DNA from: Owenia fusiformis
Taxonomy: Eukaryota > Annelida > Polychaeta > Sabellida > Oweniidae
Length of the DNA: 64,000 nucleotides
Reading direction: 5' to 3'
Assembly: GCA_903813345.2 (NCBI GenBank)
Contig: CAIIXF020000008.1
Span: forward strand, 33,132,867-33,196,866
Positions 1 to 64,000 of this stretch are shown here, in pieces. Position 1 is the first letter of the stretch. Every line of letters begins with the position of its first letter. Under the pieces are notes generated by a model, which searched no databases, was not told the DNA's origin, and saw only the letters and a list, made by a program, of their open reading frames with translations. The position numbers and the translations under genes are program-made.

Positions 1-127
1 GCAATGACATTAATTTAGTTATGATAACATCACTTACAAGTATTTATTACAGGTCGTGTAGTCCATTGTTGCTTGATTTATAGCAAAAACGTTGATTTGT
101 GCCTGTTGATGGCCTTGCGCCTTTTTA

Positions 128-1754
128 TGTCCCCACCACATAGTGTGGGGCCATATTGTCGGCCTAGGCGCGTCCGTCCGTCTGTCCGTCCGTCTGTCCG
201 TCCGTACGTCCGGGAGTTTTCTCCAAAACCGCTACAGATATCACCTTCAAATTTTCAGGGATAACTTATGAGTGCATACAGATGTGGATGAAAAAAAATT
301 AACTCGATACCTACTTCCTGTCGGCCATTTTGAAGTCAAATGCTAAAATCCTTGTCTGCAAACTTTAAGAAAAACGGCTTCACAGTTGCTTTTAAAACTT
401 TAACATCTTGTTCAGCTCACTTCATTCTAGATCTGATTAGGTTTTGGACCTGTTAGCTCAGTCATGTCAGCCATTTTGAATGTCTTAAGAAAAGTTAGCG
501 CACGATAATACTTTGTATCATATTGAATGGTGTTTTTGAGTTTTCATATTCTAACTATTTAGTAGCTTTATAAATAATTTCAGATGTACTTTGTTGTTAA
601 AGCCTATGTTGTTGTTAACAGTATTTATATGTGATAATTTTGTAAAAAGAAATCAGCAAAAACTCATGATCACTTTTTTATTGTCAGCCATTTTGGATTT
701 TTCCGTCCTAAAATCTTGTCTGTGGAGTCTTGTCTACGTGTTTTCAGGTGAACCGTTTGGTGGATCAATTCTTGATTTTCAGGGATGATTCTTAGTATAA
801 AAATCTAGATCTGATTAGTTTTTTGGCATTCTGGGTAAATGTCAAGGCAGCCATTTTGGATTTTCCGTCCTAAAATCTTGTCTGTAAAGTCTTGTCTACG
901 CGTTTTCAGGTGAACTGTTTGGTAGATCAATTTCAATTTTTCAGGGATGATCATTAATATTAAAATGTACAACTGATTAGTTTTTTGGCATTCTGGGTAA
1001 TTGTCAAGGCAGCCATTTTGGATTTTCCGTCCTAAAATATTGTCTGTAAAGTCTTGTCTACGCATTTCCAGGTGAACAGTTCTGTAGATCAATTTCAAAT
1101 TTTCAGGGATGATTCTTAGTATGAAAATCTAGATCTGATTAGTATTTGGGCATTCTGGGTAAATGCCAAGGCAGCCATTTTGGATTTTCCGTCCTAAAAT
1201 CTTGTCTGTAGAGTTTTGTCTACGCATTTCCCGGTGAACCGTTTGGTAGATCAATTTCAAATTTTCCGGGATGATTCTTAATATGAAAATCTAGATCTGA
1301 TCAGTTTTTTGGCATTCTGGATAAATGTCAAGGCAGCCATTTTGAATTTTCCGTCTTAAAATCCTGCCCGTAAAGTCTTGTTTATGCGTTTTTAGGTGAA
1401 CCGTTTTGTAGATCAATTTCAAATTTTCAGGGATGATTCTTAGTATGAAAATCTAGATCTGATTAGTTTTGGCATTCTGGATAAATGCCAAGGCAGCCAT
1501 TTTGGATTTTCCGTCTTAAAATCCTGCCCGTAAAGTCTTGTCTACGCGTTTTTAGGTGAACCGTTTTGTAGATCAATTTCAAATTTTTAGGGATGATTCT
1601 TAGTATGAAAATCTACATCTGATTAGTTTTTTGGCATTCTAGGTAAATTTTAAGGTGGCCATTTTGGATTTTCCATCATCAAATTGTGTCGGTAAAGTCT
1701 TGTCTACTCATTTTTAGGATAACCATTTGACAGGATCACCCATAGGTGGGGACA
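128..1754. repeat. TIR-bounded element with CCGTCC tract and 162-bp tandem repeats
   Basis: The element opens with TGTCCCCACC and closes with its exact reverse complement GGTGGGGACA, so it has 10-bp perfect inverted ends. Near the left end is a CCGTCC/CTGTCC microsatellite-like tract (about 171-213). From about 685 to 1740 a unit of about 162 bp is repeated roughly six times; its landmark, CAGCCATTTTGGATTTTCCG, recurs near 847, 1008, 1170, 1332 and 1494. Short open frames across it are products of the repeat and not genes. It is probably a non-autonomous DNA element whose internal satellite has expanded. Confidence 0.7.
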
Positions 1755-3048
1755 TTTTGTACACATTTGTGTTCTTGTTTAATAGATCTCATACCTTAGA
1801 TGCGTATCGTTTCAGAAAAAATCCGAGAAAACCTAACATATTCTACCATACCGTGCGCCTATCCATTTAGCAATTCAATAGTAAACTTTTTTCTTGAAAA
1901 AATAAATCTTCCAGATTTGTTGAATTTCTTAGCAGAAATTGCCTGCTCCCCCCCTCCGTCCCATATTCACGATCACCGGGCGTGATTAAGATGAACGATT
2001 TGATAGTCATATTTTCACCCTTGGTTCAATTTTTTCATTTATAAATAAAATTAATTTAAATTCACATATTCAAAAACTAGAAACTCTAAATCGCAATCGT
2101 ATTGTTTTAGATTTTTAAATAATGCTTTAGTTTTGAAATATGACTGTGTAAACACAAACGTTGGTCAATATTTACGCGTGAGCTTCGTCTGATTTCACTT
2201 GAGAAAATCATTGCTAATGCGTAATGTTGATGCACCCACTACTCAGTACATTTAGATCATAGAATTATAAAATAAAGACCCTCTAATCTACATATTAATA
2301 TGATCATGAATCTGAAATCTATTTAAAAATCCATTCACATTAAGTTATTGAATTGTCCGTCTAATGTTTACGCTGTACACTGAACGGTTCAATCATCAAA
2401 AGTTTATTTCTGACTGCCAGCGCAGTTTATTCCTCGATATTTAGACATAAGAAAACATAACTTACAATCATAGTATGGATGTGAATTTAATTACTTTAAT
2501 ACTTACATTTATAATGATTACTGTCGTGAAATTATTTTCGGAATCCATCCAAGAACAGTGGTGTAAAACGGCTTCTCCTGCGACCAACCTAAACATGTCT
2601 GTTTGACGCAACAATTTTGCACTCACAATGTTTTCAAGGTTATTTACAGATAGATGACAAAAACATTTGACACCAGAGCAACTTATAATTTAGATAAACA
2701 TGCAGTAGAGACCCACTAGTACCACCATTGAAAAAAATCAGAAAAATCTGTTAATTTTAAGCGATTCTATTCTGCTCACCAAGAAAGCGGGTTTTACAAG
2801 AAGTATAGACCGGGAGCGCGTGAACACCTAGCGTGAACACTTAGAGTGAAAAGCATAAGACGAAATTGGCGCGTCATATCAATAATTTGCCCATAGTGTA
2901 ATTCAAGCCTCAGAATTGATAAGTTGATAAACAAACTTGTTTTACATCAAATAACTCGAAGAAAATCAGGGGTTACTCAAATTGTGTTTTTAGGAGACCC
3001 AATCTTTTTAAACTTATATTCTATAAAATAGGACTTTTATGGTTGCAG
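1755..3048. other. AT-rich non-coding DNA upstream of exon A
   Basis: I see no conserved coding sequence, RNA gene or clear mobile element here. If the exon-array interpretation is right this is intron sequence ending at the acceptor of exon A (AG at 3047-3048). Confidence 0.5.
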
Positions 3049-4097
3049 ATGGAATTCTGCTGGAGCAGGATGGTTGGTTTTTCTACAAATGCAAAGAATG
3101 TCCGGAGTTTTTCGAAGCATTCGATACGCCATCTGTTTTAAATCAACATATGAAAGGACACCATTCTGATTACTTCATGAAATGTGAAGACTGTGAAATG
3201 CCATTAACATATTCACATGGAAAAGATCAATATTACAAACATAGGCTAGCTCATAAAAATATCAAACCAAATAAGTGCTCAATTTGTGATGCAGCTTTTA
3301 ATCAAGCAAGAGATTTGAAAATTCATTGCTATAAAAAGCATGGCATTAATTTCTACCGAAAATCAGGAGAATTATATAATCCTGAAGAGTGGCAATGTGA
3401 CCTATGTGGACAAGTATATGCTAGGAAAACGAGCTTAGAATACCACATTCTATCTCAACATAGTGGGCTTAAAAAGACATTTCAGTGTGCACTGTGTTCG
3501 CTATCTTATTATACTGAGGAAACGTTGAAGATACATGTTAAAGAAGCACATGAACAGATGTCTATTTGTGATATATGTGGAGCAGAAATTAGGATGGAAA
3601 ATCTTAAGCAACATTTAAGCAAAATTCATGCCCAAAAGAAATGTCTACATTGTTTAGAAACCTATGAAACTTTGAATGATCTAAAACGCCATGTTGAGAA
3701 ACATAGAGAATGTTATGAATCCTCGAAGGGATTATTCACACAATGCAAACTTTGTCTCAAGTTATTTACTCAGAAAAATATGTTACAAAGACATATTGAC
3801 AATATACACAATCCAGATAAGAAGTTCAGATGTAATCAATGTGAAAAAGCATATTCTACAATGTACAGATTAAAGAACCATATGCTATGTCACACGAAAT
3901 CTATATCATGTACATATTGTGACAAAAAATTCTCTTATAAGAACCACTTGAAAGAGCATTTAAGGATCCATTTAGGGATATATCCCTTTAAATGTGAAAT
4001 ATGCGGGAAGGCCTTCACCCATAATGGGAGCCTTTATAAGCATAAGCAGACACACAGGAACACATTGAATGAGAGTGATAAGAATGAAACATTATAG
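3049..4097 (+). CDS. Exon A: 11-finger C2H2 zinc-finger terminal exon (A-type)
   Basis: The exon encodes about 349 residues, nearly all of it zinc fingers, so the product is probably a nuclear DNA-binding protein; its target is unknown. Eleven C-x2-C...H-x3-5-H units run from CKECPEFFEAF (about residue 15) to CEICGKAFTHNGSLYKH near the C-terminus. Finger 7 ends in H then REC. Linkers are irregular except before the last finger (LGIYPFKC). The exon starts after GGTTGCAG (AG 3047-3048) with a split codon ending AT, then GGA, the same phase as all sister exons. An in-frame ATG at 3039 lies in the presumed intron; its counterpart is TTG or GTG in several sisters, so I do not take it as the start. 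It is the only intact A-type exon; relics of the type lie near 10.8, 11.0 and 16.4 kb. Confidence 0.85.
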
Positions 4098-4408
4098 TTG
4101 GTTTTTATGAATGGTAACAATGGCTGATTGAATTCCATTTTTGCAGATAAGCATATTTCCAATAGCTTTACAAATACTGTTTGGACTGACTTCATTTTTT
4201 CAAAATCATCTACAAGTTTTCAGAAGTCAAATCTGACTTTCCATTTTAGATTTGACCTTCAATGAACTTATCAAGGTCAAAAAAGGTTGAATATTGAATA
4301 TATTACATTATATGGACATATAATATGCAACAATAGTACATGATATATAGAGGGTATGTGGCCCAACATGATCGATAAAATTCCTACATAAATACACGTA
4401 GGTGGTAA

Positions 4409-4414
4409 AATAAA
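4409..4414 (+). terminator. Candidate poly(A) signal for exon A
   Basis: AATAAA lies 312 bp after the stop of exon A and is the first canonical hexamer on the + strand there. In AT-rich DNA chance matches are common. Confidence 0.4.
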
Positions 4415-4674
4415 GGCTTATTTTGAAATTCACTTAATTGTGCAGTATACCAGAAAAATATACTTTCAAACAAAATGTTATGTTGTTTATAATTCCATTA
4501 AATTAATATACTTGTACATGTATATGCATACATTAAATTAATGTTGATAGTTGTATCATCTAGTATTTTTGTGCATAGAATTAATAAATTGTTGCATTTA
4601 TCCAATATACCAGTGTGTTATGCATATCTACCATTTTAGATCAATTAGTGGCATTTGGTACCAGTATTGTTCAG

Positions 4675-4765
4675 TTTTTATGTCACCACCAAATGTGGTG
4701 ACATATTGTTATGGTCTCCGTTTTTGTGACGGCGGTTGGTGGTTGGTGTTTGTAACAAAGGAGGA
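4675..4765. repeat. End fragment related to the 128-1754 element
   Basis: ATGTCACCACCAAATGTGGTGACAT is a short hairpin followed by ATTGTTATGGTC. It parallels the start of the element at 128 (ATGTCCCCACCACATAG, then TGTGGGG and CATATTGTCGG). No matching right end was found, so this is a fragment or a diverged relative. Confidence 0.45.
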
Positions 4766-5199
4766 GGGAAATTAGGGTAACAGATTTTGGACAGTCATAT
4801 GTTCAAGAATTTTGGTCATTTTCTGAGGATTTAATCAATTACATATGTTAGGTCAATGCATTACCTCCAGGAAAACCACTTCTAGAGATGATAAAATAAT
4901 TTCGACTTTGAGACAAGGTAGATGCAAACTACCCACCCACATGTTTTTTCTGAAATGTTTTTCTGATTTTCGACCCCTTCCATCCCTGCTTTTTAATTTT
5001 TCTTGTATCAATATGTTGCGTTTTGACACATAGTTAACCACTTCAAAGGAGTAAGTGATTCCTCTAGGGGTTTTAAAGATACCCATTATGGGTTACCAAA
5101 CTTAGCTGAAAGCAATGATTTTCCCTATGGGAAAATAACATGGGGAATATTGTTTTCCACTTTATCTAAAAGGAATCACTCATTCCTTTTAAGGGATTA

Positions 5200-5870
5200 A
5201 CTGTGTGATTTTTTCAGAAGTTTGAAGCTGATTTAAGATTTGACCCTAAATGAACTTTAGAAGGTTAAAAGGGTTAAAAATGTCAAAAAGGTCTTTTTTC
5301 AAGTTCCTTCACATTGATTAAATGTTTTGAAGTTCAAATTTGACTATAGATTTGAGACTTGACCTACAATGACCTTCTCAAGGAAAAGTTAAAAAAGGTC
5401 TTTAGATTAAAAAGGGTCAAAAGGTATTTTTCAACTTGCTTCAAATTGATTGAATGTTTTCTTCAATATTAAGTTCTCAGAAGTTCAAATTGATTAATAT
5501 TTTTCTTCAAAATCATCTACGAGTTCTCATAAGTTCAAATCTTGCTTCAAATTGACAATTTTTTCTAAATCATCTTCAACTACTCAGAAGTTCAAATCTG
5601 ACTTTAAATTGTCTATGAGTTCTCAGAAGTTCAAATCTAACTATAGATTTGAGACTTGACCATCAATGACCTTCTTAATGTCAAAAAGGTACTTTATCAA
5701 CTTGCTTGAAATTGGCTTAATTTTTTTTCAAAATCATCTACAAGTTTATAGAAATTCAAATCTGACTTAAGAGATTTGACCTGGTAAAAAAGGTCTTTAG
5801 TTTAAAAAAGGTCAAACAGGTATTTTTCAGCTTGCTTAAGATTGATTAAATTTTCTAGGTGGTGGTTTAT
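5200..5870. repeat. Degenerate tandem repeat with AAGTTCAAATCTGAC / GACTTGACC motifs
   Basis: Imperfect units of roughly 100-150 bp carry the words AGAAGTTCAAATCTGAC, TTTGAGACTTGACC and GGTCAAAAAGGT. A related stretch follows exon A (4190-4290). The 70-bp repeats upstream of exons J and M use similar words (GAAGTTGAAATCTGACC), suggesting one old repeat spread through the array. Confidence 0.55.
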
Positions 5871-5879
5871 AGCGTCAGA

Positions 5880-6830
5880 ATTGATATATTGTAAATGTTC
5901 AAAGAAATGCATAAAAAACATCAAACAATAAACGATGTTTTGATTCAAATTGTAGAAGCATCAAAGCAAATTTTCAAAATATCAAACATCAAAAAGACTC
6001 AAAAATCATTTTCAAAACTTTGAATAAGAACAGGAAATATGTCAAATTAGATAATCACATATCTATCAAACCCAATGTTCAAACTAATATTAACACCACA
6101 CTAAACTAACTTTATGTTTTGAACTTCTGTCCATTTCCTGTTTGAAGTTATCATTTTTATGTTATAACTTCAAAGTTATTCTGCAATTTAAACCTATGGA
6201 CATTATTCTTATTCAATCTTTCATTTTTCTATTCGGATTTTGATTCTCAAGTTGAATTTTTGGGGTTTGAACTTTGGACAATTTTGGTTTGAACTTTTTG
6301 TACCATTTTAGTTCGAAATATTTTTAATATTTTGGGTCAAATCTTTTTCACATTTTTGGATTCGAAATTGAATGAAGCATATTTCAAAATTAATAGCTTC
6401 AGTATTTTTCGAATGATACATTATCTGGCAATTCGAAAACATATTTCAGTTTGACACTTCACTTTTATTGCTTTTTGTTGTTTTGTTTTCAGTGTTTGAT
6501 ATGTTATCTTTAGTTCAATGTTTTTTTTCTTTTGAAGTTGTTTTTTCTCAGTTTGACTTAAGATTTAGACATGGATGAGATGTGTTACTATTCATTTGAA
6601 ATATTAAATACTGAAAATGGATTGATTGAATAAAAACTTCACATTTCAACAAAACCTTTTTAATTGAAAAGTGCAATTTCAAACAAGAAAAGACAATTAT
6701 CAAACATAGAATTGAATAATTTGAAGAGAAATGGGAAACCTTGAACTGAAAGTGAAAAGTTAAATTAGAAAAATAAAATGTCAACTATAAAATTGAAAAG
6801 ATTGAATAAAGACGTAGAAAAAATGCCATA
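5880..6830. repeat. Low-complexity A-rich/T-rich block
   Basis: Dominated by words such as TTCAAA, GAACTT and AATTGAA, with an A-rich part (5885-6090), a T-rich part (6100-6545) and another A-rich part (6590-6830). The switch of strand composition gives weak foldback potential. An open frame on the minus strand here reads as low-complexity and is not supported as a gene. Confidence 0.45.
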
Positions 6831-7100
6831 GTGATGACATTTTGTCATATTAATGCCTTATACATTTTTATGGAATCTGAGATCACCAAAATGATTACAG
6901 TGTTCTGCACAAGATTTTTTTCTCAAGTGGGTAAAATTTTTCATAATTTGCGCAAGGGTGCAAATGGATTTTTCACATGGGTGCAAATGGATTTTCACAT
7001 GGGTGCAAATGGATTTTTAAATCTCAGGTGGGTGCTGCGCCCACTTGCTTTAATGCTGGAGAGACCACTGTATCAATGTTTATTGTGAAAATTTATTGTT

Positions 7101-7134
7101 GATTTCCTAATCTTATGATTAATTTTGGTTTCAG
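7101..7134 (+). promoter_or_regulatory. Conserved 3' splice region of exon B
   Basis: CTAATCTTATGATTAATTTT then GGTTTCAG closely matches the same region before exons D and F, whereas DNA further upstream does not obviously align. The CTTATGAT word could hold the branch point; GGTTTCAG is the acceptor. Confidence 0.6.
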
Positions 7135-8249
7135 ATGGAGACCTAATAGAAAAGGATGGATGCTTTGTCTACCAATGTAAAGAATGCCCTAAGAATTTCC
7201 TAGCTTTTGTCTGTTCTATCACTCTTTTTGTTCATCATATGAAAGAACACCATTCAGATTATTTTCTCAAATGTGCAGATTGTGGACTCCAGCTAGACTA
7301 TTCTCATTTAAATAACAAAAACTATTTCAAACATCGTTTGAGTCACATTAAACCATTTAAATGTACATTGTGCAAAAAAAGTTTTTATGACTCTAGAGGG
7401 ACACAGTGCCAAGAGTGTAGAGCTGGCGTCTATTTGGAAACAGGAAAGCCATCAAAAGACTGGAAATGTGAAATGTGTGGACGGAAATATAACCGCAAAA
7501 GAGCCTTAAATGCTCACATTAGGGATTACCATGTTGGAGAAAAACATGGACTCACTTATCAATGCGAAGTTTGTGGGCAAACCTATACGGATAAAAGAAA
7601 CTTGAATAACCACCTTTTATCTGTGCATAATAGTGGAACAGAAAAGAAGATCCAATGTAAAGATTGTTCAAGGTTCTTTTTCACAAAATCTAGATTAAGA
7701 AATCATATAAGGACTAGTCACGTAGAGAATGCCATTTGCATTAAATGTGGATGTGGGGTTAAGCCTACATACCTCAAAAGACATATGAGTAAATGTAATG
7801 AAGAAGCCATATGTCCAAATTGTTTGAGCAAGTTCAAAACAAAAAAGGATCTAAAACTTCATGGGGAAAAATCTAAAGAATGTTACGAATCTTTAAAAGA
7901 CATTTTCCCACAATGTACATTTTGTGATAAACTATTTATGGATGACTGCAACCTAAGAGAACACCAGAGAGGGTCACATAGTGTTAAAAAATTCAATTGC
8001 GATCAATGCGATAAAGCTTTTTCCACAAAATCACACTTAAAACGCCATTTAAAATCACACTCTAAAACCTTACAATGTACACATTGTGACAAAATGTTTT
8101 CTTATGCAAAAAATCTAAAGGATCATATCAGAATCCATCTTGGGATAACTCCATATAAATGTGAATTATGCAATAAGGCCTTTACACAATATGGGACCCT
8201 TTATAGGCACAGGCAGACTCACAGTAGAACCAAAAAGAATACTTTTTAA
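7135..8249 (+). CDS. Exon B: C2H2 zinc-finger terminal exon (group 2)
   Basis: Encodes about 371 residues and opens with the group-2 signature DGDLIEKDGCFVYQCKEC. Fingers 1 and 2 are C2H2. In place of finger 3 is a four-cysteine knuckle, CTLCKKSFYDSRGTQCQEC. Fingers 4 and 5 are C2H2, finger 6 ends H-x3-C (CIKCGCGVKPTYLKRHMSKC), finger 7 is C2HC-like (ends SKEC), and four regular fingers follow to CELCNKAFTQYGTLYRH. The frame enters through GGTTTCAG (AG 7133-7134) in the shared phase; the codon in the intron at the place of exon A's ATG is TTG, so no local start is available. Probably a nuclear DNA-binding module. The C-terminus is a basic RTKKNTF tail. Confidence 0.85.
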
Positions 8250-8705
8250 TCTTAATGTGTGGTCCTTTGATTATCCCAACGAACAAAGTTCGATATGAAT
8301 ATAGTGGATCATTTTAACTGATTATTGCCGTGCAAAAATATTTCTGTAGAAAAACTGCAGAAAGTGATCGTTCTTACACAATTTGAAGAAAGGTGTTCAA
8401 CATTTGTAATCATGTTAGGTGTTCCCAAGTTGACATATCACTTCTTTGAACAATGGTTTCATGTGGTTGTCATCAGGCCTGTCAACTTGAGAACATAAAA
8501 CATAAAATGAGGGACTTACAAATGTGGAACACCTCCCTTCAAACTATGATCAATTGGTCCAAAATTGATGTGGGTATTCATCTGCTAGAATGTAATTTAT
8601 TCTAAATAATTATGAATGAAATTCATAATTTATGAAGGCTGATCTTATTAAATTCATAAAAAACTGTTAAAGGCCATATGAAAAATTTGTTCATTTAATT
8701 TGTTC

Positions 8706-8711
8706 AATAAA
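8706..8711 (+). terminator. Candidate poly(A) signal for exon B
   Basis: AATAAA about 457 bp after the stop of exon B; no closer canonical hexamer noticed. Confidence 0.35.
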
Positions 8712-8765
8712 AAAATATTTTAGAGATAATAAATACTTATGGTACGTTAGTGCTAATTGATACTC

Positions 8766-9127
8766 ATTTCATTAAACATTAGTACTAAATGAGCGCTTAT
8801 GGCACGAGTACTGATTTATTGCATGTTTTAGTACTAAATGAGTACTCATATGACGAGTAATAAAAAAGCACTTATATGAATGATTTTTCATTACTCAATG
8901 AGCACTCAGTACACATTAGCGCTCTTTTTCCAGAGTGCTAAAAAATTAAATTTCATTAAACATTAGTACTAAATGAGCGCTTATGGCAATGAGTACTGAT
9001 TTATTGCATGTTTTAGTACTAAATGAGTACTCATATAATGAGTAATAAGTAGCACCAATATGATCGATTTTTCATTACTCAATAAGCACTCAATACGCAT
9101 GAGCGCTCTTTTGCCAGGGTGCTAATT
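8766..9127. repeat. Two-copy tandem repeat of about 186 bp, rich in AGTACT palindromes
   Basis: The block starting CATTAGTACTAAATGAGCGC recurs once about 186 bp later, each copy ending near CCAGNGTGCTAA. Both are full of short palindromes (AGTACT, GAGTACTC, AGCGCT). No coding content was seen. Confidence 0.65.
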
Positions 9128-9497
9128 TACTAATTATTTTAATTATCAATGAAGTGGCATTGATTCAAAATTGCCATCATGTTTTGCAAAAACATAAACA
9201 TTTTTGTCTATGATGTGTATGCAAACTTGCCTTTCTTCATCAGCCTGATGGTTTTGCAACAAATGATTATATCTCTATTGCGAAAGCTAAATATTTAAAG
9301 TTTTTCCAGTATATTTCTATTTATATTTATGTACATTCACTATACACGATAAATGCAGATTGTGGAAACACCACCAATCTTTAATTTTCATAAATTGTAT
9401 ATTTCTATTACTAGTTTACAAGATATGGAAAGCATATCATACTTTCACAAAGCACTGCATAACTATACATAACTATCACTAAGTGAGGGCATTTGTA

Positions 9498-9721
9498 CTG
9501 AAAGGAGCATTTTCAGTATATTTTTGTACTGAAAAATGTACTGACTTTTTTTCAGTATAAAATACTGACTTATATAAGGACATTTTAAGTACAAAAAATA
9601 TGCTTAAAATATACTGACTTTTTGGGACATTTTAAGTACAAAAATGCACTGAAAAATATACAATTTTTGTACATTCATTAAATTTTTCATTTTAAAAAAT
9701 TTACTGAAAATGCTCCTTTCA
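9498..9721. mobile_element. Small foldback/MITE with 20-bp perfect inverted ends
   Basis: TGAAAGGAGCATTTTCAGTA at the left is exactly reverse-complemented by TACTGAAAATGCTCCTTTCA at the right. The inside is AT-rich and repeats TTTTTGTACTG and GACATTTTAAGTACAAAAA. Ends may extend a few bases; no clear target-site duplication was found. Confidence 0.6.
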
Positions 9722-9840
9722 ATAAAAAATGACCACCCCTAGTGTATGCTAGCTCTAGTATGAGGGAGTATATAATCAGCATGTCAGTAAATAATACCAT
9801 AAATTAGTAATGCAGTGTTTTTTTGATTTTATGTTTCCAG

Positions 9841-10710
9841 ATGGACTACTTGTGGAGCATAGAGAATGGTTTGCCTTCCAATGTAAAGAATGCCTAGAAT
9901 ATTTTCCAGCATATAATCCCACATACGGATCCTTTGTTCGGCATATGAAAGGACATCATTCAAATTATGTTGTCAAATGTATGGATTGTGGCGTTTGTTT
10001 AAATTTTAGTTGTGGAAAACATCGTTATTTCAAGCATCGTCTGGCTCACATGGGTGTTAAGCCAATAAAATGTTCAATTTGTGAGGCAACATTTACTGCT
10101 TTGAAAGGTTTAAAGTCTCATTCTTATAGGAAGCATGGATTGGATGTTGTTATGAAATCTGGAAAAGTTTCCAACCCCAAAGACTGGCAATGTGACTTTT
10201 GTGGACAAACATTCACCGAAAACCAGTCCCTGAAATATCATATTTTGGCTAAACATAGTGGATGTGAAAGAAAATTCCATTGCAAGAAGTGTTCTTCTTC
10301 TTTCTTAACTGAGTCAAAATTGAATAACCATCTCAGGGAAAAACATGTGTCCGCTGTTTGTAATTTATGTGGAAGGGTAATGCAAAATGGTAGTTTGAGG
10401 AAACATTTGAAACATATGCATTGAGATAAAAGATGACCCATGGAATGATGTGAAACTCCACATGGAAAAACACTTGTGGAGTTGTTAAAAATCCATGTGA
10501 AATCTCACTCAAAAGAACCTACCATGTACATATTGTGACAGAAGGTTCTCTTATAACAATCACTTAAAAGAGCATATGAGGATTCATCTGGGGATATTCC
10601 CATACAAATGTCAAATATGTGGGGAGGAATTTACACACAATGGGAGCCTTTATAGGCATAAGCAGACACATAGGAACAAAAATGTTGACAAGGAAAAAGC
10701 CTTACAATGA
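9841..10710 (+). pseudogene. Exon C: broken group-1 zinc-finger exon
   Basis: It starts at a good acceptor (ATGTTTCCAG, AG 9839-9840) in the shared phase and reads DGLLVEHREWFAFQCKEC through six fingers to KHLKHMH, then stops at 10422-10424. The 3' part is still recognisable to 10710 (GTGACAGAAGGTTCTC, then CATATGTGGGGAGGAATTTAC, ending CCTTACAATGA) but out of frame, and several hundred bases covering fingers 7-9 are missing compared with exon E. The 5' 190 codons are intact, so a short six-finger product is conceivable if the acceptor is used. The 3' UTR-like flank is group-1 type (TCATCACTTGACTTTGC). Confidence 0.8.
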
Positions 10711-10784
10711 TTACATGATATGCTTTATTCAGAATTATAACATTCTCATCTTCAATCATCACTTGACTTTGCATTTGAAGGTAG

Positions 10785-10870
10785 AATCAGACACAGGAAT
10801 GTATTGAATGACATGGAAAAGAATTTAACTTATCCAGTGTTTAAACCAGCTACAAATATATCTCCAAATT
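10785..10870 (+). pseudogene. Relic of an A-type exon tail (first copy)
   Basis: CACAGGAATGTATTGAATGACATGGAAAAGAA parallels the end of exon A (CACAGGAACACATTGAATGAGAGTGATAAGAA), followed by a TATCCAGTG flank shared with the relic near 11.09 kb. It abuts the 3' flank of exon C directly. No open frame survives. Confidence 0.55.
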
Positions 10871-10969
10871 GTGTAGTATATATTCAATGGTAGCCTTTGT
10901 TACCACCAAGGCTGAGCTAAATATATACTGTGCCAAAAATGTCATAAGAAAACAGCATTGATGTATTTC

Positions 10970-11160
10970 TTTTTGGGATATATTCACTTCAATGTTAATG
11001 TAAGAAGGCTTTTATGAACATAAAAAAACACACAGAAACACATTAAATGACAAGGAGAGGAATGAAACATTACTATCCAGTGTACAATTTCAAACATATC
11101 TTCACAATTTTTGATATAATGGCTATTCTTAGATCAAGGTTATGAGTAATAAAGATTTAA
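10970..11160 (+). pseudogene. Relic of an A-type exon tail (second copy)
   Basis: GGGATATATTCACTTCAATG is followed by GGCTTTTATGAACATAAAAA, ACACACAGAAACACATTAAA and GAATGAAACATTAC. This keeps the order of the last finger, the tail and the ATGAAACATTA end of exon A. It is broken and lacks all upstream fingers. Downstream it shares TATCCAGTGTACAATTTCAAA-like sequence with the other relics. Confidence 0.65.
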
Positions 11161-11825
11161 TGGACATTATATTGACTGTTTTTAAGGTTACATTATACAC
11201 TCAGAGGCCTAATTTACCAAAGGTGAAGTGTGTATAAATTATAATTTAATGTGACATGCTATTAACAGGTACCATATTCAAGCAAAATAATTGATATTAA
11301 TTTAGTAAAGCTGAATAGTTTGCAAATCTTAAACTTATCTTAACATAAAGGACATAGGGTTCCTTCCTCCAAGGAGGAGTTTCTGTGTCTGTCTTCCATT
11401 ATATATAATGTAAATGACGACTGTACATTTTAGCAATATACCCAAGATGTATTGCTTGCTTTCATTGGTAGAGAGCAAAATACAATACTATATACAAAAA
11501 TACAATATATCAGTTTTCATATATGCATATCTGCCATCTTAGACATTCAATGGCATTTGCTATGCCCTACATTGTATGTTAATTTTGGTTCATGCTTGAA
11601 ATCTAGGCATCTGATGAAATGGTAGTAACTAAAAAGGAAATTTGCCATGTTTTATTTTCATTTTTGATCAGTTGTAATGTCATTATTTATACCTGATATA
11701 GAGGTTGTTTGACCACCTAAGCTTCTTCCTAAATCGGAAATACAGAGAAATTATTTTGATATAATTAAGTGCAGTAATTGGTATTTTATATGATTTTATA
11801 ATCTTATGATTTATTTTGGTTTCAG
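11161..11825. other. Non-coding gap upstream of exon D
   Basis: AT-rich, with no supported gene or element. Its last 34 bases (11792-11825) form the conserved group-2 splice region ATCTTATGATTTATTTT then GGTTTCAG. Confidence 0.5.
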
Positions 11826-12919
11826 ATGGAGACCTAATAGAAAAGGGAGGATGCTTCATCTACCAATGTAAAGAATGTCCGGAGTATTTTATAACCTCCA
11901 AATGTTCCTTCAGTGTCTTTGTTCGTCATATGAAAGGACATCATGCAAATTATTTTCTCAAATGTCCTGATTGTGACCTTCAATTAGATTATTCTGATCA
12001 CAATAAGAATTATTACCATCATCGTTTGGGTCACATTAAATCATCAAAGTGTCCACGTTGCAACACATGTTTTTATGACTGTAGAGGTTCAACATGTCCA
12101 GACTGTAGATCTAAGATAGTAGCCATGAAATCGGAAACAGGAAAGCCATCTAAAGACTGGGAATGTGAAATATGTGGACGGAAATATTTCAAAAGAAGTA
12201 GCTTAAATCTTCACAAGAGAATAGACCATGGTGGACAAAGATATCAATGTGACATTTGTGGACAATCATATAGGCGGCAACAAAACTTAGATTATCACAT
12301 TTTGTCAGCCCACAGTGGAACCGAAAAGAAGTTCCAATGCAAAGATTGTCCACGTTCCTATTTCACAAAATGTAAATTAACCAGACATATGAAATCCTGT
12401 GGTATTGAGTATGCTATTTGCAGTGAATGTGGACGTGAGGTTAAGCCTATGAACCTCAAAAGACATATGAGTAACTGCCATGAAGAGGCCACATGTCCAA
12501 ATTGTTTGAGCAAGTTTAAAACTAAAACAGACCTAAAACAACACATGGAAATATCCAAAGAATGTTTTGAATTTGCAAGAGACATTTTCCACCAGTGTAC
12601 ATATTGTCCTAAACTTTTCATTGCCGAGTTCTTATTAAGAAAACATCAGAGCAATGTTCATAATCCAATTAAAAAATTCAAATGCGATCCATGTAATAAA
12701 GCGTATTCCACTCAAGAAAAGTTAGACTACCATGCAATATCGCACTCTAAAACCTTGTCATGTACACAGTGTGACAAAATGTTTTCTTATTTAAAAAATC
12801 TGAAGGAACATATGAAAAAAATGCATCTTGGAACTCAATATAAATGTGTTATATGCAGAAAAGCCTTCACACATCGTGAGACCCTAATTAGGCACAGGCA
12901 AACATGTCATCCGCAATAA
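11826..12919 (+). CDS. Exon D: C2H2 zinc-finger terminal exon (group 2)
   Basis: Encodes about 364 residues opening DGDLIEKGGCFIYQCKEC. Layout matches exon B: fingers 1-2, then a four-cysteine knuckle CPRCNTCFYDCRGSTCPDC in place of finger 3, then fingers 4-11 ending CVICRKAFTHRETLIRH. The frame enters at GGTTTCAG (AG 11824-11825) and the aligned intronic codon is TTG. The C-terminus is short (QTCHPQ): just after the stop, sequence resembling the normal tail (TTAGGCACAAGCAG, then AAAAAGAATACTTC) follows, so a small insertion or duplication appears to have cut the tail by a few residues. The linker before the last finger is shortened (HLGTQYKC). Probable nuclear DNA-binding module. Confidence 0.85.
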
Positions 12920-13427
12920 GGCCATCAGACTTCATTCGATCCTTATTCATCTTATTAGGCACAAGCAGTGAAACTAAAAAGAATACTTCTTAATTGTAAT
13001 GTGTTGTCCTTTGATTTAATACAAGTATATGTCATATTTGTTCAAACCAGCATGACACATCACTTCTGTGAACAAAGGTGTCATGTTGTTGTCAGTAACA
13101 TAGCCAAGGACTGACTAGACTATATAGACAAGACAAATTGAATGTGTTTGTGATGAACAAGCAATAGGCAATGTAACACTATCACTAGAATGCATTTAAC
13201 AGTTTCAATTTATTTTATGTTTAAATATGTTTTTTTCTGTAAATTGTTGCCTTATATTTGCTTCATTCCTGATCAGGCCTGGTCAGGTCAATAGTTGCCT
13301 TATTTTTGCAGTTTAAGTATACATACTTACTGTAACTGAAGCAATTTATTTGAGCCATTAATTGTATATAGTTGAATGTACATAAAGTTGCACTGTAAAG
13401 AAATGTAATAAGAAGTATTTTCTTAAC

Positions 13428-13433
13428 AATAAA
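13428..13433 (+). terminator. Candidate poly(A) signal for exon D
   Basis: AATAAA in TTCTTAACAATAAATCTTCAG; a near-identical context (TTCTCAACAATAAATG) lies at 20481-20495 downstream of exon F, so the site may be shared by group-2 exons. Confidence 0.5.
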
Positions 13434-13921
13434 TCTTCAGATACAGTTTTTAGATACTTTTAAAAGTTTGTTTACCATGATTGAAGTAGACTGTACAAAA
13501 CATCACATATAATTGTACCTGCCAAGATGAACTTTAGTGATATCTCCTTGATAAACTATACCATTATGGTAAACTGAAATGATAAGCTATGGGGATAAAC
13601 ACCTAAAATAACAAAGGTTGTAGTGTTTGTATAGTTTTGCCAACATATAGATTTGGTCATTTGTTCTTTTAAGAATCATTAAGAGCAGCATCCAGGGATA
13701 AATGTCTTGCAAAATGTTGACAAACTTTGAAATTCTATTGATAAACAGTGGCATATCAAAAGTGAGGTGTTGTATAACTGTGCATAATAGCGAATCAAAA
13801 TATTGATTTTTATGGTGTTTGGCATCCGGCATTCGATGTCTGTAACAACATTTAGCATGTTGATAGCAAAAAGTAGAACTTCACTGCTCATTTTACACTC
13901 AGTTTGTCACCTAAAATTGGG

Positions 13922-13960
13922 CTCCTACTTGTGAGGTAGTGGGTTCGAATCCCGGTGATC
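13922..13960 (+). repeat. tRNA-like remnant, possibly from a SINE
   Basis: GGGTTCGAATCCC is a perfect Pol III B-box/T-arm core. Just before it, CTAC-TTGTGAG-GTAG forms an anticodon-arm-like stem with a 7-base loop that would read GTG. I could not find a matching A box or acceptor stem, so this is not a complete tRNA gene. Confidence 0.35.
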
Positions 13961-14795
13961 ATTCTCTGTCATGCTGTCTTTCTAATTTTCACATATTTTG
14001 TTAAACATTAGTATACATTCCACCTAGATGTTTTCAAGAAAATCAGCATTGTAGAAAAAAGCCAATCGACACTAAAGTTTTACTTCAATCATTTTTTCTC
14101 TGAGAGCAAGTAAAGTATGAACAGGATCATTCCAATGATAAATGTCAATACTAGCATTACTGATGTGGGTATTGTTTGAATATATCTACTGGAATTTAAT
14201 TTATTCCAAACAATTACAAAATGTTTAAATCATAAGGTCGATCTTATTTAATTCTTAAATGAGTGTTAAAAGTATAATACCATCATAAAGTCTATTTTCT
14301 TATGATTAATTCCTTTGTGATCCAGGGATTTTTCCTTCTGAAACCAGTGTATTCTATTCAAGGTTGTGATAATCTGTCCACTCTGTGTCTTCTGAATAGA
14401 AGAGTCAAGTTATTTAACCTCTTGAATCCCAGGCTCTAAAATTGGTTGAAACCAGAGAATTTTTAATTTTTGCCACCATTTAGCATTTTACTACATACCC
14501 ATATAACTTGAGATGCTCAACTTAGTAAAATTAAACGGCAGAGAACATTCCTACACATTTTAAAACAATTTTTGTTTAAATTGGATGAAAATTGTTTAAA
14601 AAGGAGCAATTTAAGTGAAAATTTTTGTGACCGATTTTCTTGTCACTCTGGGTTTCAAGGTCATTTCTGAGGTGACAAGAAATCTTGTCACTCCAGGTTG
14701 TCAAGATGTTAAATCAAAGATCAACCAAATACACCCAATCCAAATATATGCATACCATAAATTTTAATGCAGTGACTTTAATTTTATGTTTCCAG

Positions 14796-15847
14796 ATGGA
14801 TTACTTGTGGAGCATGGAGAATGGTTTGCCTTCCAATGTAAAGAATGCCCAGAATATTTTCCAGCATATCATCTCACACCCAGATCCTTTGTTCGGCATA
14901 TGAGAGGACATCATATGGATTATTTTGTCAAATGTATGGATTGTGGCATTTGTTTAAACTATAGTTGTGGAAAAAATCGTTATTTCAAGCATCGACTGGC
15001 TCACATGGATGTTAAGCCAGTAAAATGTAATGTTTGTGAGGCAACTTTTACTGATAAGGAAAGCTTGAAGATCCATTCTTATAGAAAGCATGGATTGGAT
15101 GTTGTTTTAAAATCAGGAGAAGTGTCCAACCCCAAAGACTGGCAATGCGACTTGTGTGGGCAAATATTTAGAAGGAACAAGGCTCTGGAATATCACATTT
15201 TGGCGAAACATAGTCAATGCGAAGGGAAATTCCATTGCAAGGAATGTTCTCATTCTTTTTTAACTGAGTTGACATTAAAGCATCATGTCAAGGAATGTCA
15301 TTTACAGGTTTCCACTGTTTGTCATTTATGTGGAACAGTTTTGCAACCTGGGAGTTTTCGCTTACATTTTAAATATGTGCATGGTGACAAAAAATGTCTT
15401 AATTGTTTGAAGACATTCGACACATTAAATGATATGAAACTCCATGTGGAGAAACATAAAGAATGTTTTGATTCCATGGAAGATGTTTTTCCAAAGTGCT
15501 CAATTTGTCATAAAATATTAACTACATCATCTAATTTAAAGCTGCATATGGAAAGATCACATAATCCAGATAAAACATTTACATGTGATAAATGTGATAA
15601 AGCTTATTCTACAAGAAAGCAGTTAAATTTCCATGTGAAATCTCACACAAAGAACATACCATGTACTTATTGTGGCAGAAAGTTCTCTTATGAGAAGCAC
15701 TTAAAAGAGCATATGAGGATTCATCTTGGGATATTCCCATACAAATGTGAAATATGTGGGAAGGCCTTTACACACAGTGCAAGCCTTTATAGACATAAGC
15801 AGACACACAGGAACAAAATTGTTGACAAAGAAAAAAGCTTCCAATGA
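14796..15847 (+). CDS. Exon E: 11-finger C2H2 terminal exon (group 1)
   Basis: Encodes about 350 residues opening DGLLVEHGEWFAFQCKEC. All eleven fingers keep metal ligands, from CKECPEYF (residue ~15) to CEICGKAFTHSASLYRH; finger 7 is followed by KEC. Between fingers 3 and 4 is the group-1 spacer SGEVSNPKDWQCDLCG, and before finger 9 HNPDKTFTCDKCDKAYST. Enters from ATGTTTCCAG (AG 14794-14795) in the shared phase. The in-frame ATG at 14786 belongs to the intron end and is replaced by GTG in exon I. A poly(A) signal lies 84 bp past the stop. It is the intact group-1 partner of unit 2 in the array. Probably a DNA-binding nuclear protein module. Confidence 0.87.
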
Positions 15848-15930
15848 TTATATATACCCATAGTCATTGCTATTTTAAAATCTTCATTCTCAGCTTTTCC
15901 ACATATAATTTGACATGGAATATTTTCAAA

Positions 15931-15936
15931 AATAAA
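15931..15936 (+). terminator. Poly(A) signal for exon E
   Basis: AATAAA 84 bp after the stop of exon E, followed by a T-rich stretch; well placed for a terminal exon. Confidence 0.6.
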
Positions 15937-16329
15937 GATATTAGATTTTTTCAGAATATTACTTCCATCATGTTTCACTTTCTATCCTTTCTACTTGTTT
16001 TAATTGATTAATTTGCTATACTACAGTAGTAGTGGCCCAAGGGCATCAGAGCAACCAGTTACAAAGTCCAAAGTTACAAAATATGGAGTGACACATATAC
16101 ACCAAAGCAAAAATTCTGCATCCATTACCAATGGTATGGAAATGACATACAACATGAATCTTTGTCAGATATAATCCATAAATACCACTGCGTATCACAT
16201 TCATCGAAATGTACACATGAAACAAGTAACACATACCTCTTGTTCCCATTATTATCGAAATTGTTTGACGCTTGGTCATTTTTTATTCCAGAACGTTTCC
16301 TTGTTTTGATTCAGTAATGAAACACTCCA

Positions 16330-16480
16330 GTGTGAATGTTGGAGCGTTTGGTTTTTACACATAGTGATATTGAATGACATTGATAAAAATGAAACATTAT
16401 AACCCAATATTTATGTACAGCTTCAAAATTTTCTTAATAGTGTGCAATATTCAATGGTTATCAAAATATCAATGATACAA
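16330..16480 (+). pseudogene. Relic of an A-type exon tail (third copy)
   Basis: ATTGAATGACATTGATAAAA followed by ATGAAACATTATAACCCA matches the tail of exon A and the relics near 10.8 and 11.1 kb, including the following flank with TATTCAATGGT. Upstream finger sequence is only faintly visible (GTGTGAATGTTGGAGCG). Confidence 0.6.
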
Positions 16481-17402
16481 GTGAATAAAAATATAATGTA
16501 ATGACTGTTTTAAGGTTATTCACCCAGAGTTTACAACAAAAGGAGTTCATTCAAGCGCACTTAAACCGCTAATTGTGCTGTGGCAACCTTGTTGGTTGCT
16601 TGTGGGTGTCAATCAATTTTGATGAAAACACATGAACATGTAATTTGCATTGCATGGCCTAATGTTCTTTTAGTAATACCTGGGGTGATACCTCATCAAA
16701 ATATTACGCTAGAAACCCTAAATAGCAACCCGGCCTCCCAAATAAGTATAATATACCTTTACTATTGATTATATGACATAGTGTCATATACCAAATTGTT
16801 TGAAAATGTATTACCTTTAAAATGATATGAAGGTCAATGTACCATATTGAATGTAATTATTGTTATCCTTATCTGAAGTTGGGTATTGGTATTTTTTGGC
16901 CAACCCTGTATATATGCCATTTAATTCAACAGTGATTTATGAGTTCACGGGGGTAAAGCAGACCCGATGATGCAATGAGCTTGCTCGGCGGTATCATGAC
17001 TGTGTAACGGGTCTTAATGTATAAATGTGGTAGACGGTAGGTTCAAACAATGCGGATCCTCAAAGCATGTGCTCATGGTATAATCCTGTTTTAACACCCG
17101 TTGATTATTATCAGTTTTAATATACAACTTAAACACAATTCAAACTAAATCCTACTTCTATCCCACAGTGATTGATAATATAAATATTGTCAGTTTAAAT
17201 ATATAACTTTCAGACCATTTGACTAAATCAAGTTATAAGGGGTATAAGTGAACTAAAAGTGATTTTTAAGTAGAGATTTTAGCCCACTTTTTATTTTGGC
17301 AACTAACATTTCTACACTTGAAGAACATCATTTTATAGTTATTAGTGTAATATTTATAGTCTTTTTGTGATCTTATAATCTTACGATTTATCTTGGTTTC
17401 AG
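16481..17402. other. Non-coding gap upstream of exon F
   Basis: No gene recognised. The last 34 bases (17369-17402) are the conserved group-2 splice region, TAATCTTACGATTTATCTT then GGTTTCAG. Confidence 0.5.
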
Positions 17403-18514
17403 ATGGAGACCTTATAGAAAAGGGAGAATACTTTGTCTACCAATGTAAAGAATGCCCACAGCACTTTCCAGCCATCATCAGTTCTTTCCTGGATTTTGTT
17501 CGTCATATGAAAGGACACCATACAGATTATTTTCTCAAATGTGCAGATTGTGGCCTTCAATTAGATTATTCTAATCGAAATAAAAAGTATTACCATCATC
17601 GCTTAGGTCACATTAAATCATCAAAGTGTCCACGTTGCAACACATGTTTTTACAGCTCTGGAGGTTCAACATGTCACGACTGTAGATCTCGAGCAGTAGG
17701 CGTCCAATTGGAATCAGGAAAGCCATCGAAAGACTGGAAATGCAAAATATGTGGACGGGAATATTTCTGGAGAAAAAGCTTAAATCTCCACATGAGGGAA
17801 GATCATTGCAAACAAAAACACTATCAATGTGACGTTTGTGGACAAACATATAGGCGACAACAAAACTTAGATTATCACATTTTGTCAGCCCATAGTGGAA
17901 CTGAAAAGAAGTTCCAATGCAAGGATTGTCCACGCTCCTATTTCACAAAAAATACTTTAAAAAGACATATGAAATCTTGTGGTATGAAGTATGCTATTTG
18001 CAGTAAATGTGGACGTGAGGTTAAATCAAGACATCTTGAAAAACATATGAATGACTGTCATGAAGAGACTTATTGTCCAAATTGTCTCAACAAGTTTACA
18101 ACTAAAACAGATCTGAAACAACATATTGAAATATCCAAAGAATGTTTTGAATCTGCAAGAGACATTTTTCCACAATGTAACACTTGTCTTAAAGTATTCA
18201 ATACCAAGTTCAATTTAAGAAAACACCAAAGAACTGTACACAATCCAATAAAGAAATTCAAATGCTGTCAATGTTACAAAGCTTATTCTACGAAACAACA
18301 GTTAGACCACCATGCAACATCCCACATAAAAACCTTTACATGTACACATTGTGACAAAAAGTTTTCTTATTTAAAATATCTGAAGGAGCATGTGAGAATT
18401 CATCTTGGGATAACCCCATATAAATGTGTTATATGTAGTAAGGCCTTCACACATCGTCAAACACTTATTAGGCACAAGAAGACCCATAATCAAACCAAAG
18501 ATAATACGTCTTAA
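17403..18514 (+). CDS. Exon F: C2H2 zinc-finger terminal exon (group 2)
   Basis: Encodes about 370 residues, DGDLIEKGEYFVYQCKEC at the start. Two C2H2 fingers, then the knuckle CPRCNTCFYSSGGSTCHDC, then fingers 4-11 to CVICSKAFTHRQTLIRH and a KKTHNQTKDNTS tail. Finger 6 ends H-x4-H (HMNDCH), unlike B where the final His is lost. Acceptor GGTTTCAG (AG 17401-17402), shared phase, aligned intronic codon TTG. Much of the middle (from RRQQNLDYHILSAHSGTEKK to SYFTK) is identical to exon D, so the two are close paralogs. No poly(A) hexamer close to the stop; the best candidate is the AATAAA at 20488. Confidence 0.86.
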
Positions 18515-21500
18515 TTGATAATATATTGTCCTCTAATTGCATATCTGTTTAAACCAACATCACAAATATGCTGATTTTGTTCATCCCATTTCATTTCTGA
18601 TTTTAAATTAAAATTATCAAATAAGGGAAGACCCCTCTCCCTCTGGGTTTGTTTGTCTGTCTACCTGGAAATAACTTCAGTACCAGTGAACAGAATTTTT
18701 CATTCATGATAGAAATATTGATTTTAATTATGTCTTATCCTAAAATTGGTTCCTAGGTGGCCACTGGTTTTAAATGTAAAATTTTGATAGGATAAACATA
18801 AGACATATGTGTTTTACATTTATTCAGAGTTTGAGAAAAGTTGAATTACCCTCAGGACTGACAATAGATGGTGAAAATTTACACATGTAAAAATTGCGTC
18901 AAACTTGATTGAAAATATCCATAACCACATGATATTGAAACTTTAAACACAGAAACATGTATGTTAATAATTATGATCAAAAATGTAATATTTATTTATG
19001 TCATGTATGTAGTGTATTTAAAGTTTTAACGAAGCAATATTTACACACTGACACACAAACCAATGGGATATATGTGAACAAGCCCTATCATCGTGAAGTA
19101 TTTTATACTCAAATTAAAGACAAAAAGTTTATATGTCCACACCATACATTTGACATGATTTAGCAATATTATGTGTATCAGTCCTGGCTATATGTATACC
19201 TTTTATTGACTCTCTGATGTCATTACAATGACATACTAGTCAACATAATTTCATTTATATTTTATACTCAAATGAAAGGCAAAAAGTTTATATGTCCACA
19301 CCACACAATTGACATGATTTAGCAACATTATGTGTGCCATCATTATGATTTGATTTAAGATCTATCTGAAGTATTTTATACTCAACTGACAGGCAAAAGG
19401 TTTATTTATTCCATAGTTAGCATGATATTCATAGGATAACATGTGAACATAAAAAACGGTATTTTTGTAATCAGTGGTAAAATATGATATTTTTGACAAA
19501 TTTTCACTTAACCATAACATACGGTTTTTTAGCCATGACATACGACGTCGTATGCGATGGTTTATGGATTTTTGCTACTTCAGACTCAAAACGAGGCTAA
19601 GTGTCAACATCGCCGGATCGTTTGGAAATTCGAATTAAATAACTTAATTTCCGACAATTCTGATGATGACTTTAACTATGGAATAAAAAGAACATCCTAT
19701 GATTTACTCGTGATATGATTTTAATCCACTCATGGATATTGATATCTGCACTCTCTCGCTACGCTCGCTCGTGCAGATATCATATCCATTCGTGAATAAA
19801 AATCATATCACTCATAAATCATAGGATATCCTCTATATATCCTCACCACACATTTGAAATGATTTAGCAATATCATGTGTACCAGTCCTGGCTATCATTG
19901 TGATTTGATTTTTATATGCCCACACCACACATTCTCTTTCCAATGTGTTTTTGGACCAAAGGAAGTAAAATATTCACATGTTGTCCATTGATGCAGTGTT
20001 TCATTCTTTTTGTGGTCCTTCTGCATAAATATATAAATGGTTTAAAATGATTGAAATATGGCTGTGTTACTTGAATTCATGAAATTAGAGACTAATTAAT
20101 AAGTCCTTTTTTATTTTTTCATACCATTACTTCATTTTTCTGCTTTGCCGAAAATGTTAAATCTTCTGCACAAACAGTATAATGAAATCTGTGAAATATC
20201 CTTCATAGGTGTTCCACTTTCAGGGTTTCATTTAACATCTGGTGAATGAGAAATAGGACATAGAAATTGGAGGTGTTTCCTATGTAACATTTACATAGGC
20301 AACTGATAAGCAGGATTTGTTACACTAGTAACTTGTAGAATGATATGAACTGAACTGAAAGTTCAACATGGTTGTCATAGTTTCATACTCATGTAACTCT
20401 TAACTAATTTATATGAGCCTTAATGCACATTAATTTGTTTACTGTTTTAATGTTTACTGTAAATAATGTAATAAGTATTTTCTCAACAATAAATGTTTTA
20501 GTTAGATTGTAAGTTTTCAAGAGTTTAATTACTTTGGTAACCTTTGGTAAGTATGCTGTCTAATTTGGTTCAAATTTAGGTATATTATTGACATAGGACC
20601 TTTGCTCGAAAATAAATTCAAAATACCGGCTGCTCAATTTAAAATGGTCAAATATGTTTTGCAAAAATTCTAAATTCTATGGCTATAATATGGATGAATT
20701 ACTATCGTTATACTACTGTACAGATTTACAGCATCTGCCCGATGCTAAAGTCATCGAAAATTACTTCCATTTTTGGCTCAAATTCTGACATTTTTGCTTA
20801 ATCCCCTATCACACCTAACTTGTTCTTACCCGTTCTTGCCCCGTTCTTGCCAATCCTACAAATTCGTCGTAAAACGGGCTCAATCTGGCTGTGGTCGGGA
20901 AATATGTCTAAAATAATTAGCTTCTTTGTTCATAAACAGTCTTCAATACGTCCATCTCATTCGCAGTTCGCCCAGGTCGCACCACGTCTGTGTGCAACGT
21001 CGCACAACACGTTCCTTAGTCTTGAAGGTTATTATGACCTGATTACAGAACACTATGATCGCCATCAAATTTTGAATCATTTTGAGCATGTTGTAAGTTC
21101 TAGAGGACCTACCTGTTCGAGTATGTTCGAAGAAATTTGTAAATAGACCCCAAAAGGTTCTAAGTCTAGTCCATTCGTACATAGTTGAAGCCTGTTTTCG
21201 AGAACGTAGTGAACACTAGTTCGATGTGATAGTAGGGTTAGATACTGATAACCAACATATGTCAAGGAGGATTGGCTCTTAGAGTGCAACATCGATATTC
21301 AGTCCCATATATAGATATGTTGTGATACAAAATTTGAATAAAATCAGCCGCCATTTTGTTCACTTCAACATTTGAATCGTGAATTTGCGCCTTGTTTCTT
21401 AACGAAAAATTCAAAAACTCAAAACAAATAATAGATATTGGTTCGAATCATTTGAATTGTTTATTTTGAATTCATAGTCATTTTTAATTTTAGAAAATAA

Positions 21501-21691
21501 CAATAATTCGGCGTTTTCATCGTTGGAAAATATCAAGTTTCAATCCTGAGGGCCAATTTTCCTTGAACATATGCTGAACAATTATTTTGTTGTTCTATGG
21601 GGAGTGTAGTTATTGGGACAATGATCAACCAAATGTACCAAACCAAAGCATACCATAAATTATTATATACATGCTTCATTTGTGTTTCCAG
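18515..21691. other. Long non-coding gap between exons F and G with repeats
   Basis: Holds imperfect copies of a unit with AAAAAGTTTATATGTCCACACCA and TTTGACATGATTTAGCAA (about 19096-19190, 19255-19345, 19368-19410 and 19845-19930), a foldback (19695-19832) and a candidate poly(A) signal at 20488. From about 20480 on it is the group-1 upstream module seen also before exons H, I and L (AAATGTTTTAGTTAGATTG, then TGGTAAGTATGCTGTCTAA). An open frame at 20820-21146 is not conserved in the sister modules. Confidence 0.5.
19695..19832. repeat. Foldback with near-perfect 57-bp arms
   Basis: TCCTATGATTTACTCGTGAT at the left pairs with ATCACTCATAAATCATAGGA at the right, and the arms continue inward to ATATCTGCAC / GTGCAGATAT around a TCTCGCTACGCTCGCT loop. 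It interrupts the 19.1-19.9 kb repeat, so it is probably a small foldback transposon. Confidence 0.75.
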
Positions 21692-22752
21692 ATGAACTCC
21701 CTGTGGAGCATGGAGAATAGTTTGCCTTCCAATGTAAAGAATGCAAAGAATATTTCCCAGCATTCGAATTAGAACCCACACCTTGGGTGTTTGTTCACCA
21801 TATGAAAGGACACCATATGGATTATTTTGTCAAATGTGTGGATTGTTGCCTTTCTTTAAACTTAGGGGATGGAGGTACTTGTTATTTCAAGCATCGTCTG
21901 GCGCACATGAATGTCAAGCCAGTAAAATGTACAATTTGCAAGGCAACGTTTACTGATGAGAGGAATTTGAAGATCCATTGTTATAGAAAGCATGGATTGG
22001 ATTTTGTTTTGAATCAGGAGAAGTGTCCAACCCCAAAGACTGGCAATGTGACTTATGTGGAAAAGTATATACTGAAAACAAGGGCCTGAAGTATCACATT
22101 TTGGCTAAACATAGTCAATGTGAAAAGAAATTCCATTGCAAGGAGTGTTCATCTTCATATTTAACTGAGTCGAAATTAAGGGTGCATATACAAGAAAGTC
22201 ATTCCCAGGAGTCTGCTGTTTGTAATTTATGTGGAATCATATTAGTGCAATCAAGAAATTTAAAGGAACATTTGAAACAGGTACATGGTGATAAAAAATG
22301 TCAAAACTGTTTGAAGAAATTCGACACATGGAATGGTTTGAAGCTCCATGTGGAGAAACATAAAGAATGTTTTGAATCCATGGAAAAAAAAGTTTCCACA
22401 ATGCTAAATTTGTCATAAAATATTTACCACAATGTCAAAGTTAAAGCTGCATATGAGAAGCTTACATAATCCAGATAAAGAATTTACATGCGATCAATGT
22501 GATAAAGCTTATTCTACAATGGAACGGTTAAAAATCCATGTGAAATCTCACACGAAGAACATACCATGTACATATTGTGACAGAAAGTTCTCTTTTAACA
22601 ATCACTTAGAAGAGCATATAAGGATTCATTTGGGGATATTCCCATACAAATGTGAAATATGTGGGAAGGCCTTTACACACAATCGGAGCCTTTATAGGCA
22701 TAAGCAGACACATAGGAACAAAAATGTTGACAAGGAAAAGGCCTTACAATGA
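21692..22752 (+). pseudogene. Exon G: broken group-1 zinc-finger exon
   Basis: Acceptor TGTGTTTCCAG (AG 21690-21691) and phase are intact, but the conserved Trp codon in HGEW is TAG at codon 10. Further on a one-base loss near 22012 (TTGAATCAGG against TTGAAATCAGG in sisters) and a one-base gain in an A run near 22386 break the frame. The three open segments, about 21787-22010, 22023-22386 and 22432-22752, together cover all eleven fingers with good ligand conservation, so decay is recent. The 3' flank most resembles that of fragment K. A product from this exon would be only about ten residues. Confidence 0.88.
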
Positions 22753-22823
22753 TAACTGGATTTGCTCTATTCAGAATAACATTTTCATCTTTTTTCAATC
22801 ATCATTTGACGTTGCATTTAAAG

Positions 22824-23812
22824 TGCCCGATAAAGTATAAAATGCGCATGCGTCCAGGTGTTGATAAACTATAAATAGCGAAAATCCAGGGTTTGTCACC
22901 ACAAGGTAAGCCAGGACGTGTTGAGAGAACAGCTAGTGTTGATATTGAATTTATATGTAGCCAGATAAGTTTCCTTATTGAAATTACATATGGTTATTAG
23001 CAATACTTTGTAGGTGCTAAATAATTAAATATTTAGAGTATATATGAGAGAAATTGGTCATTTCGAACCTTTTGAAAAGTTTGTGGCTCTCGGCTACACC
23101 GGGGAATTTACTTCCATGAGTACACACATAAATGTGGGGTTCCCCAAGAGGTACGCGACAAGGTGACCTGGCATCAAATGTGCGACTAAATGCTACTATC
23201 GAGAAGATAAAATAACGAATACGACAATAAGTTATTGCATGTGACAATTCCGAGCCTTCATCTCAATGAAGTATTTTGAAGTGAAAATAGGATTTTTGTT
23301 TTGATACATGGATTCAGATGAACGTAATTTTATTCTGACAACTAATCAAAACTGAACAAAATTGATTGTACGTAACAGACAATTTATTGTTTTACAATGT
23401 TTTGATTGGCTAAACGAATGAAACCAACAAATTATGACATGTAAAATGACAATTTTGAAATGTAAAATTTAAAAGTGACAAACACAACCTTCCTATCCAC
23501 TCTTTGGGAGCCCAAGCAAATTAGTAATATGTACATGCAGCAGTGGTAGTGTGCAGCTTATTATCAAACTACGCTTTGTATTCTAAAGCCTGTTGTTTGT
23601 AATAACACTGTTCACTCAACGTATGTTTTGTGTGTGGGCAGTCAACGATAATCATTGTTTTATCCCAGTTATATGACCTCGGCAATTATAACAAAACCGT
23701 ACTAAACGAAAAAACGCAAATAAGAGAAAGCTTTCACACACATATAAAAAATGAACTAGTCTAATCCGCCAGTATAAACTCTGTGCTATACGTAGCCGGG
23801 TCAGGCGCACAC
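22824..23812. mobile_element. 989-bp insertion flanked by TTTAAAG direct repeats
   Basis: It splits the group-1 3' flank that is continuous downstream of exons H and I (GCATTTAAAGGCAGAATCAG). TTTAAAG occurs at 22817-22823 and again at 23813-23819, as expected of a 7-bp target-site duplication. The insert starts TGCCCGATAAAG and ends AGGCGCACAC, with no obvious long terminal inverted repeat and no coding sequence that I recognise. Class unknown. Confidence 0.7.
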
Positions 23813-23911
23813 TTTAAAGGCAGAATCAGTTTTTTGAATAAATAATTTTATCTTTTGAATACAAACAATATACTAGTACAATGAATTGCAGGGTTGGGGC
23901 GAATCACCTTT

Positions 23912-24291
23912 TTTATTTATTTCTTATTTCCTTCATATAACAATACATCAAAATACAAATTATTTACAGTGGACAAATAAAATACTGCTCGATTAAACAT
24001 AAATTGAATATATTAATAGTGCAAATTAATACTGCTTGATTAAACATAAATTGAATATATTAATAGCGCAAATTAATAAATAAGTATAAATAAGAGCACA
24101 TTAATAGTTGTTGGATAGGAGCAGGGGAGTGACAGTAAAATGAAATATGATAGCATAGTGATAATCTTAGGACAAATACTGCTGGGGAAGATTAATTGTA
24201 ATCATATGCCTTTAAGACTGAGAATGATATATTGGGTGATATAGATTCTAATTTAAAGAAATTTTATCCATCAAATACTTTTTGTATCTTA
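23912..24291. other. Junction DNA with a duplicated 47-bp stretch
   Basis: At about 23912 the group-1 3' flank stops matching its sisters. The following AT-rich DNA has a tandem pair (ATTAAACATAAATTGAATAT, about 47 bp apart). It is probably part of the LINE-derived insertion that continues to the right. Confidence 0.45.
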
Positions 24292-24761
24292 CCGGATTTT
24301 CTCGCATATACGCCCCCCCCCCCCCCCCCCTAAATTTAGGCCCATGGGCCAAAAATCGAATGTAGTACGCTTATACGCCCATGGGCCTATAAAAATGACT
24401 ATTTATTGATTTTTTCAATAAATTCAAGAGTATTTTGTCACTGGCAGATCGTTCTGTCATTACTTTGTTTCAACATTAAGTTCAACGCTGTGCTGTAAGT
24501 GGCAGTGGTGGATCGTTCTGTTGTTACTTTGTTTCAACATTAAGTCCAAGGTTGAGGGTGACATTTCCTTTATAATTCTTACAAAACATGCGGTAGGACT
24601 ACAACAGTAGGTACGGCTCTTCTCACCTTTACGCCCACTGGGCCAAAAATCGAAAGTAGTACACTTATACGCCCATGGGCGATAAATAAGAGGTAAAATA
24701 ACAGACGAAATTACCCCTTCTTTCAGTTATACGCCCAGGGCTTATATGCGAGAAAATCCGG
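24292..24761. mobile_element. 470-bp MITE with 7-bp target-site duplication
   Basis: CCGGATTTTCTCGCATATA at the left is mirrored by TATATGCGAGAAAATCCGG at the right, and TATCTTA flanks both ends (24285-24291 and 24762-24768). Inside are repeated TATACGCCCATGGGC words and a C run of about 20 bases. No open reading frame, so non-autonomous. It sits inside a LINE-derived tract. Confidence 0.88.
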
Positions 24762-24768
24762 TATCTTA

Positions 24769-25250
24769 AAAATATTCAAAGAAGAGCTTTCCCTTATTGA
24801 CCTTTCAATACTGTTCCATATCCATTGATCTTAAATTTTTATAGAAAAAAATCCTACTTTGGTTTTATCCTGGCAGTAGTGAGTATGATTATTGTGAATG
24901 TCAACATTTATTTGGAAAAAGTCACCAAAAAGTTGTGGAAACACTGTTAATCTGTTGTACCATTTGTACACAAATTGACCAACGTTAAAAAGGTGGATAT
25001 TGTAAATATCCAAGACTTTGAATTGTTTAAAAAGTGGAGCTGTATGGGCTCTTCTATCTTTGAAAGCAAGCAGTCTCAAAAGCTTTTTTGAATTTTTGAA
25101 ATGTTATCAAGTGCAGTTTTATAATAGCTGCCCCATATTATAATACAATAGTTGAGATAAGAGTAAATTATCAATGAGTTGTAGATTGCCAACATACTCA
25201 GATATATTCAGAATTATATATCTTTTTGTGCAGTGAAAATTACAAGCTTG
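24769..25250 (-). mobile_element. LINE fragment, C-terminal reverse-transcriptase tail
   Basis: On the minus strand 25079-24831 reads RLLAFKDRRAHTAPLFKQFK and LDIYNIHLFNVGQFVYKWYN, the typical region after the catalytic domain of non-LTR (CR1/RTE-like) polymerases: an SIQKKILRLL-like helix, then LDIYNINLF and FMYKWHN. Upstream (to about 25250) a YCIIIWG-like stretch belongs to the same domain in another frame. No YXDD core or endonuclease is present, so it is a 5'-truncated, decayed copy. Confidence 0.65.
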
Positions 25251-25270
25251 AGATACCATATATACACATC

Positions 25271-26157
25271 GCACGAAACTGGGGACAATTTTAGCGTAAC
25301 ATTATGGCGTCAAAATACCAAAACAAAACAATGGGCAGTATAGGGCGCAATCAGCCTTATAACGTTAAAAACGACAAGCGTTAAATTTTGTCAAGTTTAG
25401 TCAACCTAAAAATAAGATGCTTTATTCTTATTCAATCCTGGTAAAATTCACAGAGCAACAAGATCTCGAATATTTCTAAAATGTTTTTTGATTTTTGAAA
25501 AATGTTCAGGAAATCCACTCGGGGTGTTAGTAAAAATGATATGTATGGAATTTGTGGTAAAAAATTTATGCGTTACATTTTTTCAAGTCTCTAAGAGCAA
25601 CTCTTAATATTTTCATATTGTTTGAAAAATAAAGAAATCGGTTATTGTTTTGTAAATTTCGCCATGACATATTGTGCAGTTAATTTTTTTTCGGAAATCA
25701 GACCTAAATTTTAAGGTTAAATAAAGGTAAACTTATTGCTTGTCTCCTTCGCCTTCAAAACCTTACACAATTTTTTAAATTTTAAAAGCGTTAATAAGAC
25801 AATTTGAACTGTTGCCGTTGTGCTATTGTGACGTAATAAATGCACATGTTCTATTGAATAAAATGTGAAATTTTAGTAAAATTCTAATCAGTCTTTCAAA
25901 AGTTATCCTGATTTTAACGAACCGTGTAAGCGGGAAATGTTACGTCTTACAGCGTATTTGGCGATGTCGGGTCCACTTAACTTTAAAAATATGGTAGACC
26001 AATAAACTTTTCAAGGAAAAATAATTTCAGTGAAATGCAAATAAAAAATACTTCAAAATGATATATAAAGCACATAGTTAGCTTTTTAAATAAGGCAGAT
26101 ATTAACACTTAAAGCTGAGATTAGCCCATATTTCCCGAATTTTCCCCAGGTCCGTGC
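25271..26157. mobile_element. 887-bp element with imperfect GCACG...TGGGGA inverted ends
   Basis: The left end GCACGAAACTGGGGACAATT and the reverse complement of the right end GCACGGACCTGGGGAAAATT agree at 17 of 20 bases. A second copy in opposite orientation enters the window at 63536. No coding sequence seen; non-autonomous DNA element. Its insertion removed or separated the left part of the LTR fossil that follows. Confidence 0.65.
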
Positions 26158-26162
26158 ACGTC

Positions 26163-26908
26163 ATAATAATTTTGCACGATTTTTAGTTGAGGATAGACAT
26201 TCATAGCCATAGAACATTTGGCAAAAGGTGGCATTAGTGTTTTTGGAGCATTCTACATGTAGTAGTTGTGTAAGGTTAGATTGGTAGTAAGATTGAAAAC
26301 TGCTTTGTTAGGTATTAACAGTATCTTGTTTGATAAACAATCTGAAGAACCTTAGTTTCATTTTAAAAGCTCATTGTACATATTTCATACTTATAGTTGA
26401 TTACTTAATATATGAATTTTAATTCAAATCATATTTTATGTTATTATTGAGATCAGTGTGACAGTTTGTTGTCAGTAACAAGTAGAATAAAATTCTGAAC
26501 AACCAACACACTCCCTAGTCTAGGCCATACGCTACCATAGTATTTTTAACACCTCGTAATTGTATATTACGTCGTGGCTAGGCGAGTGTGACCCCCGGTT
26601 GTTACACTGGTGGCAGCGTTGGGATATTGATATTAGGTTTTGCCCTATCAAGACCCACATTTTTGTATTTTTATCGAAACCCGTATTTTTCTCCAGTATT
26701 GTAGTTGTTACATTTCAAGTCAGGTATTTTCATGTATTTTCTGTTAGGTCAATTAGAATTTATTGTACACATTTGAGACGATTTAATCAATAGGCACAAC
26801 AAAGTGTATTAATCTTCCTCCAGCTTCTAATAGTGAAAGTGTAATTACTCAACCAAAGATTCATCTTGGTACATATGATGGAACAGCAAGTTTTTAGAAT
26901 TTAATTAT
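26163..26908 (+). mobile_element. LTR-retroelement fossil, copy 1 (partial)
   Basis: Right part of a long terminal repeat ending GGTTGTTACA at 26606, then a TGGTGGCAGCG... primer-binding-like site, a leader and the beginning of a gag-like region. The family looks Gypsy-like. It is a broken remnant with the left part of its LTR missing and nothing beyond the start of gag. Old: it predates the segmental duplications that gave the copies at 32453 and 41380. Confidence 0.6.
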
Positions 26909-27535
26909 ACAGTATAAGTATTTTCTAAACAATAAATGTTTTAGTTAGATTGTAATTTTTCATAAGTTTGTTTGCTTCAATTTAGATAATATCATTTATG
27001 ATTGTCCAAGCTTTCGTTTTCTTGAAAAATATCACTACCAAGAAAACCTTCAAGATTCATTGAAAGTGGCATCAGGGGATCAGGGAATAGAAACCTATTG
27101 GGTTTAACACCTAAAGTTACAGAGATGATGGTATTATTTTATTCAGAAGGAATTTCCAATATGTCCTCATTCAAAAGGTGTTATATTTGAAAACTTTTGG
27201 TAAGTATGCTGTCTAATTTGGTTCAAATTTAATAGCCTGGTATATTATTGACATAGTAGACCTTTGCTCGTAAACAAATTCAAAATACTGGCTGCTCAAT
27301 TTAAAATGGTCATTATGTTTCGCAAAAATTCTAAATTCTATGTCTATATATATCGATGAATTACTATCATTATACTACTGTACAGATTTACATCGTCTGC
27401 CCAATGCTAAAGTCATCCAAAATTTGACTCAAATTTTGACATTTTTGCTTAGATACTGATAATCAATATGCCAAGGAGAATTGGCTCCCAGAGTGCAACA
27501 TCGATATTCAGTCCCATATATTGTTATGTCTATTT
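26909..27535. other. Group-1 upstream module
   Basis: Matches the DNA before exons G, I and L (AAACCTATTGGGTTTAACAC, TCAGAAGGAATTTCCAATAT, GGTAAGTATGCTGTCTAA). It is non-coding and part of the segmental repeat unit. It continues after the 27536-29496 insertion. Confidence 0.65.
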
Positions 27536-29496
27536 TTACTTCGGTCCAAAGCCTTCTCTATATTCCGGCTTTGAGGAGGAAGATTGAGCTGCCTTAGTAT
27601 TATAAATATTGTAAATCATTGTGTCACCCCAATTGAAAAAAGCCTATGGAAAATCATCTCCAATTATCACCTAACTTACTATTGATAATTAGTTGAAAGT
27701 TAGGTGTAAAAATTCACATGCAAATGAGCTAATTATCAACTTAATTAACGCTTAATTTGCAACTTAATTAACGATTAACTATCATCAATATGCAAATGAG
27801 CTATTTACGTAAATTAGTTGAAAGTTAGTTGTAAGTTTGATGTAAGTTAATCTCTAATTATCACCTAACTTACTATTGATAATTAGTTGAAAGTTAGGTT
27901 TAAGTCAGATTTGTGACATCTCAAAAATGACTCGCTTCTTTTTTGCTTCTCTTCACTCGGAGATTTTTGCTTCATCTTGAACTATTTTGTGACGGAATAT
28001 TCATCTTAATTAGGATCTTTCAGAACAGACAACATTGAACTTGAACTATTGAAATTTCACAGCAAGAGGAGGGAAAACCCCATGATTCAATTGATGACAT
28101 ACGATTTCCTCCTTCGCACCACCTCCTTTTGTCGAAAACGTACCCTCCATCTTGATTTTCAAAGTTTTCAAATTGACCTAGTTTTAAACCAATCAACGAT
28201 CGACTCGCTAAACCAATCAGTGACGATGTCATCTCAATACAGATTTACATTATAAGCGTATGTCATCTTTGAACCCTGGGGTTTCTCCCCCTCTTTTTTA
28301 AAGCTATTCTATTTTGCAAATTTTTAAGATTCATGAAAAGCATGTGAAAACATCATTATTGCCATCAACAACTAAAATCAGAACACAAACATTAGACTAT
28401 AATGTTACATAATAAGGACGTAACAGATATAATCAAAAATATGTTTTGAAATGTCTTTGATCTAACAATCATTATTTAGAAGAGCACATTTGGATTACTT
28501 GTGAAATATAGGTAACCCATGTTAGTACCTAAATTGCATTCTAGGATTAATATTATATGATCTGATTCAAAAAGATTTTTAAATTCATAAACATTTCAGA
28601 CAGAAGTGTGAATAAGATTTAACATACATTGTATTCATGTTCTACATACCCTTATAATAATGTTGACCAAATTTCATGGTAGTATACGCACCATTCATGT
28701 TGTAATTCTCAATTTTATGAGAGAAATATCTCTCACATGTTTTCTTTTTCCACCATCTTGAAATTAAATTTAGGGGGTTTGTATTTCTAAATCATGGGCC
28801 TAATTTACAACTAATTATCATTATAATCATCCTATATGTTAACTATCAACCAATAATCTACTTCAGAACAAAAATGTTTTAATTTACCACTTACTATCAC
28901 CCTCAAACATTTCATATCTTAATTATCAACTAAAAATCATAAATCAGCATTATTGTAAGTTAATTTACATTGAACTTGCTACTGATAATTAGGCCATAAT
29001 TATCATTGATTTAATTAACGCTTAACTTTAATTCCAATTGCCAGCAGAATTGTTGATAATTAGTTGTAAATTAGTTGGTAATAAGTTGGTAATTAGTTTT
29101 ATTTTTCAATTGGGACACGCACAGTAAATATGGCATAATAATATGAAATATACCTTTATGTATAAATTTGAAGAACACCAGCTCACATCCCCGTCTGAAT
29201 CTATTGTTATATTTGATTTCTTTAAGCGAGAATAATTTCAAATGTTATTCACGTCCAGAACCAGAAGCCATTTTTAGCTACAGCGAGAAAATTTCACCAT
29301 GTGTTGCAACTTCGAAATGAAATTTTGAAATATCTAAATCCAGACAAGCAACGCTTCATCCTAAATATGATTAATATTCTTAAAAATATTTATAAAATTT
29401 ATTAAAAATGAGTTCTAGATGCGTGTAGGTGCGTGTAGCACAGTACATACGAAATCAATGAAGTTTCGTCTAGCTGTAAGCTAGAGACTCGAGTAA
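27536..29496. mobile_element. 1961-bp insertion flanked by GTCTATTT direct repeats
   Basis: GTCTATTT lies at 27528-27535 and at 29497-29504, and the sister modules before exons I and L are continuous here. The ends are TTACTTCGG and, read inward from the right, TTACTCGAG, a weak inverted match. The 8-bp duplication suits a hAT-like element but this is inference. It encloses a second TIR element (27621-29118). Confidence 0.65.
27621..29118. mobile_element. Nested 1.5-kb TIR/foldback element
   Basis: GTGTCACCCCAATTGAAAAA at the left faces TTTTTCAATTGGGACACGC at the right, an imperfect inverted repeat. The flanks just inside are built of TAATTAGTTGAAAGTTAG and ACTTAATTAACGCTTAA words on both sides, in opposite orientation. 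A central part (28010-28310) with three CCAATCA words is unrelated to the rest. No protein recognised. Confidence 0.6.
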
Positions 29497-29567
29497 GTCT
29501 ATTTATGTCAAAAATTCGATTTCAATCAGCCGCCATTTTGTTCACTTCAACATTTGTATTGTGAATG

Positions 29568-30748
29568 CAGAGCTGTCAAGTGTCCCGCGAATGGCGGGAT
29601 TATCCCGCGAATTTGACCAAAATGTGGCTTATTCGCGTGTCCCGCAATGTCCCGCGAATTCCCGCAAATGACGGCTTTGACCTCCGCGAATTTTCAAAAT
29701 TGTAACAATCCCCGAGGCTAAATAATTGTGATTATATTGTGATATAAGAAGCTAAGCTTTTTGCACTTTTGAGGAGTCAAGTTTACCTAATTTGAAAAGT
29801 GCTGCCGAACTCCCAGTGCATCAGATCATCGAAGACTGCTTTTGGAAGGAGCATATAGTACACTTATAAAACTATGATTTTGATCCGAATAACACCATAG
29901 TTGGCTTCTAGCATGCCGTTTGGTATCAAAATAAAGAGGAAGAGTGCAAATTTCATTTTAATTACGGAAAAAGGGATGTATGTCACGATTAGTTCCAAGG
30001 TTGGCCTTTTTACTACGCGTGTCACGGCCTTCATCTCAGAACTGAACAAATGTTAGCAAACGCGAGTTCCAATAAATGGACACTGATATCTTGAAAAGAA
30101 ACCTGACTCCCCATAATTTGATGTAGAATAATCGAACCCCTATACGAATAGGTACATTTTGATATATAACACTATGGGGGTAAATGTTTCATAGTTGGTC
30201 ACGAACGCCATAAGTGCAAAGTATTCACAAGAATTTTTGAATTTCGTGTCGGATTACGGTACTCACACCTAAAGCGTGGTTTTTGATAGTTTAATAATAG
30301 TTCTATGCGTATTGTGTGGAATTGTGTTGACGTTTACTTAAGTTAAGTGCATTATATTTGATAAATCAGTATCTGAAAGTTTGATTCAAGAGTACTTTTA
30401 CATTAAAAATCCCTTGAATGTCGGTCCTGCGACATCCCGCAAAAGGTGGATGTCCCGCAAAATCCCGCGAATTTAGGGCACTTTGTCTGGAAAAATTATC
30501 CCTCTCTGAAGTCTTTGGTGGTTACCCTGTTAATTGTCCCGCAAGTAGCGTGTTTGTCCCTCGAATGGTCCCGCGAAATCCCGCGAATTTGATCAAAATT
30601 TGACCTTTTAGCGCAATCACGCAAATCCCTTAAATGTCCCGCGAAATCACGCAAATTTAGGTGGATGTCCCGCAAAATCCCGCGAATTTTTGGAACTGGG
30701 TCTAAAAAATCTGTCCCGCAAGAAAATCTTTGGGGGTTGACAGTACTG
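29568..30748. mobile_element. hAT-like non-autonomous element with TCCCGCGAAT repeats
   Basis: It interrupts the group-1 upstream module between GTGAATG and CATGTTGGTC. Ends are CAGAGCTGTCAA and, from the right, CAGTACTGTCAA (10 of 12 matching), the CAG-start style of hAT ends. At both sides inside lie many copies of TCCCGCGAATTT and TCCCGCAAAAT. No transposase frame recognised; target-site duplication unclear. Confidence 0.6.
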
Positions 30749-30878
30749 TGCATGTTGGTCATATTTCCCAAGAAAAAATTCTAAAACTCACAAGAAATGA
30801 TAGAGTTTGAATCTTTTGAAATGTTCATTTTGAATTTATAGTCAAATTATAGTATGCTTGCTTCATTTGTGTTTCCAG

Positions 30879-31930
30879 ATGAACTTCTTGTGGAGCATGG
30901 AGAATGGTTTGCCTTCCAATGTAAAGAATGCAAAGAATATTTCCCAGCATTCAAACCCACACCTCGAGTGTTTGTTCGCCATATGAAAGGACACCATATG
31001 GATTATTTTGTCAAATGTGTGGATTGTGGCCTTTGTTTAAATATAAGGGATAGAGGTAGTTGTTATTTCAAGCATCGTCTGGCGCACATGAATGTCAAGC
31101 CAGTAAAATGTACAATTTGCAAGGCAACGTTTACTGATAAGAGGTCTTTGAAGACCCATTCTTACAGAAAGCATGGCTTGGATGTTGTTTTGAAATCAGG
31201 AGAAGTGTCGAACCCCAAAGACTGGCAATGTGACTTATGTGGAAAAGTATATAATAAAAACAAGTCCCTGAAATATCACATTTTAGCTAAACATAGTCAA
31301 TGTGAAAAGAAATTCCATTGCAAGGAGTGTTCGTGTTCATATTTAACTGAGTCGAAATTAAGGCAACATATACAGGAAATTCATTCCCAGGAGTCTGCTG
31401 TTTGTAATTTATGTGGAATCATATTGAAATCAAATTATTTAAAGAAACATTTGAAACGCGTACATGGTGATAAAAAATGTCAAACATGTTTGAAGGAATT
31501 CGACACATGGAATGATTTGAAGCTCCATGTGGAGAAATATAAAGAATGTTTTGAATCCATGGAAAAAAAATTTCCACAATGCTCAATTTGTCATAAAACA
31601 TTTACCAAAATGTCAACGTTAAAGCTGCATATGAGAAGCTTACATAATCCAGATAAAAATTTTACATGTGATCAATGTGATAAAGCTTATTCTACATTGG
31701 AACAGTTAAAATTCCATGTAAAATCTTACACAAAGAACATACCATGTATGTATTGTGACAGAAAGTTCTCTTATAACAATCACTTGAAAGAGCATATGAG
31801 GATTCATCTGGGGATATTCCCATACCAATGTGAAATATGTGGGAAGGCATTTACACACGATGGGGGCCTTTATAGGCATAAGCAGACACACAGGAACAAA
31901 AATGTTGACAGCGAAAATGCCTTACAATGA
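30879..31930 (+). CDS. Exon H: C2H2 terminal exon (group 1)
   Basis: Encodes about 350 residues starting (D)ELLVEHGEWFAFQCKEC. Eleven finger positions as in exon E. Finger 7 is followed by YKEC instead of HKEC, and finger 9 has lost its second His (FHVKSYTK for KSHTK), so these two probably bind zinc weakly or not at all. The rest keep all ligands. Acceptor TGTGTTTCCAG (AG 30877-30878), shared phase; the first full codon is GAA, not GGA. A poly(A) signal at 32004 lies 74 bp downstream. The 5' flank carries a hAT-like insertion ending 130 bp before the acceptor, which might affect splicing. Confidence 0.85.
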
Positions 31931-32003
31931 TTGCTATGCTCAGAAAAACATTCTCTTTTCAATCATCATTTGACGTTGCATTTAAAGGCAGAATCAGTTT
32001 TTT

Positions 32004-32009
32004 AATAAA
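32004..32009 (+). terminator. Poly(A) signal for exon H
   Basis: AATAAA in TTTTTTAATAAATAAG, 74 bp after the stop. The aligned site after fragment K keeps AATAAA, while after exons I and L it reads AATCAATAAG. Confidence 0.6.
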
Positions 32010-32452
32010 TAAGTTTATCTTTGGAATACAAATAATATACTATCTAGTACAATAAATTGCAGGGTCGGGGTGAATCTCCTTCCGGCATTTCATGTCCCCA
32101 TATAAAAATTTACAATAGAAATCATATTTCAGATTCAAATAGCTAAATTTTGGACAAATATAAAATAAAGATTGCATCAGAAGCCCCAGTACCACGGAAT
32201 ACAGAGTGACTCAAATGCACAAAAACAATTTTCATTTTCAGCACATAATAAATGCACCAAAGGGATTTCTGTGTCGATGGCATTAAAATAAGTTACACAT
32301 ACAGTACATATTTATTGTTAGATCCTGATATTACCAATGGATAAGCATCATACATCTTGATTTTCCAACTGATATTGTTCTGGTTTCTATAGTTCTGGCA
32401 TTATCATCATATATGCTGAATATATGTACTATACTAGTTTTGATTGAATATG

Positions 32453-33624
32453 TGTAACAACCCTGGGTTGTTACTTTTCATATTCCATGCCAAGTTTAAT
32501 TATTTCATTTATCTGTTAATGTAATTATTGGTATTTCAATTTATTGGAAGGTTGGCAAGGACTTTTAAACTTTTTATAACTTTTGTATTTGGTGCCAAAA
32601 ACTTATGTCTAGTTTAGATTAATCAATCTGAGCATGTCTTAGAAAAGCGTTTGGGAGAGGCACACATGGAGAATTTAAATTGACATTTATTTCATATCAT
32701 GTTGAGTAAATTGTCTATAAATATGGAAGACTTAAGGTCCTAAGTTAGGATAGGATATGATTCTATTAACAGTAAATGGATAAATCTAGTTAAATAGGGT
32801 AAGGGTAGTTTGGAACAGAAAAAGACTGCTAAGTCAAGTGACCTAATTTTGCAAAATTTGAGAATCTACATCATTTCTTAGTTGCTATTACTTTAAGGTA
32901 GCAAAGTAATTTTGCAAGGTTTAAGTTGAGGATGGACATTTATAGCCATGTGTGTACTTTTATTACTTTGAACATTTGCCAAAAGGTGGCATTAGTGTTT
33001 GTGGACCATCTTCATGTAGTAGTTGTGCAAGGTCAGATTGGTAGTAATATTGAAAACTGTTTTAACAGTTTCTTGTTTGATAAACCATTTGAAGGACCTT
33101 AGCTCCATTGTAAAAACTCATTGTAGATATTTCATACTTATATTTGGTTACGTAATATATATATTTTAATTCAAATCATATTTTGTGTTATTTTTTAGAT
33201 GAGTGTGAGTTAGTTGTCAGTAAAAAGAAGTAGTCATACACTACCATAGTATTTTCAATATCTCGTAATTGTATATTATGTCAGGGCTAGACGAGTATGT
33301 CCTCCGGTTGCTACACTGGTTGCAGCGGTGGGATATTGATTTTAGGTTCTGCCCTATCGGTATCAAGACCCACATTTTTGTATTTTTAGCGAAACTTGTA
33401 TTTTCTCCAATATTGTAGTTGTTACATTTCAAGTCAGGTATTTTCATATATTCTCTGTTAGGTCAGTTAGAATTTATTGTACACATTTGAGACGATTTAA
33501 TCAATAGGCACAACGATGGGTATTAACCTTCCTCCAGCCTCTAATAGTGAAAATGGAATTACTCAACCAAAGATTCATCTTCGTACATGTGATGGAACAA
33601 CAAGTTTTGAGAATTTTATTTAAC
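32453..33624 (+). mobile_element. LTR-retroelement fossil, copy 2
   Basis: A long terminal repeat of about 863 bp (32453-33315) bounded by TGTAACAACC and GGTTGCTACA, followed by a primer-binding-like GGTTGCAGCGGTGGGAT, a leader of about 180 bp and the start of a gag-like region. Gypsy-like by layout. Broken: everything after the start of gag, including the second LTR, is absent. It shares both boundaries with copy 3, so it was copied with its surroundings and did not insert separately. Confidence 0.7.
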
Positions 33625-34871
33625 AGTATAAGTATTGTCTAAACAACAAATGTTTTAGTTAGATTTTTATGTTTTCAGAATTTTGTTTACTTCAATTTAG
33701 ATATTATCATTCATGATTGTCCAAGCTTTCATTTTCTTGAAAAATATAAATACCAAGAAAACTTCAATATTCATTGATAGTGGCATCAGGGGATAAAAAC
33801 CTATTGGGTTTAACACCTAAAGTTAGAGAGGTGGTGGTATTATTTTATTCAGAAGGAATTTCCAATATGTCCTCATTCAAAAGGTGCTATATTTGAAAAC
33901 TTTTTGTAAGTATGCTGTCTAATTTGGTTCAAATTAAATAGCCTGGTATATTATTGACATAGTAGACCTTTGCTCGAAAATAAATTTAAAATACTGAGCG
34001 CTCAATGGGATAGTTTCTAAATAGCAGAAAAATCAATGAAATCTAGCGCTGTCATCATTTATTTAGCTTTTAATTTGGGCTAGAGTTCTATTCACTAACA
34101 TGCTAAAATCTTGGAAAAGTGGCTTAATTTCATGATTTATCAAAGTGTGTTAGTTGAATCTGTATAAAACTTGAATGATATACCACATGATGACCCTATT
34201 TTCTTAAAATCTCACGAAAAACGAGATTTAGCGAGATTTCAAAAGCTATATGGAAACTATACTATTTAAAATGGTCATTATGTTTTGCAAAAATTCTAAA
34301 TTCTATGGCTATAATATGGATGAATTACTATCATTATACTGATGTACAGATTTACAGCATCTGCCCAATGCTAAAGTCATCCAAAATTACTGCCATTTTT
34401 GGCTCAAATTCTGACGTTTTTGCTTAGATACATAAAATCAATATATGCCGAGGATTGGCTCCCAGATTGCAACATCGATATTCAGTCCCATATATGGTTA
34501 TTTTGATTTATGTCTAAAGTTCGATTTCAAACAGCCGCCAATTTGTTCACTTCAACATTTGAATTATGAATATTGGTCTTATTTCCCAACAAAAAATTCT
34601 AAAATTCGCTAAAAAATAGAGTTTGAATCTTTTGAACTGTTTATTTTGAATTTATAGTCAGGTTTAACTTCGGAAAATAATGACACTTCAACGTTTTCAT
34701 TGTTGGAAAATATTGAGTTTCGATCCTGATAGCCAATCCCGTGAACAATATGCTGAACTATTATTTTGTTATTCTATGGCGAATCTAGTTATTAGGAACA
34801 ATTATCAACCAAATGCACCAAACCCAAGCATACCATAAATTATAATATACTTGCTTCATTTGTGTTTCCAG
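33625..34871. other. Group-1 upstream module before exon I
   Basis: Non-coding DNA highly similar to 42568-43564 and partly to 26909-27535. It carries a private stretch of about 240 bp near 34010-34260 that is absent from the other modules. It ends at the exon I acceptor. Confidence 0.6.
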
Positions 34872-35923
34872 ATGAACTACTTGTGGAGCATGGGGAATGG
34901 TTTGCCTTCCAATGTAAAGAATGCCAAGAATATTTCCCAGCATTCAAACCCACACCTCGAGTGTTTGTTCGCCATATGAAAGGACACCATATGGATTATT
35001 TTGTCAAATGTGTGGATTGTGGCATTTGTTTAAACTTAAAGGATAGAGGTATTTGTTATTTCAAGCATCGTCTGGCGCACATGAATGTCAAGCCAGTAAA
35101 ATGTACAATTTGCAAGGCAACGTTTACTGATGAGAGAAATTTGAAGATTCATTCTTATAGAAAGCATGGATTGGATGTTGTTTTGAAATCAGGAGAAGTG
35201 TCCAACCCTAAAGACTGGCAATGTGACTTATGTGGAAAAGTATATACTGAAAACAAGGCCCTGAAGTATCACATTTTGGCTAAACATAGTCAATGTGAAA
35301 AGAAATTCCATTGCAAGGAGTGTTCGTCTTCATATTTAACTGAGTCGAAATTAAGGATGCATATACAGGAAATTCATTCCCTGGAGTCTGCTGTTTGTAA
35401 TTTATGTGGAATCATATTGAAATCAAATAATTTAAAGAAACATTTGAAACAGGTACATGGTGATAAAAAATGTCAAAACTGTTTGAAGGAATTTGACACG
35501 TGGAATGATTTGAAACTCCATGTGGAGAAACATAAAGAATGTTTTGAATCCATGGAAAAAAAGTTTCCACAGTGCTCAATTTGTCATAAAACATTTACCA
35601 AAATGTCAATGTTAACGCTGCATATGAGAAGCTTACATAATCCTGATAAAAAATTTAAATGTGATCAATGTGATAAAGCTTATTCTACGATTGAACAATT
35701 AAAAATCCATGTGAAATCTCACACAAAGAACATACCATGTATGTATTGTGACAGAAAGTTCTCTTATAACAAGCACTTGAAAGAGCATATGAGGATTCAT
35801 CTGGGGATATTCCCATACAAATGTGAAGTATGTGGGAAGGTCTTTACACACAATGGGAGCCTTTATAGGCATAAGCAGACACACAGAAACAAAAACGTTG
35901 ACAAGGAAAAGGCCTTACAATGA
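34872..35923 (+). CDS. Exon I: 11-finger C2H2 terminal exon (group 1)
   Basis: Encodes about 350 residues, (D)ELLVEHGEWFAFQCKEC to a DKEKALQ end, with all eleven fingers carrying their ligands. Acceptor TGTGTTTCCAG (AG 34870-34871), shared phase; the aligned intronic codon is GTG, which argues against translation starting in the intron. It is close to exon H, with changes often in finger helices (TDERNLKIH against TDKRSLKTH; YTENKALKYH against YNKNKSLKYH). The AATAAA seen after exon H is altered here; the next candidate is at 36146. Exon L is its deleted duplicate. Confidence 0.87.
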
Positions 35924-38236
35924 GTACATGATATGCTTTTTTCAGAAAGAATTCTCTTTTTCAATCATCATTTGACGTTGAATTTAAAGGCAGAATCAGT
36001 TTTTTAAATCAATAAGTTTATCTTTTGAATTCAATGAATTGCAGGGTTGGGGTGAATCGCCTCACGGCATTTCATGTCCCCACATAAAAATTTACAATAG
36101 AAAGCATATTCAAGATTCAAATAGCTAAATTTTGGACAAATATAAAATAAAGATGACATTAGAAGCACCAGTACCACTCAAGTGAGTGACTCAAATGCAC
36201 AAAAGCAATTTTCACTTTCAGCACATAATAAGGGATTTCCGTGTCAATGGCATTAAAATAAGTTACACATACAGCACATATTTATTTGTAGATCCTGATA
36301 TTATCAATGGATTAGCATAATACATTTTGATTTTTTCAATTGATATTATTCTGGCTTCTATAGTTCTGACATAATCATTATATGCTGAATGTATGTACTA
36401 TACTCGTTTCGATTGTATATGCCTTTGATTTGATTGTAAAAATTTAAAACAAATAAAATTCTCATTGAACCTTTTAAATTGGAAAATTATGGGATGATTA
36501 ATTTCTGTAAAAAATATGAAATGGTGCATAACACATTTATTAGAATGAAAATTCATAAATTTTAATTATAAAGATTTATGTGCCACTTGATTCATGGAGT
36601 GCTGATCTTTAAATAATTTGATTGCATGATGACTTCCAATAACAAGTGAATGATGTTTCAAAATGAACATCTCCCAAGGAGGTGTTTTAATCCGTATACC
36701 TCTTTCTTCTGGGAAAGAAAAACAAGATATTCTAGATCTTGAAGCCCTGTGATCTGAGGATGAAATGTAATACTAGATATAGTAGTAGCGTAGTAGTAGA
36801 ATTGTAATACTTAGTAGGTTATTACATGGGAACATTAACAGAATGTTTCTAGCTTCGGGCTGTTAGATGTATATGCTAAATGAACAGATAAACAATGAAT
36901 TTAATTTAAACTATTTATTTGCAAGTATAAATGCAGGAACCTGTAAGTGAGGATTGGCTGGATGTAATTTAAAGCTTTTTACATTTATATTTTCTGTATA
37001 TACGTGTGTATGAAACTAATAAATTTTTTACCGTATCACCATGCTTGCATATTAACTGTTAACAATGACCAAATTGAAACGTTCTAATAATATTTTATAT
37101 CTTTAGAAAACTAATCTCAAAACCACAAATAGTAACTAGAAATTAGACCCCTTGTACCCAAATGCAGGATTAACTGTAGACATATGTAAGCTAGAGACTT
37201 GAGTAAGTAAGACATATGGAAACATGGCCAAAATCACATTTTCTTTCCCGCTTCCCATCAAAAATTAAAGCTATGTTGAGTATTCAATGTAAATGTATTA
37301 AATCTTTTCATTTGTATTTGTATTTAAACGTTTTTCAATTCTTTCTTCTTCATGCATTGTTATGACTTCGGTATGAATGAAATGTCGCCTATTGTTCTGG
37401 TCCTAGATTGTGATATTGCTTCTCTATGCACTATGGGAAAGGGGATGTTTTAGGGGGATTATTTATTTTCACGTAAGATCATACATACGGTCTATTTTTC
37501 TTATGACAGGTTTACACTTTGAGTTCGCTTTTCTTGCTAGATAGCTTTTGGTCTTTTCCATTAGCATTTGTGCTGATGCTTATAATTATTAGGAGGTCTC
37601 AATTCAACAGTTTTAAGGTTAGATCTAAATTGCTTAAAAATTGGTAAGGATTAAAAGGTGGATTGGATTGGGTGTATTTGATTCATGTAAAATATGGATT
37701 GGATTGGAATTCTGCAATATATGGAACTTCCATATAGTTTAAAGATTGAATTGAATATGCTGAACAGATGGTGGTAAATTCATCTGTATGTGACTACACT
37801 ATCCTGGAAAGAACGATGTATTTCAACCTAGAACCCAACTGACACACTTCAAAAATAATTTAATCAAAACACTTTACTTTTTAGGGAATATGTTATTCAC
37901 CTGCTTGATTGTGAGTTTACATTCATAAATAAATTTATCTACATTAATATCGAAAGTAAATATCATATGTATATCTATATATGTTGTGATCAGCATTGAA
38001 TTCAATTACTAGCAAGATAAATCGAAAGCATATGATGTCACCAGAAGTGTGACCCTTGAGATATATTTTCATTATACAGGACAATATCAGGCAATAAAAC
38101 AATTAGCATTTCAAATCCAAAACATTCAATAACATAATATATATTAATGTCAACCAATTTTCCTTTAGCCCCTTTAAACTGCTACTTACTGCCCCCCTTA
38201 AACATATGTAAGACCTGATAAACATATCAAATAACG
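35924..38236. other. Non-coding gap between exons I and J, duplicated at 44094-46072
   Basis: Very similar to 44094-46072 apart from indels. I see no gene; short frames such as that around 37400 are interrupted or shifted in the other copy. Degenerate GGATTGGATTGG words lie near 37660-37700. Confidence 0.6.
36146..36151 (+). terminator. Candidate poly(A) signal for exon I
   Basis: AATAAA about 223 bp after the stop, in TATAAAATAAAGATGAC. Confidence 0.45.
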
Positions 38237-38650
38237 CAGATGCGAGTAGGTAGTTACCAGATTCACCACCAGGTTAATGGTTCGGGTCAGATAGCATGGC
38301 GGGTATAGTCGAAAGTTCCCTTTAACTTAAATGACATTTGTTTTAATTTTCATTTAACCCTTATGTATCTAATAGTTATGCAAGTTGAAATATGTCCAGT
38401 AAAAGAAAATGTTATCTGTCCAATACAAGAAAAGATAATTCACTTTTTGTGATTTTGTAACATGGGGTCTATGGTGAGTCAACCCGAACAAGAAGTCACA
38501 TTTTCAAAAAAAACAATTTCAAAGTTGATAGACAATTTTCGAAACCATATTTCTAGATGTACTTTTACATGCAGATTTCAAATATGACATTGCTTTGATT
38601 GAATTTTGAATATTTAATTACGTAAATCAAGATTATATCTACTCGCATTT
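38237..38650. mobile_element. MITE family 1, copy 1 (about 414 bp)
   Basis: Starts CAGATGCGAGTAGGTAGTTACCAG and ends CTACTCGCATTT followed by AGTCTATTG; the ends are inverted matches over about 12 bases. Inside are GAAATATGTCCAGTAAAAGA and TTCACTTTTTGTGATTTTG. The copies at 46073, 52415 and 56074 share this layout. Confidence 0.8.
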
Positions 38651-38988
38651 AGTCTATTGAAGATTGGATGTTCCTAAAACCATTTCTGCATTGAAAACAG
38701 ATGATATGGATCTTCAAAGCAGTCTGGCTTATGATTTACGAATTGTCTTTAACCACCCTTGTGGTTTAAGAAGTGTATCAGAAGTGGGGCACTAGGTCAA
38801 TCCCTTCTAGTCCATCCAAAAAATATAATATTACATATATTATTTGACATTGTGAAAGTGGGGAGAGCACCAATTCTAGAGGTAGTCTTAAAGAAATTCC
38901 ATATTTTGACGAAACCCAATCCAATCCACATTTTAAATGAATCCAATCCACTCGATCCAATCCACTTTTAATCTTTACCTAAAATATT

Positions 38989-39270
38989 GCCATACTGTAT
39001 ATATTTCTCAAAATCAAGTTGCGAGAAGTTAAAATTTGACCTTTGATTTGAGACTTTTGCCATACTGTATATATTACCCAAATTCAAGTTGCAAGAAGTT
39101 AAAATTTGACCTTTGATTTCAGACTTTTGCCATACTGTATAATATTAACCAAATTCAAGTTGCAAGAAGTTGAAATCTGACCTTTGATTTCAGACTTTTG
39201 CCATACTGTATATATTACCCAAATTCAAGTTGCAAGAAGTTGAAATCTGACCTTTGATTTCAGACTTGAA
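38989..39270. repeat. 70-bp tandem repeat, four copies, upstream of exon J
   Basis: GCCATACTGTATATATTACC starts at 38989, 39059, 39129 and 39200; each unit carries CAAGTTGCAAGAAGTT and GACCTTTGATTTCAGACTT. The duplicate upstream of exon M has only three copies. Confidence 0.85.
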
Positions 39271-39412
39271 GTTCTGTTGACCTTCAAAAGGTCAAGATCT
39301 TATTCTGGGTAAGATTGCTTGGCATTGTAAATGTCAAGTTCATATTGTAATATAGATTTGCCCCCCCCCCTTATTGAGCCACTGGACTTACATCATCCAT
39401 TCTTTGTTTCAG

Positions 39413-40476
39413 ATGGACTGTTGGTTGAATGGGGAGATTGGTTCAACTTCAAATGTCCAGAATGCCAACAACATTTTCCCGCCTACTACAGTACATGTTA
39501 TCCAAACTTTCTTATTAGTCATATAAAAAAGCGTCACCATAGGGGTTATTTTGTCAGTTGTATGGACTGCGGCATACGTCTGAAGTACCTCAACTACAAA
39601 AAGCATCGCTTGGCTTGTATGAATATCAAGCCATATAAATGTTCGCACTGTGATGCATCTTATACCTATGGGAAGGCTTTGAAAATGCATTGCTATAAAA
39701 AGCACAGTGTGAATCCAACTTATGACAGATCTGGAGAAGTTTGGAAGCCAAAAGTGTGGATTTGTAAAGTGTGTGATCGCACATTTAATTACCAACGAAA
39801 CTTTGAGTATCACATGCTGAGTAAGCATAGCAGAGCTAAGAAGAAATTTAATTGTAACGAATGCACACTGTCCTATTTTACCAAGGAAAGATTGAGGCAT
39901 CACATTAGCCTAAGTCATTGCCGGGATAACATTGTCTGTGACTTATGTGGCATGGAAATGATGTCAACCAAGTTGAGGTTCCACATGAAGACTGCGCATA
40001 AACCTAAAAGCAAATGTTTACATTGTTCTGAGACATTTCAAACTAAATCTCAACTTAAATTGCATGTGATGAAACACAAAGACTGTTTTGAGTCCATGAA
40101 AGAAGTTTTTCCACAATGTAAACTATGTTTGAAAGTATTTTCTTCAAAACATAATTTTGACCTACATATGCTCGATACACATAACCCAGAGAAGAAATAC
40201 AAGTGCAGACAATGTGACAAAGCCTATTCTACACAAAACAGATTGCACGATCATGAGCAAAGTCACATTAAGAATTTAACGTGTACATATTGTGGAAAAA
40301 CTTTTGGTCGTCGAGGACATCTGAATTTTCATACAGAGATTCATTTAGGCCTCAGGTACAAATGTGAAGCATGTGGCAAATCTTTTAAGCACAAGAGTTA
40401 TTTGACTTCGCATAAACACAAAGGGATCAAATGTACCAGTGATCCTAAAAAATCAAACGATGAAGTCCAAAGCTGA
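39413..40476 (+). CDS. Exon J: C2H2 zinc-finger terminal exon (group 3)
   Basis: Encodes about 354 residues opening DGLLVEWGDWFNFKCPEC. Eleven finger positions: finger 2 is CMDCGIRLKYLNYKKHRLAC, where the last His is replaced by Cys; the others keep their ligands, ending CEACGKSFKHKSYLTSH plus a basic tail with KCTSDPKKSND. Acceptor TTTGTTTCAG (AG 39411-39412), shared phase. A C run of ten lies about 40 bp upstream. The spacer before finger 4 is longer than in group 1 (YDRSGEVWKPKVWICKVC). Its near-duplicate is exon M. No clear AATAAA follows closely. Confidence 0.86.
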
Positions 40477-40676
40477 AAACATCCATCTTTGTACCAAATA
40501 TTTTTGTTTTCTTGATTTTATTCAGTAATGTTTTTTCAAAAAGTTGACCTAATTTTCACCTTAAGTGCAATCTTTTATTATATTGTTGAATGCATAATTA
40601 GAATGTGCTTTGAGACATGTTATATTTCCTGAAAGGAAAAGCTGATTCCCCCATTGACTTTAAAGATACTGAATTT

Positions 40677-40858
40677 ACATTTTGTGACAGAAAGTTCTCT
40701 TATAACAAGCACTTGAAAGAGCATATGAGGATTCATCTGGGGATATTCCCATACAAATGCGAAGTATGTGGGAAGGCCTTTACACACAATGGGGGCCTTT
40801 ATATGCATAAGCAGACACATAGGAACAAAAATGTTGACAAGGAAAAGGCCTGACAATG
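40677..40858 (+). pseudogene. Fragment K: last two fingers of a group-1 exon
   Basis: Begins abruptly inside finger 10 (TTTGTGACAGAAAGTTCTC) and runs through finger 11 to a stop (GCCTGACAATGA). Left of 40677 the DNA matches the exon M downstream flank (TTAAAGATACTGAATTT at 48701-48717), so this is a duplication junction. No acceptor precedes it. Its 3' flank (TGATAACCGGATATGCTG) is closest to that of exon G. Confidence 0.85.
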
Positions 40859-41379
40859 ATAACCGGATATGCTGTATGCAGAATAACATTTTCATCTTTT
40901 TCAATCATCATTTGTCTTTGCATTTAAAGGCAGAATCAGTTTTTTGAATAAATTATTTTATCTTTTGAATACAAACAATATACTAGTACAAATGCAGGTT
41001 GGGGTGAATCGCCTTACGGTATTTTATCCCAATATAAATTTACAATAGAAAGCATATTCAAGATTCAAATAGCTAAATTTTGGACAAATATAAAATAAAG
41101 ATGACATTAGAAGCACCAGTACCACTCAAGTGAGTGACTCAAATGCACATTAGCAATTTTCACTTTCAGCACATCATAAATGCTCCAAAGGGACTTCTGT
41201 GTTGATGGCAATAAAATAAGTTACACATACAGCACATATTTATTGTTAGATATTATATTATCAATGGATAAGCATCATACATCTTGATTTTTCAACTGAT
41301 ATTGTTCTGGTTTCTATAGTTCTGGCATTATCATCATATATGCTGAATATATGTTCTATACTAGTTTTGATTGAATATG

Positions 41380-42567
41380 TGTAACAACCCTGGGTTGTTA
41401 CTTTTCATATTCCATGCCAAGTTTAATTATTTCATTTATCTGTTAATGTAATTATTGGTATTTCAATTTATTGGAAGGTTGGCAAGGACTTTTAAACTTT
41501 TTATAACTTTTGTATTTGGTGCCAAAAACTTATGTCTAGTTTAGATTAGTCAATCTGAGCATGTCTTAGAAAAGCGTTTGGGAGAGGCACACATGGAGAA
41601 TTTAAATTGACATTTATTTCATATCATGTTGAGTAAATTGTCTATAAATGGAAGACTTAAGGTCCTAAGTTAGGATAGGATATGATTCTATTAACAGTAA
41701 ATGGCCCAGGACAAGATAAATCTAGTTAAATAGGGTAGGGTAGTTTGGAACAGAAATAGACTGCTAAGTCAAGTGACCTAATTTTGCAAAATTTGAGAAT
41801 CTACATCATTTCTTACTTGCTATTACTTTAAGGTAGCAAAGTAATTTTGCAAGGTTTAAGTTGAGGATAGACATTTATAGCCATGTGTGTACTTTTATTA
41901 CTTTGAACATTTGCCAAAAGGTGGCATTAGTGTTTGTGGACCATTCTTTATGTAGTAGTTGTGTAAGGTCAGATTGGTAGTAAGATTGAAAACTGTTTTA
42001 ACAGTTTCTTGTTTGATAAACCATTTTAAGGACCTTAGCTTCATTGTAAAAACTCATTGTAGATATTTCATACTTATATTTGGTTACGTAATATATATTT
42101 TTTAATTCAAATCATATTTTATGTTATTTTTTAGATCAGTGTGAGTTAGTTGTCAGGAAAAAGTAGTCATACACTACCATAGTATTTTCAATATCTCGTA
42201 ATTGTATATTACGTCAGGGCTAGACGAGTATGTCCTCCGGTTGCTACACTGGTGGCAGCGGTGGGATATTGATATTAGGTTCTGCCCTATCGGTATCAAG
42301 ACCCACATTTTTGTATTTTTAGCGAAACTTGTATTTTTCTCCAATATTGTAGTTGTTACATTTCAAGTCAGGTATTTTCATATATTCTCTGTTAGGTCAG
42401 TTAGAATTTATTGTACACATTTGAGACGATTTAATCAATAGGCACAACAATGGGTATTAACCTTCCTCCAGCCTCTAATAGTGAAAGTGGAATTACTCAA
42501 CAAAAGATTCATCTTAGTACATATGACATGTATGATGGAACAACAAGTTTTGAGAATTTTATTTAAC
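41380..42567 (+). mobile_element. LTR-retroelement fossil, copy 3
   Basis: Long terminal repeat 41380-42248 (TGTAACAACC to GGTTGCTACA), then TGGTGGCAGCGGTGGGAT, a leader and the start of a gag-like region. Same layout and same truncation as the copy at 32453, of which it is a segmental duplicate. Broken and non-functional. Confidence 0.7.
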
Positions 42568-43564
42568 AGTACATGTATAAGTATTTTCTTAACAATAAAT
42601 GTTTTAGTTAGATTTTACGTTTTCAGAATTTTGTTTACTTCAATTTAGATATTATCATTCATGATTGTCCAAGCTTGCGTTTTCTTAAAAAATATAAATA
42701 CCAAGAAAACTTCAATATTCATTGATAGTGGCATCAGGGGATCAGGGGATAAAAACCTATTGGGTTTAACACCTAAAGTTAGAGAGGTGATGGTATTATT
42801 TTATTCAGAAGGAATTTCCAATATGTCCTCATTCAAAAAGTGTTATATTTGAAAACCTTTGGTAAGTATGCTGTCTAATTTGGTTCAAATTTAATAGCCT
42901 GGTATATTATTGACATAGGAGACCTTTGCTCGAAAACAAATTCAAAATACTGGCTGCTCAATTTAAAATGGTCATTCAAATGGTCAAAAATTCTAAATTC
43001 TATGTCTATAAATATCGATGAATTACTATCATTATACTACTGTACAGATTTACAGCGTCTGCCCAATGCTAAAGTCATCCAAAATAACTGCCATTTTTGA
43101 CTCAAATTTTGACATTTTTGCTTAGACACTGATAATCAATATATACCAAGGAGGATTGGCTCCCAGATTGCAACATCGATATTCAGTTCAATATATGGTT
43201 ATGTCTATTTATGTCAAAAATTCAATTTCAAACAGCCGCCATTTTGTTCACTTCAACATTAGAATTATGAATGTTGGTCTTATTTCCCAAGAAAAATTCT
43301 AAAACTCACAAGAAATGATAAAGTTTGAATCTTTTGAACTGTTTATTTTAAATTTATAGTCAGTTTTAATTTCGGAAAATAATGACGTTTTCATTGTTGG
43401 AAAATATTGAGTTTCGATCCTGGGAGCCAATCCTCCTTGAACATATGCTGAACAATTATTTTGTTGTTCTATGGCGAGTCTAGTTAAGGAACAATGATCA
43501 ACCAAATGTACCAAACTAAAGCATACCATAAATTATTATATACGTGCTTCATTTGTGTTTCCAG
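42568..43564. other. Group-1 upstream module before exon L
   Basis: Duplicate of the module before exon I without its private 240-bp stretch. It ends in the intact acceptor TGTGTTTCCAG (AG 43563-43564). Confidence 0.6.
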
Positions 43565-44093
43565 ATGAACTCCTTGTGGAGCATGGAGCAATGAAAATAA
43601 TTTAAAGAAACATTTGAAACAGGTACATGGTGATAAAAAATGTCAAAACTGTTTGAAGGAATTTGACACTTGGAATGATTTGAAACTCCATGTGGAGAAA
43701 CATAAAGAATGTTTTGAATCCATGGAAAAAAAGTTTCCACAATGCTCAATTTGTCATAAAACATTTACCAAAATGTCAATGTTAACGCTGCATATGAGAA
43801 GCTTACATAATCCAGATAAAAAATTTACATGTGATCAATGTGATAAAGCTTATTCTACAATGGAACAATTAAAAATCCATGTGAAATCTCAAACAAAGAT
43901 CATACCATGTATGTATTGTGACAGAAAGTTCTCTTATAACAAGCACTTGAAAGAGCATATGAGGATTCATCTGGGGATATTCCCATACAAATGTGAAGTA
44001 TGTGGGAAGGCCTTTACACACAATGGGAGCCTTTATAGGCATAAGCAGACACACAGAAACAAAAACGTTGACAAGGAAAAGGCCTTACAATGA
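43565..44093 (+). pseudogene. Exon L: internally deleted copy of exon I
   Basis: The acceptor and first codons (ELLVEHG) are intact, then about 520 bp covering fingers 1-6 are gone and the sequence resumes at AATAATTTAAAGAAAC. The join shifts the frame, so a spliced product would end after about a dozen residues (first in-frame TAA within ATAATTTAA). The open frame downstream (about 43614-44093) still codes fingers 7-11 with good ligands and is nearly identical to exon I, so the deletion is recent. Confidence 0.87.
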
Positions 44094-46072
44094 GTACATG
44101 ATATGCTTTTTTCAGAAAGAATTCTCTTTTTCAATCATCATTTGACGTTGAATTTAAAGGCAGAATCAGTTTTTTAAATCAATAAGTTTATCTTTTGAAT
44201 TAAATGAATTGCAGGTTTGGGGTGAATCGCCTCACGGCATTTCATGTCCCCACATAAAAATTTACAATAGAGAGCATATTCAAGATTCAAATAGCTAACT
44301 TTTGGACAAATATAAAATAAAGATGACATTAGAAGCACCAGTACCACTCAAGTGAGTGACTCAAATTCACAAAAGCAATTTTCACTTTCAGCACATCATA
44401 AATGCTCCAAAGGGATTTCAGTGTCAATGGAATTAAAATAAGTTACACATACAGCACATATTTATTTGTAGATCCTGATATTATCAATGGATTAGCATAA
44501 TGCATTTTGATTTTTTCAATTGATATTATTCTGGCTTCTATAGTTCTGACATTATCATTATATGCTGAATGTATGTATTATACTAGTTTCGATTGTATAT
44601 GCCTTTGATTTGATTGTAAAAATTTAAAACACATAAAATTCTCATTGAACCTTTTAAATTGGAAAATTATCGGATGATTAATTTCTGTAAAAATATGAAA
44701 TGGTACATAACACATTTATTAGAATGAAAATTCATAAATTTTAATTATAAAGATTTATGTGCCACTTGATTCATGGAGTGCTGATCTTTAAATAATTCGA
44801 TTGCATGATGACTTCCAATAACAAGTAAATGATGTTTCAAAATGAACATCCCCCAAGTAGGTGTTCAGAATCCGTACCTCTTTCTTCTGGGAAAGAGAAA
44901 CAAGATATTCTAGATTTTATTTATTTATTTATTTGCAAGTATAAATGCAGGAACATGTAAGTGAGGATTGGCTGGATGTAATTTAAAGCTTTTTACATTT
45001 ATATTTTCTGTATATACGTGTGTATGAAACTAATAAATTATTTACCGCATCACCATGCTTGCCTATTAACTGTTAACAATGACCAAATTGAAAGGTTCTA
45101 ATAATATTTTATATCTTTAGAAAACTAATCTCAAAACCACAAATAGTAACTAGAAATAAGACCCCTTGTACCCAAATGGATGATTTCTTCTTCATGCATT
45201 ATTGTTATGACTTCGGTATGAATGAAATGTCGCCTATTGTTCTGGTCCTAGATTGTGATATTGCTTCTCTATGGGAAAGGGGATGTTTTAGGGGGAATAT
45301 TTATTTTCACGTAAGATCATACATTCGGTCTATTTTTCGTATGGCAGGTTTACACTTTGAGTTTGCTTTTCTTGCTAGATAGCTTTTGGTCTTTTCCATT
45401 AGCATTTGTGCTGATGCTTATAATTATTAGGAGGTCTCAATTCAACAGTTTTAAGGTTAGATCTAAATTGCTTAAAAATTGGTAAGGATTAAAAGGTGGA
45501 TTGGATTGGGTGTATTTGATTCATGTAAAATATGGATTGGATTGGAATTCTGCAAAATATGGAACTTCCATAGTTTAAAGATTGAATTGAATATGCTGAA
45601 CAGATGGTGGTAAATTCATCTGTATGTGACTACACTATCCTGGATAGAACGATGTATTTCAACCTACAACCCAACTGACACACTTCAAAATAATTTAATC
45701 AAAACACTTTACTTTTTAGGGAATATGTTATTCACCCGCTTGATTGTGAGTTTACATTCATAAATAAATTTATCTACATTAATATCGAAAGTAAATATCA
45801 TATGTATATCTATATATGTTGTGATCAGCATTGAGATCAATTACTAGCAAGATAAATCGAAAGCATATGATGTCACCAGAAGTGTGACCCTTGAGATATA
45901 TATTTTCATTATACAGGACAATATCAGGCAATAAAACAATTAGCATTACGAAACCAAAACATTCAATAACATAATATATATTATGTCAACCAATTTTCCT
46001 TTAGCCCCTTTAACCTGCTACTTACTGCCCCCCTTAAACATATGTAAGACCTGATAAACATATCAAATAACG
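44094..46072. other. Non-coding gap between exons L and M
   Basis: Duplicate of 35924-38236 with two deletions of several hundred bases in total (around 44918 and 45170). No gene seen. Confidence 0.6.
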
Positions 46073-46486
46073 CAGATGCGAGTAGGTAGTTACCAGATTC
46101 ACCACCAGGTTAATGGTTCGGGTCAGATAGCATGGCGGGTATAGTCGAAAGTTCCCTTTAACTTAAATGACATTTGTTTTAATTTTCATATAACCCTTAT
46201 GTATCTAATAGTTATGCAAGTTGAAATATGTCCAGTAAAAGAAACTGTTATCTGTCCAATACAAGAAAATATAATTCACTTTTTGTGATTTTGTAACATG
46301 GGGTCTATGGGGAGTCAACCCGAACAAGAAGTCACATTTTCGAGAAAAAAAATTTCAAAGTTGATAGACAATTTTGGAAACCATATTTCTAGATGTACCT
46401 TTACATGCAGATTTCAAATATGACATTGCTTTGATTGAATTTTAAATATTAAATTACGTAAATCAAGATTATTTCTACTCGCATTT
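46073..46486. mobile_element. MITE family 1, copy 2 (about 414 bp)
   Basis: Duplicate of the 38237 copy at the same position of the segmental repeat, so it was inserted before the duplication. Confidence 0.8.
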
Positions 46487-46824
46487 AGTCTATTGAAGAG
46501 TGGATGTTCCTAAACCATTTCTGCATTGAAAACAGATGATATGGATCTTCAAAGCAGTCTGGCTTATGATTTACGACTTGTCTTAAACCACCCTTTTGGT
46601 TTAAGAAGTGTATCAGAAGTGGGGCACTAGGTCAATCCCTTCTAGTCCATCCAAAAAATATAATATAATATATATTATTTGACATTGTGAAAGTGAGGAG
46701 AGCACCAATTCTAGAGGTAGTCTTAAAGAAATTCCATATTTTGAAGAAACCCAATCCAATCCACCTTTTAAATGAATCCAATCCACTCGATCCAATCCAG
46801 TTTTATTCTTTACCTAAAATATTG

Positions 46825-47030
46825 CCATACTGTATATATTTCTCAAAATCAAGTTTCGAGAAGTCAAAATTTGACCTTTGATTTGAGACTTTTGCCATAC
46901 TGTATAATATTACCCAAATTCAAGTTGCAAGAAGTTGAAATCTGACCTTTGATTTCAGACTTTTGCCATACTGTATATATTACCCAAATTCAAGTTGCAA
47001 GAAGTTGAAATCTGACCTTTGATTTCAGAC
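46825..47030. repeat. 70-bp tandem repeat, three copies, upstream of exon M
   Basis: Same unit as at 38989 (GCCATACTGTATA...), one copy fewer. Confidence 0.85.
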
Positions 47031-47173
47031 TTGAAGTTCTGTTGACCTTCAAAAGGTCAAGATCTTCTTCTGGGTAAGATTGCTTGGCATTGTAAATGTC
47101 AAGTTCATATTGTAATATAGATCCCCCCCCCTTATTGAGCCACTGGACTTACATCATCCATTCTTTGTTTCAG

Positions 47174-48237
47174 ATGGACTGTTGGTTGAATGGGGAGATT
47201 GGTTCAACTTCAAATGTCCAGAATGCCAACAACATTTTCCCGCCTACTACAGTACATGTTATCCAAACTTTCTTATTAGTCATATAAAAAAGCGTCACCA
47301 TAGGGGTTATTTTGTCAGTTGTATGGACTGCGGCATACGTCTGAAGTACCTCAACTACAAAAAGCATCGCTTGGCTTGTATGAATATCAAGCCATATAAA
47401 TGTTCGCACTGTGGTGAATCGTTTTCCTGTGGGAAGGCTTTGAAAATGCATTGCTATAAAAAGCATAGTGTGAATACAACTTATGACAGATCTGGAGAAG
47501 TTTGGAAGCCAAAAGTGTGGATTTGTAAAGTGTGTGATCGCACATTTAATTACCAACGAAACTTTGAGTATCACATGCTGAGTAAGCATAGCAGAGCTAA
47601 GAAGAAATTTAATTGTAACGAATGCACACTGTCCTATTTTACAAAGGCAAGATTGAGGCTTCACATTAGCCAAACTCATTGCCGGGATAACATTGTCTGT
47701 GACTTATGTGGCATGGAAATGATGTCAACCAAGTTGAGGTTCCACATGAAAACGGCGCATAAACCTAAAAGCAAATGTTTACATTGTTCTGAGACATTTC
47801 AAACTAACTTTCAACTTAAATTGCATGTTATGAAACACAAAGACTGTTTTGAGTCCATGAAAGAAGTTTTTCCACAATGTACATTATGTTTGAAAGTATT
47901 TTCTTCAAAATATAATTTTGACCTACATATGCTCGATACACATAACCCAGAGAAGAAATTCAAGTGCAGACAATGTGACAAAGCCTATTCTACAAAATAC
48001 AGATTACACGATCATGAGCAAAGTCACATTAAAAATTTAGCGTGTACATATTGTGGAAAAACTTTTGGTCGTCGAGGACATCTGAATGGTCATATGGAGA
48101 TTCATTTAGGCCTCACGTACAAATGTGAAGTGTGTGGTAAATGTTTTAAACACAAGAGTCATCTTAATTCGCATAAACACAAAGGGATCAAATGTACTAG
48201 TAATCCTAAAAAATCAAATGATAAAGTCCAAAACTGA
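47174..48237 (+). CDS. Exon M: C2H2 zinc-finger terminal exon (group 3)
   Basis: Near-duplicate of exon J, about 354 residues, entering at TTTGTTTCAG (AG 47172-47173) in the shared phase with DGLLVEWGDWFNFKCPEC. Fingers 1 and 2 are identical to J; from finger 3 on there are about 28 residue changes, often in finger helices (FSCGKALKMH against YTYGKALKMH; FTKARLRLH against FTKERLRHH; GHLNGH against GHLNFH). All ligands present in J are kept, which argues for continued function. A candidate poly(A) signal lies at 48827, about 590 bp downstream. It is the last zinc-finger exon before the palindromic insertion. Confidence 0.86.
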
Positions 48238-48892
48238 AAACGTCCATCTTTGTACCAACTTTTTTTGTTTTCTTGATTTTATTTCAGTAATATTTTTCAA
48301 AAAGTTGGCTGGTTTTGATGAAGCCAAAGTTTATCAGTTATACTTTTATATAGGTTGGCTCAAAATCATGCTGGTTGGTTGGTTGAGGGCAAGCTGGCCA
48401 AAGGAACACGTACGTTATCGCAAACAATTTCAGATGATTCTAATTTTTCTTGTTAATATTTTCTGTTTAATATTTTCCGGGTGTATATTTTAGACTCATT
48501 CATTATCTCCAAGAAAAGTACATAAAACCATAATTAAGTAAACAGATTAAGTGATATTAAAGGAGCAATGGACCAATCAACATACTTTTTCAAAAAGGTT
48601 TACCTAAGTGCAACCGTTATCATATTGTTGAATGCACAATTATAATGTGCTTTAAGACATGTTCTATTTCCTAAAAGGAAAAATGGATTCCCCATGGACT
48701 TTAAAGATACTGAATTTGGATGTCCAAAATTAGCTATAACCAATGGATAGCATGCGTTTTCTCAATGGGGAAATTAAATGGGAACACTAATCTTAGGAGA
48801 ATTGAGTTTTCCTTTCAAGAACTTAAAATAAAGAATAGTAATGCATTAAACATTGTAAAAATGCTTCTATGAATGTTCATCTCTCTGGTAGT
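48238..48892. other. Exon M 3' flank
   Basis: Non-coding; matches the exon J flank as far as TTAAAGATACTGAATTT (48717), then is unique. AATAAA at 48827-48832. Ends at the left boundary of the palindrome. Confidence 0.55.
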
Positions 48893-48939
48893 AATGTACA
48901 AAGTTGTTGATTTTCTTTCTCAGAGAATATTTATTTTTA

Positions 48940-48985
48940 TTATTTGACGTTTCATAGGATGTCCATCCTACTTCTTCAGAAATAA
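48940..48985 (-). ncRNA. Hammerhead-ribozyme-like motif (left arm)
   Basis: Minus-strand order: stem I strand TTATTT, core CTGAAGA, stem II TAGGAT/ATCCTA with GGAC loop, GAAA, ACGT as stem III, GTC cleavage triplet, stem I strand AAATAA. Identical to the right-arm copy. Hammerheads are known from Penelope-like elements. Confidence 0.65.
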
Positions 48986-49234
48986 AATTATATTTGAATC
49001 AAACTGAAATAATTAATTATTACATAACAATGAGACAAATAGCAACCGTTACTATAGAAAATTTCATTTATGTTACAATTAAACAATTAATTGAGAAAAA
49101 TAGCAACCGTTACCATAAAAAGCTTCAATGATGTAATATACAATTAAAAACGTTACTAAGGTATTACACAACATACCACCTAGAAACGACACTAAGACAT
49201 TATGAATATGAATATATAAACTATAACATCTTAA

Positions 49235-50416
49235 AATAGACGGGATCCAGTGTGTAACCCTGATCCCTGTTTAATTCTGGACTTTTAAGTTTAATATGGA
49301 TTGCTTCTTTGATTTTTCTTTTTAACCAGTGTTTTTCATTATCAATAACCGATACACCTGTCCAATTTATTTCATGTTCTTTATTGATAGAATGTTCCAT
49401 AATGGCTGAAGCTATATCTGTCCATTGGAAGATACGGTGACCCTCTTGTGCTCCTTTACTCTACATTCCAAATCCCGCCCTGTCTCACCAATGTAACACT
49501 GACTACAATCTCCACATTCAACTTTATATATTACACCTGCCTTTTTCTCATCTTCAACCTTGTCTTTCAAATGGACCAATTTATTCCTTAAAGTCATTGT
49601 AGATGAAAAGCATACTCTAATATTGTGTTTACTTAATATCCTTCGTAACCGTTCTGAGAGGCCTTTAACGTATGGTAACACAACCGTGCAAACTGGCTCT
49701 GGTAAATTATCTCTATTTCTTCTATTACGGCTCCTAACATCACATTGTTTAATGAACCACTCTGGATACCCACATTCTTTTAATGACTTCACGATCTGTT
49801 CTTTTTCTTTCAACAAATCTTCAGATCTAGTACTAACCAAACTGGCCCTCTTGAACAACGTATTCACTATACCTGCCTTTGTAGCCAACGTGTGATTAGA
49901 ATTATAATTTAAGTACTGATTAGTATGCGTTTTCTTTTTGTATACTGTCAAAGACACTGATCCATCCATCTCACATTTAACTAATGTATCTAAAAACGGC
50001 AGATTATTGTCAACACTTTCCTCAAATGTAAATTCTATCTTAGGATTTTGTGAATTCAAATGTGTAGTAAAATCACGAACATCTGATTGTTTTATTACAG
50101 TGAAGGTATCGTCCACATATCTGTACCAACATTTAGGGGGTTCGTTTGCAGACAACAGAGCTCTTTGCTCTAAGTCCTCCATGAATAAATTTGCTACTAC
50201 TGGCGATAATGGTGATCCCATCGCTGCTCCATCCTTCTGTACATAATAACTACCATCAAATTGAAAATATGTAGTTGTCAAGCAAAACCGCAATAACATC
50301 AAGATGTCATCAATGTCCATTTTTGTCCTACCCTTCAGACTGTCATCTTGCTCTAATTTTCTTTTGATGATACTTAAAGATTCCTCAATCGGAACTGACG
50401 TAAATAGCGATTTCAC
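49235..50416 (-). mobile_element. Penelope-like element, reverse transcriptase + GIY-YIG, left copy
   Basis: A 334-codon frame (50416-49412) carries FTSVPIEES, DGAAMGSPLSPVVANLF (template-grip block), WYRYVDDTF (catalytic YVDD), NNLPFLDTLV and, at the C-terminus, GVIYKVECGDCSQCYIGETGR, a GIY-YIG nuclease with its paired Cys. The nuclease domain continues in another frame to about 49235 (KHWLKRKIKEA-like), so the coding region is interrupted once. The N-terminal part of the polymerase is missing at the junction with the minisatellite. It seems identical in protein to the right-arm copy. Such elements reverse-transcribe their RNA at a nicked target. Confidence 0.88.
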
Positions 50417-50510
50417 GTCAAACGACTATGGTGTAAATTCTGTGTCAAAAGTTTACAGACATAATTTCGCAATTTAGGTGCACGAAAATGTACGATTTCG
50501 TGTGCTCTTT

Positions 50511-50920
50511 ATTCCAGACGCTCTGAAAGCGAACGCTCTCAATTCCTGACGCTAATGTTCTATTCCAGACGCTATTTACCTATTCCCGACGCTATCTATT
50601 TTGGACGCTCTGAAACCGAACGCTATCTATTCAGGACGCTCCATTCTGGACGCTCACTATTAAACCGGACGCTATCGATTCCAGACGCTCCATTCTGGAC
50701 GCTCACTATTAAACCGGACGCTATATATTCCAGACGCTCTATTCCAGACGCTCCATTCTGGACGCTCCATTCTGGACGCTATTTAACCGGTCGCTTTCTG
50801 CAATCAGGACGCTCTATTCTGGACGCTATTTAACCGATCGCTTTCTGCAATCAGGACGCTCTATTCTGGACGCTATTTAACCCGACGCTTGTATTCAGGA
50901 CGCTCCATTCTGGACGCTCG
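50511..50920. repeat. GGACGCTC minisatellite (left arm)
   Basis: About two dozen near-copies of units of 14-17 bases such as TTCTGGACGCTCCA and TTCCAGACGCTATT, with occasional AACCGGACGCTA. It is the inverted copy of 60130-60540. A 92-codon frame over it merely repeats the unit (IPDAPFWTL) and is not taken as a gene. Confidence 0.85.
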
Positions 50921-51581
50921 ATGACATTAACCAAAAGCTCTCCACTCTTATTCTGATTGATATATCATGAACGTATTGCATTAACCCCGACCTCAACATA
51001 TCACATCAAGGGCAATACAATATTAAACACGCGCTTCTATCATATCGTAGTAAAGTCTCGAACATTTTCAAAAGATGGCGTATATTAGCACTTTTGATAT
51101 TAAGTTTACGAATTTACTTTATAGATCATGAACGTAGATTGCATTAACACTGTCAACAAAATCTCTTATCAAGAGCAATGAAGTATTTAACAAGCACATC
51201 TTACATATCATATCATTTGTTGCGGTAGACCTTCGGATTTGTTTTGTTTAGTAACATTACATAATTGGATTAGCTCAATATATGTAAGCTAGGGGTGGTA
51301 GCATATATTTAAAAATGGCTATGGCAATCATTGGTCAAAAATCGTAGGAAATATATGCCATTTTCCTGGGGCTAGTTTACCCACAAACGATTCATTTTGA
51401 GCAATTTATATCTAACCAAACTATTCGACAGATATGTTACTTTCAAATTAAAAGCATAAATAAACATACTTTTGCTTTTTTAGTCATTTATTTATGGAAC
51501 AAATCTCACGTTACTGCCAACTCTAAAAGCTAGAGTTTCGCATTCGTCTATGGTAGGTCTAAGGTGGATAAATGGGTCTTT

Positions 51582-53540
51582 GGTGGTTCAGGTGATTTGT
51601 TTAATGTTTCAGCTTTCCTTTGGTAGGTATATGTATCATGTTGCCTTTTGGTAGTATATCTTGTTGTTGAGATATTAACTTAAATGTTCCGTTTAGTGGT
51701 CCGTATTTCAAATATTCCGATTTTCTTGTATTTGGTTTTTATCGAATGGGTGTATGCGTATTGGTTAATTGTATAGGGGTATGGACAGTTCGGTGTTGAA
51801 ATTTGGTTCGGTTGTTTTGTTCATTGCGCTTCATTGTCATGTGTATTTTGTGTTGATATCGTGTGTGTTCGAAGAGGCATTAACTTGTTCGTGTATGGTT
51901 GTATTTTTTATTTTTCGGCATTTTGCGATATTTTCGATTTGTTAAGTTGGTGTGAGTTTGGCGGTGTCTCGGGTCGGTCTATTGTGTGTAAATTACATTT
52001 TGGTGGTTCAGGAAATCTGTTTTATGTTTTAGCTTTCAGTTGGTATATGTATTATGTTGTTAGCATATCTTGTTGTTGAGATATTAACTTGAGTGTGGGG
52101 TATGATGGTCCGCTTTTCAAATATTTCGATTTTCTATATTCGGTGTTTATCGAATGGGTGTATGCGTATTGGTTAATTGCATCAGGGTATGGTCAGTTCA
52201 ATGTTGAGATTTAATTTTGGTTGTTTTGTTCATTGTTTTAGCTTCATGGTCAGGTATATTCTATGTTCATACTGTGCGTATGAGAAGAGTTGTTAACTTG
52301 TTCGTGTTTGGTCGTGTTTTTTGGTGTTTTCCGCATTTTGCGGTATTTTCGATTTGTTATAAGCTGGTGTGAGTTTGGTGGTGTCTAGGGTGGGTCTATG
52401 GTGGGTGAATTACTCAGATGCGAGTAGGTAGTTACCAGTTTCGCCACCAGGTGGCTGAGTCGGGGGAAATAACATGGCAGGGTATTACAAAATTCCCTTA
52501 AACTTGAATATTCATCAGTTTTAGTGGTTCAGTTTTCATATTACCTTTTTGTATCTGATAGTTATACAAATTAAAATATGCCCAGTAAAAGAAAATATTA
52601 TCTGCCCAACATAAGAAAAGATATTTCACTTTTTGTGATTTTACAACATGGGCTCTATGGGGAATTTCCCCGACCTAGAAGTCACATTTTCAAAGAAAAT
52701 TAAATTTTCAAAGTTGATTAACTCTTTTCAAAACCACATTTCTAGATGTAATTCTACATGTAGATTCCAAATATGACATCAGTTTGACTGAATTTTGGAT
52801 TTTTGATGACGTAAATTAAGATTGTTTCTACTCACATCTAGTCTATTGTTTTTTTGTTGGTTCAAGTGGCTTGTTCAATACTCTAGCTTTTTGTTGGTGT
52901 GTGTATTATGTTGGTTGCATATTTTGTTGTTGAGATATTAACTTGAATGTAGGGTTTAATAGTCCGAATTTCAAATATTTTGATTTTCCCATGTTTGTGT
53001 TTTATCGGAAGGGTGTATGCGTATTGGTTAATTGTGTCAGGGTGTGGTTGGTTTATTGTTTGGTTTGGTTGTATTGTTTTTCTTTAGCCTCTATTGTGAG
53101 GTATTTTTTGTGTTGATAGTGTGTGTGTTGAGGGAGTTATCAACTTGTTTGCGCATAACCCTTTTTTGATTTGATCTGAGTTTTGTGGTGTTTTGATTTG
53201 TGTATGTGGTGTTGGTTTGGTGGCGTGTGTAGTACGCATGTGGTGGGCTAATTTGTTTTTCGATGGTTTGGTTGTTTTGCGATTTGTTTTGGCTTCGTGT
53301 TGCTGTGTGTGTTGTGTTGTTGGCATGTCTTGTTGTTAAGATATCAACTTGATTTTGGGTGCCGTCTTCCCGTTTATGGATATTCTTGTTTTCCGTGTGT
53401 TGCGGAATTGTTGTCGGTTTTATAGAAAGATGTCGCTCTTTGTTAATTCGTTTGGTTACAAGGGGCGATATTTTTTAAGATTGGTAGGTAAGGTTGCTGT
53501 CGGTGAGTTCGAAGTGTACACGCATTGTTCATGCAGTCTG
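51582..53540. repeat. GT-rich 420-bp tandem repeat, about 4.5 units
   Basis: Units start TTGGTGGTTCAGG at 51581 and 52001 (period 420), then near 52860 and 53260 after a MITE insertion. Landmarks are TTGTTGTTGAGATATTAACTT and GGGTGTATGCGTATTGG. Strongly purine/pyrimidine skewed (G+T on this strand). Part of it recurs inverted at 57845-58460. Confidence 0.75.
52415..52839. mobile_element. MITE family 1, copy 3 (about 425 bp)
   Basis: CAGATGCGAGTAGGTAG to CTACTCACATCT plus AGTCTATTG. Inserted at a unit boundary of the 420-bp repeat. It is diverged from the array copies at 38237 and 46073 but shares the ends and the GTTACCAG...CGCCACCAGG start. Confidence 0.8.
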
Positions 53541-53544
53541 TGAA

Positions 53545-55560
53545 CAAGTGGTGAGGGGTCTCTGTGTGGGGACCTGGGAGACATAATCTAGTCGCCTTAG
53601 TTTCCCTAAACTATCACATGTCTAATATGTGACAAGAGTAGTATATGTCAGTAAATAAGGCGTAAGATACTAGTATTGTTCGTATACCCTAGAGATAATA
53701 TTGTTTTTGTTTTTTGTGTAGGCGGACACGGAAGGATGGATATTGTGTCATTTGACTTGCGGCTAGCCTACCATTCCCGTTGGTTAACATGGGAATGTCG
53801 ATTTTCAAAAATTCATCAAAATCATCAATCTTCGACTCATTGTAATGAAGGAAAAAATTGAGAAAATTTGGAGGTATTGGAAATAAAGTCAAATTACGTT
53901 TCCATCAATAGTATATTAAGTATTTTCATCGCAGGTTAAGTAAATAAAAATTAAAAGGTAAAGAGGCTTTAACACGTAGTTCAATGGGGGGGGCTAAGGT
54001 TGCCAAACTTATGGAGGGGAGTGTATGTCATGCAATATGTATTAATGGTGAGAGGTCTCGTTTGAGGGGCCTGGGAGACAAGGTCTAGTAGTTAAGCTTC
54101 CCCTAACCACCGTTAGTACTCATGTGACGGGTAGTGTATTGGTAGATCCTACCTGTAGCTATAGTGTAATGACATTGGTGTGTTATTTTCTATCTTCATG
54201 ATCATTTACGTAGGAGAGACAATCTGAACCCGGGATTTCGAACAGGAGAATATGCGATGGAACTGTCTGAAAGGAATACATAGGCCTGGCAAATCAGATC
54301 GGAGGGGCAACCCCCCCCCCCCCCTGGAGTTGACTTTTTGTTAATATGAAAAATGCATTTGTATTAACAGGGTACCTACTCACTCATCAACTTCATGTTA
54401 AGGCTCCTTTTTAATATGGCACATACCTCATCAACCCCCTACGTAGGCTTTACTTTTAATAGGGTACCTACCCCCACAAAATTATAAATAAATCCATGGG
54501 CTTTCAACTCTCTTGAAAGCCAATAGTCTATCTGATTGCTAAAAACTTTGTAAATGAATCGGTCCATGTATGTTTTACCTAAATTTAATAAACTGTATAC
54601 AAACTATTTCATTAAAAGTAAATAATCAAAACATAAGACGGGATCATATCAGAATTTCACTCAGGGAAATAAGAAATGTTTTCTTTTGGCAAATTATTGG
54701 GGATTATGAAATTGTCTCTCCAAATAACTAAATATCCGCAACTTTGTCTCATTTGCTTGTTTTTCCTCTTTTATGAAACAGCATCGTGTGTTAATTTATT
54801 ATAGCTCACCACACATCTATAAAAGTTTTTTTTTATTTTGGCAAATCAATTTCACATTTATGGGTGAAGTTTCGAGATCTTCCATTTGTGTACGAGAGGA
54901 AAACTTAACATCTAAATTCCCCGTACGCGTAAATACCCCCATAACGTATTAGTATACAGCTTGGCATGTGAAATATTCTCCAAATGAAACAAAGCAGTTC
55001 TAAGAAGGACTTATGTTGGCTGTTTTACATGCATTCTTTGAACAATCACTCTCTCAATAATGTTTTCAGGATCATTATAAACGGATTACTTTATCTCCAA
55101 GACAATTTCAACAAACTGGAATTTACAAAACTCCCCTTATTTCTTAAAAAATGGACTGGTCCAGTTGACTCATCTGGAGCCGCTATATTGTTAGCCCACA
55201 TGGTGAGATATTGCAATCACTCGCTTGTCCGTCCGTCCGTCTGTCTGTCCGTCTGTCCGTGGACAAAATTTCCGGTTTAGTTTTAGGAGTGATGACTTAG
55301 ACCATGTCTTGAGACCCGCCCGTTGTGAACACGCATCAAGTCATGCAATCTGTGTCAAATGGTGAGCGGTCTCGTTTAGGGGACCTGGGAGACATAGTCT
55401 AGTGTCTAAGCTTCCCCGAACCACCGTCAGTGATTATTTGACAGGTAGAGTATATTTAGTTGATCCTCGGATGGTGACATTGGTAGTGTCACTCCTATTG
55501 TCATTTTCGTAGAGAAAGGCCGGACATCCCGATCCAGTAGTGGATCTTCTCCCTTACTTT
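53545..55560. repeat. Spacer with GTCTC...CCTGGGAGACA repeats
   Basis: Copies of an approximately 190-bp unit (GGTCTC...GGGACCTGGGAGACA, CTAGT, AAGCTTCCCCTAACCACCGT, then GTAGATCCT) lie near 53545-53700, 54046-54250 and 55355-55545; an inverted copy is at 58575-58800. Between them is AT-rich DNA with a C run (54310) and, at 55220-55260, a CCGTCCGTCTGTC tract like that of the element at 128. No gene recognised. Confidence 0.5.
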
Positions 55561-57480
55561 TGAGTCAGAGTAAGGGCTCAAGATGTTTCGAATGGTTGGT
55601 GGTCCATGATTTGTTCTTCATCAGCATCCTAATGAGGGGGAGAGGGAGAGGGGATGGGTTGTCCCCGATTTGATTTTGTTTTGGGATTGTCTCCAGTTGG
55701 AGACAGTTAGTTGGGTACTAAGTAAATTGGTATCATAGTTTGGTTGTGTTTGCAGATTGTGCCTGATTGTATTTAATAGAAGTGTAGTTTAATTGATTCA
55801 GTATCGGGTTGTGACTGACTCCGTTGCGGTGGATGGTGTCAGGTTGTGTTTTGATGATTTAACAATGGGTTGATTTGAGTTCTGTCTCGTTGGCTATGTT
55901 GTGTTGTGTTGGTCTGTTGTTTGGTTGTGCTCGATTGTGTTAGTTTGATAGTCGATTGTGTTTTGGTGTTTGTTTGTCTGGTTGAGCCTGGATGTGTTGT
56001 GTAAGTTTGGTATCGGGTTGTGTCTCATTAAGTTATGTTAATTTCAAAGTGGTTGTGTTTTGTTGTAATTACTCAGATGCGAGTAGCTAGTTACCAGTTT
56101 CGCCACCAGGTGGCTGATTCGGGGGAAATAACATGGCAGGGTATTACAAAGTTCCCTTAAATCTGAATATTCATCAATTTTAGTGGTTTACTAAATTATA
56201 TTACCCTTATGTATGTTATATCCAGTAAAGGAAAATATTATCTGCCCAACACAAGAAAAGATATTTCACTTTTTGGGATTTTACAACATAGGGTCTATGG
56301 GGAATCTTCCCGACCTAGTTAAGTCACAAGAAAATTAAATTTTGAAAGTTGATAAACTTTTTTCAAAACCACATTTCTAGATGTAATTTTTTCACGTAGA
56401 TTCCAAATATGACATCAGATTGACTGAATTTTGAATTTTTGATGACGAAAATCAAGATTATTCCTTCTCGCATCTAGTCTATTGTGTTGTGTTGGTCGGG
56501 TAGCGGGTTGCACCCAGTAGGATGAAGTATCTGGTTGTGTCCGATTGTGTTGCGTGATTGGTGTTGTTTTCAGAGAGTGTTGGTTGGGTGTTTTGGTATT
56601 CCAGTTTGGTTGTGCCTGATTGTGTTTTGATTGTTTTGTGTAAAATTGTGTTGTGCTACATCAACAATTGGTTGTGTTTTGGTTTTGATGTTTTATTATT
56701 TGGTTGTGCCAAATTGTGTTGCGTATATTTGACAATTGGTTGTGTTTTCAGATTTTAAAATAAGGTTGTAGTATTGGGTTGTGCCGTATTGTGTTGTTTG
56801 CTTGTAGTTGGGTTGTGTCTGGTTGTTTTGTTTTAGCCTGGTATCGAGTTGTACTTCATTGTGTTATGTTAATTTTAAAATGCGTTGTGTTATGTTGTGA
56901 TTGTGTTATGCTGGTCGGGGGTAGGTTGTGCCCAGTAGGGCGAGGTATCTGGTTGAGTCCGATTGTGTTGTGTGGTTGGTTGTGCCTGATCGTTGAATGA
57001 TGGGTGGTGGCGAGTTGTGCCCGATTATGTTACGATAGGTGGTCGGTTGTGCCTAGTCGGGTGGGGTATTTTGTTGTGTTCGGTTGTGTTGTGTGATTGT
57101 TGCAATCTCTAGTTCGAGAAAGTTGGTTGTCTGTGTTTGGATTTTTAGTTTGGTTGTTCCTGATTGTGTTTTGATAGTTTAGTTTTGTTGTGTGGTTGTG
57201 CCAAATTGTGATGTGCTAATTTGACAGTGGGTTGTGTTCTTGGTAACTGTGAGTTAAGTTGCGTTCTAATTCTTCTGACACTGGTTGGTTTGCGTTGTTG
57301 GTGATCTTATGGGTTGTGCTTAGTTGTAATGGTTGGTTGTGATAGGTTATGTATTAAGTAGCAGGTTATGCCGAATTGTATTTTGGTGTATCGGGGAGTT
57401 TAGATACACGTTAGGGGTATTAAAGTGTAGTTATATTCGTTAATTCTTGGTAGAGTCAATAGTTAAATGTATTTGTGTAC
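55560..57480. repeat. GT-rich degenerate minisatellite region
   Basis: Almost entirely variations of GGTTGTGCCTGATTGTGTTGTG with short irregular periods. Broken by MITE copy 4. Frames here read as low-complexity Val/Leu/Cys strings and are not supported as genes. Confidence 0.65.
56074..56475. mobile_element. MITE family 1, copy 4 (about 402 bp)
   Basis: CAGATGCGAGTAGCTAG to CTTCTCGCATCT plus AGTCTATTG. As in copy 3, the left flank ends ATTACT, suggesting a preferred target or a slightly longer true left end. Confidence 0.8.
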
Positions 57481-57840
57481 ATTATTAGTATATGCGATAG
57501 GTTTGGTACCTATTCATACACAGTGAGATCTCTAGTGTGAGAAGTACACCTTGTATGATGGGCGTTAGCCTTTCGTTGTTCTTTGGTTCTGAAGATATAG
57601 TTTCTTGTTGTTCATTGAATCTCAGAATCTCAGAATGTGGCAGTTTAGTTCGGCACTCTTCTTTATATAATATTGCGCGGACGTTAGAGAACAAGTTTCC
57701 GGTTTTTGGGAATGCCTGTGAAGTGAACGGTTGCTCGGAAATGTGTGTTTCTTGCCTGTTTTGTATCTTTTATAGTTTCTGTTGCGGTGAGTCAATTCAG
57801 ATGAAGTTTGTTACATCTTCTTAGTTAGGCTTAAAACTTA
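57481..57840. other. Unassigned stretch with a 95-codon open frame
   Basis: A + frame (57537-57824) is Cys- and Ser-rich and matches nothing I know. It has no splice or promoter context that I can defend, so no gene is called. Confidence 0.25.
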
Positions 57841-57844
57841 AACA

Positions 57845-58460
57845 ATAAACCAACCACACCCAGACACAATTAACCAATACGCATACACCCTCCCGATAAA
57901 ACACAAATATGGGAAAATCAAAATATTTGAAATTCGGACCATTAAACCCTACATTCAAGTTAATATCTCAACAACAAGATATGCCACCAACATAATACAC
58001 ACACCAACAGAAAGCTAAAGAATTAAACAAGCCACTTGAACCAACAAAAAAACCAATTTACCCACCATAGACCCACCCTAGACACCACCAAACTCACATC
58101 ACAAAACATCACAAAACTCACAAAAAGCAATTTACCCACTTTAGACCTACCATAGACACCGCCAAACGCACACTAACTCAACAAATTGAAAATACCGCAA
58201 AATGCCACAAAATACAACGGAACACGAACAAGCCAACAACCCTTTATATACAAACAATATCAACATGTAACATACATGACCATATGGCTTAACCAAAAAA
58301 CCAAACCAAACTTTAACAATAAACTGACGACGCCCTTATGCAATAAACCAATACGCATAAACACCCCCCCGCCAAAAACGAATACGGGAAACCTATTAAA
58401 ATACAACTGAATGATAGAACTAAAACAGCATCCATTATTCACAATCAAATCACAAACAAC
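57845..58460. repeat. Inverted copy of the 420-bp GT repeat (CA-rich here)
   Basis: AACCAATACGCATACACCCT and AAGTTAATATCTCAACAACA are reverse complements of the landmarks in 51582-53540; about one and a half units. It gives the spacer partial mirror symmetry. Confidence 0.75.
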
Positions 58461-59569
58461 ATTCTTTCGGCAGCTGAGGAAGAACACTCATGGGATACCT
58501 CCATGAATTCGAAACATCTTGGGCCCTTATATTGACCAACATATAAGGGAGAAGATCCGCTATAGGATCAGGATGTCCGGCCTCTCACTACGTGAATGAA
58601 AATAGGGAATAACACACTAATGTCATTACCCTAGGATCTAATGTCATTACCCTAGGATCTATCTATATACACTACCCGTCACATGAGTACTGACGGTGGT
58701 TAGGGGAAGCTTAGCTACCAAACTTTGTCTCCCAGCCCCCCCCCCCCCTCCCACCGAGAACGAGACCTCTTCACCATTAATACAGATTGCATGACATATG
58801 CGTATTTACTACAGGTGATGTCTCAGGACATTGTCTAAGTCACCACTCCCAAAAAGTAGGCTATAATTCACAAATGGGCCGGGTTATAATAACTAACTAA
58901 GATCGGTAAAAAGTGCTTTCATTCTACAATAGGCCCATGATCAATGGATACGACTCGGCAGTCCTAATTTTCATCAATAGAGAGGATAAGATTTCACATT
59001 TTGGACAACGAAAAGCTAAACCTGAACGCACTGAGAAGAAGAGAGTAGCTCCCATAATACTATCATATTCTTTCGTATTCGGGGATTCCCCCATCATGAT
59101 TAAGGATGGCATCTCATTTCTTCTCAGCCCTAAGATTTTTCAAGTGAAACAGAAAGATGCTATGAGTATTAGAATGGGATTCCCCTTAGCCATCCTATAT
59201 GGTCATACAAGCCATATATGGATCTATCACTTGATAGTCAAAGTAGCGGACAACGGTCAGTTTGATTCCTATATGGTCATGTAACCCTTATATGGGTCAA
59301 GCACATGGGTACCACGTGATCGAATACGAAGGCTGAACTTTTGGAGATCTCCCCCCTGACCTGAACGTAAAGTGCGATGCGCGCGCAGCAAATTATGTAG
59401 ACTCTTTAAGTTCGACTTGTTTTATAATCCCGTCGACGTGTAGATTCAATGTAATTTCAATTGGGTCAGTTGGGTTTCAGTCTTGCGATGAACCTGTAAC
59501 ACGAGGGATTGTGAGTAAGGTTGAGATAACATAACTTTGTAGTACTTATTTCACGGTCTCAATCATTTT
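58461..59569. other. Spacer between inverted 420-bp repeat and right arm
   Basis: Contains an inverted copy of the GTCTC repeat (58575-58800). Just before it, CTGAGGAAG...CGAAACATCTTGGG (58474-58531) matches the inverse of 55590-55630. A 123-codon frame (58913-59284) is not recognisable and has no support beyond being open. Confidence 0.4.
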
Positions 59570-60129
59570 ATACGCAAAAGTATGTTTATTTATGTTCTTA
59601 ATTTGAAAGTAGCATATCTGTTGAATAGTTGAGTATGCTTTAAATTGCTCAAAACAAATCGTTTTTGGGTAAACTAGCCCCGGGAAATAGCATATATTTC
59701 CTGAGATAAATTTTGACCAATGATTACCATAGCCATTTTCAAATATATGCTACCACCCCTGGTTTACATATATTGAGCTAATTCAATTATGTAATGTTAC
59801 TAAACAAAACAAATCCGAATTGGTCTACCGCAACAAATGATATGATATGTAAGATGAGATTGTTAAATACGTTATTGCTCTTGATGTCAGATGTTGAGGA
59901 CGGTGTTAATGCAATACGTCATGATCTATAAATTAAATTCGTAAACTTAATATCAAAAGTGCTAATATACGCCATCTTTTGAAAATGTTCGAAACTTTAC
60001 TACGATATGATAGAAGCGCGTGTTTAATATTGTATTGCCCTTGATGTGATATGTTGAGGTCGGGGTTAATGCAATACGTTCATGATATATCAATCAGAAT
60101 AAGAGTGGAGAGCTTTTGGTTAATGTCAT

Positions 60130-60540
60130 CGAGCGTCCAGAATGGAGCGTCCTGAATACAAGCGTCGGGTTAAATAGCGTCCAGAATAGAGCGTCCTGAT
60201 TGCAGAAAGCGACCGGTTAAATAGCGTCCAGAATAGAGCGTCCTGATTGCAGAAAGCGACCGGTTAAATAGCGTCCAGAATAGAGCGTCCAGAATGGAGC
60301 GTCTGGAATAGAGCGTCTGGAATATATAGCGTCCGGTTCAATAGTGAGCGTCCAGAATGGAGCGTCTGGAATCGATAGCGTCCGGTTTAATAGTGAGCGT
60401 CCAGAATGGAGCGTCCTGAATAGATAGCGTTCGGTTTCAGAGCGTCCAGAATAGATAGCGTCGGGAATAGGTAAATAGCGTCTGGAATAGAACATTAGCG
60501 TCAGGAATTGAGAGCGTTCGCTTTCAGAGCGTCTGGAATA
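60130..60540. repeat. GAGCGTCC minisatellite (right arm)
   Basis: Inverted twin of 50511-50920, units such as TAGAGCGTCCAGAA and AGCGTCTGGAATA. Confidence 0.85.
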
Positions 60541-60623
60541 AAGAGCACACGAAATCGTACATTTTCGTGCACCTAAATTGCGAAATTATGTCTGTAAACT
60601 TTTGACACAGAATTTACACCATA

Positions 60624-60955
60624 AACGACACCATACATTCATCCTGATTAATCCTTAAGTCCTTGATTTTTCGCACAAAATCCTCCGTATTTTTGATATG
60701 ATGCTCACTGTTACCTACTAATGGATGTAGTATTCCAGCTAAATTCTATGGTCTGCCTAAAGTACACAAGCCGAATGTGCCTTTAAGGCCTATTGTAGCA
60801 AGTATAGGTTCCATTACATATGACCTGGCTAGACATTTAGCTGGAATACTACATCCATTAGTAGGTAACAGTGAGCATCATATCAAAAATACGGAGGATT
60901 TTGTGCGAAAAATCAAGGACTTAAGGATTAATCAGGATGAATGTATGGTGTCGTT
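60624..60955. repeat. Perfect 120-bp hairpin with 92-bp loop at the polymerase 5' end
   Basis: 60624-60743 is the exact reverse complement of 60836-60955, which is polymerase coding sequence; the loop (60744-60835) codes the YGLPKVHK...LRPIVAS block. It is absent from the left arm, where CACCATA is joined straight to GTCGTTTGACG. Confidence 0.85.
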
Positions 60956-62142
60956 TGACGTGAAATCGCTATTTACGTCAGTTCCGATTGAGGAATCTTT
61001 AAGTATCATCAAAAGAAAATTAGAGCAAGATGACAGTCTGAAGGGTAGGACAAAAATGGACATTGATGACATCTTGATGTTATTGCGGTTTTGCTTGACA
61101 ACTACATATTTTCAATTTGATGGTAGTTATTATGTACAGAAGGATGGAGCAGCGATGGGATCACCATTATCGCCAGTAGTAGCAAATTTATTCATGGAGG
61201 ACTTAGAGCAAAGAGCTCTGTTGTCTGCAAACGAACCGCCTAAATGTTGGTACAGATATGTGGACGATACCTTCACTGTAATAAAACAATCAGATGTTCG
61301 TGATTTTACTACACATTTGAATTCACAAAATCCTAAGATAGAATTTACATTTGAGGAAAGTGTTGACAATAATCTGCCGTTTTTAGATACATTAGTTAAA
61401 TGTGAGATGGATGGATCAGTGTCTTTGACAGTATACAAAAAGAAAACGCATACTAATCAGTACTTAAATTATAATTCTAATCACACGTTGGCTACAAAGG
61501 CAGGTATAGTGAATACGTTGTTCAAGAGGGCCAGTTTGGTTAGTACTAGATCTGAAGATTTGTTGAAAGAAAAAGAACAGATAGTGAAGTCATTAAAAGA
61601 ATGTGGGTATCCAGAGTGGTTCATTAAACAATGTGATGTTAGGAGCCGTAATAGAAGAAATAGAGATAATTTACCAGAGCCAGTTTGCACGGTTGTGTTA
61701 CCATACGTTAAAGGCCTCTCAGAACGGTTACGAAGGATATTAAGTAAACACAATATTAGAGTATGCTTTTCATCTACAATGACTTTAAGGAATAAATTGG
61801 TCCATTTGAAAGACAAGGTTGAAGATGAGAAAAAGGCAGGTGTAATATATAAAGTTGAATGTGGAGATTGTAGTCAGTGTTACATTGGTGAGACAGGGCG
61901 GGATTTGGAATGTAGAGTAAAGGAGCACAAGAGGGTCACCGTATCTTCCAATGGACAGATATAGCTTCAGCCATTATGGAACATTCTATCAATAAAGAAC
62001 ATGAAATAAATTGGACAGGTGTATCGGTTATTGATAATGAAAAACACTGGTTAAAAAGAAAAATCAAAGAAGCAATCCATATTAAACTTAAAAGTCCAGA
62101 ATTAAACAGGGATCAGGGTTACACACTGGATCCCGTCTATTT
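60744..62142 (+). mobile_element. Penelope-like element, reverse transcriptase + GIY-YIG, right copy
   Basis: The main frame (60777-61964, 395 codons; readable from about 60744) has LRPIVASIGS, SFDVKSLFTSVP with catalytic Asp near residue 61, GSPLSPVVANLF (128-139), YVDD (161-164) and GVIYKVECGDCSQCYIGETGR (355-375), the GIY-YIG nuclease typical of endonuclease-bearing Penelope-like elements. The nuclease end (KHWLKRKIKEA, LNRDQGY) follows in another frame to 62142, so it is interrupted once. The N-terminal third of the usual polymerase is lacking and replaced by a foldback of its own sequence. Probably dead but very young. Confidence 0.9.
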
Positions 62143-62390
62143 TAAGATGTTATAGTTTATATATTCATATTCATAATGTCTTAGTGTCGTTTCTAGGTGG
62201 TATGTTGTGTAATACCTTAGTAACGTTTTTAATTGTATATTACATCATTGAAGCTTTTTATGGTAACGGTTGCTATTTTTCTCAATTAATTGTTTAATTG
62301 TAACATAAATGAAATTTTCTATAGTAACGGTTGCTATTTGTCTCATTGTTATGTAATAATTAATTATTTCAGTTTGATTCAAATATAATT

Positions 62391-62436
62391 TTATTTCTGA
62401 AGAAGTAGGATGGACATCCTATGAAACGTCAAATAA
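62391..62436 (+). ncRNA. Hammerhead-ribozyme-like motif (right arm)
   Basis: TTATTT (62391-62396) pairs with AAATAA (62431-62436) as stem I. CTGAAGA (62397-62403) fits the CUGANGA core. TAGGAT/ATCCTA (62406-62411, 62416-62421) with loop GGAC forms stem II. GAAA (62423-62426) follows, and ACGT plus C gives a minimal palindromic stem III and the GUC cleavage site (62428-62430). The self-complementary ACGT suggests action as a dimer. Located 250 bp after the polymerase frame, as in the 3' region of Penelope-like elements. Confidence 0.65.
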
Positions 62437-62869
62437 TAAAAATAAATATTCTCTGAGAAAGAAAATCAACAACTTTGTACATTGTAAAAATGATTGCATT
62501 TTTGGTGAAATTAGAGCAAGATCTTTGACAAAGTATGTTGATGGGTTGATTGCAAGCTAAATATCTCCGAGTTCGATTGACTTTATTATTATTGCATATA
62601 CTTTTCTTTGAGATAATGAATGGATCTAAAAGATATACCTGTCTTCATTGTCGGAATATAGTCATTATCCGAGATATGACGGTCTGAAATTGTTTGCAAT
62701 AACGTGCTTGCTCCTTTTATCAAATATACCGTACCGTCAGACCGTCGGTTTGTTTTGCTGAGGCCCAGCAGACCAAAAGTTTGTATTAATCACAAACAAT
62801 TATGTACATATTTACAAAACAAAATAAGCCTCTTTCTCTAATCAAAAACTGCTTTTAAACTCAATACAT

Positions 62870-63290
62870 TTCATTACATTTATATCTGTGAATGTTTTTC
62901 TTTTAAATAATTAATGCCTCTAGCATTTTGTCTTTTGGCACAGAAGACAAACCCAATTTTCTATCCTTACTGAGTAAGCTTACGCTATTTTGCCAAATAT
63001 TTTTAATACTCAACATTCTATAAAATAATGTTCTAAATTGTCTTGGACATCAGGTTGGCAAAATTTACAAAAATCATTTGTTGTAATCCACATATTTTTT
63101 TTTTAAATACACCATTTAGATAAATATTGTTAAATATCTTCCCTTGTAATGTTAACAAAGACGTATCTTTGGTACATGAATATAAACATTTCCATACATT
63201 TGTTTCAGTTAAGATATTGTTAGGATATGATGAGATTTTCCTATCCAAGGTGAGTTTTTCTCAAATGAATGTTAATCATGTTTAGTGTTT
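62870..63290 (-). mobile_element. LINE fragment, 3' end of a polymerase frame
   Basis: The minus strand reads LTETNVWKCLYSCTKDTSLL, LQGKIFNNIYLNGVF and then, in other frames, an FCKFC...NLEHYFIEC-like block and KDKMLEALIILK. This is the Cys-x2-Cys...His...Cys tail seen after the reverse-transcriptase domain of many LINEs. It is frame-shifted more than once and lacks the catalytic core, so it is a truncated remnant. Confidence 0.55.
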
Positions 63291-63535
63291 GACGGTTAAT
63301 AAAATTAAAAATTAAAATGTAATAAATGATTAAGTAATTAAAGTTGATATCATGATTTGTTTATACTTCTGTAATACTTAAAAATGCGTAAAAGCTTACA
63401 CCATTACAGACATTTCAAAAGCCACAACCAAAATCAGCAGGTTCACACTATATCTGTTGGGAATGCCAAACATTGGTTATGATGTCGTTCTTGCAGTTTC
63501 ATTCAAGAAATAGTATTTATGACGTGCACGGACCT

Positions 63536-64000
63536 TGGGACAATTCGGGAAATACGGGCTTATTTCAGCTATAAGCGTTAATCTCTCTGCCTTATTGTAA
63601 AACTATCTATCTGTTTTATATATCATACGGGCTAATGTCAGCTTTAAGCGTTAATCCCCCTGCCTTATTGAAAAAGCTATCTATGTGTTCTATATATCAT
63701 ACGGGCTAATGTCAGCTTTAAGTGTTAATCTCTCTGCCTTATTGAAAAGGCTATCTATGTGTTTTGTATATCATTTATTTGCATTTCAGCGAAATTATTT
63801 TTTCTTGAAAAGTTTTGTGTGATCTACTACGTAGTTTTACCCTTGCACGGTTTGTTAAAATTGGGATAACTTTTGAAATGATAATCAGAATCCCAGTAAA
63901 ATTTCACATTTTATTTAATTAATGGAACATATCCATTTATGACGTCACAATTGTGTAACGGCTACAGTTCGAATTTTCTTCTACGAACATTTTAAAATTT
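63536..64000. mobile_element. Second copy of the 25271-26157 TIR element (inverted, runs off the end)
   Basis: Starts GCACGGACCTTGGGACAATT, matching the right end of the first copy in reverse. It contains a 76-bp unit (CGGGCTAATGTCAGCTTTAA ... CTATCTATGTGTT) in three tandem copies at about 63557-63775, where the first copy has one. The far end lies beyond the window. Confidence 0.7.

What the first reader, a model, noticed from the sequence alone, without database searches (positions are those of the whole stretch)
3049..48237. One-strand array of at least 13 zinc-finger exons that look like alternative 3' terminal exons
Nine intact and four broken exons, each a complete block of about 11 fingers. 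Every exon with a preserved 5' end begins directly at a splice acceptor, and each intact one ends in its own stop. All are on the + strand, and the intervals carry no shared coding exon. Established parallels for the architecture are Drosophila lola and mod(mdg4), where a constant 5' part (BTB domain) is joined to many alternative finger-bearing 3' exons, in part by trans-splicing. I infer that this locus makes a family of transcription factors sharing one N-terminal domain coded left of position 1. The exon sequences are not ones I recognise, so this may be an independent, undescribed example.
Basis: partly seen in the sequence, partly recalled or inferred. Interest (0 to 1): 0.92.

Follow-up and report, generated by a model that had tools for sequence, protein, structure and literature searches.

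The report
Array of alternative zinc-finger end exons
A stretch of animal DNA carries nine whole and four broken copies of one long zinc-finger coding exon, each whole one starting at its own splice site and ending in its own stop, which look like interchangeable endings for one gene so that it could make many different DNA-binding proteins; the splicing itself has not been shown.

Summary
The copies are under purifying selection (dN/dS 0.17-0.43 in the 31 of 36 pairs where it could be computed). Between old copies, similarity is concentrated on the end of an intron with CAG (12 of 12 copies with a 5' end) and the exon; in the ten pairs examined it fades 13-81 bases before the exon and within about 80 bases of the stop. 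The first in-frame ATG lies inside finger 1 or 2 and the frame enters in phase 1, so upstream coding sequence is needed. No convincing upstream coding exon is shared between copies; a planted-exon test shows that one of 60 bp or more would have been seen for E4/E6. One 64-bp block before E2 and E4 stays unexplained. The best reading is alternative 3' terminal exons joined to a common N-terminal part left of the window. This works like Drosophila lola and mod(mdg4), but swaps arrays of about 11 fingers. BTB and trans-splicing are analogy only. Private 5' exons are the main rival. Taxon unknown; no transcripts.

The parts
3049..4097 (+). E1, intact finger exon, subfamily A, 11 fingers
   Evidence: open frame, CAG acceptor at 3046-3048, own stop
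7135..8249 (+). E2, intact finger exon, subfamily B
9841..10710 (+). E3p, broken exon, subfamily C: internal deletion, second part in another frame
   Evidence: tblastn and blastn pieces against E9
11826..12919 (+). E4, intact finger exon, subfamily B; stop lies in a partly duplicated tail
14796..15847 (+). E5, intact finger exon, subfamily C, 11 fingers
17403..18514 (+). E6, intact finger exon, subfamily B
21692..22752 (+). E7p, broken exon, subfamily C: early stop and frame changes
   Evidence: three main tblastn pieces in two frames; early stop read
30879..31930 (+). E8, open finger exon, subfamily C, with zinc-ligand changes in two fingers
34872..35923 (+). E9, intact finger exon, subfamily C, 11 fingers
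39413..40476 (+). E10, intact finger exon, subfamily D
40682..40859 (+). E11p, 3' remnant of a subfamily C exon
   Evidence: 95.5% to E9 exon bases 875-1052
43565..44093 (+). E12p, broken exon, subfamily C: acceptor and first bases kept, large internal deletion
   Evidence: matches E9 exon bases 1-22 and 554-1052 only
47174..48237 (+). E13, intact finger exon, subfamily D
11008..11072 (+). relic tail of an A-type finger exon
   Evidence: 80% to E1 tail, E 7e-13; 14 of 22 residues identical
16369..16401 (+). relic tail of an A-type finger exon
   Evidence: 91% over 33 bp to E1 tail, E 4e-7
10791..10829 (+). possible further A-type relic tail (weak)
   Evidence: 77% over 39 bp, E 2e-4
7103..7134 (+). 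conserved acceptor block of subfamily B (same block at 11794-11825 and 17371-17402)
   Evidence: 26-29 of 32 bases alike, against 13-15 of 32 in the next 32 bases upstream, ungapped

Best explanation
The window holds an array of alternative 3' terminal exons of one animal gene. A constant 5' part, left of position 1 and not in hand, supplies the start codon and an N-terminal region and ends in phase 1. It is spliced to one of up to nine open finger exons, each of which ends translation with its own stop and adds its own DNA-binding array. The array grew by tandem duplication of blocks of exons with their acceptors, losing some copies, and selection keeps the zinc-binding frame while base-contact residues differ. 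Shown: the exons, their acceptors and stops, the selection, the lack of a convincing shared upstream coding exon between copies. Inferred: the constant part, its place, its domain, and the choice of exon, by cis- or trans-splicing.
For: Purifying selection: dN/dS 0.17-0.43 in 31 of 36 pairs, the other 5 having saturated synonymous sites, and many of the 31 being near saturation. Nonsynonymous change is depleted in 4 of 4 pairs tested, including the young E8/E9 (p 3e-5) and E10/E13 (p 0.005). CAG acceptor in 12 of 12. In subfamily B the last 32 intron bases match in 26-29 of 32 (p 1e-4 to 3e-3 against the synonymous-site level) and 13-15 of 32 just upstream (ungapped). First in-frame Met at codon 34-50, inside finger 1 or 2, in 9 of 9 intact exons; the first 36 alignment columns are constrained (pooled dN/dS 0.28 over four pairs). 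In 5 of 9 intact exons no ATG lies between the acceptor and the nearest upstream in-frame stop. An artificial exon of the divergence of E4/E6 planted in their intervals was found in 38 of 40 trials at 40 bp and 40 of 40 at 60 bp or more; the real matches there are weaker (66-70%) and lie at or beside A-type relic tails. No Pfam match above its cut-off, other than fingers, in the + strand intervals scanned between 1 and 58139. None of 32 GTAAGT or GTGAGT sites lies inside the 13 exons, which fill 12,295 of 64,000 bases.
Against: No transcript, no sequence left of position 1, no other genome and no taxon, so the constant part is inferred only. A 64-bp block at 4600-4660 and 11500-11562, upstream of E2 and E4, matches at 76.6%, as high as the exons themselves (74.7%); 10 of 15 residues agree in one frame before a one-base gap breaks it, and I found no counterpart before E6. 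Other weaker blocks occur upstream of C-type copies. A private 5' exon that is noncoding up to an ATG plus one base, or changes quickly, would escape the planted-exon test, which has less power for older pairs (E1/E5: 20 of 40 at 40 bp, 33 of 40 at 60 bp; E2/E6: 29 and 35 of 40). A GTAAGT recurs upstream of four C-type copies (20547, 27200, 33906, 42862). Weaker GTAAG or GTGAG words occur 9 times inside the exons. Poly(A) signals after the stops are not clearly above background.
Confidence: 0.61

Rival explanations
1. A cluster of separate tandem zinc-finger genes, each with its own promoter and its own short 5' exon (mostly untranslated, giving only a start codon and a base or a few residues), as in vertebrate finger-gene clusters but with a trivial N-terminus.
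For: Finger genes often lie in clusters thought to arise by tandem duplication (PMC2443715, start of abstract in the listing). A noncoding 5' exon need not be conserved. A GTAAGT recurs upstream of four C-type copies. The 64-bp block upstream of E2 and E4 is as conserved as the exons.
Against: Of six pairs of intervals compared, four gave matches; only E2/E4 reached exon-level identity, and its frame is broken after 15 residues. Neither GTAAGT nor GTGAGT occurs in the intervals before E3p, E4, E5 and E6, and before E6 none of five donor-like words searched occurs at all (weaker donors possible). The interval before E4 is about 1.1 kb and part of it is relic finger exon. A phase-1 entry common to all four subfamilies would have to be kept by many independent 5' exons.
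Confidence: 0.27
2. Intronless genes that start at an ATG just upstream of the supposed acceptor.
For: An in-frame ATG lies upstream, before any stop, in E1, E3p, E5, E8 and E10.
Against: Absent in 7 of 12 copies, including 5 of 9 intact ones; E3p and E5 differ by small gaps upstream of the acceptor; CAG kept in 12 of 12 although synonymous sites between subfamilies are near saturation.
Confidence: 0.04
3. A mostly dead array: one or two exons are used and the rest are recent or decaying copies.
For: Four broken copies and two or three relics; E8 has lost ligands in two fingers; E4's tail is partly duplicated; part of the array is a young duplication.
Against: Nonsynonymous changes are depleted in 4 of 4 pairs tested, two of them young; all four subfamilies keep open frames.
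Confidence: 0.08

Closest known systems
Drosophila lola
   Same: A common N-terminal part with alternative C-terminal parts, most with C2H2 fingers; at least 20 isoforms (PMC5127561, passages); trans-splicing takes part (PMC12692577, introduction).
   Different: Most lola isoforms are said to contain two zinc fingers (same passage, cut short in what I saw); here each exon carries about 11 units. The common BTB part is not seen here. Here all exons are alignable paralogues of one ancestor.
mod(mdg4) of flies and Lepidoptera
   Same: One donor part and over 30 isoforms with alternative 3' exons (PMC12692577, abstract); expansion by duplication of the acceptor units (PMC4667647, passages).
   Different: Its variable regions mostly hold FLYWCH domains and some lie on the opposite strand; here C2H2 arrays, one strand only. 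Trans-splicing not testable here.
Vertebrate KRAB zinc-finger gene clusters
   Same: Tandem arrays of finger blocks each in one exon that opens at a splice acceptor (recalled).
   Different: There each gene has its own 5' exons (recalled; a cluster paper, PMC2865497, was seen in passages only). Here none is convincingly detectable between copies.
Chelicerate Dscam with tandem 5' cassettes and clustered protocadherins
   Same: Tandem variable exons and a constant part (PMC4835542, start of abstract in the listing; the constant part of protocadherins is recalled).
   Different: Those vary the 5' end and are cell-surface proteins (partly recalled); this varies the 3' end of a putative transcription factor.

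Membership tests
lola-like or mod(mdg4)-like locus (working principle) | Several equivalent 3' exons, each with acceptor, same entry phase and own stop | tested here: met
   12 of 12 copies with a 5' end have CAG at the same phase-1 position; 9 of 9 intact ones have their own stop. Use of the acceptors in RNA not tested.
lola-like or mod(mdg4)-like locus (working principle) | No private coding 5' exon per copy | tested here: inconclusive
   None convincing within the power of the planted-exon test, but a 64-bp block before E2 and E4 is unexplained and very short or noncoding 5' exons are not excluded
lola-like or mod(mdg4)-like locus (working principle) | A common 5' part joined to the variable exons in mRNA | not testable with these tools
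   Would lie left of position 1; no genome held and no transcripts
BTB-zinc finger family | N-terminal BTB domain | not testable with these tools
   No BTB match in the + strand frames scanned; the expected place is outside the window
mod(mdg4) | Variable exons with FLYWCH domains | tested here: not met
   In the four exons scanned (E1, E2, E5, E10 of 13) Pfam lists only zinc-finger type families, mostly C2H2, and no FLYWCH
mod(mdg4) / lola | Trans-splicing | not testable with these tools
   No RNA data
C2H2 zinc-finger proteins | Repeated C2H2 units matching the Pfam model | tested here: met
   PF00096 E 8e-18 to 1e-32 in four of four exons scanned; 9 or 11 strict units in each of nine intact exons

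The most novel reading that the evidence does not exclude
An independently evolved locus, possibly outside arthropods, in which one gene swaps an entire DNA-binding array of about 11 fingers by choosing one of many tandem alternative terminal exons, with base-contact residues diversifying faster than the rest of the exon, so that one regulator domain is delivered to many different DNA addresses.
Probability: 0.36. Interest if true: 0.82.

Novelty: new variant of a known kind. Interest (0 to 1): 0.63.

Why it matters
If true, it is a single gene that behaves like a whole zinc-finger family: one N-terminal effector and up to nine complete DNA-binding arrays. That would extend the lola and mod(mdg4) principle from small finger units to whole polydactyl arrays, and give a further lineage in which to ask how one terminal exon among many is chosen and whether trans-splicing follows from this architecture.

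Tried and rejected
Shared upstream exon between copies: interval against interval tblastx and sensitive blastn (my script cut the tblastx listing after about 80 rows, and I2, I3 and I6 are the only query intervals in what was printed, while the blastn list is full). The matches for E4/E6 are at or beside A-type relic tails. The E2/E4 block (4600-4660, 11500-11562) lies about 500 and 430 bases after the stop of E1 and the end of the nearby A-type relic, so it may be old A-type 3' flank (inference), but it is as conserved as the exons and I leave it open. Blocks upstream of C-type copies show no shared open frame by my reading.

First version of a claim, mended: I had taken the conserved unit to end exactly at the stop. 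Gapped comparison of ten old pairs shows similarity from 13-81 bases before the exon start to between 35 bases before and 80 bases after the stop, with a few short outlying blocks; part of the poor match after E4's stop comes from its duplicated tail.

Upstream domain in the window: Pfam scans of + strand frames with stops read as X over most intervals from 1 to 58139, and of minus-strand frames of 1-3032 and 4098-7108 only. Weak matches below the families' cut-offs, dropped: ELFV_dehydrog_N, DUF3898, DUF4819, ANGEL2_N. Not scanned: + strand 40477-40853 and after 58139 (except the reverse-transcriptase frame), and the rest of the minus strand.

Positive selection at contact residues: amino-acid differences are 1.75 per contact column against 0.97 elsewhere (5 within-subfamily pairs that share members; none of 20,000 permutations as high), and 0.44 at zinc and core columns. 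But dN/dS at contacts is below 1 wherever it could be computed (7 of 9 pairs) and synonymous differences there are often high too, so I claim diversification, not positive selection.

Relatives elsewhere: none in viral contigs or prokaryote genome contigs, as expected for an animal locus; no animal collection was on hand. No own genome. Rfam and tRNA searches: nothing. Literature: ten searches showed no description of such an array in the listed titles and abstract starts; this is open-access text only, the terms were narrow, and most listed papers were not opened.
Full report
What is there. On the + strand of a 64-kb, 33.7% GC window there are nine stop-free zinc-finger exons and four broken copies. 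I name them E1, E2, E3p, E4, E5, E6, E7p, E8, E9, E10, E11p, E12p and E13, p marking broken ones. Identities and a tree of all 13 suggest four subfamilies: A (E1), B (E2, E4, E6), C (E3p, E5, E7p, E8, E9, E11p, E12p) and D (E10, E13). Tails of further, nearly erased A-type exons lie between E3p and E4 (11008-11072, perhaps also 10791-10829) and between E5 and E6 (16369-16401). So an older repeating block C-A-B seems to have been copied (E3p - relic - E4, then E5 - relic - E6; inference). A much younger tandem duplication copied 31753-40546 to 40682-48307 at mostly 92-97% identity, 88% in one piece.

The fingers. A strict C2H2 pattern matches 11 times in E1, E5 and E9 and 9 times in E2, E4, E6, E8, E10 and E13, where some units are altered. 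Pfam gives C2H2 families in four of four exons scanned. The nearest solved structures to E5 are ordinary polydactyl finger proteins such as ZNF568, CTCF and PRDM9, which says only that it is a finger array.

Selection. Of 36 pairs of intact exons, dN/dS lies between 0.17 and 0.43 for 31; the other 5 have saturated synonymous sites, and between subfamilies many of the 31 are near saturation. In the four pairs tested for significance nonsynonymous change is depleted (p 5e-11 to 0.005), including the young pairs E8/E9 and E10/E13. Contact positions of the finger helices differ more (1.75 differences per column, 44 columns) than other positions (0.97, 284 columns) and than zinc and core positions (0.44, 66 columns) over five within-subfamily pairs that share members; dN/dS at contacts is below 1 in the 7 of 9 pairs where it could be computed, so this is diversification under constraint and not proof of positive selection.

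The acceptor and the frame. All 12 copies with a 5' end have CAG at the same place, although synonymous sites between subfamilies are near saturation. In B, 26-29 of the last 32 intron bases match and only 13-15 of the 32 before them, ungapped; with gaps E4 and E6 still match weakly back to 80 bases. In ten old pairs compared with gaps, similarity starts 13-81 bases before the exon and ends between 35 bases before and 80 bases after the stop, apart from a few short outlying blocks. The frame enters in phase 1: the first two exon bases, AT, finish a codon, and the ATG with which the exon itself begins is out of frame. The first in-frame Met lies at codon 34-50, within finger 1 or 2, in 9 of 9, and the first 36 alignment columns are constrained (pooled dN/dS 0.28 in four pairs). 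A start codon and coding sequence upstream of the acceptor are therefore needed.

No convincing upstream exon between copies. If each copy were the end of its own gene, close relatives such as E4 and E6 (82.6% identical in blastn) should share upstream coding sequence. Six pairs of intervals were compared. Planting an artificial exon of matching divergence showed detection in 38 of 40 trials at 40 bp and 40 of 40 at 60, 90, 150 and 300 bp for E4/E6; power falls for older pairs (E2/E6 29 and 35 of 40, E1/E5 20 and 33 of 40, at 40 and 60 bp). Four of the six pairs gave real matches. Those of E4/E6 (66-70%) lie at or beside A-type relics. Those of E5 with E8 and E9 are AT-rich blocks of 49-64 bp at 73-75%; an alignment of that flank in five C-type copies shows no shared open frame by my reading. 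The E2/E4 match is 64 bp at 76.6%, as high as the exons (74.7%); 10 of 15 residues agree in one frame, then a one-base gap breaks it, and no counterpart was found before E6. I do not think it is an exon, but it is the best lead for the rival. Neither GTAAGT nor GTGAGT occurs in the intervals before E3p, E4, E5 and E6. Pfam scans of + strand frames over most intervals from 1 to 58139 gave nothing but fingers above the cut-offs; the C2H2 matches there fall on E7p and E9.

What speaks against, or is left open. The constant part is not in hand, there is no RNA, the species is unknown, and no animal collection could be searched (searches found no relative in viral and prokaryote collections). A private untranslated first exon ending in a start codon plus one base is not excluded. 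A GTAAGT recurs upstream of E7p, E8, E9 and E12p (20547, 27200, 33906, 42862); it is in young duplicated flank, and the frame leading to it shows no start codon by my reading. Five of 12 copies have an in-frame ATG shortly upstream of the acceptor. E8 and E4 show signs of possible decay. Poly(A) signals are uninformative.

Comparison. The working principle is that of lola (at least 20 isoforms, common part with a BTB domain; PMC5127561, passages) and mod(mdg4) (over 30 isoforms, all trans-spliced, alternative 3' exons with own promoters, some on the other strand; PMC12692577, abstract and introduction; acceptor expansion in insects, PMC4667647, passages). It differs in that each variable exon is a whole array of about 11 fingers, that all copies descend from one exon, and that all lie on one strand. 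Membership in the BTB family is untested. The Tramtrack-type BTB was reported only from Arthropoda (PMC11426971, passages), so outside arthropods the constant part, if it is a BTB, should be of the other type.

Verdict. Observation confirmed; interpretation partly supported. Most likely an array of alternative 3' terminal exons (0.61), next a cluster of separate genes with trivial 5' exons (0.27). A new variant of a known kind if transcripts bear it out.

Noticed in passing
48893-51475 and 59574-62483: Two copies of a retroelement with a reverse transcriptase (PF00078) in opposite orientation, 99.9% identical over 1,534 bp, each with tandem repeats of 14- to 63-bp units. It looks like a Penelope-like element with a GIY-YIG tail (label recalled, not from a call). 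Seen.
   Followed up: partly
38987-39267 and 46822-47032: A 70-bp tandem repeat (4 and 3 copies) ends 141-145 bp upstream of the acceptors of the two D exons, inside the supposed intron; single diverged matches lie at 4213-4280, 5329-5388 and 5618-5684.
   Followed up: no
685-1729: A satellite of 162-bp units, 6.5 copies, left of the first exon; the only open frame of 90 codons or more listed before E1 lies in it.
   Followed up: no
4600-4660 and 11500-11562: A 64-bp block upstream of E2 and E4, 76.6% alike, with 10 of 15 residues shared in one frame before a frame break; old 3' flank of A-type exons or a lost or unknown element.
   Followed up: partly
20547, 27200, 33906, 42862: A donor-like GTAAGT kept in the duplicated flank upstream of four C-type copies; meaning unknown.
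   Followed up: partly
30879-31930: E8 is open but has lost zinc ligands by H-to-Y changes in fingers 7 and 9, perhaps the first step of decay.
   Followed up: no
12840-13020: The 3' end of E4 matches the tails of E2 and E6 twice, 73 bases apart, so its stop lies in a partly duplicated tail.
   Followed up: no
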